Positions 1-64,000 of a stretch of DNA of 64,000 bases are shown piece after piece (the first letter of the stretch is position 1; each line of letters begins with the position of its first letter). The notes beneath the pieces are model-generated. The model had not been told where the DNA came from, searched no databases, and worked only from the letters and a program-made list of their open reading frames with translations. The translations under genes and the position numbers were made by a program. The DNA is from Galerina marginata (Eukaryota; Basidiomycota; Agaricomycetes; Agaricales; Galerinaceae), in assembly GCA_023014335.1 (NCBI GenBank), contig JAECYW010000009.1, forward strand, positions 2,542,001 to 2,606,000, given 5' to 3'.

Positions 1-3000
1 CAACCCTGGATACACATGCCACATGAAAGCCCTGATTTTTACGATTTTTTTGATACCAAGATCATAAAAATTGGCCCAGTAATGGCTGAGATACAGAAAC
101 CATGCAGGGTCACTATAGCAGTGGGAGAATTTCCATTGGTTTTGTTAGGAACCATTTCTGCCTGCTATGCAGGCCGGAAAACAAGTTCTTTTACTACGTA
201 AGAACTTGTAACAAGATTAATTATTAGACTACAATAAGAAACTTGTAACAAGATTAATTTATACGTCGCTTAGTTTTTATCAGATTGCCTTGAAACAAAG
301 TGTGTAATTATCAGAAAAATCAGGGCTAAAAGATGGTGTTACATATATATTGTCACACCTGTATGTGACTTACCAAATGCGGAATATTGTTTGAAATACA
401 CTATATTTGGAGATTTAAAGGCATTAAAATAAAATAAAAATACAGATAATGTTTTTTTTACCTAAGGGATGGTCTGTGCACACATATCACATGACATATC
501 CCTGAGAATATTTTTGTCTAACTTGGTGCCTTAACTGATTCCAAGGGATTTGCACAAAGTCCTGCTGTGAGTTTGATTATGTAAGCTTCTAAAACAATAT
601 TTTCATGTTATTTGGTCATGTTTTTCAATGTTTGGTGTGCCTTTTATGGGTTATCCAGTCAGTTTAACACCAATTTTGCGATTTTTACTGAGTTAAGCTG
701 GCTGTTTGCCAGATTTGGACACCATGACATCATTGCAAAACATATGCAAATATTTGTACATTATTCTAGATTGGTCTGGGTAACATATTTTAGTATATCT
801 AGCTCACTGCAATCTGTTTTAAGTGTAAATTTGCGCTTTTTGGGTCGTGTGAGCAGGTCACATGACCTAATCAACCCTGGATACACATGCCACATGAAAG
901 CCCTGATTTTTACGATTTTTTTGATACCAAGATCATAAAAATTGGCCCAGTAATGGCTGAGATACAGAAACCATGCAGGGTCACTATAGCAGTGGGAGAA
1001 TTTCCATTGGTTTTGTTAGGAACCATTTCTGCCTGCTATGCAGGCCGGAAAACAAGTTCTTTTACTACGTAAGAACTTGTAACAAGATTAATTATTAGAC
1101 TACAATAAGAAACTTGTAACAAGATTAATTTATACGTCGCTTAGTTTTTATCAGATTGCCTTGAAACAAAGTGTGTAATTATCAGAAAAATCAGGGCTAA
1201 AAGATGGTGTTACATATATATTGTCACACCTGTATGTGACTTACCAAATGCGGAATATTGTTTGAAATACACTATATTTGGAGATTTAAAGGCATTAAAA
1301 TAAAATAAAAATACAGATAATGTTTTTTTTACCTAAGGGATGGTCTGTGCACACATATCACATGACATATCCCTGAGAATATTTTTGTCTAACTTGGTGC
1401 CTTAACTGATTCCAAGGGATTTGCACAAAGTCCTGCTGTGAGTTTGATTATGTAAGCTTCTAAAACAATATTTTCATGTTATTTGGTCATGTTTTTCAAT
1501 GTTTGGTGTGCCTTTTATGGGTTATCCAGTCAGTTTAACACCAATTTTGCGATTTTTACTGAGTTAAGCTGGCTGTTTGCCAGATTTGGACACCATGACA
1601 TCATTGCAAAACATATGCAAATATTTGTACATTATTCTAGATTGGTCTGGGTAACATATTTTAGTATATCTAGCTCACTGCAATCTGTTTTAAGTGTAAA
1701 TTTGCGCTTTTTGGGTCGTGTGAGCAGGTCACATGACCTAATCAACCCTGGATACACATGCCACATGAAAGCCCTGATTTTTACGATTTTTTTGATACCA
1801 AGATCATAAAAATTGGCCCAGTAATGGCTGAGATACAGAAACCATGCAGGGTCACTATAGCAGTGGGAGAATTTCCATTGGTTTTGTTAGGAACCATTTC
1901 TGCCTGCTATGCAGGCCGGAAAACAAGTTCTTTTACTACGTAAGAACTTGTAACAAGATTAATTATTAGACTACAATAAGAAACTTGTAACAAGATTAAT
2001 TTATACGTCGCTTAGTTTTTATCAGATTGCCTTGAAACAAAGTGTGTAATTATCAGAAAAATCAGGGCTAAAAGATGGTGTTACATATATATTGTCACAC
2101 CTGTATGTGACTTACCAAATGCGGAATATTGTTTGAAATACACTATATTTGGAGATTTAAAGGCATTAAAATAAAATAAAAATACAGATAATGTTTTTTT
2201 TACCTAAGGGATGGTCTGTGCACACATATCACATGACATATCCCTGAGAATATTTTTGTCTAACTTGGTGCCTTAACTGATTCCAAGGGATTTGCACAAA
2301 GTCCTGCTGTGAGTTTGATTATGTAAGCTTCTAAAACAATATTTTCATGTTATTTGGTCATGTTTTTCAATGTTTGGTGTGCCTTTTATGGGTTATCCAG
2401 TCAGTTTAACACCAATTTTGCGATTTTTACTGAGTTAAGCTGGCTGTTTGCCAGATTTGGACACCATGACATCATTGCAAAACATATGCAAATATTTGTA
2501 CATTATTCTAGATTGGTCTGGGTAACATATTTTAGTATATCTAGCTCACTGCAATCTGTTTTAAGTGTAAATTTGCGCTTTTTGGGTCGTGTGAGCAGGT
2601 CACATGACCTAATCAACCCTGGATACACATGCCACATGAAAGCCCTGATTTTTACGATTTTTTTGATACCAAGATCATAAAAATTGGCCCAGTAATGGCT
2701 GAGATACAGAAACCATGCAGGGTCACTATAGCAGTGGGAGAATTTCCATTGGTTTTGTTAGGAACCATTTCTGCCTGCTATGCAGGCCGGAAAACAAGTT
2801 CTTTTACTACGTAAGAACTTGTAACAAGATTAATTATTAGACTACAATAAGAAACTTGTAACAAGATTAATTTATACGTCGCTTAGTTTTTATCAGATTG
2901 CCTTGAAACAAAGTGTGTAATTATCAGAAAAATCAGGGCTAAAAGATGGTGTTACATATATATTGTCACACCTGTATGTGACTTACCAAATGCGGAATAT

Positions 3001-4565
3001 TGTTTGAAATACACTATATTTGGAGATTTAAAGGCATTAAAATAAAATAAAAATACAGATAATGTTTTTTTTACCTAAGGGATGGTCTGTGCACACATAT
3101 CACATGACATATCCCTGAGAATATTTTTGTCTAACTTGGTGCCTTAACTGATTCCAAGGGATTTGCACAAAGTCCTGCTGTGAGTTTGATTATGTAAGCT
3201 TCTAAAACAATATTTTCATGTTATTTGGTCATGTTTTTCAATGTTTGGTGTGCCTTTTATGGGTTATCCAGTCAGTTTAACACCAATTTTGCGATTTTTA
3301 CTGAGTTAAGCTGGCTGTTTGCCAGATTTGGACACCATGACATCATTGCAAAACATATGCAAATATTTGTACATTATTCTAGATTGGTCTGGGTAACATA
3401 TTTTAGTATATCTAGCTCACTGCAATCTGTTTTAAGTGTAAATTTGCGCTTTTTGGGTCGTGTGAGCAGGTCACATGACCTAATCAACCCTGGATACACA
3501 TGCCACATGAAAGCCCTGATTTTTACGATTTTTTTGATACCAAGATCATAAAAATTGGCCCAGTAATGGCTGAGATACAGAAACCATGCAGGGTCACTAT
3601 AGCAGTGGGAGAATTTCCATTGGTTTTGTTAGGAACCATTTCTGCCTGCTATGCAGGCCGGAAAACAAGTTCTTTTACTACGTAAGAACTTGTAACAAGA
3701 TTAATTATTAGACTACAATAAGAAACTTGTAACAAGATTAATTTATACGTCGCTTAGTTTTTATCAGATTGCCTTGAAACAAAGTGTGTAATTATCAGAA
3801 AAATCAGGGCTAAAAGATGGTGTTACATATATATTGTCACACCTGTATGTGACTTACCAAATGCGGAATATTGTTTGAAATACACTATATTTGGAGATTT
3901 AAAGGCATTAAAATAAAATAAAAATACAGATAATGTTTTTTTTACCTAAGGGATGGTCTGTGCACACATATCACATGACATATCCCTGAGAATATTTTTG
4001 TCTAACTTGGTGCCTTAACTGATTCCAAGGGATTTGCACAAAGTCCTGCTGTGAGTTTGATTATGTAAGCTTCTAAAACAATATTTTCATGTTATTTGGT
4101 CATGTTTTTCAATGTTTGGTGTGCCTTTTATGGGTTATCCAGTCAGTTTAACACCAATTTTGCGATTTTTACTGAGTTAAGCTGGCTGTTTGCCAGATTT
4201 GGACACCATGACATCATTGCAAAACATATGCAAATATTTGTACATTATTCTAGATTGGTCTGGGTAACATATTTTAGTATATCTAGCTCACTGCAATCTG
4301 TTTTAAGTGTAAATTTGCGCTTTTTGGGTCGTGTGAGCAGGTCACATGACCTAATCAACCCTGGATACACATGCCACATGAAAGCCCTGATTTTTACGAT
4401 TTTTTTGATACCAAGATCATAAAAATTGGCCCAGTAATGGCTGAGATACAGAAACCATGCAGGGTCACTATAGCAGTGGGAGAATTTCCATTGGTTTTGT
4501 TAGGAACCATTTCTGCCTGCTATGCAGGCCGGAAAACAAGTTCTTTTACTACGTAAGAACTTGTA
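1..4565 (+). repeat. Tandem array of 871-bp HE-A 3' modules
   Basis: A partial unit (1-210) is followed by five complete units ending at 1081, 1952, 2823, 3694 and 4565. The period is exactly 871 bp and I see no differences between units. Each unit ends with the element's 3' stem-loop and the terminal AAGAACTTGTA. Each contains a near-palindromic AGGTCACATGACCT and a GCCTGCTATGCAGGC hairpin. The same unit, four times, makes up 40563-44046. The 5' head module of this copy would lie left of the window. The 108- and 61-codon open frames in each unit are carried by the repeat, and I do not call them genes. Confidence 0.95.
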
Positions 4566-5320
4566 ATGTAATCAATATGGTCCTGGGAATATACCAAAAC
4601 AATCCATAGCACATGTCATATCACCTCTGGCTCTGACTTGGAGTAATTTGCCAAAATTGAGTTACAAGACACATGTCACAGGGACAAACAAAGTTGTGCA
4701 AACATTGCCAAATATTCTAAAAACCTTAAAATTTAAACTCCCCTTGTTATTACCTGTCCGAAACCTATAGAAACTTCATATTTCTCTGAGATTTGGCTTA
4801 AATAAGAAGTTTCTCATAAGATATGCTTATGTAATAATTTGTTTGATGCCATCAGATTGTAGCCCCAATTTTTCCTAAAATTTTGAACCTAAAATCAAGA
4901 CAAACAGATAAAATCTTGTTATGAGTCTTTTGATTTATCAAAAACTCATTCATTATTCCAGGACTTAGGCCAAAAATTGATTCATTCATTCATTGATTCA
5001 TCCATCAACACCGCGGTAAAAACCTTCCTATTACAAACAATTGTCCATATCTCAGCCAGTTCTAGGCCAATTTTTATGATCCTGCCACCAGTAAATCCCA
5101 TTTTTCGCCCCCTACACGTCACGTAACGGGGCGCATTTAGGCTTAAAATAACCGCCTTAACAATCCCTACAATTTTAGTATAAGATCATATTTTTTGGCC
5201 CAGACTTCATCGCACAGCACAATATTCTTTGTATTTTATGCTTTTTTATATGATTAATATTCTATCCAATTTAAAAAAGACTCATATATGCCATGCGCAG
5301 CAATGGCCCACTCCCCCAAG
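4566..5320 (-). mobile_element. Diverged relative of the HE family, reverse orientation
   Basis: This stretch is AT-rich and without genes. It retains scattered HE landmarks in reverse order: a block resembling the conserved 'atctcagcc...ggccaatttttatgat' segment near 5050-5085, 'tttaggctta' near 5138, 'tataagatcat' near 5180, and at 5289-5308 an exact complement of the 5' head block GGCCATTGCTGCGCATGGCA. The 5' terminus (complement of 5320) reads CTTGGGGGAGTGG, close to the standard CTTGGTCAGAGG. It follows a T at 5321, as expected for the family. The left part was cut by the array that ends at 4565. It also contains a short ATTCATTC run near 4980-5010. Confidence 0.6.
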
Positions 5321-5377
5321 TACATCATAGGCTCCGGAGCTTCACCTGCAGGAAGATATCGATTGTTGGTGTATCCA
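5321..5377 (-). pseudogene. Continuation exon of the acidic-protein gene (see 29470-30846), cut by an HE-like insertion
   Basis: Read on the minus strand, the sequence just after the LINE's left target-site copy is a typical intron end (branch-like GACTAAC, then ATTTCAG). It is followed by an open exon that joins in frame with the exon ending at 29470 and encodes GYTNNRYLPAGEAPEPMMY. The frame then runs into the diverged HE-like element at 5320. The rest of the gene is either lost or lies left of the window. The two halves are assigned to one gene because deleting the LINE leaves a perfect 48-nt intron between them. Confidence 0.65.
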
Positions 5378-5545
5378 CTGAAATATTGTTAGTCAATTAG
5401 CTATAGGCACATCCCTTCTTGCCTTTTACCACATTGGTAGTCAGCGTGAGAAAATCTGCTCGTCGTTTTACTCGTTCTTCACGCTCTAACCACTCGTTCG
5501 ATCTCTTCGAAACTTGGTACACCGCCTAACAGCACCTCATTTGCC

Positions 5546-6902
5546 ATGCCTCCCAAGCCTGGGACCGAGCGCTCGTCGAGCGCCCAAGATCCAGGCCAGA
5601 CAAGAGCCCCCCCCACTCCGGTCTTCACTGCAGCTCCTGCAGCGGGATCCTCCAGCTCTACTGCATCTTCTGCAGCTAGAGCTCGTTATGCCGGTGATGC
5701 CCCTTCTCAGGAGCGTCGCGGACCTACCAGGCCGTCCTCCAGGGCGTCCTCTTCCACGGTTATGGGCCCTGCGCCCGGACCACCTGCCTCCGACTCGGAA
5801 ATGGCCGATTACGAGCCATCTACTCCGTCGGAACACTCGGTTGTCGATGAGATGGACGCAGGAGGGAGCGACTCCGCCTCGTCAATCGCAGCCATCCTCG
5901 AATCGGCCACCAGGTCTCTCCTCCGGGGGAGGCCTAGTGTTGATACTTCTCTTGCCGGGTCTCGCAGACTCGCCTCTTCCACTGTCGACTTTGTCGCAGC
6001 TCTCAAGAACACCGGATGGATCGATGCATCCACTGGCCCCGCCCACGACCATGTTGGCCTCTCCGAGGCCCTCTTGCCGTTCATTCAGATCCCGGATTCG
6101 ATGGAGGTCGATCAGACCATCCGCCGCCCCGTGCGACCACCTCCCGCTGCCCTCTTCCCTCCGGAGAGAGCAGCACCTCCCGACGTTCCCCCTCCCCCGG
6201 CTAAGGTCAATAAGGGGAAGGGCAATGCCGACCACCCGAAGCAACCGCAACCCCGGCCTGCTAAGGCTAGGGAGGTTATTCCGTTCCAGAGGCCTCCTCC
6301 TCCGATCCCTCTTCATTCCAAGCCCGGCAGAGCGCAGAAACCCCGAGTGGACTATGCGGCTGCTGCAGCTAAGCCTGCTTCGGCGGCTCCTCCCAAAAGG
6401 CCCATAACGCCTTCTGCCCCCCAGGGTAATCCCGCTCCTGCTAAGAAGCAGAAGAGGGATGCCCCTCTCTTCACCTCGGCTGGGCCCTCGCGCAAGCAGG
6501 TCCTGATCGACTTCGCCACGCCTCAGCCCCCCCCGGTTGAGCGCGACAAGCTCTGGAACACGGTCGTCAAGGCCCTTTCCACCCACGGAGCCAGCGTTCG
6601 TGCTGAATCCGTTCTCCAGGCGTACCGGGGATACTCGGTCGTCACTTCCGGTGTGCCCACCACGCGTGATATTGAAATCATTCGCGGATGCGCGCACCAG
6701 CTCTTCCCCGATCTTGGAGACAAGATGTGGGTTGGCCTCCCAGCATCGAAGTCTTACCTTCGAGTGCTGGATGTCCCGACGTACCGACCTAATCAGGCGG
6801 GACTCACCCTCTCGGATCACATCAGACAGGCGATGTATGCGTCTGCTCTGGCGGATCTGCTTCATCTCGACGGGCCCGTCAGGCTCGTTCGTAACACCAA
6901 GA
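5546..6902 (+). pseudogene. LINE ORF1, 5' part (gag-like)
   Basis: This begins at the first ATG after the 5' leader (MPPKPGTERS...). About 350 residues are rich in Pro, Ala, Ser and charged residues, with basic patches such as PAKKQKR. A more structured segment follows (about residues 325-450: RDKLWNTVVKALSTHGA..., DIEIIRGCAHQLFPDLG..., TLSDHIRQAMYASALADLL). The frame is cut after codon NTK by the HE element at 6903. It resumes in frame at 8181, so this and the next segment are one protein of 617 residues. Proteins of this type bind the LINE RNA in a ribonucleoprotein. The upstream frames on the other strand are shadows. Confidence 0.88.
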
Positions 6903-8179
6903 CTTGTTCAGAGGCCATTGCTGCGCATGGCAAAAACAAGTTCTTACCTTGGGGGTTTTTGTTATTATCTAAATACATGTTAAATAAGTAAATAATAGGT
7001 AGTCCGCTCAAATCTGAACCGATTGGGATGATCTTATACTCAAAAAAAGCAGAAAAATGAGGCAATTCTAACAAGCCTAAAATCAACTGGTCACGTGACC
7101 AGGAAGGCCCTGATTTTTACAAATTTTTTGATACCAAGATCATAAAAATTGGCCCAGTAATGGCTGAGATACAGAAACCATGCAGGGTCACTGTATGAGT
7201 GGGAGAATTTCCAACCATTGCGTTAGGAATGTTTTCTGCCTGCTATGCAGGCCGGAAAACAAGTTCTTTTACTACGTAAGAACTTGTAACAAGATTAATT
7301 ATTAGACTACAATAAGAAACTTGTAAAAAGATTAATTCTTACGTCACTTAGTTTTTATCGGATTGCCTTGGAACAAAATGTGTAATTATCAGAAAAATCA
7401 GGGCTAAAAGATGGTGTCACATAGGTATTGTCACATCTCTATGTGACTTACCAAATGCGGAATATTGTTGAAATACACAGTAAATAAGCTATATTGAAAG
7501 ATTTTAAAGGCATTGAAATAAAATAAAAATACTCTTAATGTTTTTTTTACCTAATAGGTGGTCTGTGCACACATATCACATGACATATCCCTGGGAATAT
7601 TTTGGTCCAAGTTGGTGCATTACCAAACCCAAGGCAATTGCACAAAGTCCTGCTGTGAGTTTGATTATGTAAGCTTCTAGAACATTATTTCTATGTTATT
7701 TGGTCATGTTTTGCAATGTTTGGTGTGCCTTTTATGGGTTATCCAGTCAGTTTAACACCAATTTTCGGATTTTCACCAAGTTGAGCTGACTGTTTGCCTG
7801 ATTTGGACACCATGACATCATTGCAAAACATATGTAAATATTTGTACATTGTTCCAGATTGGTCTGGGCAACACATTTTAGCATATCTAGCTCACTGAAA
7901 TCTGTTTTAAGTGTAAATTTACACAAATTTGCGCTTTTTGGGTTGTGTGAACAGGTCACATGACCTAATCAACCCTGGATACACATGCCACATGAAAGCC
8001 CTGATTTTTACAATTTTTTTGATACCAAAATCATTAAATTTGGCCCAGTAATGGCTGAGATACAGAAATCATGCAGGGTCACAGTATGAGTGGGAGAATT
8101 TCCAACCATTGCGTTAGAAACCATTTCTGCCTGCTATGCAGGCCGGAAAACAAGTTCTTTTACTACGTAAGAACTTGTA
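6903..8179 (+). mobile_element. HE-A element, head plus one unit, in LINE ORF1
   Basis: The head module is 6903-7288 and one 891-bp unit is 7289-8179. The left flank ends in A (6902) and the right flank starts with A (8180). Deleting the element plus one A restores the LINE frame. The 5' end is CTTGTTCAGAGG followed by the conserved block GGCCATTGCTGCGCATGGCA and, about 30 nt in, ACAAGTTCTTAC. The 3' end is a stem-loop with arms ACAAGTTCTT and AAGAACTTGT. The head carries TGGTCACGTGACCAGG, a CACGTG-centred palindrome, near 7088. No credible coding sequence. Confidence 0.92.
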
Positions 8180-8180
8180 A

Positions 8181-8677
8181 CCAGTACCACGAGTACTGCG
8201 TACTTTAACATTTGGGACTCCAAGTCGGGATCCCGTGCCCGTGCCCTTATTGGTCGCACGTTCATGCTCGGTACGAACGTCCTTGTCATCAAGGAGTCGA
8301 ACCGTCAAGCCGGTGTCCCCCAATGTCAGCGCTGCTGGCGATGGGGCCACACCATGATGGTCTGCAAGGCCTTGGCCTTGCGCTGTCCGCTTTGCTCGGG
8401 TCCGCATACGGAAGAGGAACACCGAGCCCATGCACCTTGCTGCAAGGGCTCGCCCAAGAGTAATCCGCCCATTCCCCCCACTCCGGAGGGTGAGCCGTGC
8501 CCTCATCGCCCCCACTGCTCCAACTGCAAGAAGGAGCACTCCGCCACCTCGAACAAGTGCAAGTTCTGGGGCCTCCGCTTCGATCGCCCAGGGATTGAAG
8601 CTCTCTATAAGCAGGTACGTGAACGCCCTGTCGTTCGTCGTCCTGCCGCCTCCTCTAACCCGTCGTCCCTAGCTTGA
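8181..8677 (+). pseudogene. LINE ORF1, 3' part with zinc knuckles
   Basis: This continues ORF1 after the HE insertion (STSTAYFNIWDSKSG..., then VIKESNRQAGVPQ). It contains a CCHC knuckle, CQRCWRWGHTMMVC (C-x2-C-x4-H-x4-C), followed by two further Cys/His clusters (CPLCSGPHTEEEHRAHAPC and CSNCKKEHSATSNKC). This triple arrangement is usual for ORF1 proteins of the I/R1/Tad groups and supports an RNA-binding role. The stop codon TGA at 8675-8677 overlaps the ORF2 start ATG at 8677-8679 in the sequence TGATG, a layout that permits coupled termination and re-initiation. Confidence 0.9.
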
Positions 8678-8990
8678 TGCCAAGGACACCCGACGAGATT
8701 AGAATACTTACGTACAACGTAGCTAAAAATTCGTTAGCCCTCGATGTATGTCTTTCCACGTTCGTTGAAATATACGATGTGATCTTCGTCCAAGAACCGC
8801 CTTGGCGCGTTGTAAGACAAGCCCCCAGCACCATTTCTAAGAAAGGTGATGATGTTATCGGGACTGCAAACCATCCGGATTGGATTCCGATGTTTTGCCC
8901 CCAACCCGCCGGAGTAGCACCCCGCTGTATCGCTTTTGTGAGCAGAGGGCTTGTGCTGCTGCGGCCTTCCCTTCGCCGTGACCTTATCGA
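8677..8990 (+). pseudogene. LINE ORF2, N-terminal part of the AP-type endonuclease
   Basis: It starts at the ATG overlapping the ORF1 stop. Recognisable endonuclease motifs are RILTYNVAKNS (the Asn-containing first motif) and VIFVQEPPW (the catalytic Glu motif), followed by GVAPRCIAFVSRG. The frame is interrupted after codon I-D by a 4.4-kb HE-B element and continues at 13417. The domain belongs to the exonuclease/endonuclease/phosphatase fold and nicks the target for primed reverse transcription. The full ORF2, once the four insertions are discounted, is 1285 residues with no stop or frameshift. Confidence 0.92.
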
Positions 8991-9209
8991 CTTGTTAAGA
9001 GGCCATTGCTCTGCATGGCAAATACGAGTTCTTTTTCTTCTTAATTCTCTTTATCAAAGCTTTTTCAATATATTATTGGGTTGTATATCAAAGATAGATT
9101 TTATCATATTTTTACCTGCATAGAGTAGCAGCACATGGCAAAAACAAGTCCTCATGTACTATGTCTCAGTAATTGATTAATAACAAAGTGAGATGTTATC
9201 TGATTGGAC

Positions 9210-9812
9210 TAGTGTTTTGAAGTCTGGTCCAGTCTGGTTTTTTCACATTTTTGGCAAGGACGGGGACTTTAACTGGTCCTAGAAATTTATAAATGTTCAG
9301 AAAACTGGACTAGACTGATGAGGACCAGTCCTCATTGGTTTTTTGCAGTCCTGGACCAGTCTTGGTTTTAACCGGTTGCCAGCTGGTCTCAACTGGTTTT
9401 TTGATACATTAACATCAAGATTTAGTGTAGATATATGAATATAATTTGTAGAGACTATATATACCTTTAAAACGAGTCCAAGAACATTAAATTCCATTGA
9501 GAATTGGCAATTATACGGAAATATTCACCATTTCCTACTCTTTTGGGAGTTTCAAAATGTTTTTTTTTATTTTTCAGTGTGAACTTTGTCTAAAATTATG
9601 ATACATAGTGCGTTTTAAAGGAAAAAATAAGGGCTACAAAACTACTGGTTTGGACAGGTCCTAGGACCGAAAACTGGTCCTCAAAGACTCGTTTTTTTCC
9701 AGTTTTTCATTCTCAAATATCAAAAGACCAGACTGCTGGTCCAGTATTTTTGCAGTCTGGTCTGGTCTTTTTGCAGGATTTTCCAGTCTTAGGACCGGAC
9801 TTCAAAACACTA
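9210..9812. mobile_element. hAT-like MITE
   Basis: The ends are inverted repeats TAGTGTTTTGAAGTCTGGTC and TAGTGTTTTGAAGTCCGGTC (complement), about 600 bp apart. The flanks GATTGGAC (9202-9209) and GATTGAGC (9813-9820) match at six of eight bases, consistent with an aged 8-bp target duplication. The interior is non-coding and dominated by short direct and inverted runs of the words GGTCC, CCAGTC and TGGTTTT. The 8-bp duplication and TIR form suggest the hAT superfamily; no transposase is present. Confidence 0.65.
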
Positions 9813-9959
9813 GATTGAGCTGATCCTGAACTCATTGGAAAGGTAATAAAAACATGCATTAGTTTAGCTTGTACACAGTACTTATGCTTGCTATGCATTT
9901 GTAAAAGTAGTCTAAAGATATAAATCTAGTAAGTTATTGCTTTATATCAAGTTTTAATC

Positions 9960-10500
9960 CACACAGAAAGCAAAAAAAAAGGATAAAAAAGCGCCAGCAA
10001 AGCACTTTTCTAGCCTATACACAATCAACTGACATGACCTGTGCTAGGAAGAAAGCTATCTACAAATAAAAGTGCCCTAAAAACATATATCTAGCTATTT
10101 ACTACTGTCTATCAAGGTTTACTTGACACAAAAAGGTAAAAAAAAAGGTAAAAAAAGCGCCAGCAAAGCACTTTTCTAGCCCACACACAGTCAACTGACA
10201 TGACCTGTGCTAGAAAAGAAAGCTATCTACAAATAAAAGTGCCCTAAAAACATATATCTAGCTATATACTACTGTCTATCAAGTTTTACTCTACACAAAA
10301 AGATAAAAAAGAGGTAAAAAAGCGCCAGCAAAGCACTCTTCCAGCCTCAGAATCTATACTAGGGACTATCTACTAATGAAAGTACATTAAAGACTCATAT
10401 TTAGCTAGTTAGTATTGAGTCTATTAAGTTTTAAACTACATAAAAAGCACAGAAAAAAAGGGGGAAAAGTGCCAGCAAAGCACCTTTCTGCTTTATACAA
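9960..10500. repeat. Tandem repeat, ~165-bp period, four copies
   Basis: A block starting GCGCCAGCAAAGCAC recurs near 9990, 10157 and 10321. A degenerate GTGCCAGCAAAGCAC follows near 10468. Copies share CAACTGACATGACCTGTG and 'aaagctatctac', and are separated by AT-rich segments ending in poly-A/G runs. Copies become shorter and more diverged to the right. The repeat word CAACTGAC is also the target duplication of the element at 11881-13043. Confidence 0.75.
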
Positions 10501-10547
10501 ACTTATAATGAATCTAAAAAGAAAGAGACAACAGTTAGTAAGCTTTG

Positions 10548-10618
10548 ACCAGCATGTCATGGTATCCCTCCAGTGAGTGGTACACTATCGACCTATCCAG
10601 GTGGACTGACATGCTGGT
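10548..10618. repeat. Short inverted repeat, 12-bp arms
   Basis: ACCAGCATGTCA (10548-10559) is the perfect complement of TGACATGCTGGT (10607-10618), with a 47-nt spacer. It could be a very small MITE or a foldback. No target duplication is evident. Confidence 0.5.
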
Positions 10619-10699
10619 AAAGAAGAAAGAAAGAAGTGATGAGCTGGCAGTTTATAACTATGTGACATATGTTACAAGTCACACAGATTTATCTAATCC

Positions 10700-10746
10700 A
10701 ATAAGATAAGATAAGATAAGATAAGACAAGATAAGACAAGATAAAA
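10700..10746. repeat. AGATA-type microsatellite
   Basis: Pure and slightly interrupted repeats of the pentamer AAGAT (AGATA) with AAGAC variants. Confidence 0.85.
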
Positions 10747-11172
10747 AGATAACCCTAGTGTATTATATACTGGATCCTTCATACTTATGAATAATTGTAT
10801 TGAATGTGGCCAAAGACAGAACTGCTTATATAAATTCCTATTTGGATATTATTTCTGTTAGCACAAGATCATGTTTAATAGGGTAGTTCTTGAAACCTTT
10901 TCAAAGCTGGTTTTATAAATAATAGTACATTTAAAAGGCCTGAATTTTACAATTTTTTTGATATTATTTTTGTCAGAATTGATCCAGCAACAATTGAAAA
11001 AGACCAAAGGCAATATTTAATGTGGCTCTGCAGAGTATCCTGTGGCTGTGCAAAATACCCATAGAAAGGCCTGAATTTTACAATTTTTTTGATATAAGTT
11101 TTGCAAGAATTGACCAAGTACTGATATTTTAAATGTAAAATTAGAGATTTTATATTTTCTGTTGTGGCTGTG

Positions 11173-11214
11173 CTAACCCTAAGAGGACCGACGCGTCGGT
11201 CCTCTTAGGGTTAG
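11173..11214. repeat. Perfect 42-bp palindrome, centre CCGACGCGTCGG
   Basis: The left half runs CTAACCCTAAGAGGACCGAC plus G and the right half is its exact complement. The outer arms include the telomere-like string CTAACCCTAA. A perfect duplex symmetry of 42 bp is far beyond chance. The same sequence recurs at 11425-11466. Confidence 0.92.
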
Positions 11215-11424
11215 AATCAAAAACACACCTAAAATTTTAAACTTCAGAAATGGATTTTAAATATAAATCTGAGGTTTAATATTGATACCAAGACAAATAT
11301 GATTTTTGTTGTGGCTGTGCTAACCCTATGAGTACAGTCCAGTTGGCTTGTTATCACTAGGAAACCTCAGATTTATATTTAAAATCCATTTCTGAAGTTT
11401 AAAATTTTAGGTGTGTTTTTGATT

Positions 11425-11466
11425 CTAACCCTAAGAGGACCGACGCGTCGGTCCTCTTAGGGTTAG
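11425..11466. repeat. Perfect 42-bp palindrome, second copy
   Basis: Identical to 11173-11214, but with its flanking module inverted: here GATT precedes and CACAGCCACAAC follows. Confidence 0.92.
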
Positions 11467-11555
11467 CACAGCCACAACAAAAAAAAAATCATATACCTCA
11501 GAATTATATTTAAAATGCATATCTGAAGTTTAAAGTTTTAGGTGTGTTTTTGATT

Positions 11556-11597
11556 CTAACCCTAAGAGGACAGACCGGTCTGTCCTCTTAGGGTTAG
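11556..11597. repeat. Perfect 42-bp palindrome with a different, still symmetric centre
   Basis: The outer arms CTAACCCTAAGAGGAC match the other two copies, but the centre is CAGACCGGTCTG rather than CCGACGCGTCGG. Symmetry is perfect although the central sequence has changed on both sides. The flanking module is in the same orientation as the copy at 11425, about 131 bp downstream. Confidence 0.92.
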
Positions 11598-11880
11598 CAC
11601 AGCCACAACACAAAAAAAAATTATTTGGCTTGTTATCAATATTAAACCTTACATTTATATTTAAAAGGCATTCCAAAGTTTAAAGTTTTTGATGTGTTTA
11701 TCCTTAGGATGTCAATTCTTCTGAGTTTGATTTCAAACCAACTATAAACAAAAGTATAACATTGAGGGATACAGAAAGTACTAGGAGAAGTTGAACAAGA
11801 TTTACAACCAGTATTATTTATTACTAGGATGCGGTGGAAGTGATCTAGAAGCATATAAATAGTCTATATATACAACTGAC

Positions 11881-13043
11881 GAGGGCTTTACCTTCCCCCA
11901 GATAAATCCAGTCCAGTCCACCTCAAGTCCAGTGGATTTTTACATACTCCAGGTGGACTCCACCTGGATTCCAGCTACTTTTTGAATGGCTGAAGTTGGC
12001 TGAAGTCTCTGCCAAATTATGTCATGGAGTCATCATGGAGTCCAGCTGGAGTCCAACCGGAGTTGAGGGTGAACAGGACATGGAATTGCACCTGGACTCA
12101 GGATTTCCACTGGACTAGTGGGTGGTTTCATGTATTATCCAACTGGAGTCCAGTTGATCCAGGTGGAGTACTTTATTTAGGATAGGCAGGATTCAGTGGA
12201 ATCTGGTGCCTAAAATATTATTTCTGATTGATTACATAAGATATGATGATGATCAATAATAACAAACAAATATAAATAATATTTTAAAAATAAAATAAAC
12301 ATAAAATCAAAAATATTTTTTTAAGACTCGCGTTTCGGCGAGTTTTTTGCACTTTTCTCGCCAAGGAATAAAGCTAGTCATGTGATTTTGATGGATGCAT
12401 AACTTTTAGAATGATCTCCATGGTTACTATTTTTGGAAAAAAGTTCCCACGGTATTTATATTTGGTGAATAAGCTTACAAATATTGGATATTTGTGATTA
12501 TTTATACATATTTGGAATCTCCTTGAAATTCCGAATCTGGTGATACCCTATTGACCCTGAATTGATTATAATATAGATACAATTTATATTATTTAATTAG
12601 AAGCAGGAGGAGTATATATAGCTATTGTTCTAGGGCCTAAGAAAGCCTCTGTGGTCTAGTGGTTAAAAGCTGTATGCTTTGGCTTATGTGACTAGAAGTC
12701 TTGGGTTCAATTCCTGCTGAATGTAAAATTTTGCAGTTTTGAAATTCTGACTAAGTCCATTCTGGTGAAGTTCACTCTGACCGGAAAATAGGTGGAGTCC
12801 ATGTGGAGTCTATATGGAATCCACCTGGACTCACTCCTGTCCAGGTCCTGTATTAAATGATAAATATGGACTTCACATGGACTTCACATGGAGTCTGGGT
12901 AGATCTGATCTGGACTTTCTATTGTCTGATCAGATTTCAATAGGACTCCATCAGGACTCCATCAGAACTCCAGTTGGACTCCACCGGAATATGATGGACT
13001 TTATGGAGTCCACCTGGACTATCTGGGGGAAGGTAAAGTACAG
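11881..13043. mobile_element. Non-autonomous TIR element with 8-bp target duplication
   Basis: The ends share CTTTACCTTCCCCCAGAT in inverted orientation (left at about 11886; right, complement, ends near 13038). The flanking 8-mers CAACTGAC at 11873-11880 and 13044-13051 are identical. The interior is a minisatellite of 'ggactccacctggattcc'-like words, mostly in inverted symmetry, with AT-rich DNA between. No transposase. The 8-bp duplication would fit hAT or KDZ; I cannot decide. Confidence 0.75.
12641..12722 (+). ncRNA. tRNA-like Pol III promoter relic (box A/box B)
   Basis: TGGTCTAGTGG fits the box A consensus and GGGTTCAATTCC fits box B, about 48 nt apart, as in a tRNA or a tRNA-derived SINE. 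The T-stem (TTGGG against CCTGC) has only partial pairing and I cannot fold a sound acceptor stem, so this is not a working tRNA. It sits inside the TIR element at 11881-13043. Confidence 0.35.
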
Positions 13044-13069
13044 CAACTGACATGAATCATGTTTAGTCA

Positions 13070-13415
13070 GTATTTAATTATATAAGCTATATATAAACCA
13101 TAGTAACCAGAACAAGAGCATCTAACCGACTGCAAAGTAAAGGAAATGATATTTAATCATGTTACTGACAAAACCTAACCTTAGTTTAGGTGTCCAGGAA
13201 CAAAAGCTAAAAATAGACCCTAGCAACGGACATCAGACAACCATTCCCATGGTCAGTAATGATTTTAACACTATTAGAAAAGTTTGTAGACTTTTAATTC
13301 AGGGTCGCTCACAAAAAATGAAGCAGTGGGAGAATTTCCAACCATCGCGTTAGGAATCATTTCCTTCTGCTATCGAGTGTAGAAAACGAGTTCTTTTACT
13401 ACGTAAGAACTCGTA
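13070..13415 (+). repeat. HE-B 3' terminal block
   Basis: About 340 bp shared with 36350-36685, including 'acaaaacctaacctta', 'ggtgtccaggaacaaaagct', 'cggacatcagacaacc' and 'attcagggtcg', then CTATCGAGTGTAG and the B-form terminal hairpin. The last ~100 bp align with the HE-A 3' end. It defines the B subfamily. Confidence 0.85.
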
Positions 13416-13416
13416 A

Positions 13417-14579
13417 CAGCCGCGATATTGTCCTTATCTCCCTGTACGCGGGGAGGTTCACTTTCAACATCATGGGTGTATACTCGGATGATCAGCACAT
13501 GGCGATCAAGCTTCTCGCTGAGAAAGCCAACTCTCTCCCCCCGCTTGTGTATATGGGCGGGGACTTCAACTGCCACTCGAGAGAGTGGGATCCTGACTGT
13601 CGCTCCCATGGGACGACGGCCATCTCTCTGCTGGACACAGCAGCTTCCGTTGGCCTCGAGCTTGCTATTCCTAGCAACCCAGGCCCGACCTTCATCTCGC
13701 ACAATCCGGATCTTCGACCTTCTGTCATCGATCTTGTGTTTGTTCCGCCGGACCAGGCTGTGTCTCTCACGACATGCCTGGAACCGGAACTGAAGATGAG
13801 ATCGGACCATGTCCCAATCTCTTCTTTTGTCTCGATCAGATCGTCCAGATCAGATGCTGGTAAACGAGCGATCCCCCTGGAAGTCCAGATGCGATATCGG
13901 GCTGCCATTATTTCAAAGATCGAGGGCCTGCCTGCCCTAGATCTTGTCTCCCCGGACTCCGTTGAGGCAGCGGCTAGCGCTGTTGCTAAGGCGTTCTCGG
14001 ACTCCTATGAGGAGTTTGCGGTCCGACGCTCCATTACGTCCCGCTCCACCCAATGGTGGACTCCGGAATGCACTGAATCCCTGGCCACCTATCGCGCGTC
14101 CCTCGAGGATGACGATTGGAGGTCATTCCGCAAACTCTGCAAGGAGACCAAGCGCAAGTTCTTCGATGAACGCATCGCGGACATTGCATACGCCAACAAG
14201 CGCCCCTGGGATCTCATGAACTGGGTCCAGAAGCGCGTGTTACCTGCATGCGAGGCTCTCTCTTATCAAGGGGCCCCGTGTATCTCTCTTGATTCCCTGT
14301 GGGACGCGCTCCATGGAACGTACAACTCGGCCTCTGGTCAGGCGCACGATCTATCTGACATTGACCGTATCCCTCCCATGCCAGTGAGGGAATGGCTCCC
14401 CTTTTCAATGTTCAAACTCACCGAGGCTCTCTCGGCGTGTTCGAGCAGATCCGCCCCGGGCCCTGACCACATTGGTTGGGATCACCTGAAGTGGTTCGTC
14501 TCCGAGTCGAAAAGCTCCGCTGCGACTTTCCTCCGGATCGCCAATGGGTGCCTCGAGCATTCCTATTGGCCCTCCTCGT
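13417..14579 (+). pseudogene. LINE ORF2, C-terminal endonuclease and start of reverse transcriptase
   Basis: This picks up in frame after the HE-B insertion (SRDIVLISLYAGRFTFNIMG). Endonuclease motifs are GDFNCHSREWD, DLVFVPP and SDHVPISSF (the catalytic Asp-His pair). A linker then contains RSTQWWTPEC and RKLCKETKRKFFDERIAD. The segment KLTEALSACSSRSAPGPDHIGWDHLKWF is the usual entrance to a LINE reverse transcriptase (motif 0/1 region). The frame breaks after codons P-S-S at the HE element starting at 14580 and resumes at 15854. Confidence 0.93.
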
Positions 14580-15852
14580 TACAAGTTCTTACGTAGTAAA
14601 AGAACTTGTTTTCCGGCCTGCATAGCAGGCAGAAAACATTCCTAACGCAATGGTTCGAAATTCTCCCACTCATACAGTGACCCTGCATGGTTTCTGTATC
14701 TCAGCCATTACTCAGCCAATTTTGATGATTTTGGTATCAAAAAATTCGTAAAAATCAGGGCTTTCATGTGGCATGGGTATCCAGGGACGATTCGGTCATG
14801 TGATCTGTTCACACGACCCAAAAAGCGGAAATTTGTGTGAATTTACACTTGAAGCAGATTTCAGTGAGCTAGATATGCTAAAATATGTTGCCCAGACCAA
14901 TCTAAAATAATGTACAAATATTTACATATGTTTTGCAATGATGTCATGGTGTCTAAATCTGGCAAACAGCCAGCTTAACTCAGTGAAAATCGCAAAATTG
15001 GTGTTAAACTGACTGGATAACCCATAAAAGGCATACCAAACAATGCAAAACATGACCAAATAGCTTCAATATGATGTAATAGATGCTTACATAATCAAAC
15101 TCACAACAGAACTCTGTGCAATTGCCTTGGAATCAGTTGATGCACCAAGTTAGACCAAAATATTCTCAGGGATATGTCATGTGATATGTGTGCACAGACC
15201 ATCTCTTAGGTAAAAAACATTATTAGTATTTTTATTTTATTTTAATGCCTTTAAAATCTCTCAATATAGCTTATTTACTGTGTTTTCAACAATATTCCGC
15301 ATTTGGTAAGTCACATAAAGATGTGACAATACGCATGTGACACCATCTTTTAGCCCTGATTTTTCTGATAATTACACATTTTGTTTCAAGGCAATCTGAT
15401 AAAAACTAAGCGACGTATAAATTAATCTTCTTATAAGTTTCTTATTGTAGTCTAATAATTAATCTTGTTACAAGTTCTTACGTAGTAAAAGAACTTGTTT
15501 TCCGGCCTGCATAGCAGGCAGAAAACATTCCTAACGCAATGGTTCGAAATTCTCCCACTCATACAGTGACCCTGCATGGTTTCTGTATCTCAGCCATTAC
15601 TCAGCCAATTTTGATGATTTTGGTATCAAAAAATTCGTAAAAATCAGGGCCTTCCTGGTCACGTGACCAGGCCGATTTAGGCTTGTTAGATCCGCCTCAT
15701 TTTTCTGCTTTTTTTGAGTATAAGATCATCCCAATAGCTTCAGAACTAAGCGGACTATGCATTATTTACTTATTTACCCTTTATTTATAGTTGGACTTAC
15801 CTTAAAAGTAAGAACTTGTTTTTGCCATGCGCAGCAATGGCCTCTGACCAAG
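14580..15852 (-). mobile_element. HE-A element, head plus one unit, in LINE ORF2
   Basis: Reverse orientation: unit 14580-15468 (889 bp), head 15469-15852 (384 bp). The flanking T at 14579 and T at 15853 (A on the element's strand) and restored frame (PSS-FKESKSVIIPKPGK) fix the borders. It includes the palindrome CCTGGTCACGTGACCAGG near 15655. Confidence 0.93.
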
Positions 15853-15853
15853 T

Positions 15854-16984
15854 TCAAGGAGAGCAAGTCGGTTATCATTCCGAAACCGGGCAAGCCCTCT
15901 TACGCCACCCCCAAGTCATTCAGGCCCATTGTGCTTTTGAATACTTTGGGGAAACTCATCGAGAAGATGATCTCGAACCGCATTCAGTTTGACGCGATCA
16001 AACATGATGTTTTCCATCCGAATCAGGTTGGGGGCGTTCGGCAGCGCTCCACTGAGGATGCTGGCCTCTACCTCACTCACATTGTGCGTGCGGGGTGGGC
16101 TAAGGGACTTAAAACGAGCGTCTTGGCGTTCGATCTGGCCCAATTCTTCCCCTCAATAAATCATGATGTTTTATTGGCGGTTCTCTCCCGGTTAGGTTTT
16201 CCACCGAACGTGGTGAAATTCTTCGCCTCATATCTCGTTGGGCGTCACACGCAGTATGCGTGGAACGCCTTCACATCTCCGCCTCGGTCTGCAGACGTAG
16301 GGGTAGGGCAGGGTTCTGCTCTCTCTCCCGTTCTGTCGGCATTGTGCTTGGTGCTGATCATGCGCCTCTTCGAGCTGCACCCGGATGCGTGCTGGCTCCT
16401 CTCGTATGTCGACGACGGTACGCTCATTGTGCAGTTGAAGTCGCTCGACCAGAATTGTTTGCTCCTCAAAAAAGCTTACAAGGTTATATTCGAACTTTTC
16501 ACTAAGTTCGCGCTCGTCCTCGAGCATGACAAGTCGGAGATTTATCACTTCGACAGGTCGTTCTCAGATTATAACCCTCCGATTGATCTGGGCTTTGCCC
16601 CATACACCGGAGCCACTCCCCTGAAGCCCAAGCCGTTCTGGCGATACTTGGGCTTCTTCTTTGATCGCAAGCTCACCTTCCATGAGCACGTTCGCTTCTA
16701 CTCGACCAAGGCATTCTCATCAGTTCAGGCTATGCAGATGCTTGGTTCGTCTACTAAGGGTCTGGAACCGCACTCCAAGCGGCTTCTGTACCGTTCCTGC
16801 GTGGTGCCCATAGCTACCTATGGGTTCCGCTTATGGTACTTCGATGGCGCTAAATGTAAGGGCGCCGTGAAGCTATTGAGCCAGATGCAGCGCAAGGCTG
16901 CTCTCTGGATTACAGGGGCGTTTTCGACGTCCCCAGGCCCAGGTGTGGAGGCCCTCGCGGGTCTCCTCCCTATTCACATTCTCC
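15854..16984 (+). pseudogene. LINE ORF2, reverse transcriptase core
   Basis: Reverse transcriptase motifs in order: FRPIVLLNTLGKLIEKMI, AFDLAQFFPSINHDVL (catalytic Asp), GVGQGSALSPVLSALCL, LSYVDDGTLIVQ (the YVDD active site), DKSEIYHF and FWRYLGFFFDRKLTFHEHV, followed by a thumb/connection region (SKRLLYRSCVVPIATYGF, KLLSQMQRKAALWITGAF). It ends at LLPIHIL, where the KDZ transposon enters with the 8-bp duplication CATTCTCC (16977-16984 and 27480-27487). Without the KDZ element the frame runs LLPIHIL-LDRMAALGILR. All catalytic residues look intact. Confidence 0.95.
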
Positions 16985-17179
16985 CACCAGTAGCTACCAC
17001 AGTATATAATATACTATAGGTAAGTGCCTGCACATCCATTTGGTCACAGCCAAGGTTGTCAATGATATGAAATGCACTGGGAAATAATATGAAACCTGTG
17101 TTAATATGGCCTAGTACCACGTTATCTCTACCCAAGCCTTGTGTTATTGCTATGTCATTACCATCTAGGTCTATGTTAA

Positions 17180-17645
17180 TGCCCCCAGGGCTATATTTCT
17201 TTGCTTGCTCAGGCTGGTGTTTTATCCATGTTAATGCCTTCCAGGCTCTTATTTTATTGCTTGCCTAGGCCGGTGTTTTTCCCATTTCATTGCCTCCCAG
17301 CCTGCTATTTTATTGCTTGCCTAGGCCGGTGTTTTAGCCATTTCATTGCCTCCCAGCCTGCTATTTTATTGCTTGCCTAGGCCGGTGTTTTAGCTATGTT
17401 AATACCCCCCAGGCTGGTATTTCTTTGCTTGCCTGGGCCGGTGTTTTTCCCATTTCATTGCCTCCCAGGCTGTTATTTTATTGCTTGCCTGGGCTGGTGT
17501 TTTAGCTATGTTAATACCCCCAGGCTGGTATTTCTTTACTTGCCTAGGCCGGAGTTTTTCCCATTTCATTGCCTCCCAGGCTGATACTTTACTCCCTGCC
17601 TGAGCCGATGTTTTAGCTATGTTATTGCCCAGGCTGATATCAATA
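17180..17645. repeat. KDZ left subterminal minisatellite
   Basis: About eight imperfect copies of a ~54-bp unit built from 'ttgcttgcctaggccggtgtttt', 'cccatttcattgcctcccag' and 'cctgctatttta'. They are the inverted counterpart of 26520-27300. Subterminal repeats of this kind are typical transposase-binding zones in large DNA transposons. The stretch 17646-18008 has no gene or repeat that I recognise. Confidence 0.85.
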
Positions 17646-18008
17646 ATCTTATCTTATCAACTTCTCTACGTTTTCTATATCCGGATTGGGATCAATGTTA
17701 TATATTCAAGCGGGGTCTACCTAAATCTATGTACTGGTCTACGTTCTACTGGGCATAAGTATCTATCAGTCTAGGACAAACGAATCATCTATATATTAAA
17801 AGATCTAATATGAGCAGGAAAGGCATTGATTAGGCATGGGAAAGTGGGCAGATAGAGTCAACGAGATAGCATGGGGGGTAATAAACGAATGATGTGACTG
17901 CATAAATGGAAAGGGTTCGTAAAGCTTGAAAGACACGTGGATTAGTTCGAGCGACGGCGGCTGTGTGGCAATAATCAACGAAAGGCAGGGTAGAATAGAA
18001 AAAAAAAC

Positions 18009-20612
18009 TTACGTCTTCCTCTGGGAGTCCTCGCCTTCAGTCGCACGAGCACGCTTGCGAGGCGGCGCGGATACCGTGGAGGTCATATTGCGCTTCATTT
18101 CCTGGATAACCCACGAAATATCGTCGACGAGGGCCCAGGCCTCAGCGTCGCGCTCAGCATCCTGTGCCCGAATCCACCAAGAAAGGGCAACGACGACCAC
18201 GTAGATGCCCGCGGTGCCTCCTTTTCTCAACGTTTGCCAGTTCTCGCCCCGCGAGAGGTCGCGCACGAGCTGTCCACCCTGGGTTCGCCAAGACGGTTGC
18301 ATTCCCATCCACCACTCCTTGAAGAGCTTGCCGTACGAGCTGACCTTGACTGGAGGTACGACGTCCTTCTTCTTACTCCTGATCCAGTCGGAGACTTGCT
18401 GTGGCCGGTGCTTGGTAGATAGATTCTTTGCATGTCGTCAGTTACTTTCAATAAATTGTAGAAGATGACTTACACCGAGCGGAGGTCCCCGTTTTTCGAA
18501 ATCGATGAACCCAGTTACCATATCCTGCCAAGCAACATCCCCGGAAACCCCACGAAGGTATTCCACCATCTGAGCAAGCCATGCCGGAATACCTTCGTCG
18601 CTGCGGGGTTCTAACGATGGCGAAACGGCTGTGGTCGCGTCTTGCATTACCGCATCTTGACTTTTCTCGACGGTGACTGCGTCTTTCATAGCCACGTCAT
18701 TAGGTTCCTCGACTGCCGTCCCTCCAACGCCGATGGATGAAGTTTCAGAGGCAGAGGTCGTCGTGGAGTCGCTGCCGGTGCCAGTCGACGTGAGGGTGGC
18801 AGTGTGAGAAGGCGGCAATGACATGGAGTCATCGTCGGTGCCAGTGGGCGTGTCAGAGGGAGCATCGGCGTTATGAGTGGCATTGGAAGTGACTGAGGGC
18901 GTGGTTACATCGCTAGATGCGGTGTTGGCAAGTTGGCTGTCGTTGGTGGTGGTTTCGTCGACGATGCTGGCCAGCTTCTCCGGCGTACTAGATACTGACT
19001 GTGATGACGAATAAGGTGAGGACTCGGCGTCGTTTCCAAGCTGCGAAGATTGACTCACGGCATTCGAAGGAGGTGGATCCACTGCGATTGAAGCGGAAGT
19101 CGATGCAACATCAGAGTCAGTCGGAATGCTGAAGAGACCGAGTGAGTGGAGAGTCACGAGGTCACAACAAACAAACGCACCTCTTATCTTTGTTCCTTAG
19201 TGACTCTCTTCGAACGACGTCGACTGGCTCGTCTGAATCTTCTTTCGCCTTCTTCGCCTTCGGCGCCTTTCGCTCCAATCCCCCAGCAATCGGCTCTTCT
19301 GGCATCGGATACTGTTCCTTTACTTCGGCAAGTCTACGTTGAAGATCAGCCATATTCCTTTTCTTATTTTCGAGGTATTCGCAGTACTTTGCCGACTTCG
19401 CTTGACTTTCTCTCGGCTCGCCGTCTGCCACGTTGCCCGCTTCGTTCGCTTTCTCGACCTTATCCGCGTTGACCTCGGTACCGGGGAGTCCTTCCTTGGT
19501 GTCGACCTCGCCTTCAGCGTCAGTCTCGCTAAGACTTCGAGCTTTACAGTCCTCTGCGGCTGGTACCGAGTAAGTCGTATTACTTATGATTTATGAAGAT
19601 AGTGCTTACAAAATGACGCATGAAGAAACCTCTCAAACGACAGAAGGTGTTCATCAAACTCCTTCCCAAGGTATTTTTCGTAATTCTCTCCTTTTTTGGT
19701 CTTTCCGGTATGTGATCTACATTCGAATGAGCATTAGTTGCAAAGAAGTGCTGAACATTTGGCTTACAGATAAGTCATGACCATCCCATCATGATCAGGA
19801 GCTGGACCTCCTGCCATGATTGTGATTTGCCAGCCCGTTTGCTCCATAAGCGAAGCACCAATGGCCGCAAGGGTATGTGGAAGCTTGTCGATTGCTCTGG
19901 GAAAAACGTGAGTTACTACTAATTTGCGCTCGGTCCACGATTCTAACTTACGCCTGATACGCAGTGTTCATTTCCATAGCCGAGTCGCCTTGGAAAGCGG
20001 TCTCCGATTTGCGAGCTATTCGGTATTCTTCGCACTTTTGCTTCATTTCTTCCGACTCATTCTTAAACTTCTCCCTTATGAATTCGACCATAAGTGTGAA
20101 TCTTTTCTTCGGTGGCGCCTCTCCTGGGTGGTCGGACTCCCACTCCTTTTTGTATCTGTCCCATTCCTGATCAACATAGGGCTTCCACTTCGTCTCGTAT
20201 GTCAACGCGTGATACGCTTGCCAGTCCTGAAGCATCTTCGGCTTAGGCTTAATCTTGAGGATGCCACTGCGGGCCACTGTGTCGGGAGCCAGACTACGTG
20301 TATTATTGTGGAACCATTCTCTCACACGCTGTGTAAGTTTCTCCGTCAACCACCTGTCCTATAAACTTCATAAAAGCATACCTGATCATATCTATCGCGT
20401 TTTTTCTTCGTAGCGAGTTCAGCGGTGGCAGCTCCCGCAATTTCCAGATTCGTGATAGGTGGGACCGGCCACTTTTCGCGAAAGTCTTTGAAGACACCGA
20501 CACAATACTCCCTCAACGCCGCGTTTCCCTTCTGTTTAGCTTCAAGGAACGCAGGTTTTCGTGACTCCAACCACTGCTTTTGTTCTGGAGTGGTCCAAGT
20601 AGGTCGTGTCAT
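18009..20612 (-). CDS. KDZ-associated accessory protein, 768 residues, seven exons
   Basis: Exons (minus strand): 20612-20382, 20340-19952, 19896-19768, 19716-19610, 19559-19181, 19128-18474, 18425-18009. They join without a stop into 768 residues; all introns are GT-AG and about 40-55 nt. The N-terminal region (MTRPTWTTPEQKQWLESRKP..., then LTQRVREWFHNNTR) is a small basic/aromatic module. The middle is charged with a coiled-coil-like stretch (NKKRNMADLQRRLAEVKEQY) and a long Ser/Thr/Asp-rich linker (~residues 420-600). The C-terminus has KVSSYGKLFKEWWMGMQPSWR and a GTAGIYVVVVALSWWIRAQ segment that could be a buried helix. From memory, proteins with this layout are common and multicopy in agaricomycete genomes. 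Function unknown; its place inside the KDZ termini suggests a DNA-binding or regulatory partner of the transposase. The splice choice at 20382/20340 is the least certain. Confidence 0.78.
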
Positions 20613-20905
20613 GGTTCTTCTATGTGCGGAGGATATTATGCGAAAGTAGGAAGAATAGTCCAGTTACGTGGCTGCAGGCCAAACCCTATGATTTTTATGT
20701 AAAATGCATATTGCCTGATCGCATTCTATTTGTTTTGCAGCGAACTGTTTGACCCCCCGAACTATTTGACCCCCCGACCCTTTTTATTTCGCAAACAAAC
20801 AAACATTGGCTTTCGTCTTTTCTTCCCAGATCGCAATGAGACGGAACGGTGAATACCAACGAATACTGGATTCCTTCGACAACTAATTTACATACAGACC
20901 TGCCA
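20613..20905. promoter_or_regulatory. Divergent intergenic region in the KDZ element
   Basis: These 293 bp separate the start codons of the minus-strand accessory gene and the plus-strand viroplasmin-domain gene. It is presumably a shared promoter. It contains a short direct repeat, 'gaccccccgaac' near 20751 and 'gaccccccgacc' near 20769. No TATA box is evident. Confidence 0.4.
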
Positions 20906-21776
20906 ATGACTCCCTCCAGAGCCTCGGCTAGTGCCACTTCGCCACCTCCAATCAATCGGAGTACCAGGCCCAGAACAACTCCAACTTCGTCTGCTCGTCG
21001 TCCAGAACTTGAAGGCCAAGTGGAACAGTCCGCCACGACTTCTCGTCGTCTTGTCCAGGTGTTAATCGATGCCGACCATCTTGACCAACTTCATGAAGTC
21101 TTTCGTCTCCTCGGCTTGCCAGCGCATCCCAGGATCATCGAATCACAGAATCTTCGGACCCTGCTTCGTCACCTCGGTCACTCGAACTTGAATACCGCCC
21201 AGCACACTCAACCTGAGTTTCACGATGCTCGCTTCGATGGGAGCGACCTAAATGTCGAGGTTCAGGACCTGGCCTCCGCATTCTCAGGTTTGTCGACGTC
21301 AGCAACTTCTTATCCCGGTCACCCGTTGCCTGCTGGAACTAACACAGCGGTCCCCGCCCTCTCGAACCTTGATGCGTCCGCCGGCCCATCTCCAGGACAC
21401 TTGCCAGCCGCACAGACCGCCCCGCACATGATGCGAAATGCCGCGGGCTCTGGTTCTTTGGCGTCGCCACATGGCTCTTCGAAAAAACTCAAATACTATG
21501 TTGTTGTCGCCGGCAAATGTACTGGGGTTTACTACGATGAATGGTAAGGCAGCAATTCTGTTTCCGTCCTTTTTTCTTCCTGCTCACATCTTGCTTTCAA
21601 GGATAAATGTCGAACATCTCGTCCACCAAGTTCCTGGGGCAGTTCACAAATCCTTTTCAACTTCCGAATTGGCGGAACAGTACTACAATGATGCCAAATT
21701 GCGCGGTAGGGTTAAATGTATTCGGAACCCGGGTGATGATGAGATTTACGGTCCCAGGAAATATGCAATCCAGTAG
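20906..21776 (+). CDS. KDZ-associated protein with C-terminal RNase H1 N-terminal-like (viroplasmin) domain
   Basis: Two exons, 20906-21543 and 21602-21776, give 270 residues. I take the ATG at 20906 (MTPSRASASATSPPP); the frame is open further upstream but without an earlier ATG. The first ~190 residues are low-complexity Ser/Pro/Thr with a short helical stretch (VLIDADHLDQLHEVFRLLGL). The C-terminal ~60 residues (KYYVVVAGKCTGVYYDEW, then VPGAVHKSFSTSELAEQYY across the intron) match the RNA:DNA-hybrid-binding domain of eukaryotic RNase H1 and caulimovirus protein VI, including the conserved Gly, Tyr-x-x-Trp, Val-x-Gly-Ala and Lys-Ser-Phe positions. There is no RNase H catalytic domain. Likely role: nucleic-acid-hybrid binding during KDZ movement or expression. 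The role is inference; the domain match is visible. Confidence 0.8.
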
Positions 21777-22594
21777 TTTAGTCGTTTTTTCGATAGGTTT
21801 ACGTAGTTCGTGAATCGGTAGTTGACTTTTGAGACCATGTTTGCAATATCAATACCCGTTCGTTGTGTTGCTTATGTCGCAGTGAATGAATATACTTCTC
21901 GCGTGGTTACCTTACCTTGTGGTGCAAATTTGTGTTAAGATTCCATGACAGCGCGCTTCATTTAGTATTGTACTTAGTGTGTCCTCTTTCTATCTGAATT
22001 TGTGTACCGAATACCTGCAAATTTGTATAGATTTGATAGAAGAAGGACAGAGAAGTGAGAATATGAGCTCTGTTCTTAAATAATTGGAGATTAGTACTGG
22101 GACCTGGAAGCTATAACAAAATACAGTCGACAATAGCCTACTGTCTACTAGATCTAGCCTTCATGTACCACTGGACTGTTGTCTCTGGTTATATAGTACA
22201 CCGTGTAGCGTAGTGCAGGACAATGATAGCTTTCGGGCAGTTGAGACTTGGTGATTTTTAAGACACGAGAGTTGAGAGAATCGGAAGTTGGGCAAAGTTG
22301 ACAGTAGGCATTCACTCGAATCCCTTACATTGGTTCTTCATATGTTGACTCAGACAATGTGCTACTTTCCTTGTACCTACTATTCAATCCACAAGTTGGC
22401 ATTCAATCCATATTTTCAGGGCTTGACCAGATGTAATCTTTGCACCGTCTCAGACCATCTACATTAATTAGCGCCTCGAAGGCTCAAACCTCTGATTTGC
22501 CGCACACCGGCCCGGTGGTACCCAGAGGTGTTTTTCGGCGCACTCTGTGTTATTCCTGCCATCGTGTTTCATTCCCCACTCCCATGTAACTCCC
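21777..22594. other. KDZ spacer without recognisable genes
   Basis: About 820 bp between the viroplasmin-domain gene and the transposase gene. It probably contains the 3' UTR of the first and the promoter of the second. I see no repeats, no long open frame and no clear regulatory motif. Confidence 0.6.
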
Positions 22595-25500
22595 ATGTCG
22601 AAAAGGCAGAACCCCTCGGATGAGGTGTCTTCTGTTAAACGTGTTCGTCGTAAAGCGCCTGGATTTCGGCTTGCCCGTGGTGCTTCTTCCTCACAACCTC
22701 AGGCTGAGCCCTCACTTTCATCCAACTCGTCTCTCTTCGTCACCGTAAACCAACGCGATGACCGACGTGGCACCCTGCAAGCAGAGAGCCGCCTTCTTAC
22801 ATCTCAGCAAAGCATTTCTACTGCCCCTACTCCTGACATTTCCTCAACCTTAACCTCTGAATCTCCAGACGACTGGCGGCCACCCATCGAACCTCAACCG
22901 GAAATTCAAGACGGTGAGGCACCTTCAGAGGAGCAGCAACCCAATAAGCCCAAGAGGAAGAGAAAAACAACGAATGCAGTACGTTATTTCTCAGTCTTTA
23001 AGCTTTCTGTAATTTAAACTTGACCCAGCATCGCCTCACGGAATGGCTCAAATTCAGAGCCACATTCCTGGACGAAACTCTACGACATGACGGACTCGGC
23101 GATTTTTTGGGTCAAAGTAAATGTTCGAGATGCGGAGATGCGGCAGGGATCATAAAATGCAGGGACTGCGCGGACGGGGCATTGCTGAAATGCCAAGAAT
23201 GTGTCGTCGCCTTGCATGGAAGCCTTCCTTTGCATCGCGTCGAGGTGAGTCACGATTTTTAATCACCTGATGTGAATCGATCAACTAACTCAGTCAACAG
23301 AGATGGAACGGGGAGTTTTTCAACAAAGATTCCCTCCAAAATCTTGGCTATCGTTATCAGCTTGGTCATTCCGGCGCAAGCTGTCCATGTCCTCAGCCTG
23401 GCCCCAAGAACTTTGTCGTTTTCAGCATCGCCGGTCCTCATTTTCTCTCTATCAACTATTGCCATTGCCACGACGAACCATTATCAACGTGGCAGCAATT
23501 ACTTCGCGAGGGATGGTTCCCAGCTACCCTGTCACGACCTCGGACTGTCTTCACCTTCGACTGCCTCGAGACGTTCCACGAGTTAACTTTGCAAGGGAAG
23601 ACCAATCTCTATGATTACTATCACACACTTCTACGACGAGGGGATAACGCAGGTCTCTCAAATCCTATTGTAAGTAAATCTTCTCTTCAATGTTCATCAT
23701 CTAACCCATATCTTCTCAGTACCGATATCCCGAGTTTCATCGTGTCTTCCGAATGTGGCGGAACCTAATGGCACTCAAACGAGGTGGCCGAGGTCACGAT
23801 CCCGCAGGCATTGACGCCACGTCGAACGGGGAGCTCATGGTTGAATGCCCAGCTTGTCCGCATCCTGGGCGAAATCTTCCCGATAACTGGGAGAAAGCAG
23901 GCGCTTTGTTGTGAGTCATTTTTAAATGCTAAGTTGCTTAATTTCGAAGTATAATCATTCTCGTACCAGATTTCTTTATACTCTCTATATCGCCGTCGAC
24001 GGGAACTTCAAGCTCAAGGGGAAGCAACGATATCTCAAGGACGTGGAGCTAATGCCTGGCTGGGGGGCTTATGTTCCAGAACAGGATTATCAGGATCATA
24101 TCGCAAATTATGTCGATGAACCCGAGGTTCGTGCTCGAAAGATTTGCTTGAATTATGATTGAATATAACTATGACAGATTAATACATGTGAATCCCAGCA
24201 CGATGCTCTCGTCCGAGCAGGTACTCGCACGTCACCTGGTTACGCCGTCTCTGGTGTTGTTTTGGTGATTTGTTCCCGACATTGCATGATACGAAAAAAC
24301 GGAGCTGGAGATCTTCAGATAGGCGAAAAGTACTTATTTCTACACCCTACCACGTTCTCTAAGCTAACGGACCCCTACCTAGGTATTGTAATGTCGACTT
24401 CATAATCTTTATTACGCTCATCGGCATTACTCTCCTTCGCATCGTTATCACTTACGATGTAATTTGTCAATGGTCTAAAAACTTCCGCAAGCGGATGCTT
24501 GAGTTCCCCGAACATATGCGAATTCCCGACGCCACACAGGTTGACGTGGCAATTCCGGGATGGCACATCAACGGTCACGGTGCAAAATGCCGAAATAACT
24601 TCAATTTGGCGTACATGGAGGGCGCCGGGCGAACGGTTGGTGAAGATATCGAGACAACTTGGGCAGGCACAAATTCGCTTGCCCCAAGCGCTCGGGAAAT
24701 GGCTCCGGCTGCGCGACATGATACCCTTAACGACCATTGGAATGGTTGGAACTTTCGCAAGGTGGTTGGATTTCGTATGTTTCTTCTTTTGTTTCTATCC
24801 TTATGATTGCTTACGGAAAACATCATCAGGAACTTTGTTTGCTAAACGCTTCAGCGACGCCTATAAGATGAGCGCAAAACAAACCGAAGTCTTCAACCAG
24901 CTCTCGAGTACATTCCCTCCTGCGACGATCGAGAAATGGGAGTCAGTAATTACCACGTGGGAAGCTAATCCGAAAGCTCGGAACCCTTACGCGGAGCCAG
25001 CGTGTAGTAAGTGCCCTTTGTCATCGCTGTATCCTCATTGCTAATATCTTTTATAGCAACGACCCTCCAAGATGTCCGGCTGGCGTTATCAAAAGAGGAA
25101 GCAGCTCAGGTCGCCCTCGGTAACCTCCCGCGGCACAAGATGAGCCTGTCCGCATTTCTAATTGCAGGTTTCGAGCTGGAGGACAGTCAGTAAGTTCTCA
25201 CTGAATGTGACCACTGATTCTTTCGGCCTGATCTTCATGTGTTCTTAGGTATCTCATCCGACGCGAGGCAAGCCAGACAAAGGGAAATAAGACCAGCAAG
25301 CAGCAAGCCGACCTTCAAGAAAAACGAAATGCATTTCATCGTTTGCTCCAAAACTGGCGTGAAGCTCAACTGGTTTATACCCCTCACGTAGCCTTGCTCC
25401 TCTCACGTTCACAACCCCCTCCCAATGCAACCCCCAGTACATCCTCTCCTTCGTCATCATCGTCTACACCGCCTTCCGAGACCCACCCCGAAAATTTCCC

Positions 25501-26461
25501 TTTGTTCCTTCCATCGTCACTCCCGGCTCACATTCGCGCGCTTCCTGAATTAAAAGAAGTGTGTCAACTCGAACGGCGCCTCCGCGAACCTCAAGCCGAA
25601 GATGCTCTCGCCGAGGTCCGCCGTCAACGACGTGTCATTCAAGGGCTTTGGCTTTTCAAACGCTTGAATGTTTCTGGGACCGGAAATAGGCCAAACACCA
25701 AGATGATCACACTCTACAAGCGTTTCAACAAGAAAACCGAGCGAGCCGCCGAAAAGTATCGCACTGCCTGGCGTGCTTTACGCGTTCTTGACCCTGGGGG
25801 CTCGTGGGCATCTCGGTTCAAGGAACTGAAGAATGAAGACATCAGCGGTCCCGGTAAGGATCACGACGACATGTCCAACAGTCGTTATCAACCGTCCTGG
25901 ATCTGGCTTGTGCCACGTGTCAGCGCTCCGAGGGACAGTGAGACAAGAATTTGCGAAGACGAGTTTAACGAGACCATGCGAGTCGAATGGTCGAAAGCTA
26001 GGGCCCGAATGCGTAGGTGGAATGAAGAACTGCTCATTGTCCAGGAGGAAATGCGGCGAGTTCTTGTGTATCTAAGGTGGAAAGCAGATTGGTGGCGCGA
26101 GCGGAGCGCTTTGCGAGACCACGCTGACACCTCCATCTTAGCTGGTGTCTCAGGTTATGCTCATAAGCAGGCTTGGATTTGTCTCCGAATTGCGGAGCAA
26201 TGCGCCGTACGGTGGTTGCCCTTGCTCAAAAATAAGGGTATCACTCCGGAGTGGGCTTCTGAGTATGTACATTTGGTCAATCGGGTTTCGGATTCGGAGA
26301 CTGGGTTAGATGACACAGAGGGAGCTGACGAGGCGCCTGTTAGGTTGGATGGCGAGTGCGAGGATGAGGATATTATTGACTTTGAGGTTAATGAGCAAGA
26401 GGTTGAGGTTGAGGTAGAACTAGACGACGACGACGACTTTGACTTTGACTTCGGTGATTAG
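22595..26461 (+). CDS. KDZ transposase with CxC2-type cysteine cluster, ten exons
   Basis: Exons: 22595-22978, 23029-23244, 23301-23669, 23720-23910, 23970-24126, 24178-24329, 24383-24774, 24830-25006, 25057-25189, 25249-26461. They join into 1127 residues with every intron 46-60 nt and GT-AG. The N-terminus is basic and disordered (VKRVRRKAPGFRLARG...). Then comes a cysteine cluster (CSRCGDAAGIIKCRDC, CQECVVALH, CPCPQPG) typical of fungal KDZ transposases. The catalytic core shows AVDGNFKLKG (Asp), VITYDVICQWSKNFRKR (Asp) with a following WHINGHGAKC, and GEDIETTWAGTN (Glu). The C-terminal half is helical and charged and ends in an Asp/Glu tail (DDDDDFDFDFGD). Length and order fit the family, and I see no stop or frameshift, so this is plausibly an active enzyme. 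Confidence 0.9.
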
Positions 26462-26519
26462 TGTAGATTATGATAGGCTTGATTAGAGTAGGTTAGATGA
26501 GAAACTAAAGGGTTAATTT

Positions 26520-27305
26520 GACGAACATTGGCCTAGGCAAGCAATGAAATCTAACTGGTGGTTATTAACATAGCTGAAACATGAACTGATGCAAGTAATA
26601 AATATCTGCCTGGAGGTATAAACATGGCTAAAACACCGGCCAAGGCAAGCAACAAAATACCAGCCTGGGGGTATTAACATAGCTAAAACACCAGCCCAGG
26701 CAAGGAATAAAATACCAGCCTGGGAGGCAATGAAATAGCTAAAACACCGGCCAAGGCAAGCAAAGAAATATCAGCCTGGGGGTATTAACATAGCTAAAAC
26801 ACCAACCCAGGCAAGGAATAAAATACCAGCCTGGGAGGCAATGAAATAGCTAAAACACCGGCCAAGGCAAGCAACAAAATACCAGCCTGGGGGTATTAAC
26901 ATAGCTAAAACACCAGCCCAGGCAAGGAATAAAATACCAGCCTGGGAGGCAATGAAATAGCTAAAACACCGGCCTAGGCAAGCAAAGAAATACCAGCCTG
27001 GGGGGTATTAACATAGCTAAAACACCAGCCCAGGCAAGCAATAAAATAGCAGGCTGGGAGGCAATGAAATGGGAATAACACCAGCCTAGGCAACCGAAGA
27101 AATACCAGCCTGGGAGGCAATGAAATGGGAAAAACACCAGCCTAGGCAAGCAATAAAATAAGAGCCTGGGAGGCAATGAAATGGGAAAAACACCGGCCTA
27201 GGCAAGCAATAAAATAAGAGCCTGGAAGGCATTAACATGGATAAAACACCAGCCTGAGCAAGCAAAGAAATATAGCCCTGGGGGCATTAACATAGACCTA
27301 GATGG
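26520..27305. repeat. KDZ right subterminal minisatellite
   Basis: About thirteen copies of a ~54-bp unit ('aaacaccggcctaggcaagc', 'aataaaataccagcctggga', 'ggcaatgaaatgg'). Two alternating variants (ccagcccaggcaagg / ccggccaaggcaagc) produce a ~108-bp higher-order period between about 26630 and 26960. The array is the inverse of the left zone but longer. Confidence 0.88.
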
Positions 27306-27487
27306 TAATGACATAGCAATAACACAAGGCTTGGGTAGAGATAACATGGTACTAGGCCATATTAACACAGGTTTCATATTATTTCCCAGTGCATTTCATA
27401 TCATTGACAACCTTGGCTGTGACCAAATGGATGTGCAGGCACTTACCTATAGTATATTATATAAGTGGTAGCTACCACTCATTCTCC

Positions 27488-28737
27488 TCGATCGAATGGC
27501 CGCGCTCGGTATACTGCGCGCGGGCACGCTGTCGGGGACTCATCCCGTTCGATCATTCTTGATCGGGCATATGTTGGGCAAGGCTAAGCCTCACCCCCTC
27601 TCGGCTCACTCGCTGACGCGCCGGCAACGGCTCGCCACGAAGGGGCCTATCATGGACATCGTTAAGAGGCTCCCCGAGCTGACTGAGCATTTGGATCCTT
27701 CGCATCCCCTTGCTCAGCCAGGCCGTCGGCTGCGCGACACTTATTGGTCGCGCATCCACTTCGACGACTCCCTCTCTCCTTTGGAGAAGGGTGATCGTGC
27801 TCTCTACCTCGACTTCATTTCGGAACTTTTTATGTCCGATACGTGGGGGTTGTGCATCGGGGTGGACGCTAGTGTTTTCACTAACCCCGCCTCCAAAAAG
27901 GCTACTCAGGCTGTTGCAGCAGGGGTCCTTTACTCACAAGGTGCCGAAGTTAATCGCTTCAGGTGGCTTGTAGGCCGTGCTACCGCGCCCGACGCGGAGC
28001 TGTCGGCTGTCATCCATGCTCTCGAGCTCGCCACCCAGCGCGCTTGTGAGCACATTGCAATCTTCACGGACTCGATCGCGGCCGCGAAACGAGCCCTTGA
28101 CCCCTCCTTGCACTCGTCGCAGGCTCACTCCTTGCGCGCGTGCAAACTCGTCGAGACCTGGCTGGCGGGAGATCCGCTACGCTGGTTATCATTCCACCAC
28201 GTCCCCTCTAAACTTAAGTGGGGCATGCAACATGAGGCGCACAAGCACGCTGCTGGCTCCATTCACCGGCCTGTGGACCACGGTTCACGGGTCACTCTCG
28301 ACCGTCTCCGTTCGGAGGCGGACGCCGCCGCGGCGCATCGTTGGGCTAAGGCTGCAATGGATCGTCCGCAAGATCTCGGTCGCGACTTCCTCCAGCTTCG
28401 CAAGCTGGGCAAGAGAGTCGTTACTATAACCCCGGATACTCGCAAGGGTGGTCCATGGATTCGCAAAGCAGGAGGTGACAACACTTCCTTTGCGCGCTTG
28501 TGCAGGTGTATACTGAATCATGCGCCAATCGGTGCGTACTACCGCCGGTTTAACATACAAGAGCCTCACGGCTGCCCCCGATGCGGTGCTCCTCGCGAGA
28601 CCCGCTCGCACATCCTCTCGTACTGTCCAGGCTACGAGAGACCCGCTCCGACGGACCGGTTACACGGTCTTTTGGAATTCTTGTTGGAGAATCCCACCGC
28701 TTTCTCCTTCGAACGCCCCGCCGCAGGCATAGGCTAA
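27488..28737 (+). pseudogene. LINE ORF2, RNase H and C-terminal zinc-binding region
   Basis: In frame with the segment ending at 16984. After HPVRSFLIGHML and a linker, the RNase H domain shows CIGVDASVFT (Asp), DAELSAVIHALELA (Glu) and IAIFTDSIAAAKRA (Asp), with HHVPSKLKWGMQHEAHKHA supplying the late His/Asp region. The C-terminal Cys/His group is HGCPRCGAPRETRSHILSYCPGY (C-x2-C-x7-H-x4-C), usual at the end of LINE ORF2 proteins. The stop is at 28735-28737. All visible active-site residues are kept. Confidence 0.93.
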
Positions 28738-29406
28738 CTGTGTCCGCGCGGTTCTCTTCGCCCAGAGAGGCCTTGATACCCGCTTCGGGTTGCTGCAGGC
28801 GAGGGAGGTCCAATCCCCTAGTTGGCAGAGGTTGACAGGCCAAGGACGGGGTCGTCGTGCCCGCGCGTTCTTCACTCCTCGCACCCGGTTGCATCCGCTA
28901 CGACCGGTGGTTACAGAGTCGCCCGCATCTCGAGCGTTAGCGACATTTTTGGCTTGGGCGGTCGCGGTTCGTTCACTCGTTCTCGCGATCGGTTGGGTGC
29001 CTTAACCTCCCACTCTGTCTTTCAATATGGCTGGTATGGGTTTTCGGGTCGTCAAGGCGCGGGTGGGTGAAGGTTTTCGGGTCGGGTCTGGGTTCTGAAG
29101 CGGGCGTCGGATTTGGAAGGCGGAGAGAGTGCAGCAGCTGCGGCTGCCAGGAGATGTTTGGGCTTCGGTCCTTACGTGGTATTGGCGTAGCGGTGGGGGC
29201 CGTCCCTCCCTCGCGGGACTGGGCGGTTAGGTGGTCCGTCCCCCCTAGCAAAGGCCTGGCGCACGAAGGACGCCGTTGGAAGGGTTCGGAAGAAGTGGAT
29301 GGGTTTGGGTCTGGTTCGGGGATTAGTAGTTTATTGCGCGCTTTCGACCGGGGATTTGTATTAGTTAGGCGACCGGACTGCTCTCGCGCACCGGTATATA
29401 AATTGT

Positions 29407-29440
<34 letters not shown>
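28738..29440 (+). other. LINE 3' UTR and poly(A) tail
   Basis: About 675 bp of GC-rich non-coding DNA followed by A28 (29413-29440). The same 3' UTR, diverged and reversed, is found at 55343-55748 and 57023-57219 in the second LINE copy, which confirms that it belongs to the family. Confidence 0.88.
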
Positions 29441-29442
<2 letters not shown>

Positions 29443-29469
29443 AGCTATAGGCAGTAAATAAGTAGTTAC

Positions 29470-30846
29470 CTAGGCAATTTGGGAAGATCCTTGTAAGTTT
29501 TGGCGAGGAAGATGTCAACCAAGTCTTTATCATAAATCTGGCATTTCCGTAACTTGGGACGACTGTATATATATAGTATCAGGCAATAAAATTGATTAAT
29601 CAACAGAAATGCATACCTTTCAAGAGGATCTTTAGTGATCAAATCCTCCAGATAAACACCAGTATCTTTCAAATCATCTTTTCTCTTCGCAAAAGACTTT
29701 TCTTCTTTCAATTTAGCCTCCTTTGCCTTTTTTCTATAAGCCAGAAAAAGTCAACAAAGAAAACATATTATAAAAACCAAAAATAAGGAACATACATGGC
29801 AGTGTTGAGGATTTTCTGACGTTGAGGATTGTTACTAAAAAAACTGGATTAAATAATATTCTTAAGAAAATACACCATACACACCTAGTCTTAGTCTTTC
29901 CCTTGGACTTACTCAAAGGAAGCTCGTCATCCTCTGAGCTGTTATCCTCCTCACTAAGAAAAGAAAAACAGAGAAGAGAAAATTAGCTTAAGGTTAAAAA
30001 GAAAAGAAGAAAAAAGAGAACATACGCTTCATCATCTATGAAATTAGCATCAGAATCTTGCTCTTCATGCTCATCATCATCTTCCTCATCATCATCTTCC
30101 TCCTCTTCACCTTCTGTCTCCTCTTCATCATCCTGTGCAACTTCATCATCATCACTGTCAGGCTCCTCATCATCACTAGCACCATCAGATTCCGATGCAG
30201 TCTCTTCTTTAATTGCCTTGGTAATCTTTTTCTTTGTCTGAATCAAGACAATAGGTGATTTGAGTTTCAAATTTTTAGCAGAAGACTTCAAAGTAGGAGT
30301 GTTGGGGGGCTTTGACTGTGAAGTATGACGAGGTTTTTTTGGTGATTTCTGTTCAGGGCTTAAAATGGCCTTTAATATAAAGTTCACAAAATGAAAACCA
30401 AAATACCTTGGACTAAATGCAGCAGTGTTGATGTTTTTCTTCTTAGACTTGGAGCTGTTTAATAAAATAATTAATAAAGGAGGCAAAATATCTGAACTAA
30501 CTACTCACAGGCTTCCTGCAGTTGCTTGAGCAGGCCCTACTCTCTGAGACCTTCTCGGAGTAACACTAGAAAACCATATTAGTGTCATAATATTATATCA
30601 TGGATAAAGAAGCAAAAAAGCACGGAGGTGGGGGCTGATCCGATCTGCAATGAAAGTTTAGACTCAAAAAAGTAAAATACAATAAGCAGAACATACAAAG
30701 AGGCAGCATCAGAGGTTTCATTTTCACTTGCACTATAAAAATAGCAATAACTTTCAGCATATATCAAAGAAGAACAGATAATTCAATATCTACCTGTGAT
30801 TTTCCTCTGAAGAGGAGTCTTGTTTGACTTTTCTTTTAGGTGGCAT
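29470..30846 (-). pseudogene. Acidic, Ser/Lys-rich protein gene, nine exons here, split by the LINE
   Basis: Exons (minus): 30846-30794, 30732-30697, 30565-30509, 30454-30407, 30358-30026, 29953-29885, 29834-29796, 29733-29617, 29562-29470, then 5377-5321 beyond the LINE. All junctions are GT-AG and keep one frame. The protein starts MPPKRKVKQDSSSEENHS, has basic blocks (VTPRRSQRVGP, KKITKAIKEE), a ~60-residue Asp/Glu run (residues ~130-190), a Lys-rich coiled-coil-like part (KKAKEAKLKEEKSFAKRKDD) and a more ordered end (GVYLEDLITKDPLER, YDKDLVDIFLAKTYKDLP). I do not recognise the family; the composition suggests a nuclear, chromatin- or histone-interacting factor. It is divergent from the gene at 31510. 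The intron after 29470 was 48 nt before the LINE entered. The 3' part is missing from the window. Confidence 0.7.
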
Positions 30847-31509
30847 AATGAGTGTAATGTGTATGAAAGTAAAGATTTGAGGGAAAACGACTGGATAGAC
30901 AGAAAGAAATCTGTGGCTTCTTATACCTCTCAGACTTCCCAAATGGATATCGGATCAAACAGAAGATCCGATTTTTTGGGGTATGGATGGATATGTATTA
31001 CATTTCAGATCAATTATGGTGGGTTACGTACAAATATATATTGAGCCCCTATAACAAAAAGCTTCTGAATGACATAGAAACCAAGAACCGCCAAATTCTA
31101 ACTGCAGGGTTCCTGACAGGTTGTCTAGAAACCAAATCACCGTTTATTTAGTTATAGAAAAGAAGATCCGATTTGATAATGCCAAGATGTAAAAACAGGG
31201 TTCTAGATTCTTGTCCGGTCAGCAGACCTAACACATTTCCGGTCCGACTCCAAAGTTCCTAGCAACTGAATGGGAAAATTTCAAGTCTATATTGAAATAA
31301 GAAAGAATATAGCGCCATTTTTAAAGGTACACCGTCAAGGGTCCACAAGACTAGATTGATCCTACACCTAAAAAGGAAGTGACAAAGCTTTTTTTTGCAA
31401 GCATAGGAGAATTTGATTGATCGATCATAGAAGTGGAATACGGCTTTAAAAGCAAGCAAAGAACTTTGTGAAAGTATTCCTTTTTTCTCCAACCTATTGA
31501 CCAAGCACT
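30847..31509. promoter_or_regulatory. Divergent intergenic region with repeated AGAAGATCCGATTT
   Basis: It lies between the start codons of two divergent genes. The 14-mer AGAAGATCCGATTT occurs twice, at 30961-30974 and 31161-31174. Its core AAGATCCG is the complement of CGGATCTT, which is iterated between the next two genes (32849-32975). A common binding factor for the cluster is an inference. Confidence 0.45.
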
Positions 31510-32696
31510 ATGGATCAATTCTATGATATGAAAGCTACCGGTTAGTCAAACTTTCATAGTTTTTTTTCTTATTAACGAGATTTTAGAAAGCAAAGTGGAT
31601 AGGCTTGCGGAAAGCCAGGTACATAAGAGAAAGCAGTTATGTCATTTTAATGCGGTATGTAACCATGTATGTCTTTTAAAATGACAAATGTGACTGAAAC
31701 AATACTAGACAGACGGCATTAAGAATCAGGTCCAAGTCACTCCAGTGGAGCAAAACAAAAGCTGGAAACTTATCCGTAATATGACCACTGAAGATGCTGA
31801 AGAAGTGGTATTGCGTGTTCAAGGTGTATTAAGCCAGAAGTCACTTCCACCTATATCACAGCCATTTAATATGTAAGTCAGAAAAGTTGTCAAAAACACT
31901 AAAGAGGCAGCCAATAATAAATATAATATACACACAGTGAACCTAAACAACAACATTTTATGCGGCAATCAGTAACACTCACTGGACTGGGCAGCACACT
32001 TTTCTATCAGGCTATACAAAATGCTCAAGAAATTCACCAGATATTCTCGCGCACCTTTCCACAAGGCGCTCTCGAGGATTGGAATTCTGCTTCTTTTGAA
32101 GGCTATCCAGCTATTGACATGAACAACTGCTTTTTCACACTTCGCAAACATGCAATCACGGATGAAATATTGCCTTTCTCAAATGAAGTCGATCCACATG
32201 GAATCCTTGCAGCTGCTATGGATATTGATGAACAGTTTGTTCATACTACAGAAAATGAAGTTGAGTACTATGAACTTCTTGATGATCGTGAACAAGAAAC
32301 CAAGTAAGTTTCTGTTCTGATTAGACCTTTTAAGATCTTTAATAATAATCATGCAGGTATCAACAAGTCAATCCTATAAAGTTCCGGTGTGGAGATATCG
32401 TTGAAGCCCAACTTTCCTTTATTTGTATCCAAATGAAGAATGGAAAATATAGGATGTTGACGGTTCTTCGGGCAATTACCATTTTGGACACCTCATCTTT
32501 AAGGGTGCGTATTGAGTTATTAAGCTTGTGATGATTAGACTCTGATGTAACTTGACTTTAGGAAGCTGCCATAATACGCAATCGAACTAAAAACCAGACA
32601 GTGAGGCAGGTTTCTTTAAAAAGAAAGGTTGGATATGCCACAGATGAAGTTGTAGAGGCACGCGATCGACTGAGCCGCATGAAACTGAAAGATTAG
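31510..32696 (+). CDS. Unknown conserved-looking protein, 303 residues, six exons
   Basis: Exons: 31510-31540, 31587-31658, 31713-31872, 31938-32303, 32357-32504, 32562-32696; joined length 912 nt with no stop. The second exon's donor is the least certain. The start MDQFYDMKATESKVDRLAES is followed by VQVTPVEQNKSWKLIRNMT. The centre is TLTGLGSTLFYQAIQNAQEI, AFPAIDMN-like FEGYPAIDMNNCFF, and AAAMDIDEQFVHTTENEVEYY. Near the C-terminus IKFRCGDIVEAQLSFICIQM...RMLTVLRAITILD looks like a compact beta-rich domain, followed by a basic tail (SLKRKVGYATDEVVEARDRLSRMK). I do not recognise a catalytic motif. It may belong with the flanking genes to one mobile element (see findings). Confidence 0.72.
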
Positions 32697-32848
32697 ACAT
32701 TTCATATTACTCTAGTGGCAGTTTCCTTATATAATATCCATATCTATATATCAATAAAAGGTTTAACAAGTTGGATAGTTTTATAGTGGGTATGTGACTT
32801 GAACGACCACATACGCTATTAAGCTAGGGTCTTGCCTTGTGTAAGGTT

Positions 32849-32980
32849 ACGGATCTTGTGTAAACGGATCTTGCATAAGCTTACGGATCTTGTGTATTTA
32901 ATAGGGCTTACAAATCTTCAGTATTGAATAGAGTTGCGGATCTTATGCACTCAAAAGAGGTTACGGATCTTGTGGATCTT
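32849..32980. repeat. Iterated CGGATCTT(GTG) motifs
   Basis: ACGGATCTTGTG at 32849, ACGGATCTTGCA at 32864, ACGGATCTTGTG near 32883, GCGGATCTTATG near 32936 and ACGGATCTTGTGGATCTTC near 32963, with a weaker ACAAATCTTCAG near 32910. Five or six copies in ~130 bp, all in one orientation, in the 444-bp gap between two genes. Confidence 0.75.
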
Positions 32981-33140
32981 CTGGAGCTTGCCGCAAAAGA
33001 GTCTGTCACTGCTTCAGGGAAGACTAGCCGATACAATATATAATCTGGTTCAACTTCGTCCAATTTCTTCAGTTCCTTTCCTTTCTCCTCCACTCGTACT
33101 CTCTAGCTAAATATTCTCTATTCTTCCTGTTATTGTCACT

Positions 33141-35058
33141 ATGGCCAAAAGTCAAACTAAAAAGCAAGCCACTCATGCTGGTGGGTTATATTTGAATTCA
33201 AAGTTGTTATAAAGCTAATCTTTTAAATAATAGAAACTCCTTACCGTCGTCGCTCTGCTAGAATTCACAAGGCCTCCACAGCTACCAATCAAGTGGATAC
33301 GGCAAACAACTCTGGTGTTCCAATTATAGGTATGTCTAGAGTCTATGACTATGTTAATAATATTGACTCAATACTTTTCATACAGAGGCCAACAACTCTG
33401 GTGTTTCGATTATAGGTATGTTTAGAGTTTATGACTATGTTAATAATATTGACTCAATACTTTTCATACAGAGGCCAACAACTCTGGTGTTTCGATTATA
33501 GGTATGTTTAGAGTTTATGACTATGTTAATAATATTGACTCAATACTTTACAAGTTCTTACGTAGTAAAAGAACTTGTTTTCCGGCCTGCATAGCAGGCA
33601 GAAATGGTTTCTAACGCAATGGTTGGAAATTCTCCCACTGCTATAGTGACCCTGCATGGTTTCTGTATCTCAGCCATTACTAGGCCAATTTTTATGATCT
33701 TGGTATCAAAAAATTCGTAAAAATCAGGGCTTTCATGTGGCATGTGTATCCAGGGATGATTAGGTCATGTGACTTGTTCACACAACCCAAAAAGCGCAAA
33801 TTTGTGTGAATTTACACTTAAAACAGATTTCAGTGAGCTAAATATACTAAAATGTGTTGCCCAGACCAATCTAGAATAATGTACAAATATTTACATATGT
33901 TTTGCAATGATGTCATGGTGTCCAAATCAGGCAAACAGTCAGCTCAACTTGGTGAAAATCCGAAAATTGGTGTTAAACTGACTAGAAAACCCATAAAAGG
34001 CACACCAAACATTGCAAAACATGACCAAATAACATGGAAATAATGTTCTAGAAGCTTACATAATCAAACTCACAGCAGGACTTTGTGCAAATCCCTTGAA
34101 ATCAATTGAGGCACCAAGTTAGACCAAAATATTCTCAGGGATATGTCATGTGATATGTGTGCACAGACCATCCCTTAGGTAAAAAAAACATCATCTGTAT
34201 TTTTATTTTATTTTAATGCCTTTAAATCTCCCAATATAGTGTATTTCAAACAATATTCCGCATTTGGTAAGTCACATAAAGGTGTGACAATACATATGTG
34301 ACACTATCTTTTAGCCCTGATTTTTCTGATAATTACACACTTTGTTTCAAGGCAATCCGATAAAAACTAAGCGACGTAAGAATTAATCTTATTACAAGTT
34401 CTTATTGTAGTCTAATAATTAATCTTGTTACAAGTTCTTATGTAGTAAAAGAACTTGTTTTCCGGCCTGCATAGCAGGCAGAAATGGTTTCTAACGCAAT
34501 GGTTGGAAATTCTCCCACTGCTATAGTGACCCTGCATGGTTTCTGTATCTCAGCCATTACTAGGCCAATTTTTATGATCTTGGTATCAAAAAATTCGTAA
34601 AAATCAGGGCCTTCCTGGTTTAGGCTTGTTAGAACCGCCTCATTTTTCTGCTTTTTTTGAGTATATGATCATCCAAATCCGTTCAGATTTGAGCGGACTA
34701 CATATTATTTACTTATATAACCTATATTTATAGTCGGACTCACCTTAAAAGTAAGAACTTGTTTTTGCCATGCGCAGCAATGGCCTCTGACCAAGTTTCA
34801 TACAGAGGCTAATAATACTGTAATAGAAGATACAAATAGTAAGTAATCAAACATGTATTTAACTTTATAACTTACTGATTAAAATTAACAATAGTGTCTG
34901 AAGAACTTCAGTATCCTGCAGAAGAGCATACTGGAGATCTTCATCTAGAACGCTTCATTTCTGAAAACCTTCCACTGGGAACTTACCAACCTAGCCACCC
35001 CACCTTCGCTAAAGCTCAGGGGGGCCCCCAAGAGGCTATATTGGTTAAAAAGATATAG
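33141..35058 (+). CDS. Small protein gene with duplicated 30-nt exon and an HE insertion in an intron
   Basis: Exons: 33141-33180, 33234-33329, 33386-33415, 33472-33501, 34806-34838, 34895-35058 (393 nt, 130 residues). It begins MAKSQTKKQATHAETPYRRR, a basic N-terminus, followed by serial copies of ANNSGV-II encoded by exons 2, 3 and 4 and the related EANNTVIEDT from exon 5, then an acidic/aromatic C-terminus (LERFISENLPLGTYQPSHPTF). Exons 3 and 4 plus their introns are an exact 86-bp tandem duplication. The last copy of that intron holds an HE-A element (33549-34795). Removing it with one T restores the intron, so splicing of a ~1.3-kb intron is still possible. Function unknown. Confidence 0.7.
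33549..34795 (-). mobile_element. HE-A element in an intron
   Basis: Reverse orientation, unit then head. T at 33548 and T at 34796 flank it. Comparison with the two intact upstream copies of the same intron shows the pre-insertion sequence CAATACTTTTCATACAG exactly. The head lacks the CACGTG palindrome (a ~20-bp deletion near 34617), as does the copy at 37387. Confidence 0.93.
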
Positions 35059-35390
35059 GTGTAAGAGTGATATAATATTGGCTCTTGATGAATAAAATAC
35101 ATAGGATATTAGGTACAGTACAATGTTCAAGCAAAGCAGAACTTTAATCTATTAGAAATGTATTTCAACATTCAAAACCAAGCAAAGTACAATCAAGGAG
35201 ATGTTTATACCTTTTGGAACACTTTCCTTTTAGGTTTTTGTGGCTTTATTGTGACCTAGTGAGATAAAATGTTTTATATCTCTTATGTGGGTGTGTGCGT
35301 CGGTAGTACTAACGTGCACAGCCACATAAAAAAAACAACTAGCATAAATTGCTTTTAAAAGCATTTTAGAATTTTGATTTATTTGTGAGG

Positions 35391-35436
35391 TGTGGCTGTG
35401 CAGAGTACCGACGCGTCGGTACTCTGCACAGCCACA
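35391..35436. repeat. Perfect 46-bp palindrome
   Basis: The left half is TGTGGCTGTGCAGAGTACCG plus ACG and the right half is its exact complement. It shares the centre CCGACGCGTCGG and outer GTGGCTGTGC with the palindromes near 11.2 kb, but the arms between differ (AGAGTA instead of TAACCCTAAGAGGA). Confidence 0.93.
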
Positions 35437-35497
35437 CAAAAAAACAACCAGCACAACTTGCTTTTAAAAATGTTTAGAATTTTCATTTCTTTGACAG

Positions 35498-35545
35498 TTG
35501 TGGCTGTGCAGAGTACCGACGCGTCGGTACTCTGCACAGCCACAA
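35498..35545. repeat. Perfect 48-bp palindrome
   Basis: Same core as 35391-35436, with one more symmetric base pair at each end (TTGTGG...CCACAA). The flanks differ from the first copy, so the symmetry, not the flank, is what is conserved. Confidence 0.93.
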
Positions 35546-36349
35546 TAGAAAAACATAAACCTCAGATCTACTATAATAAAAGAGGTAAGTCTTTTTCTCG
35601 CAAGACAAAAAACCATTTCAATTGGCTGATCAGTCTTTTGAGCTTTCAGGCAAAGCACTTGGAACACACTGAATTTCTGAGGGAATCTCAAATGTTCTAC
35701 ACTAGCTGGGCCCCAAGAAGCAAACATCAGCAACAACAGATGCTTGCTTAACTCTGGAAACTTTCAAAACTTTTTTTAAGGAGACTATAAAGATTTATAA
35801 TATGTACCAAGTATACTGGCCACGGCAATCTTCAATATCTAGGTTACCATTAGCTATATAAAAAAAGGTCAGAAACTTAAAAGCCAAGCCAGAAGTCACC
35901 TAATGAAGCATCGTGCCACCATGCACTGCTAGTTTTTATTTAAAATGCTTTTTTGAAGTTTTAATGTCTTATAGGTATATAATGTTAGACTTTTGCAATA
36001 AGGGTATTAGTAGTGATTAACACTAATGAGAACACAATAAGCAGAGTTTACACAAACTAAAAATTTGAGTCAAAAAGTAGTAAAACACTTGTATACGCCT
36101 GAGTTTCAATTGTATGTCTTTATTTCTAATACATAAGAGGGATTATATATTGGTACATTCAAAGTACTCACTTCTATCTTATGCTATAAAACTATCTACA
36201 GGATTCAGAAGTGTTTTATTGACTAATTCTAACATGTAATAAGCCTGTCTATATTATCATATGATCAAATCTCTTGATTTTCATCTCAAAAAAACTGTGA
36301 AAAGAGGTTTAACATATCACTCACTATCTAGGAATACAAAAAGTACTTT

Positions 36350-36685
36350 GGAAAGTTATATTATAAACCATAGCAACCAGAGCAAAAGCCTCTAACAGAC
36401 TGCAAAGTCAAAGAAATGATATTTGATCACGTTACTGACAAAACCTAACCTTAGATTAGGTGTCCAGGAACAAAAGCTAAAAATAGACCCTAGCAACGGA
36501 CATCAGACAACCATTCCCATGGTCAATAATAATTTTAAAACTATTAGAAAAGTTTGTAGACTTTTAATTCAGGGTCGGTCACAAAAAGTGAAGCAGTGGG
36601 AGAATTTCCATCGTTTTTGTTAGGAACCATTTCCTTCTGCTATCGAGTGTAGAAAACGAGTTCTTTTACTACGTAAGAACTCGTA
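36350..36685 (+). mobile_element. HE-B 3' terminus (5' end not found in window)
   Basis: It matches 13070-13415 over ~340 bp, including CTATCGAGTGTAG and the B hairpin arms ACGAGTTCTT / AAGAACTCGT, and ends at 36685. The right flank is the middle of an HE-A unit (…ATTCCTGAGAATATTTTGG, compare 52830). The matching left flank (…CACATGACATA) directly before a CTTG... 5' end does not occur between here and position 1. The element is therefore either very long or truncated by rearrangement. Confidence 0.75.
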
Positions 36686-37158
36686 ATTCCTGAGAATATT
36701 TTGGTCTAACTTGGTGCATCAACTGATTCCAAGGCAATTGCACAAAGTCCTGCTGTGAGTTTGATTATGTAAGCATCTAGTACATCATTTGGTCATGTTT
36801 TGCAATGTTTGGTGTGCCTTTTATGGGTTATCAAGTCAGTTTAACACCAATTTTCGGATTTTCACCAAGTTGAGCTGGCTGTTTGCCTGATTTGGACACC
36901 ATGACATCATTGCAAAACATATGTAAATATTTGTGCATTATTCTAGATTGGTCTGGGTAACATATTTTAGTATATCTAGCTCACTGAAATCTGTTTCAAG
37001 TGTAAATTCACACAGATTTGCGCTTTTTGGGTCGTGTGAACAGGTCACATGACCTAATCAACCCTGGATACACATGCCACATGAAAGCCCTGATTTTTAC
37101 GAATTTTTTGATACCAAAATCATAAAAATTGGCCCAGTAATGGCTGAGATACAGAAAC
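36686..37158 (+). mobile_element. Older HE-A element, first fragment
   Basis: The right part of an HE-A unit, cut on the left by the HE-B terminus and on the right by the gypsy element. It continues at 48980-49069 and 52514-53412. The gypsy target duplication GAAAC (37154-37158, 48975-48979) lies within the conserved 'agatacagaaaccatgcag'. Confidence 0.85.
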
Positions 37159-37896
37159 TGTTACAACTTCGAATAAAGTATTCACAAGAAGTGAATATTT
37201 ATTGACAGTCGTAAAGTTCAAAGAGAATTTGTTCGTGTTTCGAATAAATCGAGTAGATTCTCAAGAACTAGCTAAAGAACACTACAGAGTACATACGAGA
37301 TTATATATTAGTTCTGCTATCGAAGCATGTAAATAGTGAGGTCTCAAAACGCGTAAGAAGTAAATGAAAAGCATAAAAGAAAACATTACAAGTTCTTACG
37401 TAGTAAAAGAACTTGTTTTCCGGCCTGCATAGCAGGCAGAAAACATTCCTAACGCAATGGTTCGAAATTCTCCCACTCATACAGTGACCCTGCATGGTTT
37501 CTGTATCTCAGCCATTACTCAGCCAATTTTGATGATTTTGGTATCAAAAAATTCGTAAAAGCCAGGGCCTTCCTGGTTTAGGCTTGTTAGAACCGCCTCA
37601 TTTTTCTGCTTTTTTTGAGTATAAGATCATCCCAATAGCTTCAGAACTGAGCGGACTATGCATTATTTACTTATTTAACCTTTATTTATAGTCGGACTTA
37701 CCTTAAAAGTAAGAACTTGTTTTTGCCATGCGCAGCAATGGCCTCTGACCAAGTATAGAAAGCGTGCTTAAACCATATGTCGATCATATATGAAAAGAGC
37801 ATGGAAAAAGAGTGTAAATACGATGTAAACGTCCTGGCTATGAAACGTGTGTCGCAGACATGAAACGCGTAAAGGAAAAATGAGGTGATCGTAACA
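37159..37896 (-). repeat. Downstream (3') LTR of the gypsy element, interrupted
   Basis: It matches 48605-48974 once the 367-bp HE head at 37387-37753 and one T are removed. Next to it (37897-37913, minus strand) lies a purine-rich AGAGAGGGGG tract, the likely plus-strand primer. Confidence 0.92.
37387..37753 (-). mobile_element. Solo HE-A head in the LTR
   Basis: A 367-bp head module without a unit, in reverse orientation. T flanks at 37386 and 37754. The intact LTR at 48830-48840 (…AAAACATATAGAAAG) shows the empty site, a clean demonstration of the insertion mode. Confidence 0.94.
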
Positions 37897-37940
37897 TTAC
37901 CCCCTCTCTATGTCGAAGATCCCAGATTCGACGTGTCTTC

Positions 37941-38558
37941 TTAGTCCGGTTGGTAGATATTGTTTGGGCAAGTCTCTTCGTTGCGGTGGAGCTCCCCGCA
38001 GGTGCATTGGTAGTATGGACACTTGGCCTTGATGTGTCCGAGCTTGGTGCATTGACGACAGGTGACGAATCGAACCTGTGAGGTTCCCGGCATAAGTCGA
38101 TCCATGTCGGATTGGGTGAAGTCGTCGTCTTCAACGACGATGGGGTTGCGGGGGGATCCGATGGGGTAAGTTCGACGATGATGATGGTGACGATGAGAAT
38201 AAGGAGTGGGGTTACGAGGTCGAGGCGTTGGTTGGGGTGTTGGACGGGATGGTGCAGGGTGAGCTTCCTGGCGTTTTTTTCTGAAAAACGATCCTAGGCG
38301 TGGTCCAAGCCTAAAACGTTCTAAAGCCTCGAAAAGATTCTGAGCGTGTTGACGCTGCTCTTGAATGAACTTCTCTTGGTAATCGATGGAATACATAAGG
38401 TTACGGAAGTAGAGGAGGTCGCGGGGGTAGTCGGGTCCGAGTTGTTGGAGAATAGCATAAAAATCGGCGTCGTTGGTGATAGCATTCGAGAATTTGGTGA
38501 AAGAAATGGGGGCGGCGAGATCGTGGGCATAGGGGGTTTGGTTGCGGGCAATAGGCAT
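37941..38558 (-). CDS. Gypsy downstream ORF with zinc knuckle
   Basis: 205 residues from ATG 38558, five nucleotides after the stop of the preceding ORF. The N-terminal half is helical (FYAILQQLGPDYPRDLLYFRNLMYS, FIQEQRQHAQNLFEALERFR), then comes a Pro/Arg/His-rich linker and a C-terminal CRQCTKLGHIKAKC (C-x2-C-x4-H-x4-C) followed by CTCGELHRNEETC. Additional ORFs after integrase have been seen in some fungal gypsy elements; I do not know this one's function. The zinc knuckle suggests nucleic-acid binding, a second nucleocapsid-like protein. It lies on the element's coding strand, directly before the polypurine tract and LTR, and has no stop. Confidence 0.72.
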   Translation of the reverse strand: MPIARNQTPYAHDLAAPISFTKFSNAITNDADFYAILQQLGPDYPRDLLYFRNLMYSIDYQEKFIQEQRQHAQNLFEALERFRLGPRLGSFFRKKRQEAHPAPSRPTPQPTPRPRNPTPYSHRHHHHRRTYPIGSPRNPIVVEDDDFTQSDMDRLMPGTSQVRFVTCRQCTKLGHIKAKCPYYQCTCGELHRNEETCPNNIYQPD

Positions 38559-38563
38559 GATGT

Positions 38564-38947
38564 TTAAGATGAGGTGGGAGTGGATACAATGGTCTTCAAG
38601 GTGGTTTCGAGTTCTTGGGTTCTTGGTCCTTCTGGTACTGTACCATTCGCTCTTATAGGTTTTTCGTCTATCTTGAACAACAAGTCGTCGATGAAGTCCT
38701 CGAGGGTGTCAACCAGCTTGAGCTTCTGCTGATTTGATAGTAAGGGTACTGCGCCCTGTGGGAGTTTGGCTGAGAACTTTTCGATCGGAAACACGGAGGG
38801 ATGAGGTGCAAAGGTAGGGGTGACCGGATCTTCGAAGAAAAATCTAACAAGCGCAGGTAAAGGCTCGTGTTTCGGGCGTTCCTCTTTCTTGGAGAAGATG
38901 ATCGAAGGGATTGACTTTGCTTTCTTGAGAGTTTGTTTGAATGACAT
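38564..38947 (-). CDS. Gypsy downstream ORF, unknown
   Basis: 127 residues from ATG 38947 (MSFKQTLKKAKSIPSIIFSKK) to TAA-type stop at 38564, immediately before the zinc-knuckle ORF. It holds a proline-rich part (PVTPTFAPHPSVFP) and a helical part (QQKLKLVDTLEDFIDDLLFKID). It follows the chromodomain stop by about 45 nt. The open frame extends further upstream over the chromodomain, but that part reads as an overlapping shadow. I do not recognise it. It could be translated by re-initiation or from a spliced message. Confidence 0.5.
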   Translation of the reverse strand: MSFKQTLKKAKSIPSIIFSKKEERPKHEPLPALVRFFFEDPVTPTFAPHPSVFPIEKFSAKLPQGAVPLLSNQQKLKLVDTLEDFIDDLLFKIDEKPIRANGTVPEGPRTQELETTLKTIVSTPTSS

Positions 38948-38993
38948 GTTGTTGAAATGAGGTAGATCGAGGATTGAGGTGTAAGAGTTTCGT

Positions 38994-40065
38994 TCACAGT
39001 CTGTGACGGGTTCGGTATTCTTCCAAAATTTCATTCCCACCATTGTCAAAACTTGATGTTGGTTCCCACGTGGCTTCGGTGATCGGGTACCCTTCCCATT
39101 TGACGTAGTATTGATAGCCTCTTCCTCGTTTCCGATGTTTGAGAATAGTTTCGATGACATATCGTTCTTCTTCATTTTTGATCTCGGGAGGTGGCCTCGT
39201 GTAATTTGGTCCGTGAACTTCCGTCTCCGTGTAAGGCATGAGTAAAGCTGCGTGGAAGACATTGTGAATTTGCCAAGTATCGGGTAATTCAAGTCTGTAG
39301 GTGAGCGGTCCTAATACATTTTTGATCTTAAATGGTCCTTCGCGTTTGGGTGCCATCTTCTTGTGGTAGTTCGTTTTGAGGTTTCGGGCATCAAGCCATA
39401 CCAATTGTCCTTGCTTAAACGGCATGAAGTTGGATTTTCGTCGATCTATCATGCGACTTCTTGCCAGTTCGTGTGCAGCTAGTGCTTCTTCTCTATCTTT
39501 AGATAAACTTTTGATCCGTTCTTCTACAGATGGAAATTTCATGTTTTCGAATGACATGGGAATTGATATGGGTGATGTTCCAAGGATAAGTTCAAATGAT
39601 GTCTTCTGCCTGTCTGCGTGTCTTCAGTTGTTGTGCGTAAACTCGACTGTGCTGATCGATTTGTGCCAAGTTTCTGGGTTGGAAGAGCAGTAGATCGAAA
39701 TGTATGCTTCTATTTCTTGATTGAAGCGTTCCGTGGTTCCATCGCCTTGAGGGTGGTATGCGGTGGTTAATTTTGATTCGATTCCTAGAAGTCGAAGGAG
39801 TTCTCTGAATGATTTTGCTGCAAAACGGGGGTCTCGATCGGAAATGAGACTGTCGGGGAATCCAAAACGTTTGAAAAGATTGTTGAGTAAAAGTTCCGCT
39901 GCTCCTTCATGGGTCAAAGTTTTGGTGCAAGGTATGACAATTATCCCCTTCGAAAGCCCGTGGTCGACCACGACCAATATTGTGTCCGCAGTTGATCTGT
40001 CCTCGCGTTTTACAGGTGGTAAATCTGTGATCATGTCCATGGAACAGTTGGCGAATGGTCTGGTT
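38994..40065 (-). pseudogene. Gypsy integrase core and chromodomain, one in-frame TGA
   Basis: It continues the polyprotein after the KDZ-type MITE (KST-RPFANCSMDMITDLPPV). The DDE core shows CSMDMI (Asp), ISDRDPRFAAKSF (Asp) and GTTERFNQEIEAYI (Glu). At FTHNN the next codon is TGA (39624-39626, minus strand) where the family has Arg, consistent with CGA to TGA. The frame then resumes (RHADRQKTSFELILG). The C-terminal part has a Gly-Pro-Tyr/Phe-like module (GPFKIKNVLGPLTYRLELP) and a chromodomain (ERYVIETILKH...YYVKWEGYPITEATWEP), which marks the element as a chromovirus that tethers to modified histones. Confidence 0.9.
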
Positions 40066-40073
40066 GATTTCGG

Positions 40074-43000
40074 AGTGGTACCTACCATTTATATGAAATA
40101 ACTCAGGCAGCTGCCTGCACAGCGATGTAATTGGCGCCAGACTTTTTTATGAAACGAGATGGCCTGACAACTGTTTCACTTGGTCAGAGGCCATTGCTGC
40201 GCATGGCAAAAACAAGTTCTTACTTTCAAGGTGAGTCCGACTATAAATAAAGATTAAATAAGTAAATAATGCATAGTCCGCTCAAATCTGAACCAATTGG
40301 GATGATCTTATACTCAAAAAAAGCAGAAAAATAAGGCGGATCTAACAAGCCTAAAACGGCCTGGTCACATGACCAGGAAGGCCCTGATTTTTACGATTTT
40401 TTTGATACCAAGATCATAAAAATTGGCCCAGTAATGGCTGAGATACAGAAACCATGCAGGGTCACTATAGCAGTGGGAGAATTTCCATTGGTTTTGTTAG
40501 GAACCATTTCTGCCTGCTATGCAGGCCGGAAAACAAGTTCTTTTACTACGTAAGAACTTGTAACAAGATTAATTATTAGACTACAATAAGAAACTTGTAA
40601 CAAGATTAATTTATACGTCGCTTAGTTTTTATCAGATTGCCTTGAAACAAAGTGTGTAATTATCAGAAAAATCAGGGCTAAAAGATGGTGTTACATATAT
40701 ATTGTCACACCTGTATGTGACTTACCAAATGCGGAATATTGTTTGAAATACACTATATTTGGAGATTTAAAGGCATTAAAATAAAATAAAAATACAGATA
40801 ATGTTTTTTTTACCTAAGGGATGGTCTGTGCACACATATCACATGACATATCCCTGAGAATATTTTTGTCTAACTTGGTGCCTTAACTGATTCCAAGGGA
40901 TTTGCACAAAGTCCTGCTGTGAGTTTGATTATGTAAGCTTCTAAAACAATATTTTCATGTTATTTGGTCATGTTTTTCAATGTTTGGTGTGCCTTTTATG
41001 GGTTATCCAGTCAGTTTAACACCAATTTTGCGATTTTTACTGAGTTAAGCTGGCTGTTTGCCAGATTTGGACACCATGACATCATTGCAAAACATATGCA
41101 AATATTTGTACATTATTCTAGATTGGTCTGGGTAACATATTTTAGTATATCTAGCTCACTGCAATCTGTTTTAAGTGTAAATTTGCGCTTTTTGGGTCGT
41201 GTGAGCAGGTCACATGACCTAATCAACCCTGGATACACATGCCACATGAAAGCCCTGATTTTTACGATTTTTTTGATACCAAGATCATAAAAATTGGCCC
41301 AGTAATGGCTGAGATACAGAAACCATGCAGGGTCACTATAGCAGTGGGAGAATTTCCATTGGTTTTGTTAGGAACCATTTCTGCCTGCTATGCAGGCCGG
41401 AAAACAAGTTCTTTTACTACGTAAGAACTTGTAACAAGATTAATTATTAGACTACAATAAGAAACTTGTAACAAGATTAATTTATACGTCGCTTAGTTTT
41501 TATCAGATTGCCTTGAAACAAAGTGTGTAATTATCAGAAAAATCAGGGCTAAAAGATGGTGTTACATATATATTGTCACACCTGTATGTGACTTACCAAA
41601 TGCGGAATATTGTTTGAAATACACTATATTTGGAGATTTAAAGGCATTAAAATAAAATAAAAATACAGATAATGTTTTTTTTACCTAAGGGATGGTCTGT
41701 GCACACATATCACATGACATATCCCTGAGAATATTTTTGTCTAACTTGGTGCCTTAACTGATTCCAAGGGATTTGCACAAAGTCCTGCTGTGAGTTTGAT
41801 TATGTAAGCTTCTAAAACAATATTTTCATGTTATTTGGTCATGTTTTTCAATGTTTGGTGTGCCTTTTATGGGTTATCCAGTCAGTTTAACACCAATTTT
41901 GCGATTTTTACTGAGTTAAGCTGGCTGTTTGCCAGATTTGGACACCATGACATCATTGCAAAACATATGCAAATATTTGTACATTATTCTAGATTGGTCT
42001 GGGTAACATATTTTAGTATATCTAGCTCACTGCAATCTGTTTTAAGTGTAAATTTGCGCTTTTTGGGTCGTGTGAGCAGGTCACATGACCTAATCAACCC
42101 TGGATACACATGCCACATGAAAGCCCTGATTTTTACGATTTTTTTGATACCAAGATCATAAAAATTGGCCCAGTAATGGCTGAGATACAGAAACCATGCA
42201 GGGTCACTATAGCAGTGGGAGAATTTCCATTGGTTTTGTTAGGAACCATTTCTGCCTGCTATGCAGGCCGGAAAACAAGTTCTTTTACTACGTAAGAACT
42301 TGTAACAAGATTAATTATTAGACTACAATAAGAAACTTGTAACAAGATTAATTTATACGTCGCTTAGTTTTTATCAGATTGCCTTGAAACAAAGTGTGTA
42401 ATTATCAGAAAAATCAGGGCTAAAAGATGGTGTTACATATATATTGTCACACCTGTATGTGACTTACCAAATGCGGAATATTGTTTGAAATACACTATAT
42501 TTGGAGATTTAAAGGCATTAAAATAAAATAAAAATACAGATAATGTTTTTTTTACCTAAGGGATGGTCTGTGCACACATATCACATGACATATCCCTGAG
42601 AATATTTTTGTCTAACTTGGTGCCTTAACTGATTCCAAGGGATTTGCACAAAGTCCTGCTGTGAGTTTGATTATGTAAGCTTCTAAAACAATATTTTCAT
42701 GTTATTTGGTCATGTTTTTCAATGTTTGGTGTGCCTTTTATGGGTTATCCAGTCAGTTTAACACCAATTTTGCGATTTTTACTGAGTTAAGCTGGCTGTT
42801 TGCCAGATTTGGACACCATGACATCATTGCAAAACATATGCAAATATTTGTACATTATTCTAGATTGGTCTGGGTAACATATTTTAGTATATCTAGCTCA
42901 CTGCAATCTGTTTTAAGTGTAAATTTGCGCTTTTTGGGTCGTGTGAGCAGGTCACATGACCTAATCAACCCTGGATACACATGCCACATGAAAGCCCTGA

Positions 43001-44811
43001 TTTTTACGATTTTTTTGATACCAAGATCATAAAAATTGGCCCAGTAATGGCTGAGATACAGAAACCATGCAGGGTCACTATAGCAGTGGGAGAATTTCCA
43101 TTGGTTTTGTTAGGAACCATTTCTGCCTGCTATGCAGGCCGGAAAACAAGTTCTTTTACTACGTAAGAACTTGTAACAAGATTAATTATTAGACTACAAT
43201 AAGAAACTTGTAACAAGATTAATTTATACGTCGCTTAGTTTTTATCAGATTGCCTTGAAACAAAGTGTGTAATTATCAGAAAAATCAGGGCTAAAAGATG
43301 GTGTTACATATATATTGTCACACCTGTATGTGACTTACCAAATGCGGAATATTGTTTGAAATACACTATATTTGGAGATTTAAAGGCATTAAAATAAAAT
43401 AAAAATACAGATAATGTTTTTTTTACCTAAGGGATGGTCTGTGCACACATATCACATGACATATCCCTGAGAATATTTTTGTCTAACTTGGTGCCTTAAC
43501 TGATTCCAAGGGATTTGCACAAAGTCCTGCTGTGAGTTTGATTATGTAAGCTTCTAAAACAATATTTTCATGTTATTTGGTCATGTTTTTCAATGTTTGG
43601 TGTGCCTTTTATGGGTTATCCAGTCAGTTTAACACCAATTTTGCGATTTTTACTGAGTTAAGCTGGCTGTTTGCCAGATTTGGACACCATGACATCATTG
43701 CAAAACATATGCAAATATTTGTACATTATTCTAGATTGGTCTGGGTAACATATTTTAGTATATCTAGCTCACTGCAATCTGTTTTAAGTGTAAATTTGCG
43801 CTTTTTGGGTCGTGTGAGCAGGTCACATGACCTAATCAACCCTGGATACACATGCCACATGAAAGCCCTGATTTTTACGATTTTTTTGATACCAAGATCA
43901 TAAAAATTGGCCCAGTAATGGCTGAGATACAGAAACCATGCAGGGTCACTATAGCAGTGGGAGAATTTCCATTGGTTTTGTTAGGAACCATTTCTGCCTG
44001 CTATGCAGGCCGGAAAACAAGTTCTTTTACTACGTAAGAACTTGTAATTGCGATCTCATTCCTTTTCAAGGCGATTTCATAACTTCTTGTCTGTCTTATT
44101 TCATTGCCATCTCATTGCGATTTCATTAGTGTTTCATTGTCATCTCATTTCATTCCTGCCAGGAGATATCTCATAGTTGCCAGACCATTTCATTTAGATC
44201 TGTTATATTTCATTCCTTGTCTATTTCATTGCTATTTCATTCACTGTCTGTATCTATTTCATTCTGGTTTCATTGTTTCATTGTAAATTATCTATATTAT
44301 ATATAAAGGGAAATAATGATATTTTAATTGTTTATTTGGTGCGATTTGCACTGTGCTTGCATGTGGGTGGTGGTGGGCCTAATTTTAAATAAGTTTCAAT
44401 TTGAGGCCATAATTTGATAAGAACATAGGTGTGGGAAGCAGGGAAAGGCATTTTGTAAGCCATCAAAATTATTACATAATCCATCAGAATGAAATTGCTA
44501 TCTAAAAGTTATGAAATCGCTACCACAAACTTATGAAATCTCTTCTGATATTGAATGAAACAGACTAACCAGACAGGTATGAAATACTTCCAGAATGAAT
44601 GAAATGAAATAGCAATGAAACACTAATGAAATCGCAATGAGATGGCAATGAAATAAGATAGACAAGAAGTTATGAAATCGCCTTGAAAAGGAATGAGATC
44701 GCAATGAAACAGTTGTCAGGCCATCTCGTTTCATAAAAAAGTCTGGCGCCAATTACATCGCTGTGCAGGCAGCTGCCAGGGTTATTTCATATAGAGTGGT
44801 AGGTACTAGTG
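40074..44811. mobile_element. Non-autonomous KDZ-type element (MITE-like) with nested HE array
   Basis: It is inserted in the gypsy integrase with an exact 8-bp duplication (GATTTCGG, 40066-40073 and 44812-44819). The ends AGTGGTACCTACCA (left) and CACTAGTACCTACCAC (complement of right) follow the same pattern as the complete KDZ element here (AGTGGTAGCTACCA and CACCAGTAGCTACCAC). Next to them are matching inverted stretches (ATATGAAATAAC, GGCAGCTGCCTGCACAGCG, …). The inner zones repeat the word ATTTCATTGC. No coding sequence. Without the HE array (40179-44046) it is about 870 bp. Confidence 0.88.
40179..44046 (+). mobile_element. HE-A element: head plus four identical 871-bp units
   Basis: Head 40179-40562 (384 bp), units ending at 41433, 42304, 43175 and 44046. 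Total 3868 bp = 384 + 4 x 871. Flanked by A at 40178 and A at 44047. The other arm of the host MITE (near 44700) gives the empty-site sequence TGTTTCATTGCGATC. The units match those in the array at 1-4565. Confidence 0.96.
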
Positions 44812-44819
44812 GATTTCGG

Positions 44820-46819
44820 TCCTTCTACCAGCATGTAAGAGGGGTTTGCTGGGTTTCTGTTGATCTTGAATTGCTGGCATGTTCCGCATCCTTTGACGTA
44901 TTCTTTGATGAAAGATCGCATTCCTGGCCACCAATAGTGTTGCTTGATCGCGTTGAATGTTTCTAGTTCTCCTGGGTGACCGGCGGTAGGTGAATCATGG
45001 TATTTTTCGACGATTTCTCTTCGTAGACTTTGGTCTTTCGGAATATAGTTCTTCCCTTTGTAATACAAAATGTTTTTGCTGTTGAATTCTTCGGTTTTCC
45101 AGTCTTCTAGGTCCTTGCGTAAATTTGGAGGTCCTTCTTTCAGCAGTAACTTGATTGCTTCTGCAGCGTCTGTGTCTAAGTTTTCCGAGTTTGCAATCTT
45201 GTCTTGAAGTTCCATGTCGATGGGGTTGACAAATAGACTTTCTGGGAGAAGCGTGATATCTTCATTGTCGTGATCTTCTTCTGGCGTAAAGTCTGGTCTT
45301 TGTGATAGGGCGTCCGATTGAATCATTTTGGGTCCGGGCATGTGTATCAACTTGAGATCAAATTCTGATAGGTAGAGTGACCATCTCGCTTGTCGTCTAT
45401 TCAGGTTCTGAGCCTTTCTGAAGTAGGTGAGGTTTTTGTGATCAAATGAGCATTTTTCTGGTTTTAGGAATAAGTCGTTTTCTCGGAGACGTTCCAAGAC
45501 CATTCTTGTGTATTTCTCTAGGTCTTTCCGGTTTCTTGCGAAAATTAAGATGTCGTCCATGTAGACAATCACAAAGCATGCAGTAATCATGTCATTGAAG
45601 ATTGAGTCCATCATTGCTTGGAACGTTGCCGGTGAATTGCACATTCCAAAGAACATAACCGTTGGTTTGAATAATCCCTTGTTGGTCTTGAATGCTGCTT
45701 TCCATTGATCGCCATCTTTGATTTGGATGTTATTATACCCCCATCTCACATCTAGTTTAGTGAAGACGGTTGCATCTTTGAGTTTGTCCATAAGTTCCGA
45801 AATCAGTGGTAGTGGGTACGCATTTTTTATCGTCCAATCATTCAGGTATCGATAATCTTGGCATGGTCTTAATTTCCTGTCTTTCTTAGATACAAAGAAA
45901 AACGGTGAAGCCATTGGGAATTGCGATGGTCGAATATATCCTTTGTCCAGGTTTTCTTTCAGGAATTTTTCCATTTCGATTTGTTCTTCCAGAGTAAGAT
46001 TGTAGGTTTTGAATGATTTTGGTTCAAAGCCTTCCTTCAGTTCAATCTTGTGGTCCCAAGATCGGGGTTCCGGAACTCGGTTTGCGGTTTCCTTGTCGAA
46101 TAAATCCATGTATTCATGATATTCAGGTGGTATCATTTCTTCCATTGACCGTTCCGGTTTCCTTTCCTCGTGTTTCTGGGCAAAGGTTTGAGAGGTCGTG
46201 GTTTTCGTGTTTATCTGAATATTATTTTCCTCCAGGATTTCAGTTCCGATGTACGAAATAATTCCAGAATAGAAGTCGTCTAGAGGATGAGTTGTCCGAT
46301 TTAGGTGTTCCTGTTCGTCGGGTTCTTCTTCAACGGTTGTGTGGTTGATCGACGTTGTCCGATTAAGTTTCTCCGAGGTTCTCCAGTTGATTGATCCGGT
46401 TTGCCAGTCTATATCGGGATTGTTTTCTTGTAGCCAAGGAAAACCTAAAATGATCTTTTGTTTTCCTAATCCGGATACCAGCAGGGTTTCACGTTTGGTT
46501 CTATCTCCGATCTTGAGGTCCAGGATGACGTAATGTGAAATGGTTCCTTTCTTGTTCTGTGTTCCGTCCACGTTGTATACCATTAAGGGTTCTTCCAATT
46601 TCCTAGTTTGTAGGTCCAGTTTTCGTACGTAGTTCTGATCGATGAATTTTCCTCCTGCTCCTGAGTCGAGGAGTGCTGACGTTTCGACGGTTTTTGATTC
46701 ATTCTGACTTTGGATCGAGATAGTTGTAGGTAACGAAATAGATTTATTCTCGATCTTGGCCGTAAATACAGAGTGAATTGCTAAATAAGGGGAGACTGAC
46801 GTCGATTCAGGCTCCCGTT
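44820..46819 (-). pseudogene. Gypsy pol: protease, reverse transcriptase, truncated RNase H, integrase zinc finger
   Basis: It enters by -1 frameshift from gag. Protease: ALLDSGAGGKFIDQNYV. Reverse transcriptase: FFVSKKDRKLRPCQDYRYLN, FTKLDVRWGYNNIQI (Asp), MCNSPATFQAMMDSIF, FVIVYMDDILIFARN (YMDD). After LFLKPEKCSF the frame jumps directly to DHKNLTYFRKAQNLNRRQARW, which is the very end of an RNase H domain. The RT thumb and most of RNase H are missing by an in-frame deletion. The integrase zinc finger follows (H-x7-H..., GCGTCQQFK). It is then split by the KDZ-type MITE. The catalytic Asp pair of RT is intact, but the element cannot make a normal RNase H. Confidence 0.92.
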
Positions 46820-47071
46820 TCAAAAACCCATGTCTTTTATCATCAAGTTTCCAAGTTCCTCTCGTTCTTCAGGGGTGAGAGATCGTACGTGAGTGTGGAG
46901 CTCACTAGGAGTCCACTTCTTCAGCGTGTTGTTTGTGCTCATGTTTGATCCGGAATTCCCTCTGAAGTTGGATTGGTTCTTCTTCTCTGGGCAGTCTCAA
47001 GAGAGATGTCCTGTCTTGTGGCAATTGAAACATGCCCCTCGTCGGATGTGGTCTGCACGGACTTCTGGGGA
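46820..47071 (-). pseudogene. Gypsy gag, C-terminal part with zinc knuckle and in-frame TGA
   Basis: It continues gag after the HE head (MQIDVM-SPEVRADHIRRG). The zinc knuckle reads CFNCHKTGHLS-stop-DC. The TGA (46997-46999) falls between His and the last Cys, at a place where Arg (CGA) is expected. After it, the frame is open to the gag stop (TPSELHTHVRSLTPEERE, ending at TGA 46820-46822). Both this stop and the integrase stop are CGA to TGA changes, i.e. CpG transitions. Confidence 0.85.
46823..46829 (-). promoter_or_regulatory. -1 ribosomal frameshift heptamer GGGTTTT
   Basis: On the minus strand gag reads ATG GGT TTT TGA; shifting back one base on G-GGT-TTT enters GGG TTT TTG AAA, the pol frame. 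The heptamer has the canonical X-XXY-YYZ form and touches the gag stop (46820-46822). No downstream structure was assessed. Confidence 0.75.
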
Positions 47072-47473
47072 CTTGGTCAGAGGCCATTGCTGCGCATGGC
47101 AAAAACAAGTTCTTACTTTGGGGGTGAGGCAGTACCTCGAGAAATGTTATTACATAAATACATGTTAAATAAGTAAATAATATGTAGTCCGCTCAAATCT
47201 GAACCAATTGGGATGATCTTATACTCAAAAAAAGCAGAAAAATGAGGCGGATCTAACAAGCCTAAAACGGCCTGGTCACATGACCAGGAAGGCCCTGATT
47301 TTTACGAATTTTTTGATACCAAAATCATCAAAATTGGCCCAGTAATGGCTGAGATACAGAAACCATGCAGGGTCACTATAGCAGTGGGAGAATTTCCAAC
47401 CATTGCGTTAGAAACCATTTCTGCCTGCTATGCAGGCCGGAAAACAAGTTCTTTTACTACGTAAGAACTTGTA
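47072..47473 (+). mobile_element. Solo HE-A head in gypsy gag
   Basis: 402 bp, head only, antisense to gag. Flanked by A at 47071 and A at 47474. Removal restores the gag frame. It has the long-head variant containing 'ggggtgaggcagt', like 53786-54191 and 54936-55341. Confidence 0.93.
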
Positions 47474-48482
47474 ACATGACATCGATCTGCATGGCGTTTG
47501 GATCGTTTCGGTTTGAAGGAGGATTCCAGTTCCTTCCGCCATTGGTGCTTCGATTGACAGCGGGCCTTCCCATGAATGCCATGGCCATCCTGTAGTTTGT
47601 GTCATATTGGGTTGCTCGATCAACCCATTCTTCGAAAGTGGTTGGGACTTTGTCGGAAAAAAGAATTTTGTTTGCAATCTGAGGCTTCAAGGCCTTGCGG
47701 AACATCTGAATCAAATGAAGGTTGTCCGACTTGCTCTGATTTCCGAGGTCTGCTTGTCCGACAAGTAATCTGAACTCAGTAACGAGTTCTTCGGCAGTCC
47801 TGTTTCCTTGTCTGAGAAGTTCGAGCTTGTTCATGGCGTCGCGGGTTTGATCAATCGGGGCAAAGGCTCTAAGGAGTTTCGCTCTGAATTCTTTCAGGGT
47901 TGGGAAGTTGATTATCCCGTCTTCGTTGGTAATGGAAGTAAGGAATTGTTCTCTCCATTGCTTTGCTTCTTTTTCTGTCATATAGGACAGAATGAACGCA
48001 ATCTTCCTGGGTTCCAAGTTGTAAGTGTTGCCGTTGATTGCGAGGTATAGTATGCATTCTTGTAGGAAGGATTTAACCTTTGTCCTGGATCCGTCAAAGG
48101 GAGTCGGTTTATTGATTCCAATTTCTTTATCCCTTGTTCCGTTGTTGTCTTTGTCCTTGTCTTCTTGTCGAGTATCTGCCATGTTGATGTCGATGGCTTC
48201 TGGGTTTGTCTTTGGTTCGGTGCTCATTCCAGTGCTTTCGGTTGGCGCAGGCATATTGTCGAATGAAAGCGCGGGTAAAGGTGTTGGTGGTCTGTGGAAG
48301 TCGAGCGGGTTTCTACTTGCAGATAGGTCTTCTAGTGCAAATTCAGAGAGGTCTTCTCTCGTGTCTTCAAAAATGTCTTCGCCTGATGATTTGTTTGGTG
48401 TGGGAGGTCTTTGTGTCGCGTGGGATCTACCGACGCGATAATATGGTTCGGGGTTCGTCGATGTCGAGGCGGTCGGTGTCAA
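47474..48482 (-). pseudogene. Gypsy gag, N-terminal and capsid region
   Basis: Starts MTPTASTSTNPEPYYRVGRS. A low-complexity acidic N-terminus is followed by the capsid-like retrotransposon gag region: PFDGSRTKVKSFLQECILYL, EAKQWREQFLTSI, FRAKLLRAFAP, RQGNRTAEELVTEFRLLVG, LIQMFRKALKPQIANKILF and TFEEWVDRATQYDTNYR. This is a typical Ty3/gypsy arrangement. The coding frame is intact up to the HE insertion. Confidence 0.9.
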
Positions 48483-48592
48483 ATGTTCTTCGTCGCTGGA
48501 TCCCGCGGAAAATTGTCCGCGGTAGTTTCGGTAAGCCGTTTCGTCGAGTGTTCAGAGTAGCGCTTGCTGAGCAGAGAGCGCTATTGTAGGAG

Positions 48593-48603
48593 AGCTAGTT
48601 CTT
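48593..48603 (-). promoter_or_regulatory. Self-priming primer-binding site
   Basis: One base inside the upstream LTR, the minus strand reads AAGAACTAGCT. This is not complementary to a tRNA CCA end, but is exactly complementary (11 nt) to AGCTAGTTCTT within the LTR (plus-strand complement at 48709-48719). This is the arrangement of Tf1/sushi-type elements, whose RNA 5' end primes reverse transcription. It predicts a transcript start at about 48719. Confidence 0.72.
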
Positions 48604-48604
48604 T

Positions 48605-48974
48605 TGTTACGACTTCAAATAAAGTATTCACAAGACGTGAATATTTATTGACAGTCGTAAAGTTCAAAGAGAATTTGTTCGTGTTTCGAATAAATCGAGT
48701 AGATTCTCAAGAACTAGCTAAAGAACACTACAGAGTACATACAAGATTATATATTAGTTCTGCTATCGAAGCATGTAAATAGTGAGGTCTCAAAACGTGT
48801 AAGAAGTAAATGAAAAGCATAAAAGAAAACATATAGAAAGCGTGCATAAACCATATGTCGATCATATATGAAAAGAGCATGGAAAAAGAGTGTAAATACA
48901 ATGTAAACGTCCTGGCTATGAAACGTGTGTCGCAGACATGAAACGCGTAAAGGAAAAATGAGGTGATCGTAACA
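48605..48974 (-). repeat. Upstream (5') LTR of the gypsy element
   Basis: 370 bp, TGTTAC...GTAACA on the plus strand. It is uninterrupted and serves as the empty-site control for the HE insertion in the other LTR. The 5-bp target copy GAAAC follows. Confidence 0.94.
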
Positions 48975-49069
48975 GAAACCATGCAGGGTCACAGTATGAG
49001 TGGGAGAATTTCAAACCATTGCGTTAGGAATGTTTTCTGCCTGCTATGCAGGGCGGAAAACAAGTTCTT

Positions 49070-52000
49070 TACAAGTTCTTACGTAGTAAAAGAACTTGTT
49101 TTCCGGCCTGCATAGCAGGCAGAAATGGTTTCTAACGCAATGGTTGGAAATTCTCCCACTCATATAGTGACCCTGCACCAATTTCTGTATCTCAGCCATT
49201 ACTGGGCCTATTTTTATGATCTTGGTATCAAAAAATTTGTAAAAATCAGGGCTTTCATGTGGCATGTGTATTCAGGGTCGATTAGGTCATGTGACCTGCT
49301 CACACGACCCAAAAAGCGCAAATTTGTGTAAATTTACACTTGAAATGGATTTCAGTGAGCTAGATATGCTAAAATGTGTTGCCCAGACCAATATACAATA
49401 ATGTACAAATATTTACATATGTTTTGCAATGATGTCATGGTGTCAAATCTGGCAAACAGCCAGCTCAACTTGGTGAAAATCCGAAAATTGGTGTTAAACT
49501 GACTGGATAACCCATAAAAGGCACACCAAACATTGCAAAACATGACCAAATAGCTTTAATATGATGTAATAGATGCTTACATAATCAAACTCACAGCAAG
49601 ACTTTGGGCAATTGCCTTGGAATCAGTAATGCACCAACTTGGACCAAAATATTCTCAGGGATATGTCATGTGATATGTGTGCACAGACCATCTCTTAGGT
49701 AAAAAAAACATTATCAGTTTTTTTATTTCATTTTAAGGCCTTTAAAATCTCTCAATATAGCTTATTTATTGTGTTTTCAACAATATTCCGCATTTGGTAA
49801 GTCACATCAAGATGTGACAATACACATGTAACACCATATTTTAGCCCTGATCTTTCTGATAATTACACACTTTGTTTCAAGGCAATCCGATAAAAACTAA
49901 GGGACGTAAGAATTAATCTTGTTACAAGTTTCTTATTGTAGTCTAATAATTAATCTTGTTACAAGTTCTTACGTAGTAAAAAAACTTGTTTTCCGGCCTG
50001 CATAGCAGGCAGAAATGGTTTCTAACGCAATGGTTGGAAATTCTCCCACTCATATAGTGACCCTGCACCAATTTCTGTATCTCAGCCATTACTGGGCCAA
50101 TTTTTATGATCTTGGTATCAAAAAATTTGTAAAAATCAGGGCTTTCATGTGGCATGTGTATCCAGGCCGTTTTAGGCTTGTTAGATCCGCCTCATTTTTC
50201 TGCTTTTTTTGATTATAAGATCATTACAAGTTCTTACGTAGTAAAAGAACTTGTTTTCCGGCCTGCATAGCAGGCAGAAAACATTCCTAACGCGATCGTT
50301 CGAAATTCTCCCACTGCTATAGTGACCCTGCATGGTTTCTGTATCTCAGCCATTACTGGGCCAATTTTTATGATCTTGGTATCAAAAAAATCGTAAAAAT
50401 CAGGGCTTTCATGTGGCATGTGTATCCAGGGTTGATTAGGTCATGTGACCTGTTCACACGACCCAAAAAACGCAAATTTGTGTAAATTTACACTTAAAAT
50501 GAATTTCAGTGAGCTAGATATACTAAAATATGTTACCCAGACCAATCTAAAATAATGTACAAATATTTACATATGTTTTGCAATGATGTCATGATGTCCA
50601 AATCTGGCAAACAGCCAGCTTAACTCAGTGAAAATCGCAAAATTGGTGTTAAACTAACTGGATAACCCATAAAAGGCACACCAAACATTGCAAAACATGA
50701 CCAAATAACATGGAAATAATGTTCTAGAGGCTTACATAATCAAACTCACAGCAGGACTTTGTGCAATTGCCTTGGATTTGGTAATGCACCAACTTGGACA
50801 AAAATATTCTCAGGGATATGTCATGTGATATGTGTGCACAGACCATCTCTTAGGTAAAAAAAACATTATCAGTATTTTTATTTTATTTTAATGTCTTTAA
50901 AATCTCTCAATATAGCTTATTTACTGTGTTTTCAACAATATTCCGCATTTGGGAAGTCACATGAATATGTGACAATACGCATGTGACACCATATTTTAGC
51001 CCTGATTTTTCTGATAATTACACACTTTGTTTCAAGACAATCTGATAAAAACTAAGCGACGTATAAATTAATCTTGTTACAAGTTTCTTATTGTAGTCTA
51101 ATAATTAATCTTGTTACAAGTTCTTACGTAGTAAAAGAACTTGTTTTCCGGCCTGCATAGCAGGCAGAAAACATTCCTAACGCGATCGTTCGAAATTCTC
51201 CCACTGCTATAGTGACCCTGCATGGTTTCTGTATCTCAGCCATTACTGGGCCAATTTTTATGATCTTGGTATCAAAAAAATCGTAAAAATCAGGGCTTTC
51301 ATGTGGCATGTGTATCCAGGGTTGATTAGGTCATGTGACCTGTTCACACGACCCAAAAAACGCAAATTTGTGTAAATTTACACTTAAAATGAATTTCAGT
51401 GAGCTAGATATACTAAAATATGTTACCCAGACCAATCTAAAATAATGTACAAATATTTACATATGTTTTGCAATGATGTCATGATGTCCAAATCTGGCAA
51501 ACAGCCAGCTTAACTCAGTGAAAATCGCAAAATTGGTGTTAAACTAACTGGATAACCCATAAAAGGCACACCAAACATTGCAAAACATGACCAAATAACA
51601 TGGAAATAATGTTCTAGAGGCTTACATAATCAAACTCACAGCAGGACTTTGTGCAATTGCCTTGGATTTGGTAATGCACCAACTTGGACAAAAATATTCT
51701 CAGGGATATGTCATGTGATATGTGTGCACAGACCATCTCTTAGGTAAAAAAAACATTATCAGTATTTTTATTTTATTTTAATGTCTTTAAAATCTCTCAA
51801 TATAGCTTATTTACTGTGTTTTCAACAATATTCCGCATTTGGGAAGTCACATGAATATGTGACAATACGCATGTGACACCATATTTTAGCCCTGATTTTT
51901 CTGATAATTACACACTTTGTTTCAAGACAATCTGATAAAAACTAAGCGACGTATAAATTAATCTTGTTACAAGTTTCTTATTGTAGTCTAATAATTAATC

Positions 52001-52512
52001 TTGTTACAAGTTCTTACGTAGTAAAAGAACTTGTTTTCCGGCCTGCATAGCAGGCAGAAAACATTCCTAACGCGATCGTTCGAAATTCTCCCACTGCTAT
52101 AGTGACCCTGCATGGTTTCTGTATCTCAGCCATTACTGGGCCAATTTTTATGATCTTGGTATCAAAAAAATCGTAAAAATCAGGGCCTTCCTGGTCACGT
52201 GACCAGGCCGTTTTAGGCTTGTTAGATTTGCCTCATTTTTCTGCTTTTTTTGAGTATAAGATCATCCCAATCGGTTCAGATTTGAGCGGACTATGCATTA
52301 TTTACTCATTTAACCTTTATTTATAGTCGGACTCACCTTGAAAGTAAGAACTTGTTTTTGCCATGCGCAGCAATGGCCTTTGACCAAGTCCCAATAGCTT
52401 CAGATTTGAGCAGACTATGCAATATTTACTTATTTAACCTTTATTTATAGTCGGACTCACCTTGAAAGTAACAACTTGTTTTTGCCATGCGCAGCAATGG
52501 CCTCTGACCAAG
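49070..52512 (-). mobile_element. HE-A element inserted in the terminal hairpin of an older HE-A element
   Basis: Unit 49070-49959, then the head in two parts (49960-50224 and 52390-52512) because another HE element (50225-52388) landed in it. T flanks at 49069 and 52513. The target is the loop side of the 3' stem of the older element: CAAGTTCTT | TTACTA. Confidence 0.9.
50225..52388 (-). mobile_element. HE-A element, head plus two identical units
   Basis: Units 50225-51114 and 51115-52004 (890 bp each, no differences seen), head 52005-52388. T flanks at 50224 and 52389. The empty site AAGATCATCCCAATAGC is a normal part of the head it interrupts. Confidence 0.93.
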
Positions 52513-53412
52513 TTTACTATGTAAGAACTTGTAACAAGATTAATTATTAGACTACAATAAGAACTTGTAAAAAGATTAATTCATACGTCACTTAGTTTTT
52601 ATCAGATTGCCTCGAAACAAAGTGTGTAATTATCAGAAAATTCAGGGATAAAATATGGTGTCACATATGTGTTGTCACATCTTTATGTGACTTACCAAAT
52701 GCGGAATATTGTTGAAATGCACAGTAAATAAGCCATTTTAAGAGATTTTAAGGGCATTAAAATAAAATAAAAATACTAATGATGTTTTTTTACCTAAGAG
52801 ATGGTCTGTGCACACATATCACATGACATATTCCTGAGAATATTTTGGTCTAACTTGGTGCATCAACTGATTCCAAGGCAATTGCACAAAGTCCTGCTGT
52901 GAGTTTGATTATGTAAGCATCTAGTACATCATTTGGTCATGTTTTGCAATGTTTGGTGTGCCTTTTATGGGTTATCAAGTCAGTTTAACACCAATTTTCG
53001 GATTTTCACCAAGTTGAGCTGGCTGTTTGCCTGATTTGGACACCATGACATCATTGCAAAACATATGTAAATATTTGTGCATTATTCTAGATTGGTCTGG
53101 GTAACATATTTTAGTATATCTAGCTCACTGAAATCTGTTTCAAGTGTAAATTCACACAGATTTGCGCTTTTTGGGTCGTGTGAACAGGTCACATGACCTA
53201 ATCAACCCTGGATACACATGCCACATGAAAGCCCTGATTTTTACGAATTTTTTGATACCAAAATCATCAAAATTGGCCCAGTAATGGCTGAGATACAGAA
53301 ACCATGCAGGGTCACAGTATGAGTGGGAGAATTTCGAACCATTGCGTTAGGAATGTTTTCTGCCTGCTATGCAGGCCGGAAAACAAGTTCTTTTACTACG
53401 TAAGAACTTGTA
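52513..53412 (+). mobile_element. Older HE-A element, last fragment and 3' end
   Basis: Remainder of the 3' stem (TTACTATGTAAGAACTTGTA) of one module, followed by one complete unit ending at 53412. With 36686-37158 and 48980-49069 it forms the substrate into which the gypsy element and two generations of HE elements were inserted. It is more diverged than the array units. Confidence 0.88.
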
Positions 53413-53785
53413 ACAGATGAGCTATGAAGAGCTGAAGTCCAGAGTGAGTAACTGATGATATTATGAAATGACTATATACTTGCCTGAAGTCCGGAGTGAG
53501 TAACTGGGGACTTCTGGCAACTAGCTAAGCCTTTATATATGAAAATGAGCAATATACCCAAATGGGGAAAGAAGTGATAAGAATCTGATAAAGATCAAAT
53601 GAAGAACTACATAAATGAAGTATGTTCTGATAAGGATCTAATCTAATCTGATAAGATAAGATAGAAAGAATAGAATGTTATGGAGAGTGGGAAAGCAGCT
53701 TTAACACACACCCCTGATCTGGCCAGTCTCCAGAACACAAGAAAAATTGGCCTAAGGCCTAAGACCCATTCGTTCTCTGCAAAAT
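53413..53785. other. Unassigned flank
   Basis: AT-rich, with a repeated 'gaagtcc(a/g)gagtgagtaactg' (near 53434 and 53482) and a GATAAG-rich stretch near 53640. No gene. Confidence 0.5.
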
Positions 53786-54191
53786 TACAAGTTCTTACGT
53801 AGTAAAAGAACTTGTTTTCCGGCCTGCATAGCAGGCAGAAATGGTTTCTAACGCAATGGTTCGAAATTTTCCCACTGCTATAGTGACCCTGCATGGTTTC
53901 TGTATCTCAGCCATTACTGGGCCAATTTTTATGATCTTGGTATCAAAAAATTCGTAAAAATCAGGGCCTTCCTGGTCACGTGACCAGGCTGTTTTAGGCT
54001 TGTTAGATTCGCCTTATTTTTCTGCTTTTTTTGAGTATAAGATCATCCCAATCGGTTCAGATTTGAGCGGACTACATGTTATTTACGTATTTAATATGTA
54101 TTTGTTTAATAACAGTGTAAGTCCTCAGGCACTGCCTCACCCCAAAGTAAGAACTTGTTTTTGCCATGCGCAGCAATGGCCTCTGACCAAG
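53786..54191 (-). mobile_element. Solo HE-A head, left of the copia fragment
   Basis: 406-bp head, reverse orientation, with T at 53785 and T at 54192. Its 5' end abuts the copia fragment. Confidence 0.9.
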
Positions 54192-54935
54192 TATGGTATG
54201 TCTGACTGCCACCCTGTTCAAACACCAATGGCTACTGGAACTATCTTGTCCAAAACCATGGGTCCTCAAAATGCAGAAGAGGTGGAACAAATGCACAATG
54301 TTCCATACCTTAGTGAAGTTGGCTCTTTGCAGTACTTGGCTACAATGACCCGCCCAGACATTGCTTATACTGTGGCCTATTTGGCACGCTTCAACTCCAA
54401 TCCTGGCCCCAAACACTGGGCTGCTGTCAAACACCTATTCAGATATCTTAAAGGCACTCTTGAGTACAAGTTACAGTATTGTGGTGAACATGGTCAAGAA
54501 CCATTCATTACATTTACTGACTCTGCTCATGGTGATTCTGTTGATACTGGAAAGTCCACAAGTGGCTATGTTACCACTATGGCTGGTGGTTCAATTGGTT
54601 GGTCAAGCAAGCTCCAAGACATTATTGCATTGTCTACAACAGAGGCTGAATATGTAGCTGCAGTAGAGGCTGGCAAGGAGATATGTTGGATGTGCAATAT
54701 TCTTCATGAATTTGGGCACACTGTCACCCAGCCTTCTATTATGCATGTTGACAACCAGGGTGCTCTCAGTGTTTCCAAGAATCCTGAACACCATGGGCGT
54801 ATGAAGCACTTGGACTTGCGGTTTTACTGGCTCAGGGATGCCGTCGCTGTTGGACTTATTTCACCATCCTTCATCTCAACTGATGGACAAGTGGCAGATC
54901 TTCTTACCAAACCCCTTTCACCTTCCAAAGTTGCA
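54192..54935 (+). pseudogene. Ty1/copia RNase H fragment
   Basis: An open 248-codon fragment in one frame, starting YGMSDCHPVQTPMATG and ending ADLLTKPLSPSKVA. Motifs: YLSEVGSLQYLATMTRPDIAY, HWAAVKHLFRYLKGT, FITFTDSAHGDSVDTGKSTSGY (RNase H Asp), KLQDIIALSTTEAEYVAAVE (Glu), VDNQGALSVSKNPEHHGRMKH (Asp/His) and HLDLRFYWLRDAV. It is cut precisely by HE heads on both sides. Neither outer flank contains the rest of the copia element, so it is an orphan piece. No stop codon has accumulated. Confidence 0.93.
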
Positions 54936-55341
54936 CTTGGTCAGAGGCCATTGCTGCGCATGGCAAAAACAAGTTCTTACTTTGGGGTGAGGCAGTGCCT
55001 GAGGACTTACACTGTTATTAAACAAATACATATTAAATACGTAAATAACATGTAGTCCGCTCAAATCTGAACCGATTGGGATGATCTTATACTCAAAAAA
55101 AGCAGAAAAATAAGGCAAATCTAACAAGCCTAAAACAGCCTGGTCACGTGACCAGGAAGGCCCTGATTTTTACGATTTTTTTGATACCAAGATCATAAAA
55201 ATTGGCCCAGTGATGGCTGAGATACAGAAACCATGCAGGGTCACTATAGCAGTGGGAAAATTTCGAACCATTGCGTTAGAAACCATTTCCTTCTGCTATC
55301 AAGTGTAGAAAACAAGTTCTTTTACTACGTAAGAACTTGTA
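54936..55341 (+). mobile_element. Solo HE-A head, right of the copia fragment
   Basis: 406-bp head in forward orientation, A at 54935 and A at 55342. It carries the B-like segment CTATCAAGTGTAG before an A-form hairpin (ACAAGTTCTT), an intermediate between the subfamilies. With 53786-54191 it forms a pair with both 5' ends facing the copia fragment. Confidence 0.9.
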
Positions 55342-55748
55342 ACAAATTCCCGGTCGAAAGCGCACAGTAAACTACTAATCCCCGAACCAGACCCAAACCC
55401 ATCCACTTCTTCCGAATCCTTCCAACGGCGTCCTTTGTGTGCCAGGCCTTTGCTAGGGGGGACGGACCACCTAGCCGCCCAGTCCCGAGGGAGGGACGAC
55501 CCCCATCGCTACGCCAATACCACGTAAGGACCGAAGCCCAAACATCTCCTGGCAGCCGCAGCTGCTGCACTCTCTCCGCCTTCCGAACCCGACGCCCACT
55601 TCAAGACCCGAACCCGTCCCAAAAACCCTCGCCCACCCGCGCCTTGACGACCCGAAACCCATACCAGCGAAGGAAATAAGCAGATGCGGGGATGAGGCCC
55701 CCAACCAAATGATAAATCATCCGCGCAAGCCAAAAAAGCAGCTACCAT

Positions 55749-57021
55749 TACAAGTTCTTACGTAGTAAAAGAACTTGTTTTCCGGCCTGCATAGCAGGCA
55801 GAAAACATTCCTAACGCAATGGTTGGAAATTCTCCCACTGCTATAGTGACCCTGCATGGTTTCTGTATCTCAGCCATTACTGGGCCAATTTTGATGATCT
55901 TGGTATCAAAAAAATCGTAAAAATCAGGGCTTTCATGTGGCATGTGTATCCAGGGTTGATTAGGTCATGTGACCTGCTCACACGACCCAAAAAGCGCAAA
56001 TTTGTGTGAATTTACACTTAAAACAGATTTCAGTGAGCTAAATATGCTAAAATGTGTTGCCCAGACCAATCTAGAATAATGTACAAATATTTACATATGT
56101 TTTGCAATGATGTCATGGTGTCCAAATCAGGCAAACAGTCAGCTCAACTTGGTGAAAATCCGAAAATTGGTGTTAAACTAACTGGATAACCCATAAAAGG
56201 CACACCAAACATTGCAAAACATGACCAAATAACATGGAAATAATGTTCTAGAAGCTTACATAATCAAACTCACAGCAGGACTTTGTGCAATTGCCTTGGA
56301 TTTGGTAATGCACCAACTTGGACCAAAATATTCTCAGGGATATGTCATGTGATATGTGTGCACAGACCATCTCTTAGATAAAAAAAACATTATCAGTATT
56401 TTTATTTTATTTTAATGTCTTTAAAATCTCTCAATATAGCTTATTTACTGTGTTTTCAACAATATTCCGCATTTGGTAAGTCACATAAAGATGTGACAAT
56501 ACGCATGTGACACCATCTTTTAGCCCTGATTTTTCTGATAATTACACACTTTATTTCAAGGAAATCTGATAAAAACTAAGTGACGTATGAACTAATCTTA
56601 TTACAAGTTCTTATTGTAGTCAATTAATTAATCTTGTTACAAGTTCTTACGTAGTAAAAGAACTTGTTTTCCGGCCTGCATAGCAGGCAGAAAACATTCC
56701 TAACGCAATGGTTGGAAATTCTCCCACTGCTATAGTGACCCTGCATGGTTTCTGTATCTCAGCCATTACTGGGCCAATTTTGATGATCTTGGTATCAAAA
56801 AATTCGTAAAAATCAGGGCCTTCCTGGTCACGTGACCAGGCCATTTTAGGCTTGTTAGATCCGCCTCATTTTTCTGCTTTTTTTGAGTATAAGATCATCC
56901 TAATAGCTTCAGATTTGAGCGGACTATGTAATATTTACTTATTTAACCTTTATTTATAGTCGGACTCACCTAGAAAGTAAGAACTTGTTTTTGCCATGCG
57001 CAGCAATGGCCTCTGACCAAG
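55749..57021 (-). mobile_element. HE-A element, head plus one unit, in the LINE 3' UTR
   Basis: Unit 55749-56637 (889 bp), head 56638-57021 (384 bp). T flanks at 55748 and 57022. The surrounding 3' UTR sequence aligns across the site with 28930-28960 of the intact LINE. Confidence 0.92.
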
Positions 57022-57219
57022 TTCGAGATATGGGCCGCAGAGTAACCACCGGTCGTAGCGAATGCAACCGGGTACGAAACACGAAGAACGCGCGAAACTA
57101 CACCACCCCGTCCTTGGCCTGTCAACCTCGTCTGAAGGAGGGATTGGACCTCCCCCAACCGACGCAACCCGGAAGAAGGTATCAAGGCCTCTCTGAGCGA
57201 CGAGCCCGCGCGGAACGCC

Positions 57220-58046
57220 TTACCCAATGCCTTGCGGTGCTGCCGCTTGGCGGGCGAAGCAGAAAGCTTCTGGGTTCTCCAACAAAAACATCAACAAACC
57301 GTGTAAACGATCAGTTGGGGATTGTCTATCGTACCGCGGACAGTACTTTAGGATGTGTGAGCGGGTCTCGCGAGGAGCGCCGCAGCGGGGGCAGCCATGA
57401 GGCTCTTGGATGTTAAATCGGTCGTAGTACGAGCCGATTGGCGCATGATTCAGTATACACCTGCACAAGCGCACGAAGGAGGCGGCGTCGCCTCCAGACT
57501 CGCGAATATAAGGCCCACCCTTTTGAGTAGCCGGACGGATGGGCCGCGGTTTCTTACCCAGCGTTGAGAGCTGGAGGAAGTCGCGACCCAGATGTTGTGG
57601 ACGGTCAGCTGCAGCCTTGGCCCAGCGTGCCGCCACGCGAGTGTCGCCCTCTGCGCGAAGGCAATCAAAAGTAACCTGCGAACTGAAGTCCACAGGGAAA
57701 TGAGCGGCTCCCCGAGCGTACTGGTGAGCCATATGATGTACGCCCCACTCGAGATTAGTGGGGGGGACGTAGTGGAAAGAAATCCAGCGTTGAGGGTCTG
57801 CCTCAAGCCAGGCTTCGAGGACTTTGCAAGCGCACAGTGAGTGAGACTGCGACGAATGCAAGGAAGTGTCAAGGGCTCGCTTTGCCATAGCAATCGAGTC
57901 CGTGAAGATAGCGACGTGCCTGCATTGCCGCCTGGTGGCGGCCTCGATGGCACGGCAGATGGCCGACATTTCCGCGTCAGGCGCGGTGGTACGACCCACA
58001 AGCCATCTGAAGCGATCAACTTCAACGCCTTGTGAAAAGATGACCC
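57220..58046 (-). pseudogene. LINE ORF2 fragment: RNase H and zinc-binding C-terminus
   Basis: An open frame of ~275 codons: GVIFSQGVEVDRFRWLVGRT, DAEMSAICRAIEAATRR (Glu), VAIFTDSIAMAKRALD (Asp), HYVPPTNLEWGVHHMAHQYA, and the C-terminal CPRCGAPRETRSHILKYCPRY. It is homologous to LINE-1 residues after GVDASVF, which are missing here. The N-terminal truncation removes the first catalytic Asp. No in-frame stops, suggesting recent insertion or selection in a source copy of a sister subfamily. Confidence 0.9.
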
Positions 58047-61000
58047 CACCTATGGTAGGTGGGATCATGTATGAACCCTAGCCTGTGGCCTAAGTAAAGT
58101 GTTACATCCACAAGGGCCCTGGGCTAAGTTAGCAAACTGCCTAAGACCATGGTTTAGGTAGATATAACATGCCGGGGGTGCCGGGGAGGGTGCTGGGGCT
58201 GCTGCTGGGGGCGGGAAATGGTAAACATATGTAAACAATGCAGGAATGGGGCTCTGGGACTGTAATTTGGCTCCTGCACGCTGTTGGGAGCGGATTTGGG
58301 CGGGGAAAAAACATAATCAGGGTCAAATAATATTTATGCACCTGTCCCCGCCATTTGCGCGCCTCCAGGGTTGCGGGGATGGATGGATTGGCGCGGATGA
58401 CTATGGATGACGCAGTCCAAAAATAGACGCGCACATTAACATCCCGGAAAGAAATTATAAAAATAGATTTGATGCATCATTCTTCCAAATTCGTCGTCAG
58501 GCACTCAGCACATCAAAATGAATGTAAAAATAGATTTCACCCATCATTGTTCCGGATTCGTCGTCAGGCACTTCAATCTCATTATCAATTAGATTAGATA
58601 TCGCCTTTGTTATCAGTTAGATTAGATATTGACGCTTTCAGATTTGTTTTATAAATAAAATGGTTGAATTTTGCGCGCTGCCCCTCCTCCCGTTGGATAT
58701 TTACTTGATAGATCACATATATATGCGGTATTAGTTGTATTTAACCTAATGACATAACCTTTGCACTCAAAATACGACGGGAAGAGGGTGGATGGCATAC
58801 AGCTCATCCGGATGAGCTTTCGAACCACCTTCCGCATTCGTACGACCGCGCGAATACTCCTCCGAAATCCGGTTATAAATAGATTTTGTTGATTTCCACT
58901 CGCTTTTGCCCTCCCCCGTGCTCAATATTCCTGTCCCGCCATATTTGCATCCATATCTGTAATCTACCAGTAAATGCGAATCTAACGGTACCAATTTTAT
59001 CCAGGAATCCTTCCAGAATGGTTAATAATTTTGTCAATCTTCTTAGTGGACAGCCTTTACTCATAAAATATGCATATTTATTGAATTTTATTCATTACTA
59101 CGAATACAGGATTTTATGTGTATATATATATATATGTATAGTCTGTGGGGAACAAGGACAGATGGCGGAGAGGAGTTTAATGGGGTAGAGGGGGAGCGGC
59201 GGTAGTGGTTAGCGGGCAAAAGCAGCAGCGGGCAGCTCCGCGCATACGTTCTACTCGACCCGCCTATGCGTTTCGTCATCGTCGTCGAAGCTTCCGCGTG
59301 ATGGTGGAAACGGGGAGCACGGCGATGGTGCTGGTTAGTGAGCGAGGGTAGCGGTGGACAGGGCGATGGCTTCGGCTGGTGTTCGACCCGAGCTGCCCAC
59401 GAGCTTCGTCGTCGTCGGGAACCCTCAGAGAGGCTGGTGTTGCTGCTTGCTGGTCCGTAGTGGATGTGGCACGGGGAGAAAGCACCAGCACCAGCAGCGA
59501 AATGCTGCTAATGCCTCGGTACCACCGAGCCCAACCGACGTCAGCAACGACGGCGCTGCCACTGTTCGCAACGTCGCCGCCTCGCCTGCGCTTGTTCGTC
59601 GTCGTAGTCCATAGAGACAGAATGGAGGTGGTCGGTGGTCGGTGCTTGGCCCTCGTTCGTCTGCGGCGCCAGACTCGGACTGCGAGGCCGTGAATCCACA
59701 ACCAGCAGCGCATCGGCATGGAGCTGGCACTGCTGGTGCTGGTACTGCCAAACCGATGCCGCCGTCACGGTGCTGGTACTGGTGCTGGTGCTGCCAAAAC
59801 CGAGGCCCCGCAATGCCGCTCCTGCTGCTGCTGCTGCCAACGCCGATGTCCCTGCCACCGCTCTCGTCCTCGCGGCAGGGCCGTCTCCCACGTCAAAGCC
59901 CACTGGTATAGTGGGCCAATGTGGAAAGCGGGTGCCGGCGAGGGCTGGCAACACGAACGAATGGCGTGGTGGATGTCCACCGTGGGTGCTGGCCTCGATC
60001 CATGGCGCGATGTGGGGGCAAGGAAACGGTAGGTGGTGGTGGTACGACCCCTTCGGGTGGTGACTAGGGAGGCGTAGGCGGTTGTCAGAGGGAGGGACGA
60101 TGCAGGGGAAAGGAGCCGGCTAGCTGCTGCTTGACGAAGCGACGGCGGCGGCGGCTGCGACACATGGGCGATCGCGGGTCCTTACGAGAGGTAACAACGT
60201 TATCGTCGTCAAGCCTGTGGATGGGGATGAGCGTGCGTGGCGATGGGGAGGCGAAAGAAGCAGCCCGAGTCGTGAGACTCGAACTGGGACGTACCGGGTG
60301 GGTCTCCCTCTTCTAGGGCATCCCCTCGTGTTCCCACCTCCTTTTGACTGCCTGAGTTGACCCCCAGCTCGAGATGGACGCTGTAGCGTCGGTTTCAGTC
60401 CTTTGCCGACCTACATTCCTTCGCAGGGCAGAGGCAGACGGCGGGTGATGTTGGGTTGTGTGCAGTAGGCGACCCTCCAGATTAGGTGGTATCCCCGGGC
60501 TCGAGGATTCGCTGCTGGCAAAGCTGGGGAAGGAGGTGACGAGGTGGAGTGAGGGGTGAGATGAGATCAACGATGCCCGAACATCGTTGATCAACGGTTC
60601 GAGCGGAGTTTGAACTCCCGGACCGTGTCTCCCCCTCAGTTCTTCACCATCGAGAACGTCGCTTGTGGGTGGAGGTGGAGGTTAATAAGGACTAGAATAA
60701 ATATTATCCATAGTAAATACATTTATAAACTGGATTTGAAGACAATTAACTAAATTGCTGATCTAAAACTTTCAATGTGAGGTAGATACACCCAACGGTT
60801 TGTGTGAGTGGTGATTTCGGGTTGGGAAATGCTCAATAGCTCTATCTACTTAGTTCTAACGGGTTTGAAGATGAAATAAACATGTTAAAATTAATTTTGA
60901 GTCAATTAAATACATTCTAGATACTTTGGAGAGGGCCGCGCAAGTGAGAGGCCAGGGAAGTCGTGAGTTTCTAGCAAGATGGAGTATATTCAATGAAATG

Positions 61001-61298
61001 TCAACCTCATTTCGTGTCAAATCCAAGGTAATGTTACTAGATTATCGCGCAACCATGAGAGGTGCTCAGAAATGTTTGCATTGACTTCTAATGACTATCT
61101 GCTGTGACATAGAACCTTTACTTCTGTTTAGAATACATTTAATTGATTCCAATGAGCAAAAAAGTCGAACGCGAACATCCGTTGATCACCACGCGCGGCT
61201 GTTCGATTTCGATACACCTGCATTGTGGTTCAATATTCATCAGCGGAAAGGTTTAATAAGCTTAACGTTATGTTTAATAAAATATCCCGAGCATTAAA
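58047..61298. other. Unassigned region, GC-rich centre
   Basis: 58047-59270 is mixed: a small palindrome CCCACCTATGGTAGGTGGG (58053-58071), two imperfect ~75-bp direct repeats sharing TCGTCGTCAGGCACT (near 58492 and 58560) and a (TA)n run at about 59121. 59270-60640 is GC-rich, with trinucleotide-like runs of GGTGCT/GCTGCT. It contains a duplicated 'ctggtgctggtactgccaaa' (59726-59810). Several overlapping open frames exist on both strands, but none shows a recognisable domain. 60640-61298 is AT-rich and featureless. I cannot support a gene. Confidence 0.4.
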
Positions 61299-62571
61299 CT
61301 TGGTCAGAGGCCATTGCTGCACATGGCAAAAACAAGTTCTTACTTTCAAGGTGAGTGCGACTATAAATAAAGGTTAAATAAGTAAATAATGCATAGTCCG
61401 CTCAAATCTGAAGCTATTGGGATGATCTTATACTTGAAAAAAGCAGAAAAATGAGGCGGTTTTAACAAGCCTAAAACGGCCTGGTCACGTGACCAGGAAG
61501 GCCCTGATTTTTACGAATTTTTTGATACCAAGATCATAAAAATTGGCCCAGTAATGGCTGAGATACAGAAACCATGCAGGGTCACTATAGCAGTGGGAGA
61601 ATTTCCAACCATTGCGTTAGGAATGTTTTCTGCCTGCTATGCAGGCCGGAAAACAAGTTCTTTTACTACGTAAGAACTTGTAACAAGATTAATTATTAGA
61701 CTACAATAAGAAACTTATAAGAAGATTAATTTATACGTTGCTTAGTTTTTATCAGATTGCCTTGAAACAAAATGTGTAATTATCAGAAAAATCAGGGCTA
61801 AAAGATGGTGTCACATGCGTATTGTCACATCTTGATGTGACATACCAAATGCGGAATATTGTTGAAAACACAGTAAATAAGCTATATTGAGAGATTTTAA
61901 AGGCATTAAAATGAAATAAAAATACTGATAATGTTTTTTTTACCTAAGAGATGGTCTGTGCACACATATCACATGACATATCCCTGAGAATATTTTGGTC
62001 CAAGTTGGTGCATTACCAAATCCAAGGCAATTGCACAAAGTCCTGCTGTGAGTTTGATTATGTAAGCTTCTAGAACATTATTTCCATGTTATTTGGTTAT
62101 GTTTTGCAATGTTTGGTGTGCCTTTTATGGGTTATCCAGTCAGTTTAACACCAATTTTCGGATTTTCACCAAGTTGAGCTGACTGTTTGCCAGATTTGAC
62201 ACCATGACATCATTGCAAAACATATGTAAATATTTGTACATTATTTTAGATTGGTCTGGGCCACACATTTTAGCCTATCTAGCTCACTGAAATCCATTTC
62301 AAGTGTAAATTTACACAAATTTGCGCTTTTTGGGTTGTGTGAGCAGGTCACATGACCAAATTGACCCTGGATACACATGCCACATGAAAGCCCTGATTTT
62401 TACGAATTTTTTGATACCAAGATCATAAAAATTGGCCCAGTAATGGCTGAGATACAGAAACCATGCAGGGTCACTATATGAGTGGGAGAATTTCGAACCA
62501 TTGCGTTAGGAATGTTTTCTGCCTGCTATGCAGGCCGGAAAACAAGTTCTTTTACTACGTAAGAACTTGTA
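61299..62571 (+). mobile_element. HE-A element, head plus one unit
   Basis: Head 61299-61682, unit 61683-62571. A flanks at 61298 and 62572. It includes CCTGGTCACGTGACCAGG near 61481. The target lies in unassigned AT-rich DNA. Confidence 0.93.
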
Positions 62572-63280
62572 ATTACTTTTTACGATTCATTGTAACACTT
62601 TCCGAGACGCCTTCGACGACGACGAAGATCCCGAAATTGACCGGGCCGGAAGACCCAACCAATCGCGTCGCGTTCCGAAAGCGGCATCAATCACATCAAC
62701 AGCCATCAGAGCGTCTGATCTTGCCTCTCAACCACCACCACTGCCCTCTCCTGCTCACCCATCCACTCCTCAAGACCCTCAAAATGCCTGGTAAGCCTTT
62801 CTTACTGCTAATATTTACTATTTAACTAGCTTTACAAGCTTTTACAAGGTGTAAACGACGCAAACGAACCCGCACGAACCCGCCGCCACGTCGCGAGCCC
62901 CCCCTCCAACCTGAGGGTTGTGGGCCGACGTCGGGATAGTCGAGATCGGATTAGGGGGTTGGAAGAGAGTCAAGGGGAGACCCAAGGTGTGGGAGACCCG
63001 CCAGGTGCGTCGCGAGACGAGTCTACAAACTCGTTTCGCTTCATCGTCTTCTCACCGCCCCCTGCTCATCCAACGACCTCAGCCATACCACCCACACCCG
63101 CCAGGCCTCGTCGTTAACCCCCGCCGCTACCTGTTATTCCCCACCCTCGATGCCGATCCCGGCCCCCAATCAAAATGCGCAGCAGCAGTGCTGCTTGCGT
63201 ACGCGACGACAACGGGCAGGACGCCAGCAGGACGTCAGTAGCAGTACCCCTGCTGGTGTTCTGGGATCCGAGGATGTGGA
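62572..63280. other. Possible promoter and first exon, unproven
   Basis: A CT-rich stretch (ACCACCACCACTGCCC..., CCACTCCTCAAGACC) precedes ATGCCTG at 62784 and a plausible donor GTAAGC. This is a pattern common at highly expressed fungal genes with a very short first exon. No following exon can be identified, so this may be a gene fragment. The DNA after 62850 is GC-rich with no recognised coding region. Confidence 0.2.
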
Positions 63281-63284
63281 GGCA

Positions 63285-63637
63285 GAGCAGCAGCACGTAC
63301 TTGTGCTGCTGCTCGTGCTCGTTATTCGACCCACCTCCCTTCGACGTCGATGCGAACACCGCGCGCCGACGCAGGTCGAATCCACCAGCACCCGCACCAC
63401 TTCCCTGCCCTGTCATCACCGTCCAAGACGACGACGAGCGAACGGGGCGTGAGGGAGCCATGAACGAGGAGCAGCAGCTCTGTGCTACTGCTCCTCGTTT
63501 TGTTGGCTGCGGTGGTGGTAAGGGCGGACGGGCGAGAACCAGCCACCAGGACGATACCAATCGTCCTGGTGCTCGCGCTCGCACTTGAGCTGCAGATAGC
63601 GAAAGGAAGGGGCGAGACGAACCATACCATTCGTCTC
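63285..63637. repeat. Cluster of four short perfect hairpins
   Basis: GAGCAGCAGCAC/GTGCTGCTGCTC (63285-63314, 6-nt loop); AACGAGGAGCAG/CTGCTCCTCGTT (63463-63499, 13-nt spacer); ACCAGGACGAT/ATCGTCCTGGT (63545-63570, 4-nt loop); GAGACGAA/TTCGTCTC (63614-63637, 8-nt loop). They lie in GC-rich DNA with no confident gene. 63638-64000 shows nothing further. Confidence 0.7.
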
Positions 63638-64000
63638 ACAATTCCAACCTCCGTTCGATGAGGCCGTCGCCACCGCTGCCCTCCCGCCTCGTCACCCGTG
63701 GCACACACAAGCCGCCTTCTTCCATCCCAAACCACCGACACCATCGACTCCGTGGCAGGTCCCCCACATACCCCATGTCGTTCGACCCATCCGCCACGAA
63801 CGAAGGCGCCGCGGGAATAGAGGAGCGGTCGACGACGACGACAGCTGGCTGCTTTCTACGGCGCTCCACCCATCGATGAATCAACCGCGGCAGCATTGCC
63901 TGCTCTTTGGCTAGCAGACCACCGCAGGAGGCCGAGGCGGCTTCGTCACTGTCTCTCGCTCTCAAACGAGCGTGGTCATGCCCCGTTCTTGGCCACTTTC

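Follow-up and report, generated by a model that had tools for sequence, protein, structure and literature searches.

The window, 64,000 bp of the Galerina marginata genome (C43:2542001-2606000; 69.3 Mb in 43 contigs), holds copies of a family of hairpin-ended (HE) elements, ends and one copy of related families, and two sites that match the joined flanks of much larger elements located elsewhere (Table 1). The HE copies consist either of a single short unit, S, or of one or more longer units, U, together with S. No frame of more than 100 aa is present in the subfamily-2 copy of Table 1, and one window frame that was examined had no match in Pfam. The stretch 52475-53412 contains rearranged HE pieces of both orientations, which surround a 3' end at 52512.

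Table 1. Elements, element ends and empty sites in the window, with the support for each.
Feature	Position	Strand	Support
End of tandem U array with 871-bp period, one 5' hairpin end per unit; extends past window start	1..4565	-	
3' end of TATGAG-type Helitron2 relative, GCCATGCGCAGCAATGGC...CAAG followed by T	5280..5320	+	
HE copy, one U (7289-8179) and S (6903-7288)	6903..8179	-	ends; gap-free empty site
Subfamily-2 copy (TACGAG...AACAAG), 4425 bp	8991..13415	-	ends; gap-free empty site
HE copy, U and S	14580..15852	+	ends; no empty-site paralog
HE copy, U and S	33549..34795	+	ends; gap-free empty site
Subfamily-2 5' end	36656..36685	-	end search; matching 3' end not found in window
HE copy, single S	37387..37753	+	ends; gap-free empty site
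HE copy, four identical 871-bp U and S (40179-40562)	40179..44046	-	ends; gap-free empty site
HE copy, single S	47072..47473	-	ends; no empty-site paralog
HE copy, two U and S, within another HE copy	50225..52388	+	ends; gap-free empty site
HE copy, single S	53786..54191	+	ends; no empty-site paralog
Empty site for C12 copy of ~33-kb RepHel element	54557..54691	-	135/135 bp, 96.3%, no gap
HE copy, single S	54936..55341	-	ends; no empty-site paralog
HE copy, U and S	55749..57021	+	ends; diverged gap-free paralog without the T
Empty site for C23 copy of 32.6-kb RepHel element	57083..57210	+	128/128 bp, 96.1%, no gap
HE copy, U and S	61299..62571	-	ends; no empty-site paralog

The initial annotation had described shared termini with a single A on both sides. 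This description holds when read on the opposite strand: a T directly precedes all 32 5'-hairpin ends located in the window by a search for both ends, and directly follows all 14 3' ends with the GCCAT hairpin (13 of HE and one, at 5320, of a related family). That the ends are real is supported by the motif GAACTTGTA: allowing up to one mismatch, the window contains it 101 times, compared with 17.2 occurrences expected from shuffled sequences. As had also been claimed for the position past the target, the base beyond the 3' T is variable (t 5, c 4, a 3, g 2 at the 14 window 3' ends). Junctions within tandem arrays, where TTAATCTTGT comes before the 5' end, account for 16 of the 32, so that these 16 are not independent insertions.

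At the 5' end the host T is followed by TACAAGTTCTTACGTAGTAAAAGAACTTGT, which forms a 10-bp hairpin and contains the 5' copy of an asymmetric inverted repeat; the element starts with TACAAGTTC. The 3' end is composed of GTAAGAACTTGT (the 3' repeat), TTTT, GCCATGCGCAGCAATGGC (the GCCAT/ATGGC hairpin) and CTCTGACCAAG, after which the host resumes with a T. The two copies of the 12-bp repeat, ACAAGTTCTTAC and GTAAGAACTTGT, are mutual reverse complements, an asymmetric inverted repeat that the earlier description lacked. The strand of that description has to be reversed, and the 10-bp hairpin is the 5' end. This 5' hairpin folds better than shuffled sequences in HE (z -4.5), in subfamily 2 (z -3.1) and in the TATGAG family (z -5.6). 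The predicted 3' stem GCCATG/CAATGGC folds no better than shuffled sequences in the three families (z -0.6, -0.6 and -1.1), and hence the case for a 3' hairpin is its conservation across all three.

Empty sites were sought for 12 insertions by placing a single T between the two flanks of each and aligning the result to the window and to selected genome loci. A paralog spanning the joined site was found for seven insertions, and in six of the 12 (6903, 8991, 33549, 37387, 40179 and 50225) the junction is gap-free and contains exactly one T/A. The paralog of the insertion at 55749 is 74% identical and gap-free as well, but has a different base at the T position. No spanning paralog was present in the window and the compared loci for the remaining five (14580, 47072, 53786, 54936 and 61299). 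The single T of the gap-free empty sites means that one T turns into two, one at each element end; whether 1 nt of the target is duplicated or the element brings the additional T itself, the outcome is the same.

The surplus of 5' ends in the window comes from arrays of the form U(n)S. Each U unit (871-891 bp) begins with a 5' hairpin end, S (367-406 bp) bears the sole true 3' end of the array, and U and S have their first 189-198 bp in common. Much of what had been taken for HE insertions into other HE copies is tandem array of this kind; the copy at 50225..52388 is inserted in another HE copy. The U tail was considered as an independent 3' end and rejected, because another 5' end adjoins all 18 tail motifs in the window and, at 234 of the 243 exact genome sites among the matches listed, the tail TAATAATTAATCTTGT is directly followed by TACAAGTTC. 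The longest U array among the matches listed, at C5:93376-102191, contains 11 tail motifs in exact 880-bp steps.

By analogy with the composites proposed for FoHeli elements of Fusarium oxysporum, the simplest course for the U units would be a composite origin followed by multiplication. A second 5' end would have been joined upstream of S, and the resulting composite would have had a single 3' end but two 5' ends. Multiplication and homogenisation of U could then have proceeded across the ~190 bp common to U and S, through either recombination or the transposition enzyme. For the arrays only, we consider it fairly probable that U multiplies by unequal exchange or gene conversion across the ~190-bp overlap and not by a transposition enzyme. 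The overlap itself speaks for this, as do the identity of U units within arrays (17 of 17 pairs), compared with a mean of 93.1% over 103 pairs between arrays, and the closeness of S to the U of its own array (98.3% versus 94.3% for others; only 1 of 5040 relabellings was as good). On the other side, the two arrays at 1-4565 and 40563-44046 contribute 20 of the 103 pairs, all 100% identical, which fits movement of the whole composite, and in two of seven arrays the best match of S is the U of another array.

Elsewhere in the genome, the Helitron_like_N domain (PF14214) was found at 120 places. One type comprises 18 strong matches (L009-L026) in frames of up to 1,685 aa, and the second type is a larger group with frames of up to 2,940 aa. 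Second-type copies at C40, C21 and C10, which align with one another, start with T followed by TATGAGTCCTTTG and finish with GCCATGCGAAGCAATGGCCCACT...CAAG followed by T. Their RepHel-encoding elements thus have an HE-like end plan with a homologous 3' hairpin; a search of the C40 element for the HE ends themselves gave none. On C21 (~45.6-46.0 kb), a 402-bp HE copy splits the Helitron_like_N domain match of another Helitron (L028:1109-1510).

The RepHel copy at C23:2309293 terminates in AAAGAACTCGTTTTTGCCATGCGAAGCAATGGCCTCTAAACAAG followed by T, which is the end type of subfamily 2. No 5' end lies within 12.7 kb upstream of its RepHel frame; ~24 kb upstream, a 5' end TACGAG... is located on the same strand at C23:2282300, and the element measures 32,616 bp between TACGAG... 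and ...AACAAG, with the 10-bp inverted repeat ACGAGTTCTT / AAGAACTCGT. Over its first 2.7 kb, the blocks 1-267, ~1021-1341 and ~1654-2713 are matched by four other copies (two on C6, one each on C12 and C42). At sampled points the C6 and C12 copies match further inside and in the correct order (8.2-10 kb and 20-23 kb), the 15.6-kb point being matched in C6 only (237 bp, 69%). The final 190-307 bp of the C23 element are 96-98% identical in four copies, and interior identity among the ~33-kb copies is 67-92%. For the 5' ends on C39 and C14, the match to the C23 element is limited to its first 240 bp, followed by a region 8.7 kb inside it. Joining the flanks of four ~33-kb copies gave gap-free empty sites in the window for two of them (C23 and C12; Table 1). 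For the minus-strand copy on C6 the match fell in a local repeat and was ambiguous, and the plus-strand copy on C6 had no matching empty site. From the ends and the empty sites we conclude that two ends ~33 kb apart bound one element.

The RepHel frame of the 32.6-kb element contains DUF6570, Helitron_like_N and PIF1 helicase domains, and the sequences HLH and YVTDY, which we take to be the HUH-type and the two-tyrosine motif, respectively. A PDB comparison matched the helicase part to Pif1 chains and to the Helraiser Helitron transposase (7lcc), the latter match being confined to this part, and gave nothing for the Rep part. No endonuclease domain (E <=0.01) was found in RepHel pieces of 2542 and 2333 aa, each of which is incomplete. 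NCBIfam gave nothing but helicase matches below the cut-offs, and Pfam had no match in eight of ten frames of the 32.6-kb element, some of which apparently contain introns. Another frame of the element (L049:3331-4164) matches a SET domain with 23.6 bits, barely over the cut-off of 22.4. RepHel is matched by 604 proteins (E <=1e-10), with a top identity of 68% among the best 120 of the 604.

Of the 27 exact 3' ends of the C23 type, 23 have a same-strand Helitron_like_N match upstream, at a distance of 5.0-11.5 kb, nine of these at one fixed distance. The controls up to 11.5 kb gave 2 of 27 (same strand, downstream), 0 of 27 (opposite strand, upstream) and 1 of 27 (opposite strand, downstream). 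For the other four 3' ends the nearest RepHel match lies beyond 11.5 kb, at 21.6, 35 or 79 kb, or there is none. Compared with the 32.6-kb element, HE is 78-86% identical over the first 91-94 bp and 91% identical over the last 43 bp. The initial annotation had suggested looking for a longer, Rep/HUH-encoding copy with termini of this kind; one is present in a sister subfamily, but no enzyme-encoding copy with the exact HE ends TACAAG...CCAAG was found.

The subfamily-2 5' hairpin is ACGAGTTCTT...AAGAACTCGT, with AAGAACTCGT recurring as the 3' repeat in the RepHel element. One base change is present in both hairpin arms as well as in the distant 3' repeat. The hairpin was found at 83 genome places in a tally that takes in 0-1 mismatch only, the main family falling in the 2-3 mismatch class. 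Of these places 64 are exact, seven have a change at that position in a single arm (four TACAAG...CTCGT and three TACGAG...CTTGT) and 12 have the mismatch at other positions.

The 5' hairpin occurs 519+602 times in the genome (<=3 mismatches) and the 3' end 289+309 times (<=2 mismatches), with no occurrence of the reversed-pattern controls in either case. The resulting excess of 5' ends, about twofold, is approximate, since the patterns searched for the two ends were of unequal length and mismatch tolerance. Subfamily 2 was located at 110 positions (27 exact 3' ends and 83 5' ends) on 15 of the 43 contigs. Its spans total 3.4 Mb (5.0% of the genome), mostly as one block per contig; on C39 the positions fall in two separate places. 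Among the matches listed, the main family lies in the subfamily-2 blocks, on C5 and in a second small block on C4. In Agaricus bisporus, one repeat cluster of 110-280 kb per chromosome is described as being regarded as the centromere (PMC7473861). The blocks crowded with HE and with RepHel elements that have its type of 3' end could be centromeres. It is conceivable, though improbable, that RepHel, by cutting at successive 5' ends, releases unit-length U circles that integrate beside existing 5' ends, by which a Helitron2 would build and refresh satellite arrays within the centromeres of this fungus.

The ends, the flanks, the empty sites and the RepHel-encoding relatives with homologous ends make it highly probable that HE is a non-autonomous, HINE-like rolling-circle family of the Helitron2 type. 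The rolling-circle or single-strand mode that the initial annotation proposed fits this assignment. Its view that the elements match no family known to it does not hold: read on the opposite strand, the ends follow the plan described for Helitron2 and Helentron elements (PMC3627910, PMC4067079, PMC5148889). Among Helitrons, the earlier comparison had taken in only the canonical ones (TC...CTRR, A and T at the insertion site).

Presumably, HE is mobilised by a RepHel of the kind encoded by the ~33-kb element (HUH, two tyrosines, PIF1-like helicase) and transposes through a single-strand intermediate. RepHel would cut next to the 5' hairpin, at the adjoining T, and peel off one HE strand, stopping near the 3' hairpin, and the peeled strand would be joined at a new host T. 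It is very unlikely that HE instead depends on some other single-strand or recombinase mechanism, unrelated to RepHel (IS200/605-like or Crypton-like), and resembles Helitron2 in its ends only. That no autonomous copy with exact HE ends was found would suit such a mechanism, but the likeness to the RepHel ends goes beyond shape to homology in sequence (the 91% and 78-86% given above), and the RepHel elements use the identical single-T target.

Canonical Helitron1 elements start with TC, end with CTRR and insert between A and T. That HE is a Helitron1 family with drifted ends is likewise very unlikely: the genome does hold the 18 strong matches of the shorter Helitron_like_N type, but HE has none of these marks (5' TACAAG/TACGAG, 3' CAAG, a single T as target), carries a hairpin at the 5' end and a predicted one at the 3' end, and the RepHel linked to HE-homologous ends is of the other, longer type.

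With HE assigned to the Helitron2 type, what had looked like an unknown transposon offers a tractable Helitron2 system, in which related families within one genome reveal which end bases co-vary and copies with readable empty sites pin the target to one T. The ~33-kb element is an example of how large Helitron2-type elements get. Arrays and block crowding tie rolling-circle transposons to satellite, possibly centromere, DNA. Unusual in HE are the 871-891-bp units that each have a 5' end and share one common 3' end, the crowding in blocks and the 33-kb size of a relative.

None of the titles listed in a literature search names the HE family. Helitron2 elements are described as having asymmetric terminal inverted repeats of 8-15 bp, with the 5' repeat in a 5' hairpin, the 3' repeat ~20-30 bp from the 3' end and directly upstream of a 3' hairpin, a 5' T, and RepHel (Bao & Jurka 2013, PMC3627910). 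HE agrees with this description in the asymmetric repeats, the position of both repeats relative to the 5' hairpin and the predicted 3' hairpin, and the 5' T, and the 32.6-kb sister element agrees in encoding RepHel (HUH/Y2 Rep and PIF1-like helicase). HE differs from the elements so described in its target of one T, its tandem U arrays and its lack of an enzyme, and the RepHel element differs in its size of ~33 kb.

HINE/DINE-1 elements are reported as short and non-autonomous, with subterminal repeats, a 3' palindrome and a flanking T without further change to the target (Thomas et al. 2014, PMC4067079). These features of the Helentron/HINE/DINE-1 group, as reported there, recur in the short HE copies, the 3' palindrome as a predicted stem. 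A SET protein is recorded for a proto-Helentron in the same source (PMC4067079), and a frame of the C23 32.6-kb element has the SET match barely over the cut-off. HINE elements are given at least two T on each side (PMC4067079), whereas the 3' ends in the window, HE and related, have one T (14 of 14) followed by a variable base. The endonuclease domain attributed to Helentrons has no counterpart in the two RepHel pieces of 2542 and 2333 aa, both incomplete.

Among fungal elements, FoHeli1-5 from Fusarium oxysporum are described as Helitron2-like with asymmetric repeats, FoHeli1/2 having hairpins at both ends, and composites with several 5' ends have been proposed for them (Chellapan et al. 2016, PMC5148889). 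HE shares the asymmetric repeats with FoHeli1-5 and, with its 5' hairpin and predicted 3' hairpin, resembles FoHeli1/2; by the same account FoHeli1-5 differ in end sequences, target (TNAT/A), length (5-11 kb) and the rarity of tandem copies (PMC5148889). HELPO1/HELPO2 of Pleurotus ostreatus share with the present elements the fungal rolling-circle type and the domains PF14214 and PF05970, but are reported to have a target between A and T, canonical-type ends and a RepHel of ~1400 aa (PMC4289320). A Helitron2 with a TET/JBP gene is described from Agaricus bisporus (PMC12730594), so that Helitron2 is already known from mushrooms.
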